NCBI GenBank assembly: GCA_020631455.1
Contig: JAHDHF010000005.1
Coordinates: 1-46,747 of the forward strand
Direction: 5' to 3'
Length of the DNA: 46,747 nucleotides
Origin: Saprospiraceae bacterium
GTDB taxonomy: Bacteria; Bacteroidota; Bacteroidia; Chitinophagales; Saprospiraceae
This document shows positions 1-46,747 of this stretch, piece after piece (the first letter of the stretch is position 1; each line of letters begins with the position of its first letter). Below the pieces are notes generated by a model. That model worked only from the letters and a program-made list of their open reading frames with translations, had not been told where the DNA came from and searched no databases. The translations under genes and the position numbers were made by a program.

Positions 1-60
1 TACAAAAATCCACATCTGAAAAGGTGGTGTTGGAGATTTTATCGCACCTTAGCGGAATGA
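1..60 (+). CDS. C-terminal end of an unidentified protein (partial)
   Basis: Reading from base 1, an open frame of 19 codons runs to a TGA at 58-60. The residues are YKNPHLKRWCWRFYRTLAE, basic and aromatic-rich. The stop overlaps the ATG of murA at 57-59 in an ATGA arrangement, which is typical of translationally coupled genes and is the main reason to believe the frame is real. Too little is visible to name the protein. In many Bacteroidota a DUF4290 gene precedes murA, but this tail does not let me confirm that. Confidence 0.45.
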   Translation, partial: YKNPHLKRWCWRFYRTLAE

Positions 61-1373
61 GCAAATCGGGAGATATTTTTGTAGTAGAAGGAGGCCACCA
101 ACTAAGTGGTGTGCTGCAACCGCAAGGCGCTAAAAATGAGGCTTTGCAAATCTTGTGTGCGCCGCTGTTGACGGATGCGCCTGTACAGATTGATAATTTG
201 CCTGACATCCTTGACATCAGACGGATGATCGAGCTGATGGAAGGTCTCGGTGTCAAGGTGACGCATCATTCGCCGCACTCGATTACGATGCAGGCTGATG
301 CGATTGATCTCGATTATTTGAGTTCGGCTGAGTTTAGGGAGACGGCACAACGTATCCGCGGCTCGGTAATGCTGATGGGACCCCTCTTGGCTCGCTACGG
401 CAAGGCATATCTACCGCAGCCAGGCGGTGACAAAATTGGTCGGCGTCGTTTGGATACGCATCTCCTTGGATTGGAGGCGCTGAATTCGACATTTAGAATT
501 GACGAGGAAGAGCGCGCCTACTACCTAGAGACGGATGGCCTCAAGGGCAGTTATATCTTGATGGAGGAAATCTCTGTGACGGGAACGGCGAATGTCGTCA
601 TGGCTGCTGTACTCGCGAAGGGAGAAACGACGATTTATAATGCTGCCTGTGAGCCGTACTTGCAGCAGCTCTGCGAAATGCTGGTTTGCATGGGCGCAAA
701 AATCGAGGGCATCAAAAGTAATCGTCTCGTAATACAAGGCGTGGATCGCCTCGGCGGTACGACGCATACAATCTTGCCTGACATGATCGAGATCGGGAGT
801 TTTATTTCGCTTGCTGCGGTGACAGGTTCTGATATCACGATCCCGAATGCTGCTATTCCGCGCCTTGGAAATATTTTGACTGTGTTTCGCCGCTTTGGCT
901 TAACGATCAATGAAGTTGGAGATGATTTGCATATTCCGCAGCATGATCATTATGAGATTGGCTCAAATCTCGACGGCTCTATTTTGACAGTGTATGATTC
1001 GCCTTGGCCTGGATTTTCGCCTGATCTCTTGAGTACGCTGCTTGTCATGGCTGTGCAGGCAAAAGGAACGGCATTAATTCATCAAAAAATGTTTGAGAGT
1101 CGCTTGTTTTTCGTTGATAAACTCATCGACATGGGCGCGCAGATTATTTTATGTGATCCGCATCGAGCTGTAGTTGTTGGACTGGATCGTAGGCAGCCGT
1201 TGCGTGGTATTAAAATGACCTCGCCAGATATACGTGCTGGTGTAGCATTATTAATTGCTGCACTCTCTGCAAAAGGAACAAGTCGTATTTCGAATATTCA
1301 TCAAATCGATCGCGGCTATCAAAATATTGAGCAACGTCTCTGCGGTATTGGTGCTCAGATTGAGCGTGTATAA
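57..1373 (+). CDS. murA: UDP-N-acetylglucosamine 1-carboxyvinyltransferase (MurA), Asp active-site variant
   Basis: This cytoplasmic enzyme catalyses the first committed step of peptidoglycan synthesis, transferring enolpyruvate from PEP to UDP-GlcNAc. The whole protein (438 residues from this start) matches the EPSP-synthase fold: QGAKNEAL near the N-terminus, DIRRM, the mobile loop PGGDKIGRRRLDTH, VTGTANVVMAA, LPDMIEIGSF and the C-terminal HQIDRGYQNIE. The loop residue that is Cys115 in E. coli is Asp125 here, the natural variant linked to fosfomycin insensitivity. A GTG at 24 would add 11 residues, but the ATG at 57 is preferred because it overlaps the upstream stop and gives a normal N-terminus (MSKSGDIFVVEGG). 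It is followed 11 nt later by a DUF368 gene, so two envelope genes are adjacent. Confidence 0.96.
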   Translation: MSKSGDIFVVEGGHQLSGVLQPQGAKNEALQILCAPLLTDAPVQIDNLPDILDIRRMIELMEGLGVKVTHHSPHSITMQADAIDLDYLSSAEFRETAQRIRGSVMLMGPLLARYGKAYLPQPGGDKIGRRRLDTHLLGLEALNSTFRIDEEERAYYLETDGLKGSYILMEEISVTGTANVVMAAVLAKGETTIYNAACEPYLQQLCEMLVCMGAKIEGIKSNRLVIQGVDRLGGTTHTILPDMIEIGSFISLAAVTGSDITIPNAAIPRLGNILTVFRRFGLTINEVGDDLHIPQHDHYEIGSNLDGSILTVYDSPWPGFSPDLLSTLLVMAVQAKGTALIHQKMFESRLFFVDKLIDMGAQIILCDPHRAVVVGLDRRQPLRGIKMTSPDIRAGVALLIAALSAKGTSRISNIHQIDRGYQNIEQRLCGIGAQIERV

Positions 1374-1384
1374 GTATTAAAGTT

Positions 1385-2356
1385 ATGAGCTCAAATCAAT
1401 TTCGAATATCGACGATGCTCAAGGGCGCTGCAATGGGAATTGCAGAAGTGATTCCTGGAGTCTCGGGCGGTACAATTGCATTTATTACTGGAATTTATGA
1501 GACGCTTTTGCAGTCGATTAAATCAATCGGCCCAGATGCGTTTCGAGCATTTAAGGAAGGCGGCGTAAAAGGTCTTGCTTCTGAAATTAATTTACTTTTC
1601 TTAATTACACTCGCCATTGGAATGGCTGGCGGTATGGTCGTCGGTGTTTTTGGAGTGACGTATATCCTAGAGAATTTTCCATTGTTGCTTTGGAGTTTTT
1701 TCTTTGGTTTAATTATCGCTTCGGCTATTTATGTCGGCAAGCAAGTCAGCAAATGGTCGATCATTAATATCGTTTTATTAATAATCGGTCTTATTGTTTC
1801 TTATGTCATTACAATTTCGGCTCCTGCAACTGGAAGTGATAGTTTATTGTTTGTGTTTCTAGCAGGCGTTATTGCCATTAGTGCACTGATGCTTCCAGGA
1901 TTGAGTGGCAGTTTTATGCTTTTACTCATGGGTATGTACACTGTGATTATTCCTTCAGTAAAAAGTATTCTCAAGCTGCAGTTCGAAAAGCTCACGCTTG
2001 TCATTGTATTTGCAGCAGGTTGCTTGGTCGGACTAGTGACGTTCAGCCGAGTATTGACTTGGACATTTAAGCATTATCGCAATCAGACGCTTGCTCTTTT
2101 GACTGGTTTTATGATCGGATCATTAAATAAAGTTTGGCCGTGGCAAGAAGTACTCAGTACTCGCATCAATAGCGATGGCGAAGAAGTCATCGCATTCACC
2201 AAAAGTGTTTTACCAAATACATTTTCTGCTTTAGGAGAGAATTTGATGTACGGCAATCAACCACAAATTCTCTTTTGTATTCTATTTATGGTTGTCGGCT
2301 TTTCGATTGTGTTTATTATCGAAAAACTCGCAAGAAGTGAAGAGCAGCCTTCATGA
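1385..2356 (+). CDS. popT: DUF368 / PopT-family undecaprenyl-phosphate translocase
   Basis: This is a 323-residue integral membrane protein with about eight to nine hydrophobic segments. It carries the two internally repeated signatures of DUF368: EVIPGVSGGT at residues 21-30 and MLPGLSGS around residue 171, each in a re-entrant-like position. DUF368 proteins (PopT) have been shown to return the carrier lipid undecaprenyl phosphate across the cytoplasmic membrane, alongside the DedA family. The gene lies 11 nt after murA and its last four bases overlap the start of aroE (ATGA), so murA-popT-aroE is probably one transcript. The neighbour murA uses the lipid-carrier pathway downstream, which fits a cell-wall role. 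The family assignment is firm; the transport role follows from family literature. Confidence 0.88.
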   Translation: MSSNQFRISTMLKGAAMGIAEVIPGVSGGTIAFITGIYETLLQSIKSIGPDAFRAFKEGGVKGLASEINLLFLITLAIGMAGGMVVGVFGVTYILENFPLLLWSFFFGLIIASAIYVGKQVSKWSIINIVLLIIGLIVSYVITISAPATGSDSLLFVFLAGVIAISALMLPGLSGSFMLLLMGMYTVIIPSVKSILKLQFEKLTLVIVFAAGCLVGLVTFSRVLTWTFKHYRNQTLALLTGFMIGSLNKVWPWQEVLSTRINSDGEEVIAFTKSVLPNTFSALGENLMYGNQPQILFCILFMVVGFSIVFIIEKLARSEEQPS

Positions 2357-3111
2357 ATCGACTTGGGCTCATAGGTTTTCCGCTCGGACATTCTTTTTCG
2401 AGACGATATTTTACAGAGAAATTCGCTCAAGAAAAGATTCGCAATTTTTCCTATTCGCTTTTTGAGCTTGAAACACTCGATAAGTTTAGAGAATGGGTCG
2501 ACACTATTGATGGCTTACTTGGACTCAATGTGACCATTCCGCATAAAATACATGTCGCTCCATTTTTAGATGAATTAAGCGAAGAAGCAGCTGCAATCGG
2601 AGCTGTCAATACAATTAAAAAAGTCGACAATAAACTAATTGGATTTAACACTGATGCACGAGGGTTTGAGGCTTCATTTATCCACGAGACGAAAAATCGT
2701 GAACTTGAAAAAAAAGCATGTCTCATTTTAGGAAGCAGTGGTGGTGCAGCAAAAGCTGTTGAATATGTGTTACATAAAAATGGATATCCATTTACTAGAG
2801 TATCAAGAACAGAATCGGAAGAAGCAATTTCATACCAGCAAGTCACAAAGGAGGTTTTAGAGGTCCATCCAATTATTATTAATTGCACGCCGCTCGGTAT
2901 GTTTCCAAATGTAGAAGCGAAACCAGAGCTACCCTACTCTGCTCTGACACCACGTCATCATCTATACGACCTTGTTTATAATCCGCTAGAGACAGCTTTT
3001 CTAAAAGCTGGAATGCAAGCTGGCGCTTCAACACAAAACGGTTTGGAAATGTTACGACTTCAAGCCGAATTTGCGTGGCAAATTTGGACTTCAGATTTTT
3101 CATTTGAATAA
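2353..3111 (+). CDS. aroE: Shikimate dehydrogenase (NADP+)
   Basis: AroE reduces 3-dehydroshikimate to shikimate in aromatic amino-acid synthesis. The 252-residue protein has the shikimate-binding GHSFSR (residues 12-17), catalytic Lys65 in NVTIPHK, Asn86 in AVNT, Asp101 in GFNTDARGF, a glycine-rich nucleotide loop GSSGGAAKAV in the Rossmann half, NCTPLGM, and the C-terminal NGLEML helix. Both catalytic residues (Lys65 and Asp101) are present. It is slightly shorter than the E. coli enzyme (272 residues). Its ATG overlaps the popT stop by 4 nt. Proline dehydrogenase begins 8 nt after its stop. Confidence 0.95.
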   Translation: MNRLGLIGFPLGHSFSRRYFTEKFAQEKIRNFSYSLFELETLDKFREWVDTIDGLLGLNVTIPHKIHVAPFLDELSEEAAAIGAVNTIKKVDNKLIGFNTDARGFEASFIHETKNRELEKKACLILGSSGGAAKAVEYVLHKNGYPFTRVSRTESEEAISYQQVTKEVLEVHPIIINCTPLGMFPNVEAKPELPYSALTPRHHLYDLVYNPLETAFLKAGMQAGASTQNGLEMLRLQAEFAWQIWTSDFSFE

Positions 3112-3118
3112 CACTGGC

Positions 3119-4306
3119 ATGGCAGCTCCCTTAGTTGATTTTACAGATACGAAAACAGCATTTGAGCATCAGAGTGATAGCGAGCTCAAGCATGCGCATC
3201 GACTGTTTTCGATGATGAATAAATCATGGCTCGTCAAAATGAGTGCGCCGCTCGGTTTGACTGCGCTCAAGCTCGGCTTGCCGATCAAAGGCATTGTCCG
3301 CAACACAATTTTCAAGCAATTTGTAGGCGGTCGTGATCTCAGCGAAGCAGAAACAACGATTCATAATCTTGCGAAATTTAATGCTTTAACGATCCTTGAT
3401 TACGGAGCAGAAGCAAAGTCTACCGAAGAAGAATTTGATCAAACGAAAGAAGAATTTCTGCGAGCGATACAGTTTGCAGACGCGCATGACAGCGTTCCAG
3501 TGATCACCATCAAGCTCACAGGGCTAGGGCACAAAAAGCTGCTCGAAAAACTCGATGCAAACGAGCAGCTCGACAAGATCGAAGAAATACAAGTCGAAAA
3601 TATGCAGCGCAGACTCGATGAAGTCTGCTCAGTCGCATCACAAAATAGAGTCGGTGTTTTTATCGATGCAGAAGAAAGCTGGATGCAAGATGCCATAGAT
3701 CAGCTCGTAGATGAGATGATGGCCAAATACAATACGAGTCGCGTCGTCGTCTACAATACATATCAGTTCTATCGCCACGATCGTCTTGAATATCTTAAGG
3801 CTTCACACAAAGCTGCCCTTGAAGGCGGCTATATGATCGGTGCCAAGATCGTACGCGGCGCATATATGGACAAAGAGCGCGCACGAGCCGAGGAACACAA
3901 CTATCCATCGCCGATACAAGTAGACAAAGCAGCTACCGATCACGATTACAATGCAGCTATCGACTACTGTCTAGAGCATTACGAGACGATCAGTCTCTGC
4001 AATGCGACTCACAATGCAGCAAGCTGTATGCACATGGTCAATGAAATCGAGCGAAGAGGACTCCTACGCAATCACATACATCTCAATTTCTGCCAGCTCT
4101 ACGGTATGAGCGATCACTTGACGTTCAACCTCGCCAAAGCAGGATACAATGCAGCCAAGTACGTGCCCTACGGGCCAGTCTCTGATGTCATGCCTTACTT
4201 GATCCGTCGTGCACAAGAAAACTCATCCGTCACAGGCGATATGAGCCGCGAGTTGAGTCTGATCGATCAAGAAGTCAAACGACGCAAAGCTGACAGTCGT
4301 CGATAG
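3119..4306 (+). CDS. Proline dehydrogenase (single-domain PRODH)
   Basis: FAD-dependent proline dehydrogenase oxidises proline to delta-1-pyrroline-5-carboxylate. The 395-residue protein shows the C-terminal barrel signatures: GAKIVRGAYMDKER, CNATHNAAS, FCQLYGMSDHL, and YVPYGPVSDVMPYLIRRAQEN, which hold the flavin- and proline-binding residues. No P5C-dehydrogenase or DNA-binding domain is fused to it, as expected for Bacteroidota. The frame is open back to a TTG at 3071 inside aroE. I prefer the ATG at 3119, which sits 8 nt after the aroE stop and avoids a 41-nt overlap. It is the last gene of the run. The 141 bp that follow hold only short inverted repeats. Confidence 0.93.
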   Translation: MAAPLVDFTDTKTAFEHQSDSELKHAHRLFSMMNKSWLVKMSAPLGLTALKLGLPIKGIVRNTIFKQFVGGRDLSEAETTIHNLAKFNALTILDYGAEAKSTEEEFDQTKEEFLRAIQFADAHDSVPVITIKLTGLGHKKLLEKLDANEQLDKIEEIQVENMQRRLDEVCSVASQNRVGVFIDAEESWMQDAIDQLVDEMMAKYNTSRVVVYNTYQFYRHDRLEYLKASHKAALEGGYMIGAKIVRGAYMDKERARAEEHNYPSPIQVDKAATDHDYNAAIDYCLEHYETISLCNATHNAASCMHMVNEIERRGLLRNHIHLNFCQLYGMSDHLTFNLAKAGYNAAKYVPYGPVSDVMPYLIRRAQENSSVTGDMSRELSLIDQEVKRRKADSRR

Positions 4307-4344
4307 AAGATTAACATTCATCAAATTTTAACGCTTTTTCCTGT

Positions 4345-4404
4345 GCCTTTTTACTCAAAAGGCGTCATAACCGTGTACAATCAGTGCTCAATATGTGATT
4401 GTAC
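4345..4404. repeat. Two short inverted repeats between proline dehydrogenase and the zinc-ribbon gene
   Basis: GCCTTTT/AAAAGGC (4345-4351 and 4357-4363, 5-nt loop) is followed by GTACAATCA/TGATTGTAC (4375-4383 and 4396-4404, 12-nt loop). Neither is followed by a T-run on either strand, so they are not typical intrinsic terminators. The second pair could be an operator for the small zinc-ribbon gene that starts 43 nt later, or a terminal repeat left by an insertion sequence. Confidence 0.4.
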
Positions 4405-4447
4405 CACGCAGAAAAGAACTTAACACACCATCAATTAACCCCTTCTA

Positions 4448-4831
4448 ATGACTCAGATGATTGAAGCAATGCTCGATTTAGAGACGTGTTTTAAACACAT
4501 ACGAGAAATACGTTGGGCTGATGGTGTCTGCTGCCCACGTTGCAGCAATAAAGCAATTAGCCCTCACGGATTTACGACAGGCAATGTCCATCAGCGCAGA
4601 TATAAGTGTAAGAGCTGCAAGATTAGTTTTAATGATCTCACCAACACCGTCATGGCCAATAGTCGTCTCCCGATCTGCCTTTGGCTTGGTGTTTATGAAG
4701 CGATTCAACAAAACAAAACTCAGGAAGAAATAGCCGAGCAATTTAACCTCGACATAAAGGACTCGCGTGATTTAATTTGGCAGCTCCGTCACGGTATTGA
4801 GCTCCAAAATCCGTATCAAGCCGATTGGTAA
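4448..4831 (+). CDS. Solo IS1595-type zinc-ribbon / HTH protein
   Basis: This 127-residue protein resembles only the N-terminal DNA-binding part of IS1595/ISXO2-family transposases. It has a zinc ribbon with CPRC at residues 29-32 and CKSC at 54-57, followed by FNDLTNTVMANSRLPICLW and a helical segment with TQEEIAEQFNL, like the transposase HTH. The DDE catalytic domain is absent and the frame ends cleanly at 4831. Just after the stop comes a family A repeat, with no trace of a DDE domain. It is either a degenerate transposase end or a domesticated DNA-binding protein. The lack of internal stops favours a retained function, but I cannot show one. The 5' flank carries inverted repeats. Confidence 0.7.
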   Translation: MTQMIEAMLDLETCFKHIREIRWADGVCCPRCSNKAISPHGFTTGNVHQRRYKCKSCKISFNDLTNTVMANSRLPICLWLGVYEAIQQNKTQEEIAEQFNLDIKDSRDLIWQLRHGIELQNPYQADW

Positions 4832-4839
4832 TTGGACTT

Positions 4840-4947
4840 GGGGCATCCGCCTTGCTTCGCTCGGCGGCGGGCTATCCGCAGTACGGTAACCTAGCCGCAG
4901 CTGAGCTGCGTCCGCTCGCAAGCTCGCGCTGCTCCTATCCCTATGCC
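4840..4947 (-). repeat. Structured intergenic repeat, family A, copy 1
   Basis: Minus orientation, A1 subtype. On the minus strand it opens GGCATAGGGATAG and closes GGATGCCCC, so the closing stem is GGCAT/ATGCC instead of the usual GGCTG/CAGCC (compensatory change shared only with the copy at 45538). The A1 box GCAGTACGGTAACCTAGC (plus strand) is present. One arm is the perfect hairpin CGCAGCT-C-AGCTGCG, another is CCGCC...GGCGG. Confidence 0.9.
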
Positions 4948-5029
4948 ACGCCTTTATTTACACTCTTTTGTTTCGTTTGAAACTTTTTGTTTTAAAATAG
5001 CATTGATTAGAGTAGACCCTTTATGCATT

Positions 5030-5602
5030 ATGAAACAAACTTTCCTACTTGTCTTCTCAATGATGACTTCTCTAGCAGCAATGTTTGCGCAAGAAGAATA
5101 TGAGATACTTGTACCCAAAGGCATCCAAACTTTTGAGTCTGCATCGGCTTGGATCGATGCCGATGCTCCACTGACATATCAGCAAGAATACTGCAACTCG
5201 CGATATGGTTTTTGTGTCAAGTATCCAGCAAATCTTTTTCGCACAGCCAAAACACCTCACAACCAAGGCGGCCTAAGTCTAGAGACAGCAAGTGAAGATG
5301 CGACGATCAGCTTGTATGGGTTTTATGATCTTGACTGGACAGCAGATGATCTCCTAGAACTTATGACTACCAGCCTCGAGGAATCATACAAACGTGTCAG
5401 AGTTCTTGAGTTTAAAAAAATTGATGAAAAAAATGTAGAAGTTCTATTCGCGATTGGCAAGCAACAACTCTACTACAAGACATTTTTACAAGAAGATCGA
5501 TACATCGCTGTGACGATACGTATTACATCAAAGGAGATATCAACTCTTGCTGCCATTCAAAAGAGTATGCTACCGAGTTTGCAGATTCTTACAGCAGAAT
5601 AA
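5030..5602 (+). CDS. Secreted protein of unknown function
   Basis: This is a 190-residue protein with a clear Sec signal peptide (MKQTFLLVFSMMTSLAAMFA, with QEE beginning the mature part). The frame is open back to 4943, but that start lies inside the family A repeat. The ATG at 5030 puts the signal peptide at the N-terminus and is preferred. The mature part has two cysteines in YCNSRYGFCVKYP, which could form a disulphide, then a mixed alpha/beta sequence. The YGFCVKYP pattern resembles secreted proteins in which a polar segment precedes a compact domain, but I do not recognise a family. It is flanked by family A repeats on both sides, so it is probably transcribed alone. Confidence 0.75.
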   Translation: MKQTFLLVFSMMTSLAAMFAQEEYEILVPKGIQTFESASAWIDADAPLTYQQEYCNSRYGFCVKYPANLFRTAKTPHNQGGLSLETASEDATISLYGFYDLDWTADDLLELMTTSLEESYKRVRVLEFKKIDEKNVEVLFAIGKQQLYYKTFLQEDRYIAVTIRITSKEISTLAAIQKSMLPSLQILTAE

Positions 5603-5611
5603 ATCAGCTAT

Positions 5612-5739
5612 GGCTGAGGGATAGTAGGCAGTGCGAAGCAGACTCAGACACTGCGATAGCAGTGTACAGAGGCCGAGCGAGCAGCGAGCTGCCGAATAGC
5701 CCGACCGCGACAGAATGTAATGATGGAGCGGGCAGCCCC
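5612..5739 (+). repeat. Structured intergenic repeat, family A, copy 2
   Basis: Plus orientation, A2 subtype: GGCTGAGGGATAG at the 5' end, GGGCAGCCCC at the 3' end, and an inner stem GGCAG/CTGCC. It carries the module GGCCGAGCGAGCAGCGAGC shared with family B. Its 3' end overlaps the candidate ATG of the YihY-family gene at 5720. Confidence 0.9.
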
Positions 5740-6730
5740 ATATCTTTTACTATTAAAATACAAGTATCTTGATCGCGTGAAACTCCGATCCGATCTCGAT
5801 GAGCCGACATGGCGAAATTATTCTGTGTGGCAGATCTTGCAGCAGACGTGGATCAAAGCAAACCAAGATCTCGTCTTCAATAAGGCTGCGGCAATATCAT
5901 ACTTTACTGTTTTTTCGCTGCCACCTATTTTATTTATAATTACATCGATTAGTGGTTTTTTCTTTAGTAAAGAAAATGTCCAGGCTTTTGTCTTTGAAGA
6001 AATTGGCGCATTAATCGGCAGCCAAGGCGCACAGCAGCTTTTTACGATGATGGATAGTTTTGGGATGTTTCAAGGAAGCATCTGGCGGACTGTATTTGGT
6101 TTCCTATTTTTAATTTTTACTTCTACGACTTTATTTGCGACAATTCAGCGCAGTTTAAATGTCATTTTTAGAGTAAAGCCAAAGCCGCGTATTGGCGTTG
6201 TCAAAATAGTTATTGATCGTTTATTTTCATTTTTACTCGTATTAAGTTTAGCGTTTGTTTTGCTTATTTCGCTAGGCTTGTACGCGGCTACAGGTTTTGT
6301 AGAGTCTTATGCTGTAGAGCATTTTCCAAACTTTTCTATTCAGGCTTATAATGCAGCAGCTATTTTTTATAGCCAGCTTATTTTATTTTTAATTATAGCG
6401 ATGATGTATAAATATCTGCCTGATGCGTACGTGAGTTGGCGTTCGTCTGGTTTAGGCGCTTTGCTTGCCTCTGCTCTTTTTTCATTTGGTAAATATTTAA
6501 TTGGCTTGTATGTCGGGCAAAGTGAATTTGTCACCTTGTATGGCGCGACAGGATCGTTAATAGTTATTTTATTGTGGGTCTATTATGCTTCGATTATTTT
6601 TTTATTTGGAGCAGTCTTTACGTATGTCTATGCACGTGTACGCGGCTACAGATTGCAGCCTTCAGATTATGCTGTCAAAATCGTGAGGCAAGAAATCATC
6701 GTCGAGCGCGGCAAAGACACAGAAGATTAA
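5720..6730 (+). CDS. YihY/BrkB-family inner-membrane protein
   Basis: This 336-residue membrane protein of the YihY/virulence-factor BrkB family has about six transmembrane segments. Family hallmarks visible are AAAISYFTVFSLPPILF near residue 60, the TLFATIQRSLNVIF segment, YKYLPD, WRSSGLGALLASALFSFGKYLIGLY and LIVILLWVYYASIIFLFGA near the C-terminus. The molecular role of the family is unsettled: older RNase BN claims were withdrawn and a transporter-like role is suspected. The start is uncertain. ATG-ATG at 5720/5723 lies inside a family A repeat, and the next in-frame candidate is GTG at 5777 (19 codons later). A strong terminator follows 16 nt after the stop. Confidence 0.88.
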   Translation: MMERAAPYLLLLKYKYLDRVKLRSDLDEPTWRNYSVWQILQQTWIKANQDLVFNKAAAISYFTVFSLPPILFIITSISGFFFSKENVQAFVFEEIGALIGSQGAQQLFTMMDSFGMFQGSIWRTVFGFLFLIFTSTTLFATIQRSLNVIFRVKPKPRIGVVKIVIDRLFSFLLVLSLAFVLLISLGLYAATGFVESYAVEHFPNFSIQAYNAAAIFYSQLILFLIIAMMYKYLPDAYVSWRSSGLGALLASALFSFGKYLIGLYVGQSEFVTLYGATGSLIVILLWVYYASIIFLFGAVFTYVYARVRGYRLQPSDYAVKIVRQEIIVERGKDTED

Positions 6731-6746
6731 TTGCCTTTAAAATAAA

Positions 6747-6776
6747 AAGCCGAGTCATAAGACTCGGCTTCTTTGT
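6747..6776. terminator. Bidirectional intrinsic terminator
   Basis: The 10-bp stem AAGCCGAGTC/GACTCGGCTT with an ATAA loop (6747-6770) is followed by TTCTTT on the plus strand and by a T-rich run (complement of AAAATAAA) on the minus strand. It ends the YihY-family transcript from the left and the rseP/hscB/tRNA-Leu transcript from the right. Confidence 0.85.
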
Positions 6777-6857
6777 ACCGAAGGCGGGAATCGAACCCGC
6801 ACTCCCGAAGGAACTGGATTTTGAATCCAGCGCGTCTACCAGTTCCGCCACTTCGGC
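6776..6857 (-). tRNA. tRNA-Leu (anticodon CAA)
   Basis: On the minus strand the sequence folds as a class II tRNA. The acceptor stem GCCGAAG pairs with CTTCGGT (one G-U), the anticodon stem-loop is CTGGA-TTCAAAA-TCCAG with anticodon CAA, a long variable arm contains TTCCTTCGGGAG, and the T-arm is GCGGG-TTCGATT-CCCGC. The discriminator base is A, and CCA is not encoded. It starts 12 nt after the stop of the hscB-like gene on the same strand, so it may be processed from that transcript. Confidence 0.95.
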
Positions 6858-6869
6858 AAGGCAGCTGCT

Positions 6870-7394
6870 TTACAGCGCGTCAAAGGTATTCAACTTTGAG
6901 CGAATTCTCATCACATATCGTCGCTTCAAATAATAGTCAAGCAGCTTTTTTAATTCCGCTTCACTCGGCGGGTTATCTTGAGATAAAACGGCTGTATATG
7001 TTGTATCAAGATCAGCTTCGAGTTGGTTAAGTTGGTCGTTTACTTTATTGGATGCTTCTTGATTTGGATCAAATTGCAGCTCCATGAGTTGCTCGTTGAG
7101 GTCCATCATGTCCATCAAAAAACCTTGCGGCACTTTAGCTTCGCCTTCGGCAGGCATAATGTCAGCCAGCTCCAGCAAATACTTGTATCGGAGATTATCG
7201 TCTTTGAGTATGCGATAGCCGTCATTGATCGCCGTATAGCGTTTGAGTGCTTCGTCTTGCTCTGCTTGTGTCGCAGTAGCAAAACGATCAGGATGCAGCA
7301 CACGACTCAGCGACATATATGCTTTGGTCAGCTGCTTCTTGTCTATACAAATAGCTGATTGCAATTCAAATAACTCGAAGTACGACATCTTCAT
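6870..7394 (-). CDS. HscB-like J-domain co-chaperone
   Basis: The 174-residue protein begins with a J-domain: SYFELFEL, then HPD at residues 34-36, then INDGYRILKDDNLRYKYLLEL. It ends with an all-helical segment (DLNEQLMELQ...) like HscB (Hsc20), the co-chaperone that delivers the iron-sulfur scaffold IscU to HscA. The N-terminal zinc-binding region of some HscB proteins is absent. Its ATG at 7394 shares one base with the rseP stop (TGATG). An upstream start at 7415 would overlap rseP, and ATG 7388 (MSYFELF) is a close alternative. No isc or suf genes are in view, so the iron-sulfur role rests on family likeness. Confidence 0.82.
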   Translation of the reverse strand: MKMSYFELFELQSAICIDKKQLTKAYMSLSRVLHPDRFATATQAEQDEALKRYTAINDGYRILKDDNLRYKYLLELADIMPAEGEAKVPQGFLMDMMDLNEQLMELQFDPNQEASNKVNDQLNQLEADLDTTYTAVLSQDNPPSEAELKKLLDYYLKRRYVMRIRSKLNTFDAL

Positions 7395-8716
7395 CAACCG
7401 CCTAACCAACGCCAAATATCGAGACCATTGGCAAGGAGTACGAGCCCCATCACAAAGACAAATCCTGCTATCGTCGCGTATTCCATGAATTTGTCGCTTG
7501 GCTTTTTGCCTGTGACCATCTCATACAGCAAGAAGACGACATGCCCGCCATCAAGTGCCGGTATCGGCAGCAAATTCATAAACGCCAGAATCAAAGAAAG
7601 CATGGCAGTGTTCTTCCAGAAGACTTCCCAATTCCAATCCGTCGGAAACATCTTGGCAAATGTGCCGAAGCCGCCGAGGCTTTCTGAGACCTTTGCCGTT
7701 CCGTCAAAGAGGCGACCAAATGAGCGTATATAGATATTGAATAAGAAATCATAGGCTTCAGTAAAACCTCCTACTGCTGCTTCGCCAAGACCATATTCTT
7801 TAGTGACAAATTCGATATGATTTTGAGCGCCATCCATGACCATACCGAGTTTACCATCTTCACTGACTGCTACTTGAGTCGTAATTGTATCATTGCCACG
7901 TAGCCAGGTCGTGTTGATTGTCGAACTGCTTGCTTGCTTGAGTACAATATTAAAGGCAGGAGAAAACTGAATTGGCGAATTCCCAACGGCAAGAAGCTGA
8001 TCACCAGCTTGTATTTTGCCTGCATTTGGTGAATCGTCTGGTACTTCTACAAGCGTAACAGGAAAACGAATATCAACAAACACGCCTTTGTACGATACGA
8101 TTTCGCTTGCCAATGTTTCAGGTATTTGGATTGAGACATCTTGCCCTCCGCGCTTCACTTCAATCGTTTGCGCTTTGTCTAGGAAGATTCGCTTTCTGAT
8201 ATCGCGATAATTTGCGAGTCGTTCGCCGTCCATACTCTGTATAATATCTCCGTCTTGTAGCCCGATTGACTGCGCGAGTGAGTCAGCATAGATTCCGTAT
8301 TTCATGCCATCAGTTGGAATCGTGTCTTTACCCCAAACGAAGAGAATCATACCATAAAACAGAATACCGAGTATGACATTCATAATAATACCACCGAGCA
8401 TAATGATCAATCGTTGCCATGCTGGCTTAGAGCGGAACTCCCAGGGCTGCTCTGGTTGGAGCATTTGCTCCTTGTCCATACTCTCATCGATCATGCCTGA
8501 GAGCTTAACATAGCCGCCGAGCGGCAGCCAGCCGATTCCATACTCAGTCTCTCCTATTTTCTTTTTGATCACGCTAAACCACGGATCAAAAAACAAGTAA
8601 AACTTCTCGACGCGAACACCAAAAATCTTACTTGGCAAAAAATGACCAAACTCGTGTAACACAATCAGTATTGACAAACTCAGGAGCAATTGCAGCCCCA
8701 TGATGACATAATCCAT
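7394..8716 (-). CDS. rseP: RseP-type site-2 metalloprotease
   Basis: This is an M50-family intramembrane zinc protease of 440 residues. HEFGH at residues 21-25 in the first transmembrane helix supplies two zinc ligands and the catalytic Glu, and NLLPIPALDGGH near the C-terminus supplies the third ligand. The conserved membrane-associated GYVKLSGM loop is present, and two PDZ-like segments lie between (around AQSIGLQDGDIIQSMDGE and SPNAGKIQAGDQLLAVGN). Known relatives cleave anti-sigma factors or leftover signal peptides. The substrate here is unknown. An extended -7 element lies 52 nt upstream of the start, and the gene is translationally coupled to the hscB-like gene. Confidence 0.93.
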   Translation of the reverse strand: MDYVIMGLQLLLSLSILIVLHEFGHFLPSKIFGVRVEKFYLFFDPWFSVIKKKIGETEYGIGWLPLGGYVKLSGMIDESMDKEQMLQPEQPWEFRSKPAWQRLIIMLGGIIMNVILGILFYGMILFVWGKDTIPTDGMKYGIYADSLAQSIGLQDGDIIQSMDGERLANYRDIRKRIFLDKAQTIEVKRGGQDVSIQIPETLASEIVSYKGVFVDIRFPVTLVEVPDDSPNAGKIQAGDQLLAVGNSPIQFSPAFNIVLKQASSSTINTTWLRGNDTITTQVAVSEDGKLGMVMDGAQNHIEFVTKEYGLGEAAVGGFTEAYDFLFNIYIRSFGRLFDGTAKVSESLGGFGTFAKMFPTDWNWEVFWKNTAMLSLILAFMNLLPIPALDGGHVVFLLYEMVTGKKPSDKFMEYATIAGFVFVMGLVLLANGLDIWRWLGG

Positions 8717-8762
8717 ATTCTAGTAATTTCTTGAGCGCAAAAGCTGACCTCTCACGCTAAGC

Positions 8763-8775
8763 GGCTGCAAAGGTA
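8763..8775 (-). promoter_or_regulatory. Promoter -7 element of rseP
   Basis: The minus strand reads TACCTTTGCAGCC, a perfect Bacteroidota -7 element (TAnnTTTG) followed by GCAGCC, which also follows the -7 boxes of three other genes in the window. No TTG lies 17-23 nt upstream, so the -33 box is weak or absent. Confidence 0.5.
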
Positions 8776-8833
8776 CTCAATCACATCATCAAGCCATCTT
8801 CTGATTTCGCAACATTAAGAATACATTGATGAT

Positions 8834-8980
8834 GAGCCATCCGCTCCTCGCATGCTGAGCATACTCGTCGCGGTCGCTATCCCGAATTCTCGGGAGGAGC
8901 TTCGTGGCTCGCTATTCGCTCGGCTGCTTCGTGCTACGCACTCGCATCTGGCTATTGCCACCACTTCGCAGCGCTTGTCC
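8834..8980 (-). repeat. Structured intergenic repeat, family B, copy 1
   Basis: Minus orientation, between divergent rseP and the PpiC-like gene. On the minus strand it opens GGACAAGCGCTGCGAAGTGG and closes near TGGCTC. The first arm is TGGC-AATA-GCCA. Compared with other B copies it has an extra palindrome CCCGA-AT-TCTCGGG beside the GCTAT box. It lies 23 bp from a family A copy. Confidence 0.85.
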
Positions 8981-9003
8981 ACTCGAGAGCATCAACAGAT
9001 GCT

Positions 9004-9123
9004 GGCTGAGGGATAGAAGGTGTTGTCTGAACTCAGAATCATGAATCTTAATGAAATGATGCTGAGAGAGTGCCGGATAGCCCGACCTGGCCCTGAGCGT
9101 ATGCGAAGGGTCAGGGCAGCCCC
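9004..9123 (+). repeat. Structured intergenic repeat, family A, copy 3
   Basis: Plus orientation, A3 subtype: closing stem GGCTG/CAGCC, inner stem GGTGTT/AGTGCC held partly by G-T pairs, variable arm CTCAGAATCAT/ATGATGCTGAG, and second arm CCTGGCCCT/AGGGTCAGG. A false upstream start at 9020 lies inside it. Confidence 0.9.
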
Positions 9124-9159
9124 AAATACGTTCAAATTATCATGTCGTTATTATGTGCG

Positions 9160-9187
9160 TTTGCGCACGAGCATTTCACTATTTTTG
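9160..9187 (+). promoter_or_regulatory. Candidate promoter of the PpiC-like / SurA operon
   Basis: TTTG at 9160-9163 and TATTTTTG at 9180-9187, followed by CAG, match the Bacteroidota -33 and -7 boxes. The 16-nt spacer is shorter than the usual 19-21, so the -33 assignment is doubtful. The start codon is at 9239. Confidence 0.35.
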
Positions 9188-9238
9188 CAGTCATTTTGCA
9201 GAGCTACTCTATGCCGCTCATCACTTAATGATTTTTTT

Positions 9239-11224
9239 ATGCGTTTTTTGCTTTCATTCGTTTTGCTTTTTGTCATGTCGTCTGCTCTGATGGCTCAGAT
9301 GGCGCCGCCTCATGCTGAGCGTGTTAAATACGATACCCGCACCTTGATGACAGTTGGAGATATAGACGTTTCTGTTGCTGAGTTTGCCTATATCTACGGA
9401 AAGAATAATGCGGAAAAAGCTGACTACAGCGAGGCGTCTGTGCGCGATTATCTTGATCTCTACTCGACATTTAAGCTCAAGGTCGCTGAGGCTCGTGCTA
9501 TGAAGCTCGATACTGTCCCTTCTCTCAACAATGAGTTGAATGGCTATCGCAGGCAGCTTGCATCGTCATACTTGATGGACAATGGCGTCAACGAGGCGCT
9601 GCTTCGAGAGGCTTTTGATCGAAGCAAAACTGACAAAAATGTAAGCCACATCCTTGTATTAGTCAAAGATGGTGCAACACCTGATCAAGAGGCGAAGGCT
9701 AAACAAGTCATTGATCAACTTCATCTTGAGATCGTCAAGGGCGGTAAATCATTTGAGGCTCTAGCAAAGGCTTCGAGTCAAGATCCGAGTGCTAAAGAGA
9801 ATGGTGGTCGCATCGGCTGGATGACTGCTCTTCAGTTTCCGGGCTTGTATGATTTTGAAACTGCTGCTTACGAGACTGCGGTAGGTGAAGTCAGTGCTCC
9901 TGTGCGCACTCGCCTTGGCTGGCACATTGTCAAAGTCAATGATTCGCGCCCAGCTCGCGGCGAAGTAGAAGCTGCTCACATCTTGATACGTCCAAAAGAC
10001 GGCGATAAAGCTGCTGCTAAAAAGAAACTCGAAGCTGTAGAAGCTCGCTTGATGGCTGGTGAAGACTTTGGGAAAGTAGCTCAAGAAGTATCTGAGCATG
10101 TCGAAACAAGAGCTCGAGGCGGCTATATCGGGTTCTTTGGCATTGGTAAAAATGTCGCTTCCTTCGAAGATGCAGCGTTTGGAATCAAGTCTGATGGTGG
10201 CTATTCAGATATTGTTGAGTCGCCTGCTGGCTACCATATCATCAAACGTATAAGTGTACGTAAACCAACCAGCTATCAACGAGAGAAGAGTAAACTCAAA
10301 AATAAAGTGCAACGTGATAGCCGCTTTGAAAAAGCGAAATCTGCTTTTGTTGTTCAGCTCAAAGACGAATACAACTTCAAGCTCAAGGAGGCGAATGTCA
10401 AGGCATGGAAAAACAAACTGGATAAAACATTTGTGACGTACGGCTGGAAGCCTAATACGGAACAAGAAAATCAAGTTCTCTTTACTTATGGAGATCGTCG
10501 TGTTTTTACTGTATTTGATTTTGAAGGATGGCTCCGCACCAAAGCAAGTGAGCGTATCAAAATGGGCCGCATCGAATCAAAGGAACAAGTAGCAAGCAAA
10601 CTTCTAGATCGCTATATAGGCGAGCAGATAATCGGATATGAAGAGTCACAACTTGAGCGAAAGTATCCTGAGTTTAAATCACTCATGCGTGAGTTTGAAG
10701 AAGGCATCTTGCAATTTGAAGCGACACGAATGAATGTTTGGGATAAAGCTTCGCAGGATTCTGTTGGTCTAGCGGAGTTCCATGCGTCATCGGATAAAGT
10801 CTACAATTGGCCAGAACGAGTGGAAGTAACAAAATACACTATCGAATCACCAAGCAAATCGATCGCTGAAAAAGCTCGAAAACTAGCTGCTAAAAAATCA
10901 GTAAAAACAGTCGAGAAAAAGCTCAAACTTGGTTCTAAACTGACAACAGAAGAACTCACATTTGCCAAAGGAGTCGATCCTGTGATTGACAATATGTCTT
11001 GGAAGCCAAAATCTACGAGTCAGCTCGACCAGCCAAAAGATGGAGTCTTTGTTTTTTATCGCGTTGATAAGCGCCTTCCAGAGATGAAGAAAACACTTGG
11101 TGAATCACGTGGATTTGTCATTGCAGATTATCAGAATTTCTTAAATGATCGCTGGGTTGAGTCTCTTAAGAAAAAATACCCGATCAAAATCAACGACGAA
11201 GTTTTCAAAAGTATCCTTCGCTAA
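9239..11224 (+). CDS. Periplasmic peptidyl-prolyl isomerase with two parvulin domains
   Basis: This is a 661-residue secreted foldase. The signal peptide MRFLLSFVLLFVMSSALMAQ is followed by a SurA-like N-terminal helical part and two parvulin domains: about residues 130-235 (NVSHILVLVKDG...GWHIVKVND) and 242-340 (EAAHILIRPK...GYHIIKRIS). Then comes a long Lys-rich C-terminal part that may bind substrate. The frame extends back to 9020 through a family A repeat, but only the ATG at 9239 gives a signal peptide. The stop shares a base with the next start (TAATG). It is the first of three envelope foldase genes, a common Bacteroidota arrangement, and probably helps outer-membrane protein folding. 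Confidence 0.92.
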   Translation: MRFLLSFVLLFVMSSALMAQMAPPHAERVKYDTRTLMTVGDIDVSVAEFAYIYGKNNAEKADYSEASVRDYLDLYSTFKLKVAEARAMKLDTVPSLNNELNGYRRQLASSYLMDNGVNEALLREAFDRSKTDKNVSHILVLVKDGATPDQEAKAKQVIDQLHLEIVKGGKSFEALAKASSQDPSAKENGGRIGWMTALQFPGLYDFETAAYETAVGEVSAPVRTRLGWHIVKVNDSRPARGEVEAAHILIRPKDGDKAAAKKKLEAVEARLMAGEDFGKVAQEVSEHVETRARGGYIGFFGIGKNVASFEDAAFGIKSDGGYSDIVESPAGYHIIKRISVRKPTSYQREKSKLKNKVQRDSRFEKAKSAFVVQLKDEYNFKLKEANVKAWKNKLDKTFVTYGWKPNTEQENQVLFTYGDRRVFTVFDFEGWLRTKASERIKMGRIESKEQVASKLLDRYIGEQIIGYEESQLERKYPEFKSLMREFEEGILQFEATRMNVWDKASQDSVGLAEFHASSDKVYNWPERVEVTKYTIESPSKSIAEKARKLAAKKSVKTVEKKLKLGSKLTTEELTFAKGVDPVIDNMSWKPKSTSQLDQPKDGVFVFYRVDKRLPEMKKTLGESRGFVIADYQNFLNDRWVESLKKKYPIKINDEVFKSILR

Positions 11225-12090
11225 TGCAATTGATTCAACAATCAACATATATAACCTTAGGTTTTTCACTGCTACTACTCGTGTCAGCATGCGTTCCTCA
11301 ACGCGATCCTGAAACACGAGATGACGGAGCAGTTGGTCTCATTTCAGTGGGCAATTCAACACTTTTTCAAGAAGATATCGAAGGGCTGACCAATGATGAC
11401 ATGTTACCTGAAGACAGTGCGATTGTCGTGAGTTCTTTTATAGAGCGCTGGGGCAAAGACCAGCTTATCTCTCTCGAAGCTGAAAAACGATTTGGTGATG
11501 ATAAAGTACTTGAAGAGCTCGTATCAGAGTACAGACAATCTTTGTTACTTCAATACATGACAAATGATATTGAGTCAGCAATTGACACGACTATATCGGC
11601 TGCAGATTTGCAAGCGTTCTATCAAGACAACAAAGACAAGTATTTGTTGTCAGATGCCGCGATCATGCCGTTGTTTATCAAGATTCCGCGTAAGTCTTCT
11701 TTTTCTAGTAAGATCAAATCTACTTGGAAAAAGAAAAAAACATCAGAAGGAAAAGCTGAACTTCTCAAGTATAGCCAAAAACAAGATGTCACGATCATCG
11801 CAAATACATGGATGGAAGCAAAAGAAGTGGCAGCACTTCTAGAAGACGATGCGTTTGATAGCAGACGGATACGCCAAGGAAAAGAATACATTGAGAAGAC
11901 TGACGACTTTCGATATTTCCTATACCTTGAAAAAGTAAGCCAACAAGGAGAGCCGGCTCCTTTACAATTTGTCTACAATCGAGTACGTCATGCGTATCGG
12001 TACCAACAAAAACGCGATCAAATCAAAGAATACAGAGACAATCTCTACAAAAAAGGAATCGACAAAGGCATTGTACGCCTCGGTCAATAA
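11224..12090 (+). CDS. Lipoprotein, SurA-N-like chaperone without parvulin domain
   Basis: This 288-residue protein has a lipoprotein signal peptide ending in LVSAC, with the lipidated Cys at residue 23. The mature part is helical and charged, with a segment ISAADLQAFYQDNKDKY that resembles the linker before the parvulin domain of SurA-type proteins (compare TPSEVKEFYNSVPKD in the next gene). No parvulin signature (HILI...GW) follows, so it looks like a PPIase relative reduced to its chaperone part. It sits between the two parvulin proteins and is coupled to the first by a one-base TAATG overlap. That suggests a shared role in outer-membrane protein biogenesis. Confidence 0.75.
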   Translation: MQLIQQSTYITLGFSLLLLVSACVPQRDPETRDDGAVGLISVGNSTLFQEDIEGLTNDDMLPEDSAIVVSSFIERWGKDQLISLEAEKRFGDDKVLEELVSEYRQSLLLQYMTNDIESAIDTTISAADLQAFYQDNKDKYLLSDAAIMPLFIKIPRKSSFSSKIKSTWKKKKTSEGKAELLKYSQKQDVTIIANTWMEAKEVAALLEDDAFDSRRIRQGKEYIEKTDDFRYFLYLEKVSQQGEPAPLQFVYNRVRHAYRYQQKRDQIKEYRDNLYKKGIDKGIVRLGQ

Positions 12091-12102
12091 TAGCAGACTT
12101 TT

Positions 12103-13485
12103 ATGAATCATATTTTTAAACAGTGTTTTTACGTCCTTGCTTTTCTTCTGTCAAGCACCGTAGCGACAGCCCAAACAGATATCCTTGTTGACAAAGTCGT
12201 AGCCGTGATCGGTGACAGACCAATCTTGATGAGCAATATCGAAGAGCAGTTTAACTACATGCGTACGCAGCAGCCAGGAATACCCGACGAAGCTCGCTGC
12301 ATGGTACTCGATCAGCTCATAGGCCAAGAACTCTTGCTCGTACAAGCACAACTCGATAGTGTCGAAGTATCAGATATAGAAGTCGAAGGACAACTCGAAG
12401 CTCGTGTACAGCAGATTATGGCATACATGGGTGGCGATGTTGCTCAATTTGAAGCATACTATGGCATGAGTGTCAATGAAGTCAAAGACAACATGCGAGA
12501 AGAACTTCGCGATCAGATCACACTCGAGCGTATGCGAAGTACAGTTCTAGCCGATGTCCGAATTACTCCATCAGAAGTCAAAGAATTTTACAACTCTGTA
12601 CCAAAAGACAGCCTACCATATCTGAGTAGCGAAGTCGAAGTAGCAGAAATCGAGATCAGGCCGCAAGTCAGCGTCAAAGCAAAGCAAGATGCTATCAATC
12701 AACTCAAATCAATTAAGGAGCAGATCGTGTCAGGAGATGCGACATTCGCTGATATGGCAGAGCTCTACTCAGACGATCCAGGCTCAGCCCGTCAAGGCGG
12801 TGATCTAGGCTGGGTGAGTCGAGGCAGCTTCGTCCCAGAATTTGAAGCAGCTGCTTTCAACTTGCGACCAAATGAATATTCACAGATTGTCGAATCAGAT
12901 TTTGGAATGCACCTCATACAGCTCCTCGAGCGAAGAGGCAATAATATCAATGCCCGACACATCCTCATCAAACCAAAGCTCACAGATGAAGACCGCATCG
13001 ATGCTCTCAATCTAGCTGATAGCGTGTACACATTGATTACAGGCGACTCACTCGAATTTGAGCGTGCAGTAGCCATCTACAGCGACGAAAATGCGCAAAC
13101 ACGCAACTACGGTGGCCGCCTCATCAATGCCAAAAATGGTACGACCTATTTCGAAACAGCTGACCTCGATGTCAATGTCTACTTCTCAGTCGATACACTC
13201 GAAGTAGGCGAACTCACGATACCAGTAGAGCACCAAGATGAGCAAGGCAACGAGAGCTTCAAGCTCTACAAAATGATCTCGCGCACAGAGCCACACCAGA
13301 TGAACCTCGGCCAAGACTATGACCGAATCCGTCAAGTAGCACTCGAAAACAAAAAAGCCTACTACATCGAAAAATGGGCACGTGAGCGACTCGGTGATAC
13401 ATACATTAATATATCTGACGAATACGATGCTTGCGGAGTCAAAGAAAAATGGATACAACCATCGCGTAGCGCCACAGGATTTTAA
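12103..13485 (+). CDS. surA: Peptidyl-prolyl isomerase SurA
   Basis: The 460-residue periplasmic chaperone and isomerase has a signal peptide ending in VATAQ and a SurA N-terminal domain (VDKVVAVIGDRPILMSNIE...). Its first parvulin domain is at about residues 175-280 (ATFADMAELYSDDPGSARQGGDLGWVSRG...FGMHLIQLLERRG). A second parvulin-like region begins NARHILIKPK, with YGGRLIN in place of the usual GGDLGW, so only the first domain keeps the full signature. SurA escorts outer-membrane beta-barrel proteins to the BAM complex. The gene starts 12 nt after the lipoprotein gene and ends 12 nt before a family A repeat that contains an intrinsic terminator. Confidence 0.93.
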   Translation: MNHIFKQCFYVLAFLLSSTVATAQTDILVDKVVAVIGDRPILMSNIEEQFNYMRTQQPGIPDEARCMVLDQLIGQELLLVQAQLDSVEVSDIEVEGQLEARVQQIMAYMGGDVAQFEAYYGMSVNEVKDNMREELRDQITLERMRSTVLADVRITPSEVKEFYNSVPKDSLPYLSSEVEVAEIEIRPQVSVKAKQDAINQLKSIKEQIVSGDATFADMAELYSDDPGSARQGGDLGWVSRGSFVPEFEAAAFNLRPNEYSQIVESDFGMHLIQLLERRGNNINARHILIKPKLTDEDRIDALNLADSVYTLITGDSLEFERAVAIYSDENAQTRNYGGRLINAKNGTTYFETADLDVNVYFSVDTLEVGELTIPVEHQDEQGNESFKLYKMISRTEPHQMNLGQDYDRIRQVALENKKAYYIEKWARERLGDTYINISDEYDACGVKEKWIQPSRSATGF

Positions 13486-13497
13486 TATTGATAAATA

Positions 13498-13643
13498 GGG
13501 GCTGCCCCTTCATAAAACGCTCTTCGATATATAATCGAAGAGCGTTTTTTCATTCAGGGTCGGGCTATCCGGCAGCTCGCTGATCGCTCGGCTGCTTCAC
13601 TGTCGTTCAGCATCTGCTCCGCACTGCCTACTATCCCTCAGCC
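13498..13643 (-). repeat. Structured intergenic repeat, family A, copy 4 (with terminator arm)
   Basis: Minus orientation, A2 subtype, just after surA. On the plus strand it opens GGGGCTGCCC and closes CCTATCCCTCAGCC-like (ACTATCCCTCAGCC). It has the module shared with family B in the variant GCAGCTCGCTGATCGCTCGG. The distal arm is replaced by a complete intrinsic terminator (13514-13550). Confidence 0.9.
13514..13550 (+). terminator. Intrinsic terminator of the surA operon inside a repeat arm
   Basis: AACGCTCTTCGAT pairs with ATCGAAGAGCGTT (13-bp stem, 5-nt loop), followed by a T-run to 13550 and preceded by AA on the other side. It occupies the arm position that holds unrelated hairpins in other family A copies. 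Confidence 0.85.
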
Positions 13644-13684
13644 AAAAAACACATTTTCGTACTACAAAAACCAAATGAAAACTC

Positions 13685-13717
13685 ATTCTTAAAAAAGTAA
13701 GAATCTATTTAATTTTG
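13685..13717 (+). promoter_or_regulatory. Inverted repeat and -7 element upstream of the channel gene
   Basis: ATTCTTA (13685-13691) and TAAGAAT (13698-13704) form a 7-bp inverted repeat with a 6-nt spacer, immediately before TAATTTTG (13710-13717), a perfect TAnnTTTG -7 match 21 nt before the channel's ATG. The position suits an operator covering the -33 region. No TTTG is seen at the expected distance. Confidence 0.4.
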
Positions 13718-13738
13718 GCAACCCAAAAAATCAACCCC

Positions 13739-14665
13739 ATGCAAGCATTTTTTAAGCGCATCGCAGATGCGCAATGGTTTCAGACATTTATTATTCTCGT
13801 CATCCTCGTGGCTGGTGTCGTCGTAGGTATCCAAACCTATAGCGGATTTGCAGCTGAGCATCATGGCATTTTAAGTCTCATTGATAATATTATCCTATGG
13901 ATTTTTGTCATTGAGATCATCGTCAAGATGGGCGCCGAAGGTTCAAAACCTTGGAATTATTTCAAGGATGGCTGGAATATTTTTGATTTTATCATTGTAG
14001 CTGTTTGCTTCTTGCCTTTACAGGATGCAAGCTTTGTAGCTGTATTGCGTCTCGCGCGTATCCTGCGCGTATTTAAGCTCGTTACTGCATTGCCAAAATT
14101 GCAACTGATCGTCGGCGCGCTTCTCAAGTCTATCCCGAGTATGGGCTATGTCTTTATTTTGATGGCGCTGCATTTTTACATCTTTGGCTGTATGGCGACG
14201 TTCTTCTATGCAGAAAATGATCCGATCCACTTCGGCAATTTGCAGACAAGTATTTTAAGTCTTTTTAGAGCTGTGACACTTGAAGATTGGACAGATCTCA
14301 TGTACATCAATATGTATGGCAGCGATGCTTATGGCTATGACGAAGCAATGGATGCTCGGCTAGCAGCTGAAGGCATCACTCGAGTCAGTAGTGCATCACC
14401 TGTTGCTGGTGCGATGTTTTTTGTCACATTTATTATGACTGGAGCGATGATCGTCCTCAACCTTTTTATCGGTGTCATCATGAATGGTATGGACGAGATG
14501 AAAGCTGAATCAGAATTTCAAGCACTTGCAAGTAAGCGAGAAGAAGATGAAGTCTCACTTTCTGAAGAAGTTGTTTTAATAGAAAATCAAGTGCAAGAGC
14601 TGAGCTCGAATCTTAAAATACTCAACGAGCGATTGAAAGCATTGTCTAATGCTAACGATAAGTAG
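13739..14665 (+). CDS. Voltage-gated cation channel (NaChBac/NavAb superfamily), predicted Ca2+-selective
   Basis: This 308-residue single-domain six-helix channel would work as a homotetramer. S4 has four spaced basic residues (VLRLARILRVFKLV), and the S4-S5 linker and S5 follow (LLKSIPSMGYVFILMALHFYIFG). The pore helix and filter are FRAVTLEDWTD at residues 176-186, S6 is FFVTFIMTGAMIVLNLFIGVIMNGMDEM, and the C-terminus is a heptad-like coiled coil (ENQVQELSSNLKILNERLKAL). NaChBac has TLESWAS and NavAb TLESWSM. Here Asp occupies both positions changed to Asp in the engineered calcium-selective versions. An extra loop of about 35 residues separates filter and S6. A TTG at 13715 would add eight residues, but ATG 13739 lies properly downstream of a -7 box. 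Confidence 0.9.
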   Translation: MQAFFKRIADAQWFQTFIILVILVAGVVVGIQTYSGFAAEHHGILSLIDNIILWIFVIEIIVKMGAEGSKPWNYFKDGWNIFDFIIVAVCFLPLQDASFVAVLRLARILRVFKLVTALPKLQLIVGALLKSIPSMGYVFILMALHFYIFGCMATFFYAENDPIHFGNLQTSILSLFRAVTLEDWTDLMYINMYGSDAYGYDEAMDARLAAEGITRVSSASPVAGAMFFVTFIMTGAMIVLNLFIGVIMNGMDEMKAESEFQALASKREEDEVSLSEEVVLIENQVQELSSNLKILNERLKALSNANDK

Positions 14666-14679
14666 AATAAGTTGGCCTC

Positions 14680-14820
14680 GGACAAGCGCTGCGAAGTGGT
14701 GCGAGTGCAACGAGCAGATGCCGGAGGCAGCCGAGCGGACAGCGAGCCACGGAGCATAGCGACAGCAGCCGTATTTTTCTATTAAAAAATAAATAGAAAA
14801 ATACGGCTGCTGATGGCCCA
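14680..14820 (+). repeat. Structured intergenic repeat, family B, copy 2
   Basis: Plus orientation, between convergent genes. It opens GGACAAGCGCTGCGAAGTGG and closes GATGGCCC. The usual GACGCG arm is replaced by TGCC-GGA-GGCA. The distal arm is a long A/T-rich hairpin (AGCAGCCGTATTTTTCTATT paired with its complement), which could act as a terminator for either flanking gene. Confidence 0.9.
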
Positions 14821-14834
14821 TAATGATTATTGAT

Positions 14835-15821
14835 TTAGGATTCTATAAATCCTTTTTCTTGCATCCACTCGTCATTATAAATCTTGCCGACGTAGCGACT
14901 GCCATGATCGTGCAATACAATGACGACGAGATCATCTGCTGTTAGTTTATCTTTTAATTGGAGTAAACCTTGTACCGCAGATCCGCAACTGTAGCCGAGG
15001 AAAAGTCCTTCTTCTTTGGCTAGGCGGCGTGCCATGATAGCACCTTCTTTATCGCCCACTTTTTCGAATAGATCAATAACATCGAAATCGACATTTTCTG
15101 GCAGAATATCTTCGCCTATGCCTTCTGTGATGTACGGATAAATTTCTTTAGTGTCAAACTCCCCTGTTTCGTGGTATTTTTTGAATACTGAACCAAAGGT
15201 GTCAATGCCCCAAATTTTGACATTTGGATTTTGCTCTTTGAGGTATTTTCCTGTACCTGAGATCGTACCACCTGTCCCGACGCCGACTACAAAATGCGTG
15301 ATTTTGCCTTCGGTTTGATCCCAAATTTCTGGGCCAGTAGACTCGTAGTGCGCTTGTGCATTTGAGGTATTGTCATATTGATTGCACCAAAACGAGTTTG
15401 GAATTTCTTTGCTGAGTTTTTCGGCTACAGAGTAATATGATTGCGGATCATCGGCCTCGACATTGGTCGGGCAGACGATGACTTCTGCGCCCATAGCTCG
15501 CAGGATATCGACTTTTTCTTTACTTTGTTTGTCTGTCGTTGTAAAAATGCTTTTGTAGCCTTTTACTGCGGCAGCGATGGCGATTCCCATGCCTGTATTA
15601 CCGCTTGTACATTCGATGATAGTCCCGCCTGGCTTGATATCTCCGCGTGCTTCGGCATCTTCGACCATCTTAAGCGCCATTCGATCTTTGATCGAGTTTC
15701 CAGGGTTGAAGAATTCGACTTTGACATAGACAGGGCATGGTACGCCTTCTATGACTTTATTGAGTTTGACGAGTGGCGTATTGCCTATCGTACCAAGTAT
15801 ATTATCGTGGACGTTTTTCAC
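14835..15821 (-). CDS. PLP-dependent cysteine synthase / cystathionine beta-synthase-like enzyme
   Basis: This fold-type II PLP enzyme makes cysteine from O-acetylserine or acts as a CBS-like beta-replacement enzyme. It has GNTPLVKLN, the PLP-lysine motif NPGNSIKDR, the substrate loop TSGNTGMG, the phosphate-binding GTGGTISGTG, EGIGEDILPENVD (CBS-like) and SCGSA. There is no C-terminal CBS regulatory domain. The longest frame begins with a TTG at 15842, but that codon lies inside a perfect -7 element (15840-15847). The GTG at 15821 (VKNVHDNILGTIGNTPL) is therefore the likelier start, giving 328 residues. Cysteine synthase and CBS cannot be separated from sequence alone. Confidence 0.9.
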   Translation of the reverse strand: MKNVHDNILGTIGNTPLVKLNKVIEGVPCPVYVKVEFFNPGNSIKDRMALKMVEDAEARGDIKPGGTIIECTSGNTGMGIAIAAAVKGYKSIFTTTDKQSKEKVDILRAMGAEVIVCPTNVEADDPQSYYSVAEKLSKEIPNSFWCNQYDNTSNAQAHYESTGPEIWDQTEGKITHFVVGVGTGGTISGTGKYLKEQNPNVKIWGIDTFGSVFKKYHETGEFDTKEIYPYITEGIGEDILPENVDFDVIDLFEKVGDKEGAIMARRLAKEEGLFLGYSCGSAVQGLLQLKDKLTADDLVVIVLHDHGSRYVGKIYNDEWMQEKGFIES

Positions 15822-15834
15822 TTCTTGCGATTTA

Positions 15835-15847
15835 GGCTGCAAAGGTA
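15835..15847 (-). promoter_or_regulatory. Promoter -7 element of the cysteine synthase gene
   Basis: The minus strand reads TACCTTTGCAGCC, identical over 13 bases to the rseP -7 region. It lies between the histidine-kinase stop (15854) and the enzyme's start and gives that gene its own promoter. No clear -33 box is seen. Confidence 0.55.
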
Positions 15848-15853
15848 GCGAAA

Positions 15854-16924
15854 TCAGTCCTCGTTTGGTTGTGGTATTCGGATTGCGATCTCAGTCCCTT
15901 GATTCCAAACACTTTTCATTTCAAGGTTACCTTCGAGAGTAGTCATGATGTGCCGTACTAAGGTCAACCCAATGCCAGCTCCTTCATATTTATGTCTGTA
16001 ATCAAGCTGCTTAAAGAGTGAAAAAACCTGCTCTTGGTAAGCCACTTCTATACCTTGTCCATTGTCAATAATTGTAATTAGATATTCACTGACTCCTTCT
16101 GAAATATGAACTTGTATATGTGGTTTTCTATCAGGATGACGAAAAGAAATAGAATTATGCAAGAGTTGATAAAACAACATATACAGTAATGAGTACGACG
16201 ACTTTAATTGCTGAACACTATTTAAATCAACTATAAATTCTATTTTTTTTGAGAAGGATTCTTCTAATTCGGCTTCGATTGCCTGAAAGAGTTTATCTAC
16301 AAAAATCTCATCAGTCCTTTTGAGCTCTGGTAAATGCAGAAGAGTAGTCAACGCTTTTATTTGCTTTGACATTTTCGATGCACTTTGTTCAATTAATTGC
16401 AAATGCTCGTCTCGATCTTCTTCATTTAATACATGCCATCTACGCCGCAATAATGACGAAAATCCAGAAATTGATCGCAGGGGCTCTCTTAGCTCATGTG
16501 ATAAGCTGAATACAATATCTTCTAAAAGAGTAAGATGTTCTTTTAATTGTGATTCGGCTTTCGCTTTTTCTTTTTTGATTTGTTCTATATCTGTGACATC
16601 ACTTATTATCCCAAGTACTTTGTTATCTGATTGAGGTATAAACCGAATTTCATTGTAGCGCACCTCACCGCCTTTATTGATAGGGAAGTGACCGCGTATA
16701 GTTCGATTTTTTAACTTGCATTTTTCGATTCCCTTTACCATCAACTCTCGTACAGGCGATGGCAAAATATCAGATGCTCTTTTTCCTATTATTTTTTCTA
16801 AGGGAAAAAGTTTTTTAAAATCTTTTCCCGCAGCAGCAAATTCAATACAATCTCCATCCGAATAAATAATGTATAAATCCGGAGAGTACTCTACAAGGGC
16901 TTTATAGATTTCATATTGCTTCAC
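15854..16924 (-). CDS. PAS-domain sensor histidine kinase (cytoplasmic)
   Basis: The protein has 356 residues and no transmembrane segment. A PAS domain at about residues 5-115 (LVEYSPDLYIIYSDGDCIEF...) is followed by a short coiled coil. HisKA has the phospho-acceptor His143 in SLSHELREPLRSISGF. The ATPase domain has an N-box (LLHNSISFRH), DNGQGIEVAYQEQVFSLFKQL and GAGIGLTLVRHIM. No response regulator gene lies nearby, so its partner is unknown. Its ATG overlaps the stop of the upstream LysM/RlpA-like gene by 4 nt (ATGA), so kinase and envelope protein are translated together. The signal sensed is unknown. Confidence 0.88.
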   Translation of the reverse strand: MKQYEIYKALVEYSPDLYIIYSDGDCIEFAAAGKDFKKLFPLEKIIGKRASDILPSPVRELMVKGIEKCKLKNRTIRGHFPINKGGEVRYNEIRFIPQSDNKVLGIISDVTDIEQIKKEKAKAESQLKEHLTLLEDIVFSLSHELREPLRSISGFSSLLRRRWHVLNEEDRDEHLQLIEQSASKMSKQIKALTTLLHLPELKRTDEIFVDKLFQAIEAELEESFSKKIEFIVDLNSVQQLKSSYSLLYMLFYQLLHNSISFRHPDRKPHIQVHISEGVSEYLITIIDNGQGIEVAYQEQVFSLFKQLDYRHKYEGAGIGLTLVRHIMTTLEGNLEMKSVWNQGTEIAIRIPQPNED

Positions 16925-17784
16925 TCATAATACTCTACACGCAATCCAAATTTATGATCGACAACACCTAGCATAGAGGCAATATGCTGCGGGATATTAA
17001 TGAGTATATCCTGTTCTTCGTCATCTGATACTTCGGCAATGACTTTGAGGTAGAGTTCACGATTATTCATTGGGTTGCGTACTTTGATAAATGTACCTGG
17101 CTTTAAGGTACGGTGCGCACAGAATAAACCTCGTGATGAACTTGTCCGAAATCCACTTTTTGTAACAGTGCAAAGCATTTGCTGCCGATAAATCTTTTTC
17201 GAACTTCGTTTTTTGATAAATGATTCTTTGTTCGCTAGATTTTTTTCGACTATCGATGTCGGAATATTCGAAGGCAATCGGCTACTTCGTTGTATTCCTT
17301 CACGCGGATAAAATCCAACCTGAATTTCTTCATTAGGTGAAAGCTCACTTCCAGAAAATTCAATCAATTGTTGCAAAAATTCAAGATCTAATTTCAGCAC
17401 ACGCTTTGCCAATCCATATTCTGTATCCCCAGATTGAACTCTATAAAATACACGCTTCATTCCAGTGACATCATCAGTCACATCTTGTTTAATATCAGAT
17501 GCCAGTATCGGAATACTTAATGTATCACCGACCCGCATAGGTCTTATTCGTAATTTAAAATTAATCGATCGAACAGCGCTCAAGCTTGTACCATAGTATT
17601 TGGAAATACTGTACAAAGTTTGCCCTTTAGCGACTGGATGCAATAACACAAGTTTGTCTACTCCACGCCTTGTAATGATCACATCATTTCCATCGAATAA
17701 AGTCGATCTATCTTGAGCGTTTATATCAGTCAAGCCGACAAAACAAGCCGTGAGCAAAAAGAAAATCCGATATTCGATGTACAT
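16921..17784 (-). CDS. Secreted protein with two LysM domains and an RlpA-like double-psi barrel
   Basis: This 287-residue protein has a signal peptide (MYIEYRIFFLLTACFVGLTD, cleavage near NAQ) and two LysM-type segments (HPVAKGQTLYSISKYYGTSL... and FYRVQSGDTEYGLAKRVLKL...) for binding peptidoglycan. The C-terminal region resembles the RlpA double-psi beta-barrel: GLFCAHRTLKPGTFIKVRNPMNNRELYLKV-like spacing, ending LINIPQHIASMLGV. RlpA proteins are septal lytic transglycosylases. The family His (AHRTL) is kept, but the Asp of the usual IIDLS box is Asn (INIP), so activity is doubtful. It is the first gene of a pair with the histidine kinase. Confidence 0.78.
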   Translation of the reverse strand: MYIEYRIFFLLTACFVGLTDINAQDRSTLFDGNDVIITRRGVDKLVLLHPVAKGQTLYSISKYYGTSLSAVRSINFKLRIRPMRVGDTLSIPILASDIKQDVTDDVTGMKRVFYRVQSGDTEYGLAKRVLKLDLEFLQQLIEFSGSELSPNEEIQVGFYPREGIQRSSRLPSNIPTSIVEKNLANKESFIKKRSSKKIYRQQMLCTVTKSGFRTSSSRGLFCAHRTLKPGTFIKVRNPMNNRELYLKVIAEVSDDEEQDILINIPQHIASMLGVVDHKFGLRVEYYE

Positions 17785-17805
17785 AAATCAGAATTAAGGG
17801 GATAA

Positions 17806-17813
17806 CAAAAGTA
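17806..17813 (-). promoter_or_regulatory. -7 element of the LysM/kinase operon
   Basis: TACTTTTG on the minus strand matches TAnnTTTG and ends 21 nt before the LysM gene's ATG. It lies in the 40-bp gap shared with divergent kdsB. No -33 TTTG at normal spacing is seen. Confidence 0.4.
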
Positions 17814-17824
17814 CTCATCGACGT

Positions 17825-18565
17825 ATGAATGATCGAATAGAACAAAAACGAATTGCTGCGATTATTCCTGCGCGATATGGGAGTACACGTTTTGTAGGCA
17901 AACCCCTTGCCGATATTGCTGGCATGACAATGATTGAGCGAGTTTACACACAAACAAAAAAAGCTGCATTGCCAGATACCGTTCTCGTCGCTACTGATGA
18001 TCAGCGCATCTACGATCATGTCCAATCATTTGGTGGAGAGGTCGTAATGACTTCGCCTTCGCATCGCAACGGGACAGAACGCATAGCAGAAGTCATCTCA
18101 ACACATGACGACATTCAATATGCGATCAATGTCCAAGGAGACGAGCCATTTATCGATCCAGCTCACATAGATGCAGCTTTACAGATGATTATCGACGGCG
18201 CTCAAATCGCAACTCTAGCTATTCAAAAAGACGATCGCGAACTTCTCAATTCTCGTCATGCCGTAAAAGTCGTCACACGCGATGACGGACAAGCATTGTA
18301 TTTCAGCAGAAGCGCAATTCCGCATCATGCAACATCATTCTTGAAGCACATCGGCATTTATGCATTTCAAGCAGATATTCTCCAAGAATTAGTCAAACTT
18401 CCGCCTTCTGAGCTCGAACGAAGCGAATCACTCGAGCAACTCCGCTGGCTCAGTCATGGACACCATATTCAAGTCGGAATAACTGACATCGAGACGCCGA
18501 GCATCGACACACCAGAAGATTTAATCAGAGCAATTCGATGGGCGGAAAAAAATAAATTGCTCTAA
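17825..18565 (+). CDS. kdsB: 3-deoxy-manno-octulosonate cytidylyltransferase (CMP-KDO synthetase)
   Basis: KdsB activates KDO with CTP for lipopolysaccharide inner-core synthesis in the cytoplasm. The 246-residue protein carries IPARYGSTRFVGKPL at residues 14-28, ATDDQRIYDHV, HRNGTERIAE, NVQGDEPFI with the metal-binding Asp, KHIGIYAF, LERSESLEQLR and SIDTPEDL, all characteristic of the family. It starts 40 bp from the divergent LysM gene. Its final four bases overlap the end of accD on the other strand (CTAA read both ways), a rare tail-to-tail stop overlap. It indicates an LPS-bearing outer membrane. Confidence 0.96.
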   Translation: MNDRIEQKRIAAIIPARYGSTRFVGKPLADIAGMTMIERVYTQTKKAALPDTVLVATDDQRIYDHVQSFGGEVVMTSPSHRNGTERIAEVISTHDDIQYAINVQGDEPFIDPAHIDAALQMIIDGAQIATLAIQKDDRELLNSRHAVKVVTRDDGQALYFSRSAIPHHATSFLKHIGIYAFQADILQELVKLPPSELERSESLEQLRWLSHGHHIQVGITDIETPSIDTPEDLIRAIRWAEKNKLL

Positions 18566-19428
18566 GCAGCTTCTTCAGCTTGACTTGCTTTGTCAAACAT
18601 GAATAAAATATCGCTCATTCGCTCCTTGAGATCGCGACGATGCACGATAAAATCTAAAAAGCCATGATCCAATAAAAATTCAGATGTCTGAAATCCTTCA
18701 GGCAAATCACGCTTGATTGTTTCTTTAATCACACGCGGACCAGCAAAACCAATTAATGCACCTGGTTCGCTAAAATTCATATCACCGAGCATCGCAAACG
18801 AAGCCGTCACACCACCAGTCGTCGGGTCAGTTAAAAACGAGAAGTACGGAATCTTCGCCTTCGCAAGACGAGTCAACTTAGCAGACGTTTTTGCCATTTG
18901 CATCAACGAAAAAGCCGACTCCATCATACGAGCACCTCCAGATTTACTGATCACCATCAGCGGCACGTTTTGCTCAATACAATAATCAATCGCCCGACTG
19001 ATACGCTCACCCATCACCGAGCCCATAGAGCCGCCGATAAACGAAAAATCCATTGCACAAATGACAAGATCACGCTTGTTCACTTTGCCGTGAGCGACAC
19101 TTATAGCGTCTGTAAGATTCGTCTTTTTTTGAGCTGCTTCAAGACGCTCATCATAGCCTTTCAAATCCGTAAACTTCAAGAAATCCTTCGACTGTAATTC
19201 CTCAAATAAATACGTTGGCTCAGCATCAAAGAAAATCTCGAAATACGCTCCAGAGCCGATCCGCACATGATAATCACAATGCGGACAAACCCAAAACTGC
19301 TCTTTCATTTCCTTGGTGCGCGTCGTCTCTTTGCACGACTTACACTTATACCAAAGCCCATCCGGCGCTTCCATTTTGTTGCGCGTAGACGTTTGTATTC
19401 CTTCTCGTAATCGCTTAAACCATCCCAT
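18562..19428 (-). CDS. accD: Acetyl-CoA carboxylase carboxyltransferase subunit beta
   Basis: AccD forms, with AccA, the carboxyltransferase that makes malonyl-CoA for fatty-acid synthesis. The 288-residue protein has the N-terminal four-cysteine zinc finger (KCKSCKETT...VCPHCDYH, residues 28-55) and the crotonase-like core with MDFSFIGGSMGSVMGERI, SKSGGARMMESAFSLMQMAK, TDPTTGGVTASFAMLGD and GFAGPRVIKETI. It has its own promoter at 19453-19485 and no accA nearby. A false frame in the same strand runs upstream across the promoter. Confidence 0.96.
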   Translation of the reverse strand: MGWFKRLREGIQTSTRNKMEAPDGLWYKCKSCKETTRTKEMKEQFWVCPHCDYHVRIGSGAYFEIFFDAEPTYLFEELQSKDFLKFTDLKGYDERLEAAQKKTNLTDAISVAHGKVNKRDLVICAMDFSFIGGSMGSVMGERISRAIDYCIEQNVPLMVISKSGGARMMESAFSLMQMAKTSAKLTRLAKAKIPYFSFLTDPTTGGVTASFAMLGDMNFSEPGALIGFAGPRVIKETIKRDLPEGFQTSEFLLDHGFLDFIVHRRDLKERMSDILFMFDKASQAEEAA

Positions 19429-19452
19429 AGTTGAGTCCTTTGGCGTGGAGCA

Positions 19453-19485
19453 CGAAGGTACTCCCCTTTCCTAAACCATTGCAAA
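19453..19485 (-). promoter_or_regulatory. Promoter of accD
   Basis: On the minus strand TTTG (19485-19482), 21 nt, then TACCTTCG (19460-19453) matches the Bacteroidota -33/-7 pattern with one mismatch in the -7 box. The start codon lies 24 nt beyond. Confidence 0.6.
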
Positions 19486-19507
19486 TCAATCGCCTTCATT
19501 TCAATTA

Positions 19508-19629
19508 TGGGCCATCCCTACGCGCTTCATTCCATTTCGCGCTTCGGGTCGCTATGCTGCGTGGCTCGCTGTTCGCTCGGCCGCTTCGCGTCTGCTCCCT
19601 TCGGTCGCACCACTTCGCAGCGCTTGTCC
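19508..19629 (-). repeat. Structured intergenic repeat, family B, copy 3
   Basis: Minus orientation, between divergent accD and the FAD dehydrogenase gene. Plus-strand boxes are TGGGCCATCC, GGTCGCTATGCTGCGTGGC and CCACTTCGCAGCGCTTGTCC. It is translated by a false N-terminal extension of the following gene that begins at 19507. Confidence 0.9.
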
Positions 19630-19647
19630 ACGTATCTTGCAGCCCAG

Positions 19648-21207
19648 ATGACATTTCCACTACAGACAGAGATTGCATTGCTGCCTGAGCAGCACACAGA
19701 TCAACAAAAGATCAGAGCCGCAGCATTGAGCAAGCTCAAGCTCCGAGACCAAGCAGATCTTCAGGTCGCAGTGCACAGGCGCAGCATCGATGCGCGCCAG
19801 CGGCAGCCATTGTATCGCATCAAAGTCATCGTCAGCAAAGGAGAACAAGAAAAAAGTCCGCCATATCTCAATCGACTTTCATCTACAAAAGGCAAAGACG
19901 AAATCATCATCGTAGGTGCAGGGCCAGCTGGCTATTTTGCTGCACTCGAAGCAATCGAACTTGGCTTACGACCGATTGTACTCGATCGCGGTAAAGATGT
20001 CCGAGCACGTCGCCGTGATCTTAAAGCTATCCAACAAGACGGCATCGTCAATCCGCATAGCAATTATTGCTTTGGCGAAGGCGGTGCAGGCACATACTCA
20101 GACGGCAAGCTCTACACACGCAGCCACAAGCGCGGCAATATCGAAAAAGTCCTTCAGCTCCTCGTAGAGCATGGCGCCAAGTCAGACATTCTGATTGATG
20201 CGCATCCGCATATCGGCTCCAACAAGCTGCCACAAATCATCACTGCCATTCGCGAAACGATCGAGCAGCATGGCGGCGAAGTTCGATTTGGAGCATTTGT
20301 AACAGATCTAATTCTGCATCAAGGGAAATGCCTCGGCGTACGCCTTGAGACAGGCGAAGAAATCAAAGCTCAAGCAACTGTACTCGCTACTGGACATTCG
20401 GCGAGAGACATTTTTAATTTACTTCACTCCAAGCAGATTAAGATCGAAGCAAAACCATTTGCACTTGGCGTAAGGATTGAGCATCCGCAGCCACTCATCG
20501 ACGAGATACAATACAAGCAGCGCCCTCGACAAGAAGGGCTTCCAGCAGCTGATTACAAGCTCGTCACACAAGTGCGAGATCGTGGCGTCTTCTCATTTTG
20601 CATGTGTCCAGGCGGCTTAATTGTACCAGCAGCCACTGCTCCAGGTGAGCTCGTCGTCAATGGCATGTCCTTATCTCGGCGTGACTCACCATTTGCCAAT
20701 TCTGGGCTCGTTGTAGCAATAGAAGAAGCTGACACAAACAAATACAAATCAAAAGGAGCATTTGCAGGTCTCGCATTTCAAAAAGAAGTTGAGACACAAT
20801 TATTTGCCGCAGGTGATGGCAGCCAACAAGCTCCTGCGCAGCGCGTTACCGATTTTCTCAACGGAAATCTGAGTCAAAACCTTCCAGCAACATCGTACAT
20901 CCCAGGCATTTATTCCGCTCGGATGGATCAGCTCTTGCCTCGTAGTATCGCGAGTCGATTGCAGCAAGGCTTACGAGATTTTGATAAGAAAAAGCGCGGC
21001 TACATCACAGAAGAAGCGATCTTCGTCGGCGCAGAAAGTCGGACAAGCTCGCCGATCAGGATTCCGCGATTGCCAAATGGTCATCACCCTGATGCAGAAG
21101 GCTTATTCCCTTGCGGTGAAGGAGCAGGATATGCAGGCGGCATCGTCTCGGCTGCTCTAGACGGGCAGCGCGTGATACAACACGTGGATACTTGGATGCG
21201 CTCATAG
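19648..21207 (+). CDS. FAD-dependent dehydrogenase (COG2509-like)
   Basis: This 519-residue flavoprotein has an N-terminal domain of about 90 residues, then a Rossmann FAD site IIIVGAGPAGYFAALEA...LDRG. The COG2509 signatures follow: CFGEGGAGTYSDGKLYTR, VLATGHSARDIF, FCMCPGGLIVPAA, VVNGMSLSRRDSPFANSG and the C-terminal PCGEGAGYAGGIVSAALDG. Members are annotated only as NAD(FAD)-utilising dehydrogenases, and the substrate is unknown. The frame extends to 19507 through a family B repeat, but the first 47 codons are repeat sequence. ATG 19648 (MTFPLQTEIALL) is chosen. It is flanked by repeats on both sides and is likely monocistronic. Confidence 0.88.
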   Translation: MTFPLQTEIALLPEQHTDQQKIRAAALSKLKLRDQADLQVAVHRRSIDARQRQPLYRIKVIVSKGEQEKSPPYLNRLSSTKGKDEIIIVGAGPAGYFAALEAIELGLRPIVLDRGKDVRARRRDLKAIQQDGIVNPHSNYCFGEGGAGTYSDGKLYTRSHKRGNIEKVLQLLVEHGAKSDILIDAHPHIGSNKLPQIITAIRETIEQHGGEVRFGAFVTDLILHQGKCLGVRLETGEEIKAQATVLATGHSARDIFNLLHSKQIKIEAKPFALGVRIEHPQPLIDEIQYKQRPRQEGLPAADYKLVTQVRDRGVFSFCMCPGGLIVPAATAPGELVVNGMSLSRRDSPFANSGLVVAIEEADTNKYKSKGAFAGLAFQKEVETQLFAAGDGSQQAPAQRVTDFLNGNLSQNLPATSYIPGIYSARMDQLLPRSIASRLQQGLRDFDKKKRGYITEEAIFVGAESRTSSPIRIPRLPNGHHPDAEGLFPCGEGAGYAGGIVSAALDGQRVIQHVDTWMRS

Positions 21208-21214
21208 TGCGATT

Positions 21215-21336
21215 GGCTGAGGGATAGAAGCAGCACGAGCGGAGCGAGTGGACGCGCGAAGCATGAGCGCGGCTAGGCTACCGTACTGCGGATAGCCCGA
21301 CCGCGACTGAATGCGAATGAAGGCGCGGACAGCCCC
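21215..21336 (+). repeat. Structured intergenic repeat, family A, copy 5
   Basis: Plus orientation, A1 subtype: GGCTG/CAGCC closing stem, inner stem GCAG/CTGC and box GGCTAGGCTACCGTACTGC. The second arm is CCGCG...CGCGG. The 3' flank AAATT follows CCCC, as in other A copies. Confidence 0.9.
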
Positions 21337-21377
21337 AAATTATACTTGAACTTTAAATGTTAGCGTTGAGTGATTGT

Positions 21378-21408
21378 TTTGCTCATTCAATACTTGGCAA
21401 TACATTTG
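21378..21408 (+). promoter_or_regulatory. Promoter of the TlpA-like gene
   Basis: TTTG at 21378-21381, a 19-nt spacer and TACATTTG at 21401-21408 match the Bacteroidota promoter exactly. The ATG follows 16 nt after the -7 box, so the leader is very short. Confidence 0.75.
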
Positions 21409-21424
21409 GAAGCTTTTTGATACT

Positions 21425-22867
21425 ATGAATAAGAATTTCTTTTTTGCAGCGTTTTTTTTACTTGCTTTCGTTTTGCCAGCTTTTGCTCAAGCACAGCTTC
21501 ATAATGCAATTGTAACTGGGCGCATCTCTGGTGATCGTGCGAAGAAAATAGAATTGCGCGTCGATCAAACCTGGTATGACAATACAACAGTACGCTACGA
21601 ATCTGAGGTTGATGAACAAGGACGATTTGCGTTTGCTGTCAATATGGAGGCGCCACAGGAAGTTACCTTGCATTATGCTCGAAATGCTGCCACGATTTAT
21701 CTAGAGCCTGGAGATTCAATTCACATAAGTGCAGAAGCAGGAGCATTCCAATATTCGATGCAATTTTTTGGTCGTGGTGCTGCGAATAATAAATTTTTAG
21801 CACGCTACAATAAGCAATTCCCTTTTGTGGACGAGCCATTTAAAATGCAGCAATACAAAAAAAATATATTATGGTATAAAGTACATGAAGATGAAGCGAG
21901 AAAAATGAATATGATGTCGCCTGCTCAATACAAAGAGCAGCGTAGAAAAATTAAACAACAACGTTATCTCTATTTAGAATCTTACGAAAAACAATACGGT
22001 CTTGTCTCTGATCAATTTAGACAATACATCACTGCAGAAATTAATTATGAGTGGGCGTACAATATGTTGCTTTATGGTTATGCTTTTGGTAATAAGCATA
22101 AATTAGACGGAAGTTGGTTTGATTTTATGCGCGACATCACTGTCAATAATCCGCAGCTCGGCAGCAAAATGTACCGTCGTTATTTAATTGGCTTTATTAA
22201 TTACATGCACGATCAAGAAAAGACTGGTGGAAATCCATTTGTGGAGCAATACGATCTAGCTGGTCGTGTGCTTGATAATGAAGTAAAATTTTGGGCTCAA
22301 AGTGAAATTTTAATTACGGCAATTAAAAAGAAACACTTGGATGATATTCTTGATTCGTACACGGCTTACTTAAGTGAATGTCCTGATTATGGTATGAGCA
22401 CAAAACTCGTACAAGCATATCAAAAAACTGCGAGCCGAGCAGTGGGCAGCCAAGCACCGAATTTTACTTTACTTGATCTTAATGGCAAATCAGTAAGCCT
22501 TTCGGACTTCCAAGGAAAGATTGTGTATCTCGATTTTTGGGCGACATGGTGTAAGCCTTGCCTTCAAAAAATGGCGAGGATGAAACCATTTATTGAAGAG
22601 ATGAAAAGCAATGATCAGATTGTCTTCTTACAGGTTTCACTTGATCGTGAAGCATCTACTTGGAAAGGCACGGTCGAAGTCAATGATTTTGGTGGTACGC
22701 ATTTATTAGCAGAAAATGATGTTGAATCTGACGTCGCCAAAGCGTACAATGTGCGCGCACTTCCTGAATCATTCATCATCGATCGCAACGGTAAGTTTAC
22801 TTCCAAGCCAACTTCTTTGCAGCTCAAAGAACTCAAAGAGCTTTTGAAATCGCTTGCTTCTAAGTAA
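21425..22867 (+). CDS. Periplasmic TlpA/ResA-like thioredoxin-fold protein
   Basis: This 480-residue protein has a signal peptide (MNKNFFFAAFFLLAFVLPAFAQ) and an N-terminal beta-rich DUF4369-like segment (IVTGRISGDRAKKIELRVD... EPGDSIHISA). A helical middle follows, then a C-terminal thioredoxin domain starting GSQAPNFTLLDLNGKSVSLSDFQGK, with the redox motif WCKPC at residues 375-379 and cis-Pro in ALPESF. Such proteins reduce disulphides in the periplasm, for example in cytochrome c maturation or stress response. The upstream ATG-less frame to 21374 crosses the promoter, so ATG 21425 is chosen. An 81-bp gap to the HD gene holds nothing notable. Confidence 0.88.
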   Translation: MNKNFFFAAFFLLAFVLPAFAQAQLHNAIVTGRISGDRAKKIELRVDQTWYDNTTVRYESEVDEQGRFAFAVNMEAPQEVTLHYARNAATIYLEPGDSIHISAEAGAFQYSMQFFGRGAANNKFLARYNKQFPFVDEPFKMQQYKKNILWYKVHEDEARKMNMMSPAQYKEQRRKIKQQRYLYLESYEKQYGLVSDQFRQYITAEINYEWAYNMLLYGYAFGNKHKLDGSWFDFMRDITVNNPQLGSKMYRRYLIGFINYMHDQEKTGGNPFVEQYDLAGRVLDNEVKFWAQSEILITAIKKKHLDDILDSYTAYLSECPDYGMSTKLVQAYQKTASRAVGSQAPNFTLLDLNGKSVSLSDFQGKIVYLDFWATWCKPCLQKMARMKPFIEEMKSNDQIVFLQVSLDREASTWKGTVEVNDFGGTHLLAENDVESDVAKAYNVRALPESFIIDRNGKFTSKPTSLQLKELKELLKSLASK

Positions 22868-22948
22868 TCAATCTCCTTATTTAAAAGAATGTGAAGATTC
22901 CGTTAATGAATCTCATCTTGTGCATGGAATTTGTTGAGGCAAGTACCT

Positions 22949-23578
22949 ATGACACGAGCTCGTTCAAATGACCCCCAGTTATTGACGCCATCGCTCCGCC
23001 TGCCTGCCGAGACCGCACTCGAAGCAGAGATCATGCAGCAACGCGAATGGCAAATTGGGATTCATTGGGGCGTACCGCGACCAGGACATCCAGAAGGACC
23101 TGTTTTTAATCACATTCTCGAAGTACTCAAAAATGTCGAGCTACTCGATGTCGATGCAAAAACTCGTGAGCAACTTCGCATAATCACGCTAACGCACGAT
23201 ACGCTCAAATATTTGCAGCCGCCACTCCTCGATGCAACGCGCAGCAAGCATCACAGCATCTTAGCGCATGATTTTACAGCCAAATTTGTCGATGATCCTT
23301 GTGTACTCAAAACAATCAAGCTGCATGACGAAGCCTATTTCTCTTGGAGATTGATCTACCGACGTGAGCAACGCAAAGCTGGCGAAGCCAAGCTTGCACG
23401 ATTGCTTGATGACTTGGGCGATTGCTTGCAGCTGTATTACCTCTTTTTCTGGTGCGACACCTGCACAGGCGACAAGACGCTCGAACCTGTCGATTGGTTT
23501 GAATCTATGGTTCCAGATATCGCACCTTTGGTCTTCAAGAAAAAAGACCATGATCAATCGGAGTTTTTGGGAAGCTGA
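22949..23578 (+). CDS. HD-domain-like protein of unknown function
   Basis: The 209-residue protein has a metal-dependent phosphohydrolase-like pattern: GPVFNHILEVLKNV (first His), LTHDTLKY (HD pair), HHSILAHDFTAKF and KLHDEAYFSWRL, with further His/Asp in HD-superfamily spacing. HD proteins hydrolyse nucleotides or phosphate esters. The substrate cannot be told, and the assignment is by motif only. ATG 22949 (MTRARSNDPQ) is preferred over the TTG at 22931. The gene overlaps the following FAD oxidoreductase by 29 nt, so the pair is translated together, which may link the functions. Confidence 0.6.
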   Translation: MTRARSNDPQLLTPSLRLPAETALEAEIMQQREWQIGIHWGVPRPGHPEGPVFNHILEVLKNVELLDVDAKTREQLRIITLTHDTLKYLQPPLLDATRSKHHSILAHDFTAKFVDDPCVLKTIKLHDEAYFSWRLIYRREQRKAGEAKLARLLDDLGDCLQLYYLFFWCDTCTGDKTLEPVDWFESMVPDIAPLVFKKKDHDQSEFLGS

Positions 23579-24689
23579 TCTTCTCGCCACACCCACAGAT
23601 ATCATCATCATCGGAGCAGGCATCACTGGATTGTCGGCTGCTCTTTCTATCAAAGAGGCTCGGCCAGATCTGAGCGTCGCGATCCTAGAGCGCAGCGAAG
23701 CAGCTCGCGGCGCAAGTACGCGTAATGCGGGCTTCGCGACATTTGGCTCGGTCTCCGAGCTCGCCGAAGACATTGATCTCACCTCTGCTGAGATGGTTGC
23801 TGCTACAGTCAAGATGCGCTGGCAAGGATTACAGCTGCTGCGCTCGCGCGTGAGCGACGTAGAGATGAATTTTATTCAAGAAGGTGGCTACGAGATTTTC
23901 TTCAAGCGAGACGAATACGAGCAAGCAGAAGCTCGCCTACAAGAAGTCAACGAAGTGATTGCTGATTCTGTCGAACATGATGCCGCCTTTCAAGTTTCGC
24001 CGCACAAGGCGAGCGATCATTTTGTCAAAGCGCATCAGCAGATGCTCGTCACACCACTCGAAGGCAAAATCCATCCCGCGCGTATGCTCGCCAAGCTGCG
24101 GCAGCGTGTCTACCAAGCAGGCGTGATGATTCATTTTGGAATCGAGATCGAGCAAATAAATGCACATGATCGTGGTGTTGAGCTTCGCTCGACCATGCAA
24201 GACATCTTGAACTGCCGCCAAGTACTCGTTGCGACCAATGGTTTCTCCAAGCAGCTTCTACCTGAGCTTGAGATACGCCCAGTGCGCAATCAGGTGATCG
24301 TCACCGAGCCGCTGCAGAACTGTCCGCCCATCGGCAATATCCATGCAGATCGCGGCTACTATTATGCGCGCACCATCGGCGATCGCATCCTCCTTGGTGG
24401 CGGCAGACCATTTGGTGGCACTGACGAAGAAACCAATCAATTTGGATTGACTAAAAAGCTCCAATCGCATTTGCTTGATTTTTTGGAGCAGCGATTTACG
24501 CTAGACACAAAGCCGCGCATCGCGCATCAATGGAGCGGCATACTCGGCGTCGGTCCAGCTAAAGAACCTATTATTAAAACAGTCCAGCCAAATGTCACGT
24601 GCGCAGTTCGCCTTGCTGGTATTGGCGTCGCCATCGGCTCTATCGTCGGGCATCAAGCCGCCGAACATCTCCTTCAGCAGATGAATTAA
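23550..24689 (+). CDS. DAO-type FAD-dependent amine/amino-acid oxidoreductase
   Basis: The 379-residue flavoprotein belongs to the D-amino-acid oxidase / glycine oxidase superfamily. It has the dinucleotide fold DIIIIGAGITGLSAALSI...LERSEAARGASTRNAGFATFG, where the RGAS-RN segment is typical of sarcosine and glycine oxidase relatives. A substrate-domain segment RPVRNQVIVTEPL, GYYYARTIGDRILLGGG and the C-terminal HQWSGILGVG...VRLAGIGVAIG follow. It is probably an oxidase or dehydrogenase of small amines. The substrate is unknown. The frame runs back to 23364 inside the HD gene, but ATG 23550 (MINRSFWEADLL) gives a normal N-terminus and a 29-nt overlap. Confidence 0.85.
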   Translation: MINRSFWEADLLATPTDIIIIGAGITGLSAALSIKEARPDLSVAILERSEAARGASTRNAGFATFGSVSELAEDIDLTSAEMVAATVKMRWQGLQLLRSRVSDVEMNFIQEGGYEIFFKRDEYEQAEARLQEVNEVIADSVEHDAAFQVSPHKASDHFVKAHQQMLVTPLEGKIHPARMLAKLRQRVYQAGVMIHFGIEIEQINAHDRGVELRSTMQDILNCRQVLVATNGFSKQLLPELEIRPVRNQVIVTEPLQNCPPIGNIHADRGYYYARTIGDRILLGGGRPFGGTDEETNQFGLTKKLQSHLLDFLEQRFTLDTKPRIAHQWSGILGVGPAKEPIIKTVQPNVTCAVRLAGIGVAIGSIVGHQAAEHLLQQMN

Positions 24690-24709
24690 TTTTTCAATTT
24701 TTAATTATT

Positions 24710-24862
24710 GGGGCTGCCCACTCGCAAGCTCGCGGTCGGGCTATACGCAGTACGGTAGCCTAGCTTTTTCTATTTGATCCACGCACTAAAGTACGTGGCA
24801 ATACAAATAGAAAAATCCGCTTCGCTCCTTACAGTCGCTCGCGCTGCTCCTATCCCTCAGCC
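24710..24862 (-). repeat. Structured intergenic repeat, family A, copy 6 (supplies a stop codon)
   Basis: Minus orientation, A1 subtype, between convergent genes. On the minus strand GGCTGAGGGATAG encodes the last residues and TAG stop of the SRPBCC gene. One arm is TTTTTCTATTTG...CAAATAGAAAAA with a nested CCACG/CGTGG. Another is CTCGCAAGCTCGCG-like. Confidence 0.9.
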
Positions 24863-25335
24863 AAGAGCAAAATTTCCTTCCATTTATCTGATTCAGAGAA
24901 TTCTTTGATGACTTCGTTACGCTTAATTAAAAACTGAGTCATGTAATTTTCTAAAAAGAGAACATCTGCAAGTTTACCTAATATACCAAGCGGAGAAGTG
25001 TAATCAAAAATATCAGTCACAAGTGTACCTCCTTGTATCTCTTCTAAAATATGCGCGTGCTTAAATCTTTTAAATGCACCGCTGACCATTTCATCGACAA
25101 AATATTCTGGTCGCTTGAAGGCTGTAATTTTTGAAGTCAGTGTTTGAGTTACACCCAGATGCTTTGCTCGCCAAGTCACAGTTTCTCCAAGTTCAATTAA
25201 ACCAGATGTGACGCCTGCTATTGCTTCTTCGTTCGTTTGAGCTGCTGAATATTTGTGTACATCAATACTCCTGATTAAATCAAAAACAATTTCGCGTGGA
25301 GCGTGAATTCTCGTCTTAAGTTCGATCCTTGGCAT
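24850..25335 (-). CDS. SRPBCC-family (START-like) protein
   Basis: This 161-residue protein has the SRPBCC helix-grip pattern: IELKTRIHAPREIVFDLIRSID at the N-terminus, then beta strands (GETVTWRAKHLGV..., YFVDEMVSGAFKRFKHAHIL, GTLVTDIFDYTSPLG) and a long C-terminal helix (LENYMTQFLIKRNEVIKEF). The family binds hydrophobic ligands; the ligand here is unknown. The ATG at 25335 (MPRIELKT) is preferred to one at 25350. The last residues LAEG and the stop TAG are read from the conserved box of a family A repeat, so the natural C-terminus may have been altered by that element. It follows the VF530 gene on the same strand. Confidence 0.78.
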   Translation of the reverse strand: MPRIELKTRIHAPREIVFDLIRSIDVHKYSAAQTNEEAIAGVTSGLIELGETVTWRAKHLGVTQTLTSKITAFKRPEYFVDEMVSGAFKRFKHAHILEEIQGGTLVTDIFDYTSPLGILGKLADVLFLENYMTQFLIKRNEVIKEFSESDKWKEILLLAEG

Positions 25336-25354
25336 ACAAGAGTCAAACAAGGAC

Positions 25355-25585
25355 TTACTTTGATTGTTTGTCTAGCTCGTCTAAGTAAAGCTGCTCGACT
25401 TTAATCCGCGCCCAAGGCGTGCGGCGCAAAAATTTGAGACTTGACTTGACAGATGGATCATGCGTGAAGCAGCGTATCGAAATGCGGCTACCCATCTCGT
25501 CCCAACCAAGCTGCTCGACGAGATATTCGATAATATCCGCGAGTTTAATTCCGTGAAGTGGGTTATTTGGTTGTTCTTGACTCAT
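25355..25585 (-). CDS. VF530 (DUF2132) family DNA-binding protein
   Basis: The 76-residue protein is nearly all family signature: [43 protein letters not shown] and [18 protein letters not shown]530 proteins are small, double-stranded-DNA-binding-like helical proteins of unknown role, found across Gammaproteobacteria and Bacteroidota. A longer frame begins at 25705, but its first 40 codons are family B repeat sequence; ATG 25585 is the family start. The gene ends 20 nt before the SRPBCC ATG, so the two are likely co-transcribed. Confidence 0.9.
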
Positions 25586-25631
25586 TAGTGTTTGTGATTT
25601 GCTGCTGCTCGAATATACATGACATATCAGT

Positions 25632-25815
25632 GGACAAGCGCTGCGAAGTGGTGCGGCAAAGCCGCAGACGCGTAGCGGCCGAGCGATCAGCGAGCCACGC
25701 AGCATAGCGACCTTTTTTTCATTTCATTCAACCCTTCCTAAATCCTTCCCATGGAAAATGGAAGGACTTCAATTGCTCATTTTTCATTTAGATGAAATGA
25801 AAAAAAGGGTGGCCC
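25632..25815 (+). repeat. Structured intergenic repeat, family B, copy 4 (longest)
   Basis: Plus orientation, 184 bp. The first arm is TGCGGC-AAA-GCCGCA. The distal arm is a long hairpin, CTTTTTTTCATTTCAT paired with ATGAAATGAAAAAAAG, that encloses further palindromes around TCCTTCCCATGGAAAATGGA. It closes GGTGGCCC. The false start of the VF530 frame lies within it. Confidence 0.9.
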
Positions 25816-25830
25816 AAAAGAAACTTGTAC

Positions 25831-25869
25831 AAAAAAAGTGCAATCCTACGCTTGGTAGAATTGCACTTT
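25831..25869 (-). terminator. Intrinsic terminator of rpmH
   Basis: On the minus strand the stem GTGCAATTCTAC/GTAGGATTGCAC is followed by seven T (complement of 25831-25837). It lies 30 nt after the rpmH stop. Confidence 0.85.
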
Positions 25870-25896
25870 GATCAGGAGCAATCAATGACTACTCTC

Positions 25897-26067
25897 TAGA
25901 GAAACGGCTTACTTGAGGCCGTGCGGCTCTTCACTCACTGTCAAGCGGTGACGGCCTTTAGCGCGACGGCGTGCGAGGACTTTACGTCCGTTTTTAGTGG
26001 CCATGCGGCTACGGAAACCGTGTTTGTTTTTGCGCTTACGCTTTGATGGCTGCCAAGTACGTTTCAT
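25897..26067 (-). CDS. rpmH: 50S ribosomal protein L34
   Basis: The 56-residue basic protein [18 protein letters not shown]... [27 protein letters not shown] is unmistakably L34. The C-terminal tail (PHASSKPFL) is a few residues longer than in most relatives. It has its own promoter and terminator, with no rnpA following on the same strand, so it is separated from the usual rpmH-rnpA-yidC group. Confidence 0.97.
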
Positions 26068-26108
26068 GTTGTTTTATTTATCAGTCGTATGACCGTGTTT
26101 ATCAATCG

Positions 26109-26145
26109 GCCTGCAAAGATAGGCTCTTGTTTTGTGTTTGGCAAA
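26109..26145 (-). promoter_or_regulatory. Promoter of rpmH
   Basis: On the minus strand TTTG (26145-26142), a 20-nt spacer, then TATCTTTG (26121-26114) followed by CAGGC is a full Bacteroidota promoter with the GCAG extension. It ends 46 nt before the ATG and begins 6 nt after the upstream gene's stop. Confidence 0.75.
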
Positions 26146-26150
26146 CTTTA

Positions 26151-29100
26151 TCAAAAATCTCTTCCGATCGAAATGTACAGAATCGGATCGCGAGTATCTC
26201 CTGTCTCAACGCCCCAAGCATAATCGGTGCGCACGAAGTAACCAAAGATCGTGGTGCGGAAGCCAAATCCGTAGCCATACACGATTGGATTGCGGAAATA
26301 ATTGACATTGACTTCAACTGGCGCTTGTCCGATCGTTACTGAGTTGAGTGGATTTTCGTCAGAGAATGGATTGAGACCTTGCCATGCTGTACCGATATCT
26401 GCAAACCCAACGACTTGGAAGTTGCGAAGGATTGATGATTTGATCGGCTTCTTGGAGAGATATGTAAAAAGCGGCACACGTAATTCGGCATTGGCAACCG
26501 CGTAACTATTTCCGTTGCGGATATTATTCTTGAAGCCACGCATATTGGTCGCGAGCGTCTGATAGGCAAAGCTTGGATCAAATGGCACTGTGACTTCTTC
26601 ATTGAAATCCGGGAACAACCAATTATCGACGCCGCCGAGGAAGTATAGCATTTTCTCGGAGCCAAATGATGTAGCTCCTGCTGCACGAAGTGCGAGTATG
26701 CTACGCTTGTCAAGGCGCTGATAATGTCTGAAGTCTGCTCCGATGATGTTGAGTTGTCCTTGATTGAAGTCTAGCCCAAAGCCATCAAAAACTTGCAAAT
26801 CAAATTGCTTTTGAGCTTCGTAAAAGACTTTGTAGCGCGTTCCGTTCTTGATGTTCATGCTGACATCAATGGTGTTGTCAAAGACGTATTCGAGGCGCAG
26901 ACCAATGCGCTCTTGTGAAAATGTCTCAGCATTAAGGAACGGAAAATCAGAAGCAAGAGGAATCGCTTGGTCACCACGCAGCTGCGCTCTCAAGCGAACG
27001 CTGCGATAAATATCAAGCGGATATTTGAGTCGGACCTGCCCGAGAGTCGTAATTGACTTAATGGTAAATGGGAAGAAATTACCTGTGTCAAATGCGTTTT
27101 TGCGCGAGGATCTGAAAAAAGAATATTCTTTATCGAGACGCTTTTTGAGATCTTCAAACTGGAGGAAATAATCAACTCCATTAAATGAAATCGGCACACG
27201 AACTCCGCCTGTGAGGCGATAGTCTTCGAAAATATCTTTGACGCTGCCGCGAAGTAAAATACTTGGCGTCGGGAAGCCATAAAACTGCCCTGAACCGCCA
27301 TAGCTTTCGATGCCTTCGAAGAGAATGCTGTTGTCAAGCTGCGTCGTTATATAGTCGGTTTTGAATGTCGTGCGATACGGAAGCACATTTGATGATCGCC
27401 ATTTGAATGTATCGACAAGCATCGGCGAGACTTCACTTTGCGTAGGCGGCTTCTCAAGTGTGATTGATCCATCAGGCTGCTCATTGATGACTGCTGCGTC
27501 TTCGGGCTCTTCAAAATCGCTCTGGAAAATGTAATTATCAATATCAATTTTGTTGGTATCGGATCCTTCTTCTACCGGAGCAGTTTCAATCACACCGTCA
27601 GGAGTTGGCAGTTTTGGTTCTTCCTGATTGTTTTGCTCTTGCGGAGAAGAGGCAGCGGGCTTATTCGTCTGCTCGACAAATAAGCGATACGCTGTAGGGC
27701 GTACAGAAGTAAGCGGCTGAGTAATATCAGGCTTGCGTACAAAGACACGATTTCGACCATTGAGAAAGTACATTTCAGCAACTTTGCTTGTACGACGCGA
27801 TGAGCTTTGCTGTATTAAGCCTCGGTGCGCAAAAGATTGCTGATAGGTTGTCGCTCGGATGCCAAATACTGGTTCGAAGAGTGTCGTATCAATCAATGTC
27901 TGATCGGACTGCGCGATGATGCTATCGGCAGGATTGACAAGTTGGCTGCCATCTACGAATTTGACAATCGTATTTGTTGCAATTTGCTGCTTGGAGAACT
28001 CGCCGATATAGCGCGATGATAATCCGCTCTCATCAGAGGCATAAGCAAAGCGCACACTATCGATCTGCACAGGAGCAGATTCATTGGCGAGCGGCGTATT
28101 GGTGATTTGTGTAATTGCTTTTGAGTCTACATCGTAGTAAAAGAGATCGTACGTTCCTTGAGGTGCGAGTGTATCGAGCTTGGCAAAAGACTTAGCAGCT
28201 GAAGGACGATTACTCGTAAAAAGAATGCCTTTCTTGTCGCCGACTTTGTAGGCTGCTACATCAAGAACATCATAAATATCTGATGTTACTGTCGTGCCTC
28301 CGCGAGTAGTTGTGTTATAAATAACAGCATTGCTAATACCATTTGAAATCACTGCCATCAACAAACGCCGATTATCTAAAAAATCAATATCGACGATGCG
28401 CTCATAGCGATCTGGAATGGCTTCGGTATTTTTCTTTTTTGATTCGGTATCGTAGCGCAAGAATTTAATCTTGTCTTGCTTTTCATAGACGATGGCGAGC
28501 TCGCGGCCATTTGGCGTCCAGGCTAGTTTTGGATAGTTATAATCTGTTGCTTGGAAAATATTTTTATGTCCAAGCTTAAATACGCGCTTGCGTTTTTCAG
28601 AGCCGACTTCTTGAATGTAAACGCTATACTTTCCAAGCTCATTGACCGCATACGCAACTTGTTTGCCATTTGGACTGAGCGACATTTCTGTCACAGGTAG
28701 ATTTCGCTTATTTTTGAAAACGACTTCATTACTCTTCGTCATCTTGGTGATGCCATCGACATCAGCAGCATAAATACTTTGATAAAATTGAAACCACTCT
28801 TTCGACACTTGATCAAACGAGCCGCCAAGAACGTACATGTAGCCTGACTCGATGCTACGATTGATCCGAGTGATGTATAAGACATTGCTCACTGCAGCTG
28901 CTCCATCTCTCGAACTGATATAATGCCACATCGAATGTCCTGCTAGACGAGGATTGTCTTCGACTGCATCATAAAACGATTCGTAGCGTCCAGATAAAAT
29001 GCCATCGCGGAGCTGATCGTCGAGCTCTGTGTTCCAGCTTTCGCCTACGTAACTGACGATGCCTTCGGTAAACCATTCCGGCAGGTTGAGCAAAACCGCA

Positions 29101-29591
29101 TTTTGGACAACCTCTTGAAGACTGCGACCAAACAATAACTTATTCAAGTAAACGCGAGCGATGCCTTCACGGATTTGTCTTTTGAGATCGTTGTGATCGC
29201 CATTGAAGTAAACAAAGATTTTCCGCCCGACGATCTTGGTGACGCCACCAGTATTAAAAAAGACTTCTTCGCTGCCGATGTTCGATTGCTTGAGATCGGT
29301 CAAATCATTGTAGACTATGATTTCGATCTGGCCGCTGATGCGATCTTCCATGATTTGCTGAATCTCATCATAGTCATCTTCAGCCATGCGCAAAGCAGCC
29401 TTGGCAATGTTTTGGCCAGTGCCGTACCAGTAGACAATGTAATTCGCTGATTGATATTGCTCCCACTGGAAATCATGATACTGTACGCGATTTTTCCCAA
29501 AGTCGATTTGTGTTCCTTGAGCAAAAAGAAAACTACAAGCACTTGAAACGACAAGCAAACAGACAGAACAAAACGAGATTAAATACTTCAT
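26151..29591 (-). CDS. Outer-membrane protein with TolB-like propeller and C-terminal beta-barrel
   Basis: This 1146-residue protein (signal peptide ending SFLFAQ) is typical of Bacteroidota. The N-terminal 280 residues resemble a gluzincin peptidase domain (LPEWFTEGIVSYVGESW), but the HExxH site is missing: REGIARVYLNKL stands in its place. Residues of about 300-600 contain TolB-like beta-propeller repeats (MSLSPNGKQVAYAV, LAWTPNGRELAIVYE, GILFTSNRPSAA). A Pro/Glu/Gln-rich linker around residue 680 leads to a C-terminal Omp85-like barrel ending in DPILYISIGRDF. A role at the outer membrane, perhaps in secretion or assembly, is plausible but unproven. The frame extends to 29675; ATG 29591 gives the signal peptide. 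Confidence 0.87.
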   Translation of the reverse strand: MKYLISFCSVCLLVVSSACSFLFAQGTQIDFGKNRVQYHDFQWEQYQSANYIVYWYGTGQNIAKAALRMAEDDYDEIQQIMEDRISGQIEIIVYNDLTDLKQSNIGSEEVFFNTGGVTKIVGRKIFVYFNGDHNDLKRQIREGIARVYLNKLLFGRSLQEVVQNAVLLNLPEWFTEGIVSYVGESWNTELDDQLRDGILSGRYESFYDAVEDNPRLAGHSMWHYISSRDGAAAVSNVLYITRINRSIESGYMYVLGGSFDQVSKEWFQFYQSIYAADVDGITKMTKSNEVVFKNKRNLPVTEMSLSPNGKQVAYAVNELGKYSVYIQEVGSEKRKRVFKLGHKNIFQATDYNYPKLAWTPNGRELAIVYEKQDKIKFLRYDTESKKKNTEAIPDRYERIVDIDFLDNRRLLMAVISNGISNAVIYNTTTRGGTTVTSDIYDVLDVAAYKVGDKKGILFTSNRPSAAKSFAKLDTLAPQGTYDLFYYDVDSKAITQITNTPLANESAPVQIDSVRFAYASDESGLSSRYIGEFSKQQIATNTIVKFVDGSQLVNPADSIIAQSDQTLIDTTLFEPVFGIRATTYQQSFAHRGLIQQSSSRRTSKVAEMYFLNGRNRVFVRKPDITQPLTSVRPTAYRLFVEQTNKPAASSPQEQNNQEEPKLPTPDGVIETAPVEEGSDTNKIDIDNYIFQSDFEEPEDAAVINEQPDGSITLEKPPTQSEVSPMLVDTFKWRSSNVLPYRTTFKTDYITTQLDNSILFEGIESYGGSGQFYGFPTPSILLRGSVKDIFEDYRLTGGVRVPISFNGVDYFLQFEDLKKRLDKEYSFFRSSRKNAFDTGNFFPFTIKSITTLGQVRLKYPLDIYRSVRLRAQLRGDQAIPLASDFPFLNAETFSQERIGLRLEYVFDNTIDVSMNIKNGTRYKVFYEAQKQFDLQVFDGFGLDFNQGQLNIIGADFRHYQRLDKRSILALRAAGATSFGSEKMLYFLGGVDNWLFPDFNEEVTVPFDPSFAYQTLATNMRGFKNNIRNGNSYAVANAELRVPLFTYLSKKPIKSSILRNFQVVGFADIGTAWQGLNPFSDENPLNSVTIGQAPVEVNVNYFRNPIVYGYGFGFRTTIFGYFVRTDYAWGVETGDTRDPILYISIGRDF

Positions 29592-29599
29592 GTACAGCG

Positions 29600-29631
29600 G
29601 AAAGGTAAGATGTCTAACAACAGTCACACAA
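29600..29631 (-). promoter_or_regulatory. Possible promoter of the TolB-like gene
   Basis: On the minus strand TTG (29631-29629), 21 nt, then TACCTTTC (29607-29600) resembles the -33/-7 pattern with one mismatch. It ends only 8 nt before the ATG, which would leave almost no leader, so I hold it loosely. Confidence 0.3.
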
Positions 29632-29650
29632 GGATAGATGCAGCAAAGAC

Positions 29651-29658
29651 TACATTTG
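29651..29658 (+). promoter_or_regulatory. -7 element of the divergent metallo-hydrolase gene
   Basis: TACATTTG matches TAnnTTTG and ends 29 nt before the ATG at 29688. No -33 TTTG is seen at proper spacing. Confidence 0.45.
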
Positions 29659-29687
29659 TGTTTTCTTTCGCACAAAACGTGCTACAA

Positions 29688-30353
29688 ATGACAAAAGTTG
29701 CATCTTTTACATTCAGCCCCTTTTCAGAGAACACGTATGTCGTTTATGACGACACAAAAGAATGTATCATCGTCGATCCAGGCTGCTTTGATCAAGCAGA
29801 GCGCGATCAGCTTCAAGCATTCATTTCAGACAATGACTTGGAGCCAAAGCTGCTGCTCAATACACATTGCCATCTTGATCACATCTTCGGCAATGGCTTT
29901 GTGTCACGTACCTACAATGTGCCACTGATCACACACGAAGGCGAGCTCGAATGGATCGAGCATTTCCCAGAAAGAGCAGCTTTTTTTGGCATCCAGAATG
30001 TCGATCAATCTCCTCTACCCGATCGCTACGTAGACCAAGGCGACACGATTGAATTTGGAAATACAAAATTAGAAGTCTTATTCACGCCTGGACACTCGGC
30101 TGCTCACATCGCTTTTTATTGCAAGGAATCCAACTTCGTTCTCGCTGGCGATGTTTTGTTTAATGGCAGCATCGGTCGAGTCGATCTGCCAGGTGGCGAC
30201 ATGAAAACACTCATGACAAGCATCGAGACTCGACTCATGACACTTCCTGATGAGACGACTGTCTATGCAGGGCACATGAGCCGCACTACTATCGGTCAAG
30301 AACGAAAAAGCAATCCATACTGGCTCGCCTGGAAAGATGGTAGCTTGATTTAA
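29688..30353 (+). CDS. Metallo-beta-lactamase-fold hydrolase (glyoxalase II-like)
   Basis: The 221-residue cytoplasmic protein has the metal site THCHLDH (residues 59-65, HxHxDH), TPGHSAAHIAF, AGDVLFNGSIGR and GHMSRTTIGQERKSNPY, the last like the GH...TTIG-E segment of hydroxyacylglutathione hydrolase-like thioesterases. Such proteins in Bacteroidota are usually annotated MBL-fold hydrolases, and the natural thioester is unknown. ATG 29688 is preferred over 29610, which would place the start in the divergent promoter region. It ends 21 nt before a family A repeat. Confidence 0.9.
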   Translation: MTKVASFTFSPFSENTYVVYDDTKECIIVDPGCFDQAERDQLQAFISDNDLEPKLLLNTHCHLDHIFGNGFVSRTYNVPLITHEGELEWIEHFPERAAFFGIQNVDQSPLPDRYVDQGDTIEFGNTKLEVLFTPGHSAAHIAFYCKESNFVLAGDVLFNGSIGRVDLPGGDMKTLMTSIETRLMTLPDETTVYAGHMSRTTIGQERKSNPYWLAWKDGSLI

Positions 30354-30374
30354 TTATAAGCTTTAAAATAAATT

Positions 30375-30517
30375 GGGGCTGCCCTCGCCTCATTTTATTT
30401 CGGCGAGGTCGGGCTATCCGCAGTACGGTAGCCTAGCTTTTTATTTTCTATTAAAAATAGAAAATAAAAATCCGCTTCACTCATTCCATTCGCTCGTGCT
30501 GCTCCTATCCCTCAGCT
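30375..30517 (-). repeat. Structured intergenic repeat, family A, copy 7
   Basis: Minus orientation, A1 subtype, in a convergent junction. The distal arm is CTCGCC/GGCGAG. Another arm is TTTTTATTTTCTATT/AATAGAAAATAAAAA, a terminator-like A/T hairpin. The outermost base of the closing stem is changed (AGCTG instead of GGCTG), leaving one unpaired position. Confidence 0.9.
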
Positions 30518-30529
30518 AAGGCTATTGTT

Positions 30530-30621
30530 ATAGCGGACTTGATCCGCTATCCCACACAGTCCAATATCAAATCTTGACAATTATAGTATGTGGGATCACG
30601 CATAAATGCCATTTGGCATTT
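30530..30621. repeat. Cluster of three palindromes in a gene-free convergent gap
   Basis: ATAGCGGA/TCCGCTAT (30530-30550, 5-nt loop), ATCCCACA/TGTGGGAT (30549-30556 and 30589-30596, sharing two bases with the first) and AAATGCCA/TGGCATTT (30604-30621) follow one another. The whole gap 30518-30710 holds no frame worth calling. It lies between family A and family B copies but shares no box with them. Confidence 0.55.
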
Positions 30622-30710
30622 TGCGAGATAACAAAATTCTTTGAATAGTTCAAGAAACCATCTTATGCGACATTATGAAAACTAATTAGTATTGTATATG
30701 ACAAGGTAAT

Positions 30711-30849
30711 GGACAAGCGCTGCGAAGTGGCGCGACGTAGAGCGAAGCTCTAGGAGCGGACGCCGTAGGCGGCCGAGCGAACAGCGAGCCACGCAGCATA
30801 GCGACAGCAGCCACATTTTTCAATAGAAAAATGTGGCTGCTGATGGCCC
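30711..30849 (+). repeat. Structured intergenic repeat, family B, copy 5
   Basis: Plus orientation, just before the nadA 3' end. It opens GGACAAGCGCTGCGAAGTGG. The first arm is AGAGC-GAA-GCTCT. The distal arm is AGCAGCCACATTTTTC/GAAAAATGTGGCTGCT. It closes GATGGCCC. Confidence 0.9.
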
Positions 30850-30864
30850 ATAAAAATTAAAATT

Positions 30865-31881
30865 TTACAAACCTGCTTTGGCTGAAACGTCGAGCATCTT
30901 ATCAATACTTTTGACGCCTTCTTTGATGATCCAATCTTCAAGATGGATTTCTGGGAGCTCGTGCTCCATTGCGAGATAGAGTTTTTCCATCGTGTTGCGC
31001 TTCATGTGCGGACATTCATTGCAGGCGCAGGTATTATTCGGTGGCGCTGGGATGAATATTTTATTCGGTGAGCGTTTTTGCATTTCATGCAGGATACCAG
31101 CCTCCGTCGCGACGATAAATGTGTCTTTTTCGCTCTCCTCGGTGTAGCGAATCATGCCGCTTGTGCTGCCGATATAGACTGCTTTTTCGAGGATGTGCGC
31201 CTCACACTCTGGATGCGCAATGAAGTCAGCTTCTGGATGCTTGAGCATGAGTTTGGTGATTTTCTCGTGCGAGAAAATCTCGTGTACCATACAGGCGCCA
31301 TTCCAGATTTTCATATTCTCACGCCCAGTGATTTTTTGGAGATACGCGCCGAGGTTGCGATCAGGAGCAAAGATGATCGGCTGATCTTCTGGAATGCTTC
31401 TGATGATCGCCTCTGCATTTGTACTTGTGCAGCAAATGTCGGTGAGCGTTTTGAGCTCGGCACTGCAATTGATATAACTCACCACGACGTGATCGGGATA
31501 TTTTTCCTTGTATTTGCGGAAAACAGCTGGCGGACACGAATCACTCAAGGAGCAGCCAGCTTTGAGATCTGGAAGCAAGACTTTCTTTTGCGGATTGAGC
31601 ATTTTGGCTGTCTCAGCCATAAAATGAACGCCTGCAAAAACAATAATATCAGCATCGGTACGCGCTGCTTCTTGTGATAATCCGAGACTGTCTCCGATAT
31701 AATCGGCAATATCTTGTATCTCGCTCTCTTGATAGTAATGCGCGAGAATAACTGCGTTTTTCTCTTTCTTCAAGCGATTGATCTCTGCTACGAGATCAAT
31801 TGTCGGATCAACTTCGAGCGGCAAAAATCCATGTTTGTTGAGGTCGCGTTTGGCGAGTTCGAGTTGTGATGCTGTAGTCAT
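30865..31881 (-). CDS. nadA: Quinolinate synthase
   Basis: NadA condenses iminoaspartate with dihydroxyacetone phosphate to quinolinate in de novo NAD synthesis. The 338-residue protein contains AHYYQESEIQDIADYIGDSL, GVHFMAETAK, GCSLSDSC, YINCSAE, NGACMVHEIF, AHPECEA and NTCACNECPHMK. The cysteines within GCSLSD, the NGAC segment and ACNECP provide the [4Fe-4S] ligands. nadB and nadC are not in the window. A family B repeat follows 15 nt after its stop and probably carries the terminator-like arm for this gene. Confidence 0.96.
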   Translation of the reverse strand: MTTASQLELAKRDLNKHGFLPLEVDPTIDLVAEINRLKKEKNAVILAHYYQESEIQDIADYIGDSLGLSQEAARTDADIIVFAGVHFMAETAKMLNPQKKVLLPDLKAGCSLSDSCPPAVFRKYKEKYPDHVVVSYINCSAELKTLTDICCTSTNAEAIIRSIPEDQPIIFAPDRNLGAYLQKITGRENMKIWNGACMVHEIFSHEKITKLMLKHPEADFIAHPECEAHILEKAVYIGSTSGMIRYTEESEKDTFIVATEAGILHEMQKRSPNKIFIPAPPNNTCACNECPHMKRNTMEKLYLAMEHELPEIHLEDWIIKEGVKSIDKMLDVSAKAGL

Positions 31882-31983
31882 AGTCGTGATCTGATTCTGA
31901 TTTTACTCAATGAAGAAACGAATGTCGTGCCTGATTGGTTTCTGCTAGACGAACGTACGAAATTTACCGACCTTTGCATAACG

Positions 31984-33240
31984 ATGATGACACTTGATTA
32001 TATGCGCTACGTATTGGACAATGGCTTGACCGTCATTTTGCACCAAGATAATGAGACAGCTATGGCTGCAGTCAATCTCTTGTACAAGGTCGGCGCACGC
32101 AACGAATCACCAGAGCGAACTGGTCTTGCGCATTTATTTGAGCATTTAATGTTTGGTGGTACTGAAGCAGCTCCAAACTTTGATGTGCCGATACAGACGG
32201 CTGGTGGCGAGAATAACGCCTTTACGAATAGTGATGTCACCAACTTCTACGATACTGTCCCAGCTGCTAATCTCGAAACGGCGCTTTGGATAGAGGCTGA
32301 TCGCATGATGAATCTCAAGCTCGATTTTAAAGCTTTGGATACACAACGAAAAGTCGTCGTCGAAGAATTTTCAGAAACATGTCTCAATCAGCCGTACGGC
32401 GATGTCTGGCATAAGCTGCGACATCTTTGCTACAAAAAACATCCGTACCGCTGGCCGACGATTGGTCTTGTGCCAGAGCATATTAAAGAAACCAATCTTG
32501 ATAATGCGCATGAATTTTATAATCAATATTACAGCCCCAATAATGCTATTTTAGTTGTCGCTGGCGGAATTGATATTAATAAAACAAAGCAGCTCATCGA
32601 GCAATATTTTGGAAACATTCCTGCAGCTAAAATTCAAGAAAATTTAATAGAACAAGAGCCTGAGCAAACTGAAGCACGTGAGCTCGATCATCAAGCACTT
32701 GTGCCGGTTAATGCATTGTATATTGCATTTAAATCTGCTCCACGTAATTCACGCGAATTTTATATTCAAGATTTAATTAGCGATATTTTCAGCAACGGTC
32801 GCTCAGCACGTTTGTACACGCGCCTCGTCAAAAATCAACAACTATTTAATGATATTGATTGCTATGTAACGGCCAATTACGATCCTGGACTTGTGATCGT
32901 TGACGCTAAATTAAGTCCGAGCATTTCGTATGCAGAAGCAGAAGCTGCAATCTGGAATGAAATTGATCAACTGTGTACGACACCTCCGACACAACGCGAA
33001 TTAGATAAAGTTGTCAATAAAGCAGAAAGCAGCATTCGATTTGGAAATATAAATGCCATTGATAAAGCGATGAATATCGCTTATTACGAAGCACTCGGTG
33101 ATATTACTTTACTGAATAGAGAAGTCGATATTTATCGCAGTATTACTCCCCAAGAAATTATGCAAGGCGCTCGCGATTTATTTAATCGAAAAAAATCAAA
33201 TACACTTCGCTACAAAGCGAATACAATTCAACATAATTAA
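31984..33240 (+). CDS. M16-family zinc metallopeptidase
   Basis: The 418-residue protein (from MMTLDYMRYVLDNGL) is a single-unit pitrilysin/mitochondrial-processing-peptidase relative. The inverted zinc motif HLFEH is at residues 50-54 (LAHLFEHLMFGG), the third ligand Glu is about 127-128 (VVVEEFSE), and the second half contains YSPNNAILVVAGGID. The C-terminal inactive-like half continues to the end. No signal peptide is visible, so it is likely cytoplasmic. Many Bacteroidota carry two adjacent M16 genes, but only one is here. The frame extends to 31927; ATG 31984 follows a near -7 box. Its stop lies one base from that of the opposing gene. Confidence 0.9.
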   Translation: MMTLDYMRYVLDNGLTVILHQDNETAMAAVNLLYKVGARNESPERTGLAHLFEHLMFGGTEAAPNFDVPIQTAGGENNAFTNSDVTNFYDTVPAANLETALWIEADRMMNLKLDFKALDTQRKVVVEEFSETCLNQPYGDVWHKLRHLCYKKHPYRWPTIGLVPEHIKETNLDNAHEFYNQYYSPNNAILVVAGGIDINKTKQLIEQYFGNIPAAKIQENLIEQEPEQTEARELDHQALVPVNALYIAFKSAPRNSREFYIQDLISDIFSNGRSARLYTRLVKNQQLFNDIDCYVTANYDPGLVIVDAKLSPSISYAEAEAAIWNEIDQLCTTPPTQRELDKVVNKAESSIRFGNINAIDKAMNIAYYEALGDITLLNREVDIYRSITPQEIMQGARDLFNRKKSNTLRYKANTIQHN

Positions 33241-33241
33241 A

Positions 33242-34234
33242 TCAATATCCTTCGAGGGATTCAATAATAAAAAATCCATCTTCGCCTTGAGCTTGATAGA
33301 GCGGCATAAGCATAAATCCACTCATCGGCGCACGCACTTCACCATGTTTATCTTGAGCGAGGAGATCGCCTTCAGTCACAGGCTGAAAATTGACAAAATC
33401 AGGATTCATTACAAACGAATCTTGCGGCTTAATATGATGCGTATACAACAAATTACAAAGCGTCGGGAGCTGCTTCGAATACTCGAGCAAGCGATCATCG
33501 TGTTTTTGCTCAGCGTGACGAGCCGCCACAGCGCCGATTGAACGCATACAATTGACGATCGCTGAGACAGCATTGTCGACAGATTCTGCGTCATCATGTT
33601 GTCCAGCTTCAAAGCAAACACCATTGGTAAATGGTCCAAAATTTTGCTTGGTAAAATAATGCATCGTCGTCCCTGCTAGTCCTGTATTCATACCTTGTAT
33701 GACAGGCGCATGCAAGTTGAGACCAAGCGTCACGCTCTCGCTATTATCCTGCGGTATCGAAAAAATACCTCCATGCGCTGTCGTTGTATGAATATCCAAA
33801 AAGATGACCCTCGAATGCTGAATACTGCACATTAAATCATCAATCGTATCAAGCAATTCGATCAGCTCGCGATCTTCCGACCGCGCTTGACTCATATCAC
33901 GACGCAAAGCCGCGATATGATCAATTTTAAAGAGCCGATTCATATCCGTATCGATGTAGCGTTTCTTTGCTTTGAGCGCAGCGAGATTTCCGCGCAGGCC
34001 TACAAATGTCCCGTTATAGATAAAGCTTGGATTATACGTCGGCTCAATACACAAAAGCTCCAAAATTCGCTCAATTCCAAGCACACCAGCAGGCTCATTT
34101 CCGTGTATACCACCGATCGCGATCAGCAACGGACCATCTTGTCCACGCGAGTATTGACCAATGATCCGCGACGTTTGAGAATTCGATTTGAGCATGGATC
34201 GCGAAAGTACATCGCTACTCAGTAATTCTTCCAT
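33242..34234 (-). CDS. Succinylglutamate desuccinylase / aspartoacylase-family protein
   Basis: The 330-residue zinc-dependent amidohydrolase of the M14-like AstE/AspA family has IGGIHGNEPAGVLG (zinc ligands His and Glu), DTDMNRLF with the conserved Arg, IFLDIHTTT with the third zinc ligand, and the catalytic Glu in GVCFEAGQHDD. The C-terminal part is a small beta domain (GEVRAPMSGFMLMPLYQ). Family members remove acyl groups from amino acids or their derivatives. The substrate is unknown. The gene starts 9 nt from a family B repeat and ends one base from the M16 gene's stop. Confidence 0.88.
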   Translation of the reverse strand: MEELLSSDVLSRSMLKSNSQTSRIIGQYSRGQDGPLLIAIGGIHGNEPAGVLGIERILELLCIEPTYNPSFIYNGTFVGLRGNLAALKAKKRYIDTDMNRLFKIDHIAALRRDMSQARSEDRELIELLDTIDDLMCSIQHSRVIFLDIHTTTAHGGIFSIPQDNSESVTLGLNLHAPVIQGMNTGLAGTTMHYFTKQNFGPFTNGVCFEAGQHDDAESVDNAVSAIVNCMRSIGAVAARHAEQKHDDRLLEYSKQLPTLCNLLYTHHIKPQDSFVMNPDFVNFQPVTEGDLLAQDKHGEVRAPMSGFMLMPLYQAQGEDGFFIIESLEGY

Positions 34235-34242
34235 GAATATTT

Positions 34243-34359
34243 GGGGCCACCCTTTCGCTCGTGCTACTCGCTTCAGGTCGCTATGCTACGTGGCTCGCTA
34301 TTCGCTCGGCCGCTCCTACGTCGCGTCTGGCATTCGCCACCACTCCGCAGCGCTTGTCC
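34243..34359 (-). repeat. Structured intergenic repeat, family B, copy 6
   Basis: Minus orientation, between divergent genes. On the minus strand the first arm is TGGC-GAAT-GCCA, the internal loop reads GGA opposite GTA rather than GAA/GCA, and the 3' end is GGTGGCCCC followed by AAAT. Confidence 0.9.
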
Positions 34360-34406
34360 GTCTGTTTTAGTTTGAGCACCCGACCAAAATCATCATCTTT
34401 GGAGTG

Positions 34407-35633
34407 ATGTTAAAGATTCTTCACACAGCCGATTGGCATTTGGGACAGCGCTTATACAATCGTAGCCGTCATCAAGAGCATAAAGCAGCACTTGATTTTC
34501 TTGTCAAGCATATTATTGACGAGTCTATTGATATTGTCATCATTGCAGGAGATGTTTTTGATGTCGTCAATCCACCCAACGAAGCTCGCGAGTTGTATTT
34601 CGACTTCTTGCGGCAAATGGTCAATCGCGTCCAAGCAGTCGTTGTCATAGCAGGCAATCACGATTCGCCCTCGATGCTACAAGCAAGTGCAGATTTGCTC
34701 AAGATGCTCAACATCCATGTCATCGCTCGGATGCCAACTGAAGCAAACAAAGCTGTAATACCGATCAGCAATCCATCCGGAGATTTATTAGCTGTAGTTG
34801 CGGCCGTTCCTTTTCTTCGAGATCGTGACATCCGCGTCTCAGTATCAGGAGCTCAAGCAGCAGATCGCAATGCTTCGATACAAGAAGGCATCCGATCCGT
34901 CTATGATCGTATCGCTGTTGCCTGTCAGTCATTTTCACAAATACCGATCATCGCGACTGGTCATTTAGCAGCATCTCAAGCGATAAATCCTTCCGAGCAA
35001 TCAAATATCTATGCTGGCAATTTGACAAACATTGACGCGAAGGACTTCCCAGATGTATTTGATTACGTTGCACTTGGGCACATTCACAAGCCGCAAGCGA
35101 TGAGCAAATCACGCAATGTGTACTACGCGGGCTCTTTGATTCCACTCCATGTCAATGAAGGAAAATCACCTCGTTGTTTTCAGCGTATTGATTTTGATTC
35201 GAATTGTCTGGCTTCAATTCAAGCGATAGATATTCCGACCACAAGATTTGTCAAACAAATCCAATGCGCTCCTCAAGAATTAGAATCGTGCATTCAAGAA
35301 TTACCTCAAGCAGAATTACCAACATGGATTGAAATATTACTTGATACCTATGATCCTTCTTTACTTCGTTTAGAGCGATACGAAGAATTAGCAGCAACCC
35401 ACTCTGTTGAAATTCTACGACTCAGAAGTATTGCTACTCGAAAAGGAGATGATTGGCTTGCACAACAAGTAGAAGCAGAGACAACCCTTGATCAACTTGA
35501 GGTTCGCGATGTATTCGAGCAGATGCTACAATCAAAGCACATAACTAAAGAACGTATCAAAACCCTTGTCGCAACTTTTGATGAATTACAAGAGTGGATG
35601 CAGCAAGAAGATCACGAGAACATCGTACCTTGA
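34407..35633 (+). CDS. sbcD: SbcD-type exonuclease subunit
   Basis: SbcD is the nuclease subunit of the SbcCD complex, which cuts hairpins and protein-blocked DNA ends. The 408-residue protein has the calcineurin-like metal motifs ILHTADWHLG, IAGDVFD, AGNHDSPSM, ATGHLAA and LGHIHKPQ, and the typical C-terminal region. The ATG at 34407 is used; a GTG sits three bases earlier at 34404. The usual partner gene sbcC does not follow, as pdhA does instead. This gene stands beside many hairpin-rich repeats, but that is likely chance. Confidence 0.93.
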   Translation: MLKILHTADWHLGQRLYNRSRHQEHKAALDFLVKHIIDESIDIVIIAGDVFDVVNPPNEARELYFDFLRQMVNRVQAVVVIAGNHDSPSMLQASADLLKMLNIHVIARMPTEANKAVIPISNPSGDLLAVVAAVPFLRDRDIRVSVSGAQAADRNASIQEGIRSVYDRIAVACQSFSQIPIIATGHLAASQAINPSEQSNIYAGNLTNIDAKDFPDVFDYVALGHIHKPQAMSKSRNVYYAGSLIPLHVNEGKSPRCFQRIDFDSNCLASIQAIDIPTTRFVKQIQCAPQELESCIQELPQAELPTWIEILLDTYDPSLLRLERYEELAATHSVEILRLRSIATRKGDDWLAQQVEAETTLDQLEVRDVFEQMLQSKHITKERIKTLVATFDELQEWMQQEDHENIVP

Positions 35634-35660
35634 CTCTCCAAAGCAAATGATTCATCTTTG
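35630..35660 (+). promoter_or_regulatory. Possible promoter of pdhA
   Basis: TTG at 35630-35632, a 20-nt spacer and CATCTTTG at 35653-35660 match the -33/-7 pattern with one mismatch. The ATG is at 35692. Confidence 0.4.
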
Positions 35661-35691
35661 TCTTGACAGATGAGTCAAAAACGAATCACAC

Positions 35692-36741
35692 ATGACACAG
35701 AATAAGCCATCGACTAAATCAAAAACGACGCGCAAAAAAAAGTCAAAGTACTCCAAAAAGCAATATTTGGAATGGTACGAGTTGATGTTGCGCATCCGCC
35801 GATTCGAAGAGAAAACATTGATGATGTATTCGCAACGAAAAGTCAGGGGCTTTTGTCATGTATACATTGGTCAAGAAGCAATTGCAGGCGGCTTGACTTC
35901 TGCACTACGTCCTGATGACAACATGATTACTGCATACCGTCAGCACGGTAATGCTATCGCAAAAGGTATCAGCACAAAAAAATGTATGGCCGAGCTTTTT
36001 GGTAAGAAAGAAGGCAATGTCGAAGGGAAAGGCGGTTCAATGCACTTTTTCTCAGCTGAACATCGCTTCTTCGGAGGTCATGGCATCGTCGGTGCGCAAA
36101 TTCCTATGGGCGCAGGTATAGCCATGGCAGAACAGTACAAAGGAACAGATGCAGTCACAACCTGTATGTTCGGTGATGGAGCTGCTCGCCAAGGTGCATT
36201 GTACGAGTCATTCAACATGGCTATGACATGGAAACTCCCTGTACTCTTCATCTGCGAAAACAACGGTTACGCAATGGGTACATCTGTAGAGCGCACGAGT
36301 AACGTAACAGACATTGTCAAAGTCGGTCTTGCATTTGACATGCCAAGTGAGCAAGTCGATGGCATGGATGTTAAAGCTGTACACGAAGCTGTAGCCAAAG
36401 CAGCAAAACATATCCGAGCAGGAAAAGGACCTTACTTCCTAGAGATTTGTACATACAGATATCGCGGACATTCCGTTTCTGATCCAGGAAACTATCGTAC
36501 AAAAGAAGAAGTCAACTCGTACAAAGACAAAGATCCAATCAAAGTCCTTGAGCGAGAAATTATCGAGCAAAAAATCGCTTCTGAAGCTGACATCAAAAAA
36601 ATAAAAGAAGCTGTCAAAATCGAAATAGACGAAGCAGTTGCTTATGCTGAAGCAGGTTCATTCCCTCCAGCAGAAGATATCTACAAAGACGCTTATGTCC
36701 AAGAAGACTATCCATTCATCCCGACTGAACCAATCGAATAA
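35692..36741 (+). CDS. pdhA: Pyruvate dehydrogenase E1 component, alpha subunit
   Basis: The 349-residue TPP-dependent E1-alpha has a Lys-rich N-terminus, then MLRIRRFEEKTLMMYSQRKV, GFCHVYIGQEA, the TPP and magnesium motif GDGAARQGALYESFNMA ... ENNGYAMGTS, and YRYRGHSVSDPGNYRTKEE containing the regulated phosphorylation-loop region of eukaryotic homologues. Together with E1-beta it decarboxylates pyruvate to feed acetyl-CoA. E1-beta and E2 are not in this window, so the complex genes are split. Confidence 0.94.
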   Translation: MTQNKPSTKSKTTRKKKSKYSKKQYLEWYELMLRIRRFEEKTLMMYSQRKVRGFCHVYIGQEAIAGGLTSALRPDDNMITAYRQHGNAIAKGISTKKCMAELFGKKEGNVEGKGGSMHFFSAEHRFFGGHGIVGAQIPMGAGIAMAEQYKGTDAVTTCMFGDGAARQGALYESFNMAMTWKLPVLFICENNGYAMGTSVERTSNVTDIVKVGLAFDMPSEQVDGMDVKAVHEAVAKAAKHIRAGKGPYFLEICTYRYRGHSVSDPGNYRTKEEVNSYKDKDPIKVLEREIIEQKIASEADIKKIKEAVKIEIDEAVAYAEAGSFPPAEDIYKDAYVQEDYPFIPTEPIE

Positions 36742-36795
36742 GTATTCTTTTTCGATTGATTGAAGATAGATGTACGTCATCACAGACTAAAGACG

Positions 36796-36803
36796 TATTT
36801 TTG
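36796..36803 (+). promoter_or_regulatory. -7 element of the TPR-protein gene
   Basis: TATTTTTG matches TAnnTTTG and ends 19 nt before the ATG at 36823. No clear -33 box. Confidence 0.4.
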
Positions 36804-36822
36804 CGCAAATTTTTGAACCACT

Positions 36823-37515
36823 ATGGCCAGACGTCGCAGACGCGAGATACGCGAAGATGATATCGTCATCGAAGAAACAACACAACAGAAATCAGGTGAT
36901 TTCTTCGAAGACAATCGAAATACGATCCTTATTGCACTAGGTGTAATCCTCCTTTTACTTGCAGCATTTTTTGCATATAAGCAGCTCTACAAAGAGCCAA
37001 AAGAGAAACGAGCAGCAGAAGAAATGTACATGGCTCAGCACTACTTTCAGCAAGATAGTTTTGCTCAAGCATTGACAAATGTCCCAGGAGGATTCATGGG
37101 CTTTGAAGACATTGCTTCTGAGTACAGCGGCACAAAAGCAGGCAATCTATCAAATTACTATGCTGGCGTCTGCTACTTGAATCTCGGCAAATACGAAGCT
37201 GCCCTAGAAGCGATGAGTGATTTTTCTCCAAGTGGATCAATTACTTCAGCAATGAAATACGGCGTCATGGGCGATGCTGAGAGTGAACTCAACAACCTTG
37301 ATAAGGCCTACGACTTGTACAAAAAAGCTGCAAAGTCAGGCGACATCAAAGAAATGACAGCTCCATATTACTTGATGAAAGCTGGCCTCCTTGCCCAAAA
37401 GCTCGGTAATAATGACAATGCGAAAGATCACTTCACTACGATCAAAGAGGATTTCCCTGAGTCACGTGAAGCCACTAATATCCAAAACTATATCAATCGT
37501 GTAAGCGCGAATTAA
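36823..37515 (+). CDS. Membrane-anchored tetratricopeptide protein (YfgM-like)
   Basis: The 230-residue protein has a basic N-terminus (MARRRRRE), one transmembrane helix (TILIALGVILLLLAAFFAYKQLY, about residues 34-56) and a periplasmic TPR-like region (YYAGVCYLNLGKYEAALEAM, GDAESELNNLDKAYDLYKKAAKSGD, AGLLAQKLGNNDNAKDHFTTI). YfgM in E. coli is an ancillary SecYEG-associated chaperone, and the likeness is in architecture only. The gene commonly precedes ribH in Bacteroidota. A long hairpin separates the two here. Confidence 0.8.
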   Translation: MARRRRREIREDDIVIEETTQQKSGDFFEDNRNTILIALGVILLLLAAFFAYKQLYKEPKEKRAAEEMYMAQHYFQQDSFAQALTNVPGGFMGFEDIASEYSGTKAGNLSNYYAGVCYLNLGKYEAALEAMSDFSPSGSITSAMKYGVMGDAESELNNLDKAYDLYKKAAKSGDIKEMTAPYYLMKAGLLAQKLGNNDNAKDHFTTIKEDFPESREATNIQNYINRVSAN

Positions 37516-37538
37516 TCGCTATTTCATCGATATCTTGC

Positions 37539-37577
37539 GAGCCGATACATATTGAATGTATCGGCTCGTCTGTTTTT
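37539..37577 (+). terminator. Strong hairpin with T-run before ribH
   Basis: GAGCCGATACAT pairs with ATGTATCGGCTC (12 bp, ATTGA loop), followed by GTCTG and five T. It ends 11 nt before the ribH ATG, so it is either a terminator for the TPR gene or a leader hairpin for ribH. No FMN-riboswitch signature is seen. Confidence 0.65.
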
Positions 37578-37588
37578 ATCCAAACTCT

Positions 37589-38116
37589 ATGGCTAGTTCA
37601 TTACATAATTTATCCGATTACAACGCCGAAGCACTCCCAGAAGGCAAAGACATCAAAATAGGTATCGCATTAAGTGAATGGAATACAGAAATCACGCATT
37701 CGCTTTACAAAGCTTGTCTTGATACATTGCTTGAGCACGGTGTCCAAGAAGAGAATATCACCCTCGCTCGCGTACCAGGAACTTTTGAGTTACCTGTTGC
37801 GGCTCGTATGCTCATCAAAACCAAAGGCCCAGACGTAGTCATTTGCATAGGCTGCGTCATCAAAGGCGAAACCGCTCATGACATATACATCAATACAGCT
37901 GTCGCACAAGGCATTACTAATCTGAGCTTAACAGCTGGAACACCTGTCATCTTTGGAGTGTTGACACCAAATACTGAGCAGCAAGCCAAAGACCGTGCAG
38001 GCGGCAAGTATGGCAATAAAGGTGTCGAAGCGGCCGTCACAGCATTACGCATGGTCGGCTTAGATAAAAGTCTCGACAAACCAAAAGGAAACATCGGCTT
38101 CGGCAATCGCTACTAA
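37589..38116 (+). CDS. ribH: 6,7-dimethyl-8-ribityllumazine synthase
   Basis: RibH makes the penultimate intermediate of riboflavin. The 175-residue protein contains IGIALSEWNTEIT, RVPGTFELPVAARML, GCVIKGETAHDIYINTAVA with the catalytic His, TPVIFGVLTPNTEQQAKDRAG and GNKGVEAAVTALRM. It normally forms a 60-mer or pentamer. The frame runs back to 37556 inside the hairpin; ATG 37589 (MASSLHNLSDYN) is the plausible start. The next gene starts 9 nt after its stop, so they are probably co-transcribed. Confidence 0.95.
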   Translation: MASSLHNLSDYNAEALPEGKDIKIGIALSEWNTEITHSLYKACLDTLLEHGVQEENITLARVPGTFELPVAARMLIKTKGPDVVICIGCVIKGETAHDIYINTAVAQGITNLSLTAGTPVIFGVLTPNTEQQAKDRAGGKYGNKGVEAAVTALRMVGLDKSLDKPKGNIGFGNRY

Positions 38117-38125
38117 ATCAACAGA

Positions 38126-38977
38126 ATGAAACTTACAGTCATCGACACAGGATTTTTTAAGCTCGACGGCGGAGCCATGTTTGGTGTTGTGCCCAAGAGC
38201 ATGTGGAATCGCCTCAACCCAGCCGACGAAAACAATATGTGTACTTGGGCGATGCGCTGCCTTCTTGTCGAAACAGAAGACCGTAAAATCCTAATTGATA
38301 CTGGACTAGGCGATAAGCAAGATGAAAAATTCCGCTCGCATTTCCACCCACATGGTGATGCCAGTCTCCTCGGTTCGCTGGCAGCCAATGGGCTTCAAAC
38401 AACTGATATTACCGATGTTTTTTTGACACACATGCACTTCGATCATGTCGGAGGAGCTGCATCACGTACAGCGAGCGGAGAGCTCATTCCGACATTCCCA
38501 AATGCAAAATATTGGAGTACAGAGCGACACCTCAAAGCAGCCACAAATCCAAATGCACGAGAGAAGGCTTCATTTCTCAAAGACAATATTCAGCCGCTCA
38601 TCGATCACAAAGTATTGCATCTTATCCCCGAAGAAGAAAGTATAGAATGGCTGCCAAATATCAGCATCAGCTTTGCCAATGGGCACACAGATGCCATGAT
38701 GATTCCACACATCAAGACACCACAAGGCATGGTCATTTACTGCGCTGATCTGATGCCTTCACATGGACATATTCGCCTCCCCTACGTCATGGCCTATGAC
38801 ATACGTCCGCTCGATACACTCGCCGAGCGAAAACGTCTCTATGAAACAGCACTTGAGCATGACGCGATCCTCTTTTTTGAGCATGATCCTACTATTGAAT
38901 GCAGTAGACTAATCCGTGATGAGCGCGGTCGAGTTAAGGCAGGAGCACACGGCAGCCTTAAAGAAGTCTTAGGATAG
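38126..38977 (+). CDS. Metallo-beta-lactamase-fold hydrolase (AHL-lactonase-like)
   Basis: The 283-residue protein has LTHMHFDHVGG (residues 100-110) containing the HxHxDH zinc site, a GHTDAMM segment, CADLMPSHGHI and the C-terminal FFEHDPTIE. These are features of the AttM/YtnP-type lactonase subfamily, whose known members open lactone rings, for example of N-acyl-homoserine lactones. The substrate is unproven. It lies 9 nt after ribH and ends 13 nt before a family B repeat. Confidence 0.87.
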   Translation: MKLTVIDTGFFKLDGGAMFGVVPKSMWNRLNPADENNMCTWAMRCLLVETEDRKILIDTGLGDKQDEKFRSHFHPHGDASLLGSLAANGLQTTDITDVFLTHMHFDHVGGAASRTASGELIPTFPNAKYWSTERHLKAATNPNAREKASFLKDNIQPLIDHKVLHLIPEEESIEWLPNISISFANGHTDAMMIPHIKTPQGMVIYCADLMPSHGHIRLPYVMAYDIRPLDTLAERKRLYETALEHDAILFFEHDPTIECSRLIRDERGRVKAGAHGSLKEVLG

Positions 38978-38990
38978 AATATATTTTTTT

Positions 38991-39104
38991 GGGGGCCATC
39001 CGCCTCATTACATTCGGCGGTCGCTATGCTTCGTGGCTCGCTGCTCGCTCGGCCGCTCCTACGTCGCGTCTGCTGCAAGCAGCACCACTTCGCAGCGCTT
39101 GTCC
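38991..39104 (-). repeat. Structured intergenic repeat, family B, copy 7
   Basis: Minus orientation. On the minus strand the first arm is TGCTG-CTTG-CAGCA. The second arm is CCGCC...GGCGG around GAATGTAATGA. It closes GATGGCCCCC followed by seven A. Confidence 0.9.
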
Positions 39105-39163
39105 GAAATGCTGGAATACTCAATTCTTTTATATATTCACGAGTACAAACTAAATAGCGAACG

Positions 39164-42100
39164 ATGAATTACATTAAATCATTTATCATAATCCTAATCT
39201 TACTTAGCCCGGTTTTTCTACTTTCCCAATCCTCATATCAAAAAGGAATAGAAGCACTCAATGAAGGAAAGATTGAAGCTGGAATTGAACTACTCGAAAA
39301 AGCAAAGAAAAAAGGCAACGACAAAGCAAAAGCTACCCTTGCACTAGCATACGTACAGACATTTCTCCAACCATTTTTTGAAACACCTACAAAAACATAT
39401 CTAGAATATGCAAAACAAGTAGACGATCCCTCAACGAGTGTATTTGCCATGTGGTATGATGACGCTATTTTCGGCGAACAACAAAAACTGACGACGGCAC
39501 AACTTGAGTTGTGTAGCCTATTATTAAAGAATGAAAACTTAAAAGGAAAAAATCTAGAATCAGTAAAATACACGAAGCTTATAGACCATTTCAGAAGAAC
39601 AGAACTTAAAGAAGCTGAAGAAATTTCGTCAATCATGACCAATATAGTTGACTGGTCATTTGTAGGTCCTTTTGACAATGTTATGAATAGTGGTCATTCA
39701 AAATCATTTGGGCCATTAGAAAACCCAAAAAACAATTCAACATTTAAGTCAAAATATGGAGCAGATATTAAATGGTTCTCCCCTAAACCAGTATTTAATA
39801 CGGGATATGTCTTAGTAGATAATTTTTTTAGCAATTCAAATTATTTAATGTACGCCCAAACATTTGTTGAATTAAACGAGGATAAAAGAGCGAAAATAAA
39901 ATTTGGATATACAGGAACTGCAACATTATGGGTAAACGATCAACAAGTACACTCAATTAATGAATATCGATCCACTGAAATGGATCATTATGTTTATGAA
40001 GTCGATCTTAAAAAAGGGCAAAATCGAATACTACTTAAACTAGGCGACTACGGAACTAGCTATCCAAACTTTGCAATAAGCTTAACTGACATAAATGATG
40101 AAGCACTAAGTATAAATGCTTCATCAGAATTCAAAGAATACTCATCAGCTCCTATAAACTCAAAAGAAGTACCACACTTTGCTATTAGTGACTTAAAAAA
40201 CCGTATCTCTACTTCCACTGATTATTTTGATAATGTTCTCTTGGCAAAAGCTTACATGCGTTCAAGAGATTATGATATGGCTGAAAAATCATTAAAACCA
40301 ATTCTCGAAAAATATCCGAATAGCTTCTTCGGAAACTTTGAAATGTTTTTTATAGCATCAAAGCGCGGTGATGAAACTACATTTAAAAAGTATCGAGACC
40401 TTTTAGACAAAAACTATGGTGAAACATTTCCTCTGGTCCTTGCTGACTTTGAAGAAGCTCTAGAAAAATCAGACCAAAAAAATTATGAAAAATACCGCGA
40501 TAAATTAATAAAACTAGGAATAGATGATGAGCTTGAAGACTACTTTGGCGTACTCGATGCATCTTATGCCAAAGAAAATCTAAAAGCTATAGAACTCCTT
40601 GAAAAAGGATACAATAAATATCCAGACAGCGACAAATTCGTAAGCCTATATTTCAGAGTCCAGAAAAACATGGGAGCTGACAATGATAAACTAGACGAAA
40701 TACTCGAAAAATATATTAGTTCTAATAGAGACCACAACTATATCACTGAGCTTGTATCTCGAAAAGTACAATCTGGAAATGTATCTGAAGCAATAGACAT
40801 TCTCGTTGAAGCAAATAAATATGCAAATGGTGCGAATGAATATGATTATTCAGTAATCAACTTATACGCAAAACAACTCAATTACGATAAAGCCATAGAG
40901 TTATTAAATGAAAAAGCTTTATTAAAACCATACAGTTATGGTATCTACAAAGATTTAAGCAAGATTCACGAATCAAACGGCAACAAAAAACAAGCTATAC
41001 TAAACCTCGAAAAAGCAATAGAGTATTTTCCGTTTTCCTTTGAAATGAATGAAGAACTCAGAGAACTCAAAGGTCTTAAGAAACTCAAAGACTTTGTACC
41101 TGAGTATGACCATAAAGCACTCATCGAAGCATATAATGATAACGACAAAAATTATGCTGATGAAACATTTGTCGTAGTACATGAACAACGAAATGTCTTA
41201 CTCTTTAGCACAACCTCCACTGCAATTGTGCATCGATATATCATAAAAATAAATGATGAAAAAGCAATAAATAGATGGCAGAACATTGATTTTGCACCAG
41301 GAGCATACAGGAATCTTGAATTCAATGAGGTTAAGCTCATAAAACCAAGTGGATCAGAAATCGATGCAGATGTTAGTGGAGGCAGCGTTGTCTTTACAAA
41401 TATCGAAGTTGGTGATTTTATTTTTGTAGACTTTGAAGAGCAACAGTATTCTGGCGGCAAAACCTCATCTTTTATGAGTGAGTCACAAGAATTTTCTGGC
41501 TATATCCCTTTTTATGAAAGTGAGTATAACGTTTTTACTGATGGAAAAGTAAACGTCAATTATGAAATGATCAATTTTGATAAAAAGCCAAAAGAGAAAT
41601 CACTGAAAGATAATGTCAAGAAGTATAGCTGGTCAGTTAAAAATACACCTATGATGGTTTCTGAAAGTTATGACCTACCATACAGTGACATCGGCCCTTC
41701 TGTACATATTTCACTTGGATATTCTTGGGGTGATGTTGTTCAATGGTATCAAGATTTGTCTAAAATGCAAGCACTATCTGATCTAACAATACAAGAAGCT
41801 GCTGCTGCTTTATTTAAGGGCAAAAACAACTTGTCAAAGGAAGAAAAATCAAAGATAATTTACAATTATGTTTGTAAAACAATTCAATATAGTTTCGTTG
41901 ACTTTAGACAAGGTAGTTATGTCCCACAAAAAGCATCTGACGTACTTAATTCTAGACTTGGAGATTGTAAGGATGTATCTACATTATTTGTGGCTCTCGC
42001 CAATGAAGTAGACCTAGACGCTAATCTAGTACTCATTAATACTCGAGATAATGGTAAAAAAGATGTCGTACTACCTTCGTTAAACTTTAATCATTGTATC

Positions 42101-42916
42101 GTAAAAGTCTACTTGGACAATGACGAATCTCATTTTCTTGAACTTACAAATTCAAGTCTGCCTTACGGTTGTCTTAACGCCTCTCATAATGGCGCTGCTA
42201 TATTAGAAATTAAAGAGTATGATAATAAAAATCAAGCTCAATTAGAATACCTTAAACCAAATAATGCGTTTTCGCCCTCATTAAATAGAATATCTACAGT
42301 TGTCATTAACAATGACAATTCACTTGACATTCAGACAACACTAACTATTAAAGGAAGTGTTTTAGCAAATTATGTAGATGCCTATCATTATACAAATGAA
42401 AAAGATGGAAACGAAAAATTATTGTCGCAAGTATCAAGACGCTTTAAGTCAAGTGTCAGAATCAAAGACAAAAACTTCAAATCTCTATTGCCGCTCAAAG
42501 AGAGTGGTAGCTATGATTACTCTTTTACGGTAGAAGATGATGTCCTAAAGTTGGGCAGCATGAAAACTATAAAAATCCCTTTCGGTGATTTATTAGTTAA
42601 TAAAGAATTGTTTGAAAAAGAAGATCGTAACACACCGCTCAACTTTCTCTTTTACGAAGATGTAGAAGAGTACTCAGAAACGATGACTATAAAACTTGAA
42701 GGAGATCAATCTTTTAAAGAAATCCCTGAAAGTGTCTCCTACAGTTTTAATAACTTCTCATACAAATTGGAAGTAACCAAAAAAAGTGACTCAGAGATTA
42801 TAGTAAATCGAACGTATACCTCAGAGCCAATTATAGTAGAAGCAAAAGACTATAATCAATTTAGAGAATTTGTGAAAAAAGTCTATGAGGCTGAAAACAC
42901 CCATCTTTTATTTTGA
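39164..42916 (+). CDS. Large secreted TPR / DUF3857 / transglutaminase-like protein
   Basis: The 1250-residue protein has a signal peptide (MNYIKSFIIILILLSPVFLLSQ). Its N-terminal TPR-like helices, a jelly-roll-like segment (GYTGTATLWVNDQQVHS...YEVDLKKGQNRILLKLG) and many further TPR units (residues about 380-640) precede a DUF3857 region. A transglutaminase-like core follows: Cys935 in RLGDCKDVSTLF and His977 in FNHCIV, with ELTN where the third residue (usually Asp) is expected. The remainder is beta-rich. Such proteins occur in Bacteroidota with unknown function; a peptidase or cross-linking role is possible. The coding is visibly AT-rich: 17 of 60 bases at 40261-40320 are G or C. It is isolated between repeats. 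Confidence 0.83.
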   Translation: MNYIKSFIIILILLSPVFLLSQSSYQKGIEALNEGKIEAGIELLEKAKKKGNDKAKATLALAYVQTFLQPFFETPTKTYLEYAKQVDDPSTSVFAMWYDDAIFGEQQKLTTAQLELCSLLLKNENLKGKNLESVKYTKLIDHFRRTELKEAEEISSIMTNIVDWSFVGPFDNVMNSGHSKSFGPLENPKNNSTFKSKYGADIKWFSPKPVFNTGYVLVDNFFSNSNYLMYAQTFVELNEDKRAKIKFGYTGTATLWVNDQQVHSINEYRSTEMDHYVYEVDLKKGQNRILLKLGDYGTSYPNFAISLTDINDEALSINASSEFKEYSSAPINSKEVPHFAISDLKNRISTSTDYFDNVLLAKAYMRSRDYDMAEKSLKPILEKYPNSFFGNFEMFFIASKRGDETTFKKYRDLLDKNYGETFPLVLADFEEALEKSDQKNYEKYRDKLIKLGIDDELEDYFGVLDASYAKENLKAIELLEKGYNKYPDSDKFVSLYFRVQKNMGADNDKLDEILEKYISSNRDHNYITELVSRKVQSGNVSEAIDILVEANKYANGANEYDYSVINLYAKQLNYDKAIELLNEKALLKPYSYGIYKDLSKIHESNGNKKQAILNLEKAIEYFPFSFEMNEELRELKGLKKLKDFVPEYDHKALIEAYNDNDKNYADETFVVVHEQRNVLLFSTTSTAIVHRYIIKINDEKAINRWQNIDFAPGAYRNLEFNEVKLIKPSGSEIDADVSGGSVVFTNIEVGDFIFVDFEEQQYSGGKTSSFMSESQEFSGYIPFYESEYNVFTDGKVNVNYEMINFDKKPKEKSLKDNVKKYSWSVKNTPMMVSESYDLPYSDIGPSVHISLGYSWGDVVQWYQDLSKMQALSDLTIQEAAAALFKGKNNLSKEEKSKIIYNYVCKTIQYSFVDFRQGSYVPQKASDVLNSRLGDCKDVSTLFVALANEVDLDANLVLINTRDNGKKDVVLPSLNFNHCIVKVYLDNDESHFLELTNSSLPYGCLNASHNGAAILEIKEYDNKNQAQLEYLKPNNAFSPSLNRISTVVINNDNSLDIQTTLTIKGSVLANYVDAYHYTNEKDGNEKLLSQVSRRFKSSVRIKDKNFKSLLPLKESGSYDYSFTVEDDVLKLGSMKTIKIPFGDLLVNKELFEKEDRNTPLNFLFYEDVEEYSETMTIKLEGDQSFKEIPESVSYSFNNFSYKLEVTKKSDSEIIVNRTYTSEPIIVEAKDYNQFREFVKKVYEAENTHLLF

Positions 42917-42937
42917 TAGCTCGAGTATCGCGAGCTA
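42917..42937 (+). other. Short hairpin after the large TPR/transglutaminase gene
   Basis: TAGCTCG pairs with CGAGCTA (7-nt loop) directly after the stop codon. No T-run follows, so it may only stabilise the 3' end; the family A repeat 22 bp later could terminate the transcript. Confidence 0.35.
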
Positions 42938-42958
42938 ATTAATATAATGGTAAAATTC

Positions 42959-43059
42959 GGCTGAGGGATAGTAGGCGTTGTTTGAACTCCGAGTGACTGA
43001 AAGGAACTCGGAGAGAGTGCCGAATAGCCCGACCGCGAGCAGAGCGAGCGGGCAGCCCC
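42959..43059 (+). repeat. Structured intergenic repeat, family A, copy 8
   Basis: Plus orientation, A3 subtype. The inner stem is GGCGTT/AGTGCC with two G-T pairs. The variable arm is CTCCGAGT/ACTCGGAG. The second arm is CCGC...GCGG around GAGCAGAGCGA. It ends GGGCAGCCCC followed by AAATT. Confidence 0.9.
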
Positions 43060-43072
43060 AAATTATTCTATT

Positions 43073-43109
43073 AAAAAAGCCTCTAATCAAAATTGACTAG
43101 AGGCTTTTA
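43073..43109. terminator. Bidirectional intrinsic terminator (aconitase side)
   Basis: AGCCTCTA pairs with TAGAGGCT (8 bp, 12-nt loop), with six A before it and four T after it. On the minus strand it is followed by a T-run and lies 21 nt after the aconitase stop. Confidence 0.8.
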
Positions 43110-43129
43110 TTATGAAGAAATGCGAAATA

Positions 43130-45397
43130 TTATCCTGCGAGTTCTTCTCTGATTTTATTGAGTGCTGAGCCGGCACGTACCCAGTCGATTTGAGCAGCAT
43201 TATACGTGTGATTGACTTTGAATGTGTGGCTCGTGCCATCAGCATGATCGAGGCGCACTGTGAGCGGTACACCTGGCGTAAAGTCAGCAAAATCGATGAT
43301 GCTTACTTTGTCATCTTGGCGGATGAGATCGTAGTCCTTCGGGCTGGCAAATGTCAGTCCGAGCATTCCTTGCTTCTTGAGATTCGTCTCATGGATACGA
43401 GCGAAACTCTTGACGATGACAGCTTTGACACCAAGGTGGCGCGGCTCCATCGCAGCATGCTCGCGGCTTGATCCTTCGCCGTAGTTTTCTTCACCAAAGA
43501 CGACTGTACCGATATTGTTGGCTTTGTACCAGCGTGCTGTATCAGGCACAGCTCCATATTCGCCAGTTTCGACGTTGAGGATATTGTTTGGCTGCTCGTT
43601 GTATGCGTTGATCGCACCGATGAGGCAGTTGTTTGAGATATTGTCGAGGTGGCCGCGGAATTTCAACCATGGTCCAGCCATTGAGATGTGGTCTGTCGTA
43701 CACTTGCCTTTTGCTTTGATCAAAATGCGCATGTTTTCGACTTCGCTTGTCTGCATCGGCGTAAATGGCGTCAACAACTCGAGGCGATTAGATTCTGGAT
43801 TGACTTTAATTTCAATACCAGAACCATCTGCTACTGGAGCGATAAAACCAGCGTCTTCGACATCAAAACCTTTTGGCGGTAGCTCGACACCTGTAGGTGG
43901 ATCGAGTTTAACTTGCTCGCCGTTTTCGTTTGTGAGCGTATCCGTGAGCGGATTGAAGCACATGTCTCCTGAAATCGCCATTGCTGTCACGATCTCTGGC
44001 GAAGCAACGAATCCACGCGTCTGCGGATTTCCGTCATTCCGCTTCGAGAAGTTGCGGTTGAACGATGTGATGATCGAATTTGCACGATTTGGATCATCTG
44101 TGTGGCGATCCCACTGACCGATACACGGTCCGCAAGCATTGGCAAGAACGACGCCGCCCACTTCTTCAAATACTTCGATCAAACCATCTCGCTCCACTGT
44201 GTGGCGAATCATCTCTGAACCAGGCGTAACAGTAAATTCAGCTTTCATTTTGAGGTTCTTCGCTTTTGCTTGGCGCGCGAGCGAAGCAGCACGATCGAGA
44301 TCCTCGTAGCTTGAGTTTGTGCATGACCCGATGAGGCCAACTTCTAGTACTGGCGGATAGTTATTGTCCTTTACCGCTTGAGCAAATTCGCTGATTGGCC
44401 AAGCAAGATCTGGCGTGTATGGGCCGTTGATGTGCGGCTCGAGTGTGCTGAGATCAATCTCGATCACACGATCGAAGTATTTCTCAGGATTGTCGTAGCA
44501 CTCTTGATCTCCAGTAAGATGCTCTGCTACAGAATCACATAAAGCTGCGACGTCTGCACGATCTGTTGCTTTAAGGTAGCGTGCCATAGATGCGTCATAC
44601 CCAAATGTCGATGTCGTCGCACCGATCTCTGCACCCATGTTGCAGATTGTGCCTTTTCCAGTACAAGAGAGGCTTTGCGCGCCTTCGCCAAAGTACTCGA
44701 CGATAGCACCTGTACCACCTTTTACAGTCAAGATGCCCGCTACTTTGAGGATGACATCTTTAGCAGATGTCCAGCCGCTGAGCTTGCCAGTAAGTTTGAT
44801 ACCGATGAGTTTCGGCATTTTGAGCTCCCACGGCATACCAGCCATCACATCGACAGCGTCAGCACCACCGACACCGATCGCGATCTTACCGAGACCACCA
44901 GCATTTGGTGTGTGTGAGTCAGTACCGATCATCATGCCGCCTGGAAATGCATAATTCTCAAGGACAGTCTGGTGGATGATTCCTGCACCTGGCTTCCAGA
45001 AGCCAATGCCATATTTATTTGAAACCTGTGATAAGAAATCGTAAACTTCTGAGTTCTCATCGTTTGCACGAGTAAGGTCTTTGTCAGCACCCACTTTTGC
45101 TTGGATCAAGTGATCACAGTGTACAGTCGATGGTACAGCAGTCTTGTTGCGGCCAGCCATCATAAACTGGAGCAAGGCCATCTGCGCTGTGGCATCTTGC
45201 ATAGCGACACGATCAGGTGCAAAAAAGACGTAATCTTTTCCTCGTGTGTATTCTTGGAGTGGCGACTCCGCATGCAGGTGAGTATAGAGGATTTTTTCGG
45301 CGAGCGTCAACGGACGGTTGAGCGTCGCACGCACAGCTTCAAGCTTCTGAGGGAGCTTGCTGTACACGTCTTTGATCATATCGATATCAAAAGCCAT
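43130..45397 (-). CDS. Aconitate hydratase (mitochondrial type)
   Basis: Aconitase interconverts citrate and isocitrate in the TCA cycle and needs a [4Fe-4S] cluster. The 755-residue protein has [37 protein letters not shown] and [11 protein letters not shown] (cluster cysteines: one in GSCTNSS and two in ACGPC), and [10 protein letters not shown] in the C-terminal swivelling domain. The length and motifs fit the mitochondrial-like AcnA group common in Bacteroidota. A -7 box lies 45 nt upstream. The gene ends in a bidirectional terminator. Confidence 0.95.
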
Positions 45398-45436
45398 AGA
45401 CTGATTGGTTACTGGTTATCGTAAGTGAGTAATTGA

Positions 45437-45449
45437 GGCTGCGAAAATA
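45437..45449 (-). promoter_or_regulatory. -7 element of the aconitase gene
   Basis: The minus strand reads TATTTTCGCAGCC, a one-mismatch TAnnTTTG with the same GCAGCC extension as the rseP and cysteine synthase promoters. No -33 box is evident. Confidence 0.35.
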
Positions 45450-45537
45450 ACACTTTCATTTCTCATACACTCGTGTACTGCTACAAGGCCTCGTAATTCA
45501 AATTGGTTCGAGATAAGCAAGCAAAAATGAAGGGTTT

Positions 45538-45642
45538 GGGGCATCCGCTGCGGCTACGCCTTGCGGCGGGCTATTCGGCAGCTCGCTGTTCGCTCGGCCC
45601 TTCGGTCTGACGCTGTGCGCCACTGCCTACTATCCCTATGCC
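45538..45642 (-). repeat. Structured intergenic repeat, family A, copy 9
   Basis: Minus orientation, A2 subtype, between divergent genes. The closing stem is GGCAT/ATGCC, the compensated variant shared with the copy at 4840. The inner stem is GGCAG/CTGCC. It carries GGCCGAGCGAACAGCGAGC, the module of family B. The distal arm is CCGC...GCGG around AAGGCGTAGCCGCA. Confidence 0.9.
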
Positions 45643-45683
45643 GAAAGATTTGATCTATCTTTCAATGTATAAATCGTTTCTAA

Positions 45684-46520
45684 TTGAGCTTACACAAACT
45701 ATTTGGAGCTGCCATTGCCTTGCTTGGTGTTTTTTCATTTTCATATTCATACGGATTTGGAATTGAAATGAAATCCCCCGGTATAGGACACGAAGAATTT
45801 GAAGTTGTTCGTAAGATGATGCTCATGTTTGTTGGATTACTGTTAATTTTTAAGCAGCCAATTTCAAGGTCATTCTTATTTATACTAGCTGCCTTTTCAT
45901 TTGTGATGAATATTTACAGCAATGAACATATTGTATATGTCTTATTAAATCAATGGTCAGAGACTTCTTTCATTGCTTTTCTAACACAAGGCTTTGAGTT
46001 TATAAATTTAATTTTTTTCTCTCTCTTTCTAGTTACACTTGGATTCTCAAAAGAGCTTATGAAAGAATTAGAAATAAATCAATTTGGGAAAATAGCAATT
46101 CCAATATGGATTTCTATTCTCGTTTTATTCGGCCACATATTTTTCAATTTAGTGTTTGTCAATGTAGTACATTTATATTACGAACTAAGGTATTCTATGA
46201 GTCAAAACTATACAGTATCAAGTCAACTTGATTTATTGATTCGTGTATTGTTTGTTATTCTGTTTTCATTATCGATGCTATTCTCTTTTTCTCGCAGGAA
46301 AATAGCTTCAGTATTTCTCTCTGGTTTTCTAATTCTCTATGCAGTTGTCCACTTCTATATGCTTTATTCAGCAAAATTGCGGTTCGAGCCTTTCGTAGAA
46401 AATATATTATTTATGTGCGTGAATATGATCCTGCCAATAGCAGTAGCACTTTTCTTGTTTTTCTGGAACGAAAAATCAAGTCAACAAGAATTCGAAATCT
46501 ATGATTCCCTTGTTGAGTAA
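45684..46520 (+). CDS. Multi-pass membrane protein of unknown function
   Basis: The 278-residue protein has about seven to eight predicted hydrophobic helices (for example MMLMFVGLLLIF, SFLFILAAFSFVMNIY, FINLIFFSLFLVTLGF, IPIWISILVLFGHIFF, VLFVILFSLSMLF, MILPIAVALFLFFW). No catalytic motif or family is recognised. The start is a TTG at 45684; an ATG at 45665 is out of frame and no nearby in-frame ATG exists. The base composition is AT-rich compared with the aconitase gene next to it, which may mark recent arrival. It lies between two repeats. Confidence 0.65.
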   Translation: MSLHKLFGAAIALLGVFSFSYSYGFGIEMKSPGIGHEEFEVVRKMMLMFVGLLLIFKQPISRSFLFILAAFSFVMNIYSNEHIVYVLLNQWSETSFIAFLTQGFEFINLIFFSLFLVTLGFSKELMKELEINQFGKIAIPIWISILVLFGHIFFNLVFVNVVHLYYELRYSMSQNYTVSSQLDLLIRVLFVILFSLSMLFSFSRRKIASVFLSGFLILYAVVHFYMLYSAKLRFEPFVENILFMCVNMILPIAVALFLFFWNEKSSQQEFEIYDSLVE

Positions 46521-46528
46521 ATTTATTT

Positions 46529-46646
46529 GGACAAGCGCTGCGAAGTGGTGCGCAGCAGACGCGACGAAAAGCGAAGCTCTAGGAGCGGCCGAGCGAACAG
46601 CGAGCCACGTAGCATAGCGACCGCGAGCAGAGCGAGCGGATGGCCC
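46529..46646 (+). repeat. Structured intergenic repeat, family B, copy 8
   Basis: Plus orientation, between the membrane protein and the rnc-like gene. It opens GGACAAGCGCTGCGAAGTGG and closes GATGGCCC. The first arm is TGC...GCA. The distal arm CCGC...GCGG around GAGCAGAGCGA is identical to that in family A copy 8. Confidence 0.9.
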
Positions 46647-46658
46647 ACTACAAAATAA

Positions 46659-46747
46659 TTATTGATCGAAGATCGGTACACCTAGAGATCGGAGTGCTTG
46701 TTCGGCGGCTTGTTGCTCGGCAGCTTTTTTGACGAAGTCTTCGCCGC
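46659..46747 (-). CDS. rnc: C-terminal end of a dsRNA-binding protein, probably ribonuclease III (partial)
   Basis: On the minus strand the frame entering from the window edge reads GEDFVKKAAEQQAAEQALRS then LGVPIFDQ and stops at 46659-46661. The pattern G...KKAAEQ-AA--AL--L is the last helix of a double-stranded-RNA-binding domain as found at the end of RNase III. The rest of the gene is outside the window, so another dsRBD protein is possible. Confidence 0.6.
   Translation of the reverse strand, partial: GEDFVKKAAEQQAAEQALRSLGVPIFDQ

Follow-up and report, generated by a model that had tools for sequence, protein, structure and literature searches.

The intergenic repeats of this Saprospiraceae genome, classed in the initial annotation as families A and B, form multi-hairpin elements whose orientation mostly alternates from one copy to the next. 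We tentatively regard them as hairpin-forming DNA elements that are resident in the genome, undergo rewriting through intragenomic recombination and act as folded DNA, with a putative role and a putative mover. That their working form is a folded single strand or an extruded cruciform, and that they do not act as RNA, is probable. A boundary role, taken by itself, is doubtful. Compared with the initial annotation, four points are new: a single plan common to A and B, the alternating orientation, evidence for a fold at the DNA level, and the finding that orthologous copies have had hairpins exchanged.

Copies in the window, the genome and the family

Nine A and eight B copies covering about 2.2 kb had been proposed in the window, i.e. 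the whole stretch of 46,747 nucleotides that was analysed. All 17 were recovered at their places by box searches (Table 1) and their summed length is 2,203 bases. The B box GGACAAGCGCTGCGAAGTGG gave 8 matches with at most 3 mismatches (7 exact and 1 with one mismatch) and 0 matches in 100 shuffles. With the same tolerance the A box gave 17 matches for 6.9 expected (largest shuffle 13), of which 9 are real A copies. Six of these fit the box exactly and another differs from it at a single position; the copies at 4935 and 45630, both with the end pair GGCAT...ATGCC, carry two mismatches each.

Table 1. Positions of the A and B copies in the window
Positions	Strand	Family	Subtype	Remarks
4840-4947	-	A	A1	End pair GGCAT/ATGCC
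5612-5739	+	A	A2	
8834-8980	-	B		Tight inverted pair with A at 9004, spacer 23 bp
9004-9123	+	A	A3	
13498-13643	-	A	A2	Brackets ion-channel gene (13739-14665) together with B at 14680
14680-14819	+	B		
19509-19629	-	B		Brackets FAD-dependent protein gene together with A at 21215
21215-21336	+	A	A1	
24710-24862	-	A	A1	Inner hairpin long and AT-rich
25632-25815	+	B		Last hairpin long and nested
30375-30517	-	A	A1	
30711-30849	+	B		Inverted pair with A ending at 30517; 193-bp spacer without called gene
34244-34359	-	B		
38993-39104	-	B		Alternation broken relative to copy ending at 34359
42959-43059	+	A	A3	
45538-45642	-	A	A2	End pair GGCAT/ATGCC; brackets one gene with B at 46529
46529-46646	+	B		

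The expectation of hundreds of copies was borne out genome-wide, with 370 A boxes (at most 2 mismatches; reversed control 2) and 419 B boxes (at most 3 mismatches; reversed control 0). A sample of 391,567 bases (13% of the genome) contained 118 box hits on both strands, two of which are chance matches judging from their sequence (C85:67 and C150:31259). Only one hit overlapped a gene by more than 40 bases, and it was one of these two. Recent copies are few, since pairs at 95% or above numbered 0 among 78 B and one among 75 A.

Within the family, a model of B matched 22 of 120 genomes, including the window's own. Saprospira grandis carries 278 copies in 1 Mb, which extrapolates to about 1,200. 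Copy numbers from the genome searches are lower bounds because at most 30, 12 or 9 candidates were scored per genome. Consistent with the proposal that no catalogued family covers these repeats, Rfam returned no match for a window copy or for five loci of relatives, and no description was found among the papers listed for repeats or intergenic elements of Saprospira and Saprospiraceae.

Fold architecture

The element measures roughly 120 nt, individual copies spanning about 80-210 nt, and comprises four or more stems: an outer closing stem, second and third stems around a conserved internal loop, an inner part of one to three hairpins, often including a conserved one in which G.A pairs occur in tandem, and a variable last hairpin just before the 3' end. 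In S. grandis the sequence beyond this end is CCAAAA and then A-rich, with no T-run. Pairing and conserved internal loops are kept across genera. The description as hairpin-rich, modular intergenic elements is supported and the two families are real, yet they are variants of one multi-hairpin plan.

Pairing in the stems is strict. After 12 of 90 B copies (seven of them a B2 variant) and 12 of 87 A copies had been dropped as unparsed, 5,316 stem cells contained 5,157 Watson-Crick, 12 G-T and 4 A-C pairs. The last A helix, which is misregistered, was kept outside this count (160 Watson-Crick, 22 G-T, 5 A-C, 6 G-A and 32 other cells). As a control, 32 of 471 cells were G-T in 22 tRNA genes from the sampled stretches of three genomes, some being one gene in two strains, so that G-T pairs are about 30 times rarer in the elements than in tRNAs. 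Among 270 first-hairpin loops of S. grandis, 207 were GNA triloops, 28 GNYA, 2 GNRA and none UNCG; 38 of 78 B first hairpins had no clear apex in the loop count. Loops of the second hairpin (84 GNA and 22 GNYA among 270) and of the last one (91 GNA and 1 GNYA among 276) were more mixed. DNA loops of the d(GNA) and d(GNNA) types are stable. Four of five covariation measures exceeded all 500 shuffles, the fifth (further pair types) being equalled by 73 of 500. The folding energy of the single-stranded DNA was clearly better than that of shuffles in only two of six copies (z of -6.3 and -3.5); one other had a z of -2.0 and three were not unusual.

Taken together, Watson-Crick stems, GNA loops and a strand independent of transcription are signs of selection on folded DNA and not on RNA. 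Transcription of both strands could be another source of the strict pairing.

Gene junctions and transcription

The statement that nearly every junction outside operons is occupied was too strong: the sample had 39 convergent, 42 divergent and 231 co-directional junctions, and elements were found in 18, 18 and 52 of them, respectively. When junctions shorter than 120 bp and free of elements were set aside, the shares were 18/22, 18/32 and 52/87, respectively, and in S. grandis 60/81 for convergent versus 49/105 for divergent junctions. Convergent junctions hold copies more often than divergent ones.

Along co-directional genes, the element lay on the '-' strand 22 times and on the '+' strand 18 times in the 391 kb of the window's genome, and 74 and 60 times, respectively, in the 1 Mb of S. 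grandis. The argument of the initial annotation against a pure promoter or terminator role thus holds in both samples, and with no strand preference along genes we rejected promoters, terminators and leader RNAs as candidates. By a simple count, the gene on the 5' side pointed towards the element in 36 of 61 cases for A versus 20 of 52 for B, a mild difference.

Alternating orientation and pairing

Neighbouring copies had opposite orientations in 93 of 108 cases in the sample of the window's genome and in 220 of 277 in S. grandis, the maxima in 10,000 shuffles being 78 and 173, respectively. Alternation was not retained as a general rule: it is absent (13/23) in the carrier genome G112, rich in B-like copies.

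Copies in the window's genome form inverted pairs in which the 5' ends face each other across 12 bp to 4 kb, often with a gene in between. Forty-four of its 47 facing pairs associate A with B (0 of 10,000 shuffles equal this) and the rule holds at kilobase distance; it is absent in S. grandis and was rejected as a general rule. The closest facing 5' ends were separated by 12 bp in the window's genome and 51 bp in S. grandis. For copies with facing 3' ends, the 5' ends were at least 1,333 bp apart in the window's genome, corresponding to about 1.1 kb between 3' ends, and the closest facing 3' ends in S. grandis were 893 bp apart. By eye, the short spacers of the pairs had no common sequence.

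Judging from their Pfam domains, many bracketed genes look ordinary or core (ClpC-like, XerC/D-like, MiaB-like, DprA). Between the window's genome and S. grandis, 1 of 30 orthologue pairs of known status was bracketed in both. Hits in the S. grandis sample were obtained for 6 of 46 bracketed versus 50 of 162 unbracketed genes of the window's genome. Mobile cargo cassettes were discarded as the main reading in view of the bracketed genes with core-type domains and of this 1/30.

Comparison of two S. grandis strains

Among the copies of strain Lewin that could be mapped to strain WH-T, 74 of 79 kept their place and orientation, as did 79 of 83 in the reverse comparison, and none was reversed; 26 of 105 Lewin copies and 22 of 105 WH-T copies were unmapped. 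The flanks of paired copies were 96.8% identical and the outer stem was identical in 68 of 73 parsed pairs. In 36 of these 73, one or more of the three variable hairpins differed clearly (similarity ratio below 0.85), the inner hairpins differing between strains as blocks. Whole-interval identities were left aside, some intervals being misregistered. At sites 303801 and 591076 one strain has an A and the other a B. Of 30 swapped second hairpins, only 16 had an exact counterpart in some other copy of the sample. In one case, one strain lacked a 5.4-kb segment that lies between two pairs in the other, with breakpoints within the pair spacers. Nine copies were scored as absent from the other strain in a comparison covering 400 kb of one strain, and none corresponded to a clean empty site; one of the nine is a mapping miss, as WH-T 104070 pairs with the Lewin copy at 364573.

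Mobility

In most of the S. grandis matches listed, similarity ended 3-11 bp beyond the outer 3' ends, with exceptions up to 110 bp. Neighbouring repeats of whole units were also seen, two inverted ones at 87% and 90% identity and a direct one at 93%. Target-site duplication was not evident in 21 close pairs inspected by eye. RAYT or IS200 enzymes were rejected as the mover: the sole Y1_Tnp match of the window's genome is a gene flanked by a different hairpin, GGGCTTAAGCCC, and genome G013 carries elements with no Y1 match. Neither of two probes had an exact match in viral contigs, and phages were rejected as carriers. Loss of the hairpin nuclease SbcCD was rejected as a condition, since SbcD scored above its cut-off in 11 of the 13 carriers and in 10 of the 11 other genomes.

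Interpretation

According to our preferred reading, inner hairpins would be exchanged between copies by intragenomic gene conversion, while each copy would be under selection for its presence, its orientation and its fold as DNA. The pairs would mark boundaries between gene blocks and, by analogy with BIMEs and their binding of gyrase or IHF, a putative host structure-specific DNA protein may bind them. We counted in favour of the DNA-element reading the alternation, the strand independence, the strict stems, the GNA loops, the covariation, and the kept place with swapped hairpins. Against it we counted the lack of alternation in G112, the folding energy, the mixed second and last loops and the partial recovery of swapped second hairpins in other copies, as well as the covariation measure matched by shuffles, the convergent excess, the mild difference in gene direction between A and B, and the alternative of two-strand transcription.

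Were A and B instead the two termini, left and right, of a transposon-like cassette that carries passenger genes over 0 to 4 kb and is moved by a putative fold-reading enzyme, the A/B composition of facing pairs in the window's genome would be accounted for, together with the contrast between tightly facing 5' ends and distant 3'-facing copies, the sharp ends of similarity in most S. grandis matches listed and the recurrence of whole units. Moreover, independent loss from an all-tight array predicts fewer long '-+' neighbours (gap of at least 300 bp) than '--', and 91 versus 22 were seen in S. grandis. We nevertheless consider such a two-ended mobile unit rather unlikely: many bracketed genes look ordinary or core by domain, the nine copies scored absent gave no clean empty site, short spacers share nothing by eye, recent copies are few, the A/B pairing is absent in S. 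grandis, and the transposase search tied no enzyme to the copies.

Neutral or selfish repeats shaped by recombination alone, with direct neighbours deleted, inverted ones persisting and exchange keeping copies alike, fit the frequent exchange between copies and the 5.4-kb segment with its breakpoints in pair spacers; by reasoning, recombination between copies leaves alternation unchanged. This explanation is unlikely, as it leaves aside why 5' ends face each other closely when facing 3' ends stay about 1.1 kb or more apart in the window's genome and 893 bp or more in S. grandis, why the A/B rule holds at kilobase distance in the window's genome, and how pairing and conserved internal loops are kept up across genera. 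As for structured RNAs (untranslated-region regulators, terminators or small RNAs), the conserved multi-hairpin fold, internal loops, tandem G.A pairs and covariation are as in functional RNAs, but the lack of strand preference along co-directional genes, the scarcity of G-T pairs relative to tRNAs, the rarity of GNRA and UNCG loops and the A-rich S. grandis 3' flank without T-run make them very improbable.

Returning to the DNA-element reading, its most extended version is unlikely. In it, oriented boundary marks of folded DNA would delimit chromosome blocks by alternation; selection on the fold would keep them in place, and constant gene conversion, drawing on hundreds to about a thousand copies, would renew them. 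If true, such oriented marks would be a bacterial counterpart, in principle, to the oriented boundary sites of eukaryotic chromosomes.

The usual interpretation of bacterial repeats is that they are RNA signals or mobile elements in decay. In S. grandis, a cultured predator, and its relatives, an intricate fold seems to be selected as DNA and mostly alternates whatever the gene direction, while copies keep their place between two strains and swap parts as blocks, with flanks about 3% different. Fixed place, block exchange and apparent DNA-level selection make these elements naturally suited to studies of in vivo DNA structure and of repeat-driven gene conversion, and also to asking whether bacteria use oriented sites to delimit blocks of their chromosomes.

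Likeness to known systems

Enterobacterial BIMEs bind gyrase or IHF. ERIC/IRU, BOX, RUP and Correia are foldable intergenic repeats of 100-200 bp, BOX being modular. The present elements resemble them in size, intergenic place and foldability, and BOX in modular build, but differ in alternation, strict pairing and block exchange, which are not known as features of those families; sequences were compared through Rfam only. BIMEs and REPINs, the paired REP sequences of Enterobacteria and Pseudomonas, are described as high-copy, extragenic, of several sequence classes and arranged in inverted pairs, a folded single strand being the proposed working form (PMC3116915, PMC8266576). The elements described here share the high copy number, the several classes, the inverted pairs in extragenic space and the proposal of a folded working form. 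REPs are palindromes of 20-40 bp with a GTAG or CGTC tag at one end, and one passage places CGTC repeats in Bacteroidetes without naming Saprospira (PMC3733652). In contrast with these short palindromes, the elements are multi-branched, about 80-210 nt long and paired up to kilobases apart around genes. RAYT transposases are associated with REPs, but none could be linked to the present copies.

Integron attC sites are recognised as folded single strands with a conserved structure and variable terminal hairpins. The elements are similar by description, with their conserved fold and variable terminal hairpins, but their copies point both ways and do not line up as an array of cassettes. They also recall the ends of IS200/IS605, with subterminal hairpins in single-stranded DNA; here, however, the members of a pair fold on opposite strands.

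Copies in the window and in the genome

Box searches, in which the box is the conserved motif of each repeat family, recovered the nine copies of repeat A and the eight of repeat B at the positions proposed for them in the initial annotation. The B box matched 8 times in the window against 0 in 100 shuffles. The single above-threshold Rfam match in the window was a tRNA-Leu; two sub-threshold matches adjoin a copy and do not lie inside one. On both strands of the whole genome (323 contigs, 2,913,157 bases), 419 B and 370 A box matches were found, the reversed-pattern controls giving 0 and 2. A detailed sample was formed by the window and 20 stretches of the same genome (391,567 bases, 118 box matches, 2 of which were judged from their sequence to be chance). 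Gene calls by our own script span 85% of this sample, and a single one of the 118 box matches, one of the two judged to be chance, shares more than 40 bases with a gene.

Anatomy of A and B

Of 90 B and 87 A copies, 78 and 75 respectively could be parsed into segments. In B, the outer stem GGACA/TGGCC, with a mid-stem A.G in 76 of the 78 parsed copies, is followed by a second stem CGCT/AGCG, an internal loop GCGAA / GNAGCAT and a stem GTGG/CCAC. The inner part comprises, in order, a variable hairpin, AGA, a second variable hairpin (opening pair C-G in 54 copies, T-A in 23) and a conserved hairpin, CGAGC-GAACA-GCGAG, with tandem G.A pairs; a last variable hairpin precedes the 3' end. In A, the outer stem (GGCTG/CAGCC, alternatively GGCAT/ATGCC and others) is followed by a GGG/CCC stem, an internal loop ATAGNA / GGATAG and a third stem. 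The inner module of A has three alternatives, one being the conserved hairpin of B, and the last variable hairpin comes after it. Given this common layout of stems and loops, and the presence within A of B's conserved hairpin, A and B are variants of one plan. The modules also mix, since a further variant, B2 (GGACAAGCGATGGGAAGGGG), exists and one A frame encloses a B2.

Compensatory changes were observed in the loop-adjoining stem (GTGG/CCAC, GTAG/CTAC or GCAG/CTGC) and in the G.A hairpin (CGAGC/GCGAG, and CGAAT/ATGAG in 2 copies). When 34 B copies were aligned, 99.0% of cells were paired and 7 pairs had both-side changes, above all 500 shuffles; only one of the five covariation measures, that of further pair types, was within chance. 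Of 6 copies compared with shuffles for single-strand DNA folding energy, only 2 were clearly better, a third being at z -2.0. In Saprospira grandis, copies also resemble one another over 40-65 bp before the 5' end, a stretch that often contains a GC-rich hairpin.

Orientation and pairing

Neighbouring copies in the sample of the window's genome were oriented '-+' in 47 cases, '+-' in 46, '++' in 11 and '--' in 4. Alternation thus holds for 93 of 108 neighbour pairs, the maximum of 10,000 shuffles being 78. The same was calculated on 1 Mb of S. grandis, where 278 copies were located by scanning for the conserved hairpin: '-+' 110, '+-' 110, '++' 35 and '--' 22, corresponding to an alternation of 220/277 for a shuffle maximum of 173. 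Facing 5' ends are 12 bp to 4 kb apart in the window's genome and at least 51 bp apart in S. grandis. For copies facing by their 3' sides, the minimum distance is 1,333 bp between 5' ends in the window's genome (about 1.1 kb between 3' ends) and 893 bp between 3' ends in S. grandis. From this difference in spacing, the unit looks like an inverted pair with the 5' ends inward. Eighteen of the 47 '-+' pairs in the window's genome are tight (93 bp or less); between the members of the others lie up to 4 kb, in most cases including a gene. Could the long brackets be left by independent copy loss from an array of tight pairs? Such loss predicts that long '-+' neighbours are rarer than '--', and S. 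grandis shows the opposite, with 91 '-+' at a gap of at least 300 bp and 22 '--'. An A is paired with a B in 44 of the 47 pairs of the window's genome, a value reached by no shuffle; this rule is absent from S. grandis. Alternation was not found in a further carrier rich in B-like copies, G112 (13/23).

Comparison of two S. grandis strains

Strain WH-T was compared with strain Lewin over 400 kb, in which the two are largely collinear (about 97%). By both flanks, 79 of 105 Lewin copies could be mapped: WH-T has a copy of matching orientation at 74 of these places, a reversed copy at none and no copy at 5. Conversely, 83 of 105 WH-T copies were mapped to Lewin, with orientation kept in 79, reversed in 0 and 4 scored absent, one of which is a mapping miss. 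The nine absences include no clean empty site: apart from the mapping miss, they comprise remnants, disrupted copies and stretches whose flanks differ. Only 5 of the 73 parsed pairs are identical. At least one of the three variable hairpins is clearly different (similarity ratio below 0.85) in 36 of the 73; the outer stem is unchanged in 68, and flanking identity is 96.8%. Two sites carry A in one strain and B in the other, and in 16 of 30 cases a differing second hairpin occurs verbatim in another sampled Lewin copy. Gene conversion between copies is the simplest reading of these changes.

One site differs by a 5.4-kb segment, located between two pairs in one strain and missing from the other, with breakpoints within the pair spacers. 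Lewin also contains neighbouring duplicates of whole units, of which two are inverted (87% and 90% identity) and one is direct (93%). Similarity stops 5-10 bp past both outer ends in the first inverted duplicate; in the second it runs 10 bp past one end and stops 14 bp before the other. One WH-T locus and the collinear Lewin region contain a long internal-repeat stretch, self-matching at about 68-78%, possibly a giant repetitive gene.

Folded DNA or RNA

Among co-directional genes, the element lies on '-' in 22 cases and '+' in 18 in the window's genome, and on '-' in 74 and '+' in 60 in S. grandis. Every junction type is occupied, convergent more than divergent. Cells of the counted helices were Watson-Crick in 5,157 cases, G-T in 12, A-C in 4, G-A in 124 and other in 19, one misregistered helix being omitted; control stems of 22 tRNA genes in the sampled stretches contained 32 G-T out of 471. 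The first hairpin of S. grandis copies is closed by a GNA triloop in 207 of 270 cases, GNYA in 28, GNRA in 2 and UNCG in 0; in the window's genome, where 40 of 78 had a clear apex, the numbers are 15, 13, 3 and 0. GNA and GNYA loops are exceptionally stable in DNA. Loops are more mixed in the second (GNA 84, GNYA 22, of 270) and last (GNA 91, GNYA 1, of 276) hairpins of S. grandis. Independence of strand from transcription, near-pure Watson-Crick stems and the first-hairpin loop types together make a strong case that selection acts on folded DNA. The case is not final because an RNA transcribed from both strands could likewise avoid G-U.

Distribution among relatives

Relatives were searched with a covariance model of B, few candidates being scored per genome; with the window's own genome included each time, the family yielded 22 matching genomes among 120, the order 15 among 298 (one of them a weak hit outside the family) and the phylum 2 among 395. 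The plan is shared between genera, the sequences of hairpins and outer stems being different (e.g. GGCCT/AGGCC, GGCTG/CAGCC, GGCCC/GGGCC). In the Saprospira genus group, the conserved hairpin was found in 4 of 6 genomes. The other two, G137 and G139, gave no match at up to 2 mismatches (one genome is 90% complete) and are useful for comparing gain or loss of the elements. A 55-kb Lewin plasmid carries copies together with the core purine genes guaA and guaB. The WH-T paper (PMC10508125) does not mention such repeats. Among the listed results of literature searches on Saprospira/Saprospiraceae repeats and intergenic elements, S. grandis genome sequences, REPIN/RAYT and repeat orientation or gene conversion, which did not extend to the 2012 Lewin genome paper, no description of A or B was found.

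Bracketed genes and role of the elements

We scanned 39 proteins for Pfam domains, 37 from bracketed stretches and two as comparison. Among the 37, 27 had a match, to domains that look ordinary: ion channel, FAD-dependent protein, EamA transporter, DprA, peroxidase, ABC transporter, ClpC-like ATPase, XerC/D-like integrase, MiaB-like radical SAM, one Mutator transposase and others. The window's genome and S. grandis shared 56 reciprocal best pairs, and of the 30 pairs whose status is known for each genome, only 1 is bracketed in both. Thus, over long times brackets do not stay with particular genes, and the bracketed genes are not obvious mobile cargo. One sampled stretch has unusually sparse called genes.

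That A and B are DNA-level resident elements is well supported. A boundary or structural role seems likely by analogy with BIMEs, the paired REP repeats of other bacteria, which bind gyrase and IHF. As a rival explanation, we keep that the elements are ends of a mobile unit, as inverted two-class pairs with sharp outer ends resemble the ends of transposons. Candidates for a dedicated protein were sought among Y1 transposases and SbcD only. The sole Y1 gene of the window's genome is flanked by a hairpin that differs from A and B; SbcD, a hairpin nuclease subunit, was above the cut-off in 11 of 13 carriers tested.

Nested inserts

Hairpins resembling the GGGCTTAAGCCC type are located at the tips of long inner hairpins in some A1 copies, as if they had been inserted into the loops. 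Within A and B copies, a palindrome of about 20 nt (CCCCGACTACTCAGGGG with its complement) is found inserted at different loops and in both orientations, forming a smaller nested repeat. A second structured module of about 46-50 nt, ACAACAAG...CGACGACC.AAGGGAGTAAC, interrupts S. grandis copies at several positions and differs between Lewin and WH-T (loci L130-L189 and L190-L209).

Location of individual features (G000, the window's own genome; L, sampled loci)
Sequence	Positions	Feature
Window	6776-6857	tRNA-Leu
Window	8834-8980	B copy with a related CCCCGACTACTCAGGGG-like insert
Window	34410-35165	SbcD gene, adjoining a B copy
Window	43063-43149	Sub-threshold Rfam matches
G000 contig 126 (L099)	1380-1860	IS200-like Y1 transposase gene (144 aa) with flanking GGGCTTAAGCCC-type hairpins
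G000 contig 150 (L074)	907-13042	Sparse called genes
G000 contig 73	4211	CCCCGACTACTCAGGGG insert
L010		CCCCGACTACTCAGGGG insert
L024		CCCCGACTACTCAGGGG insert
L025		CCCCGACTACTCAGGGG insert
L042		CCCCGACTACTCAGGGG insert
WH-T (L190)	8474-15500 (sampled)	Internal-repeat stretch
Lewin plasmid NC_016936.1 (L213-L215)		Element copies, guaA, guaB
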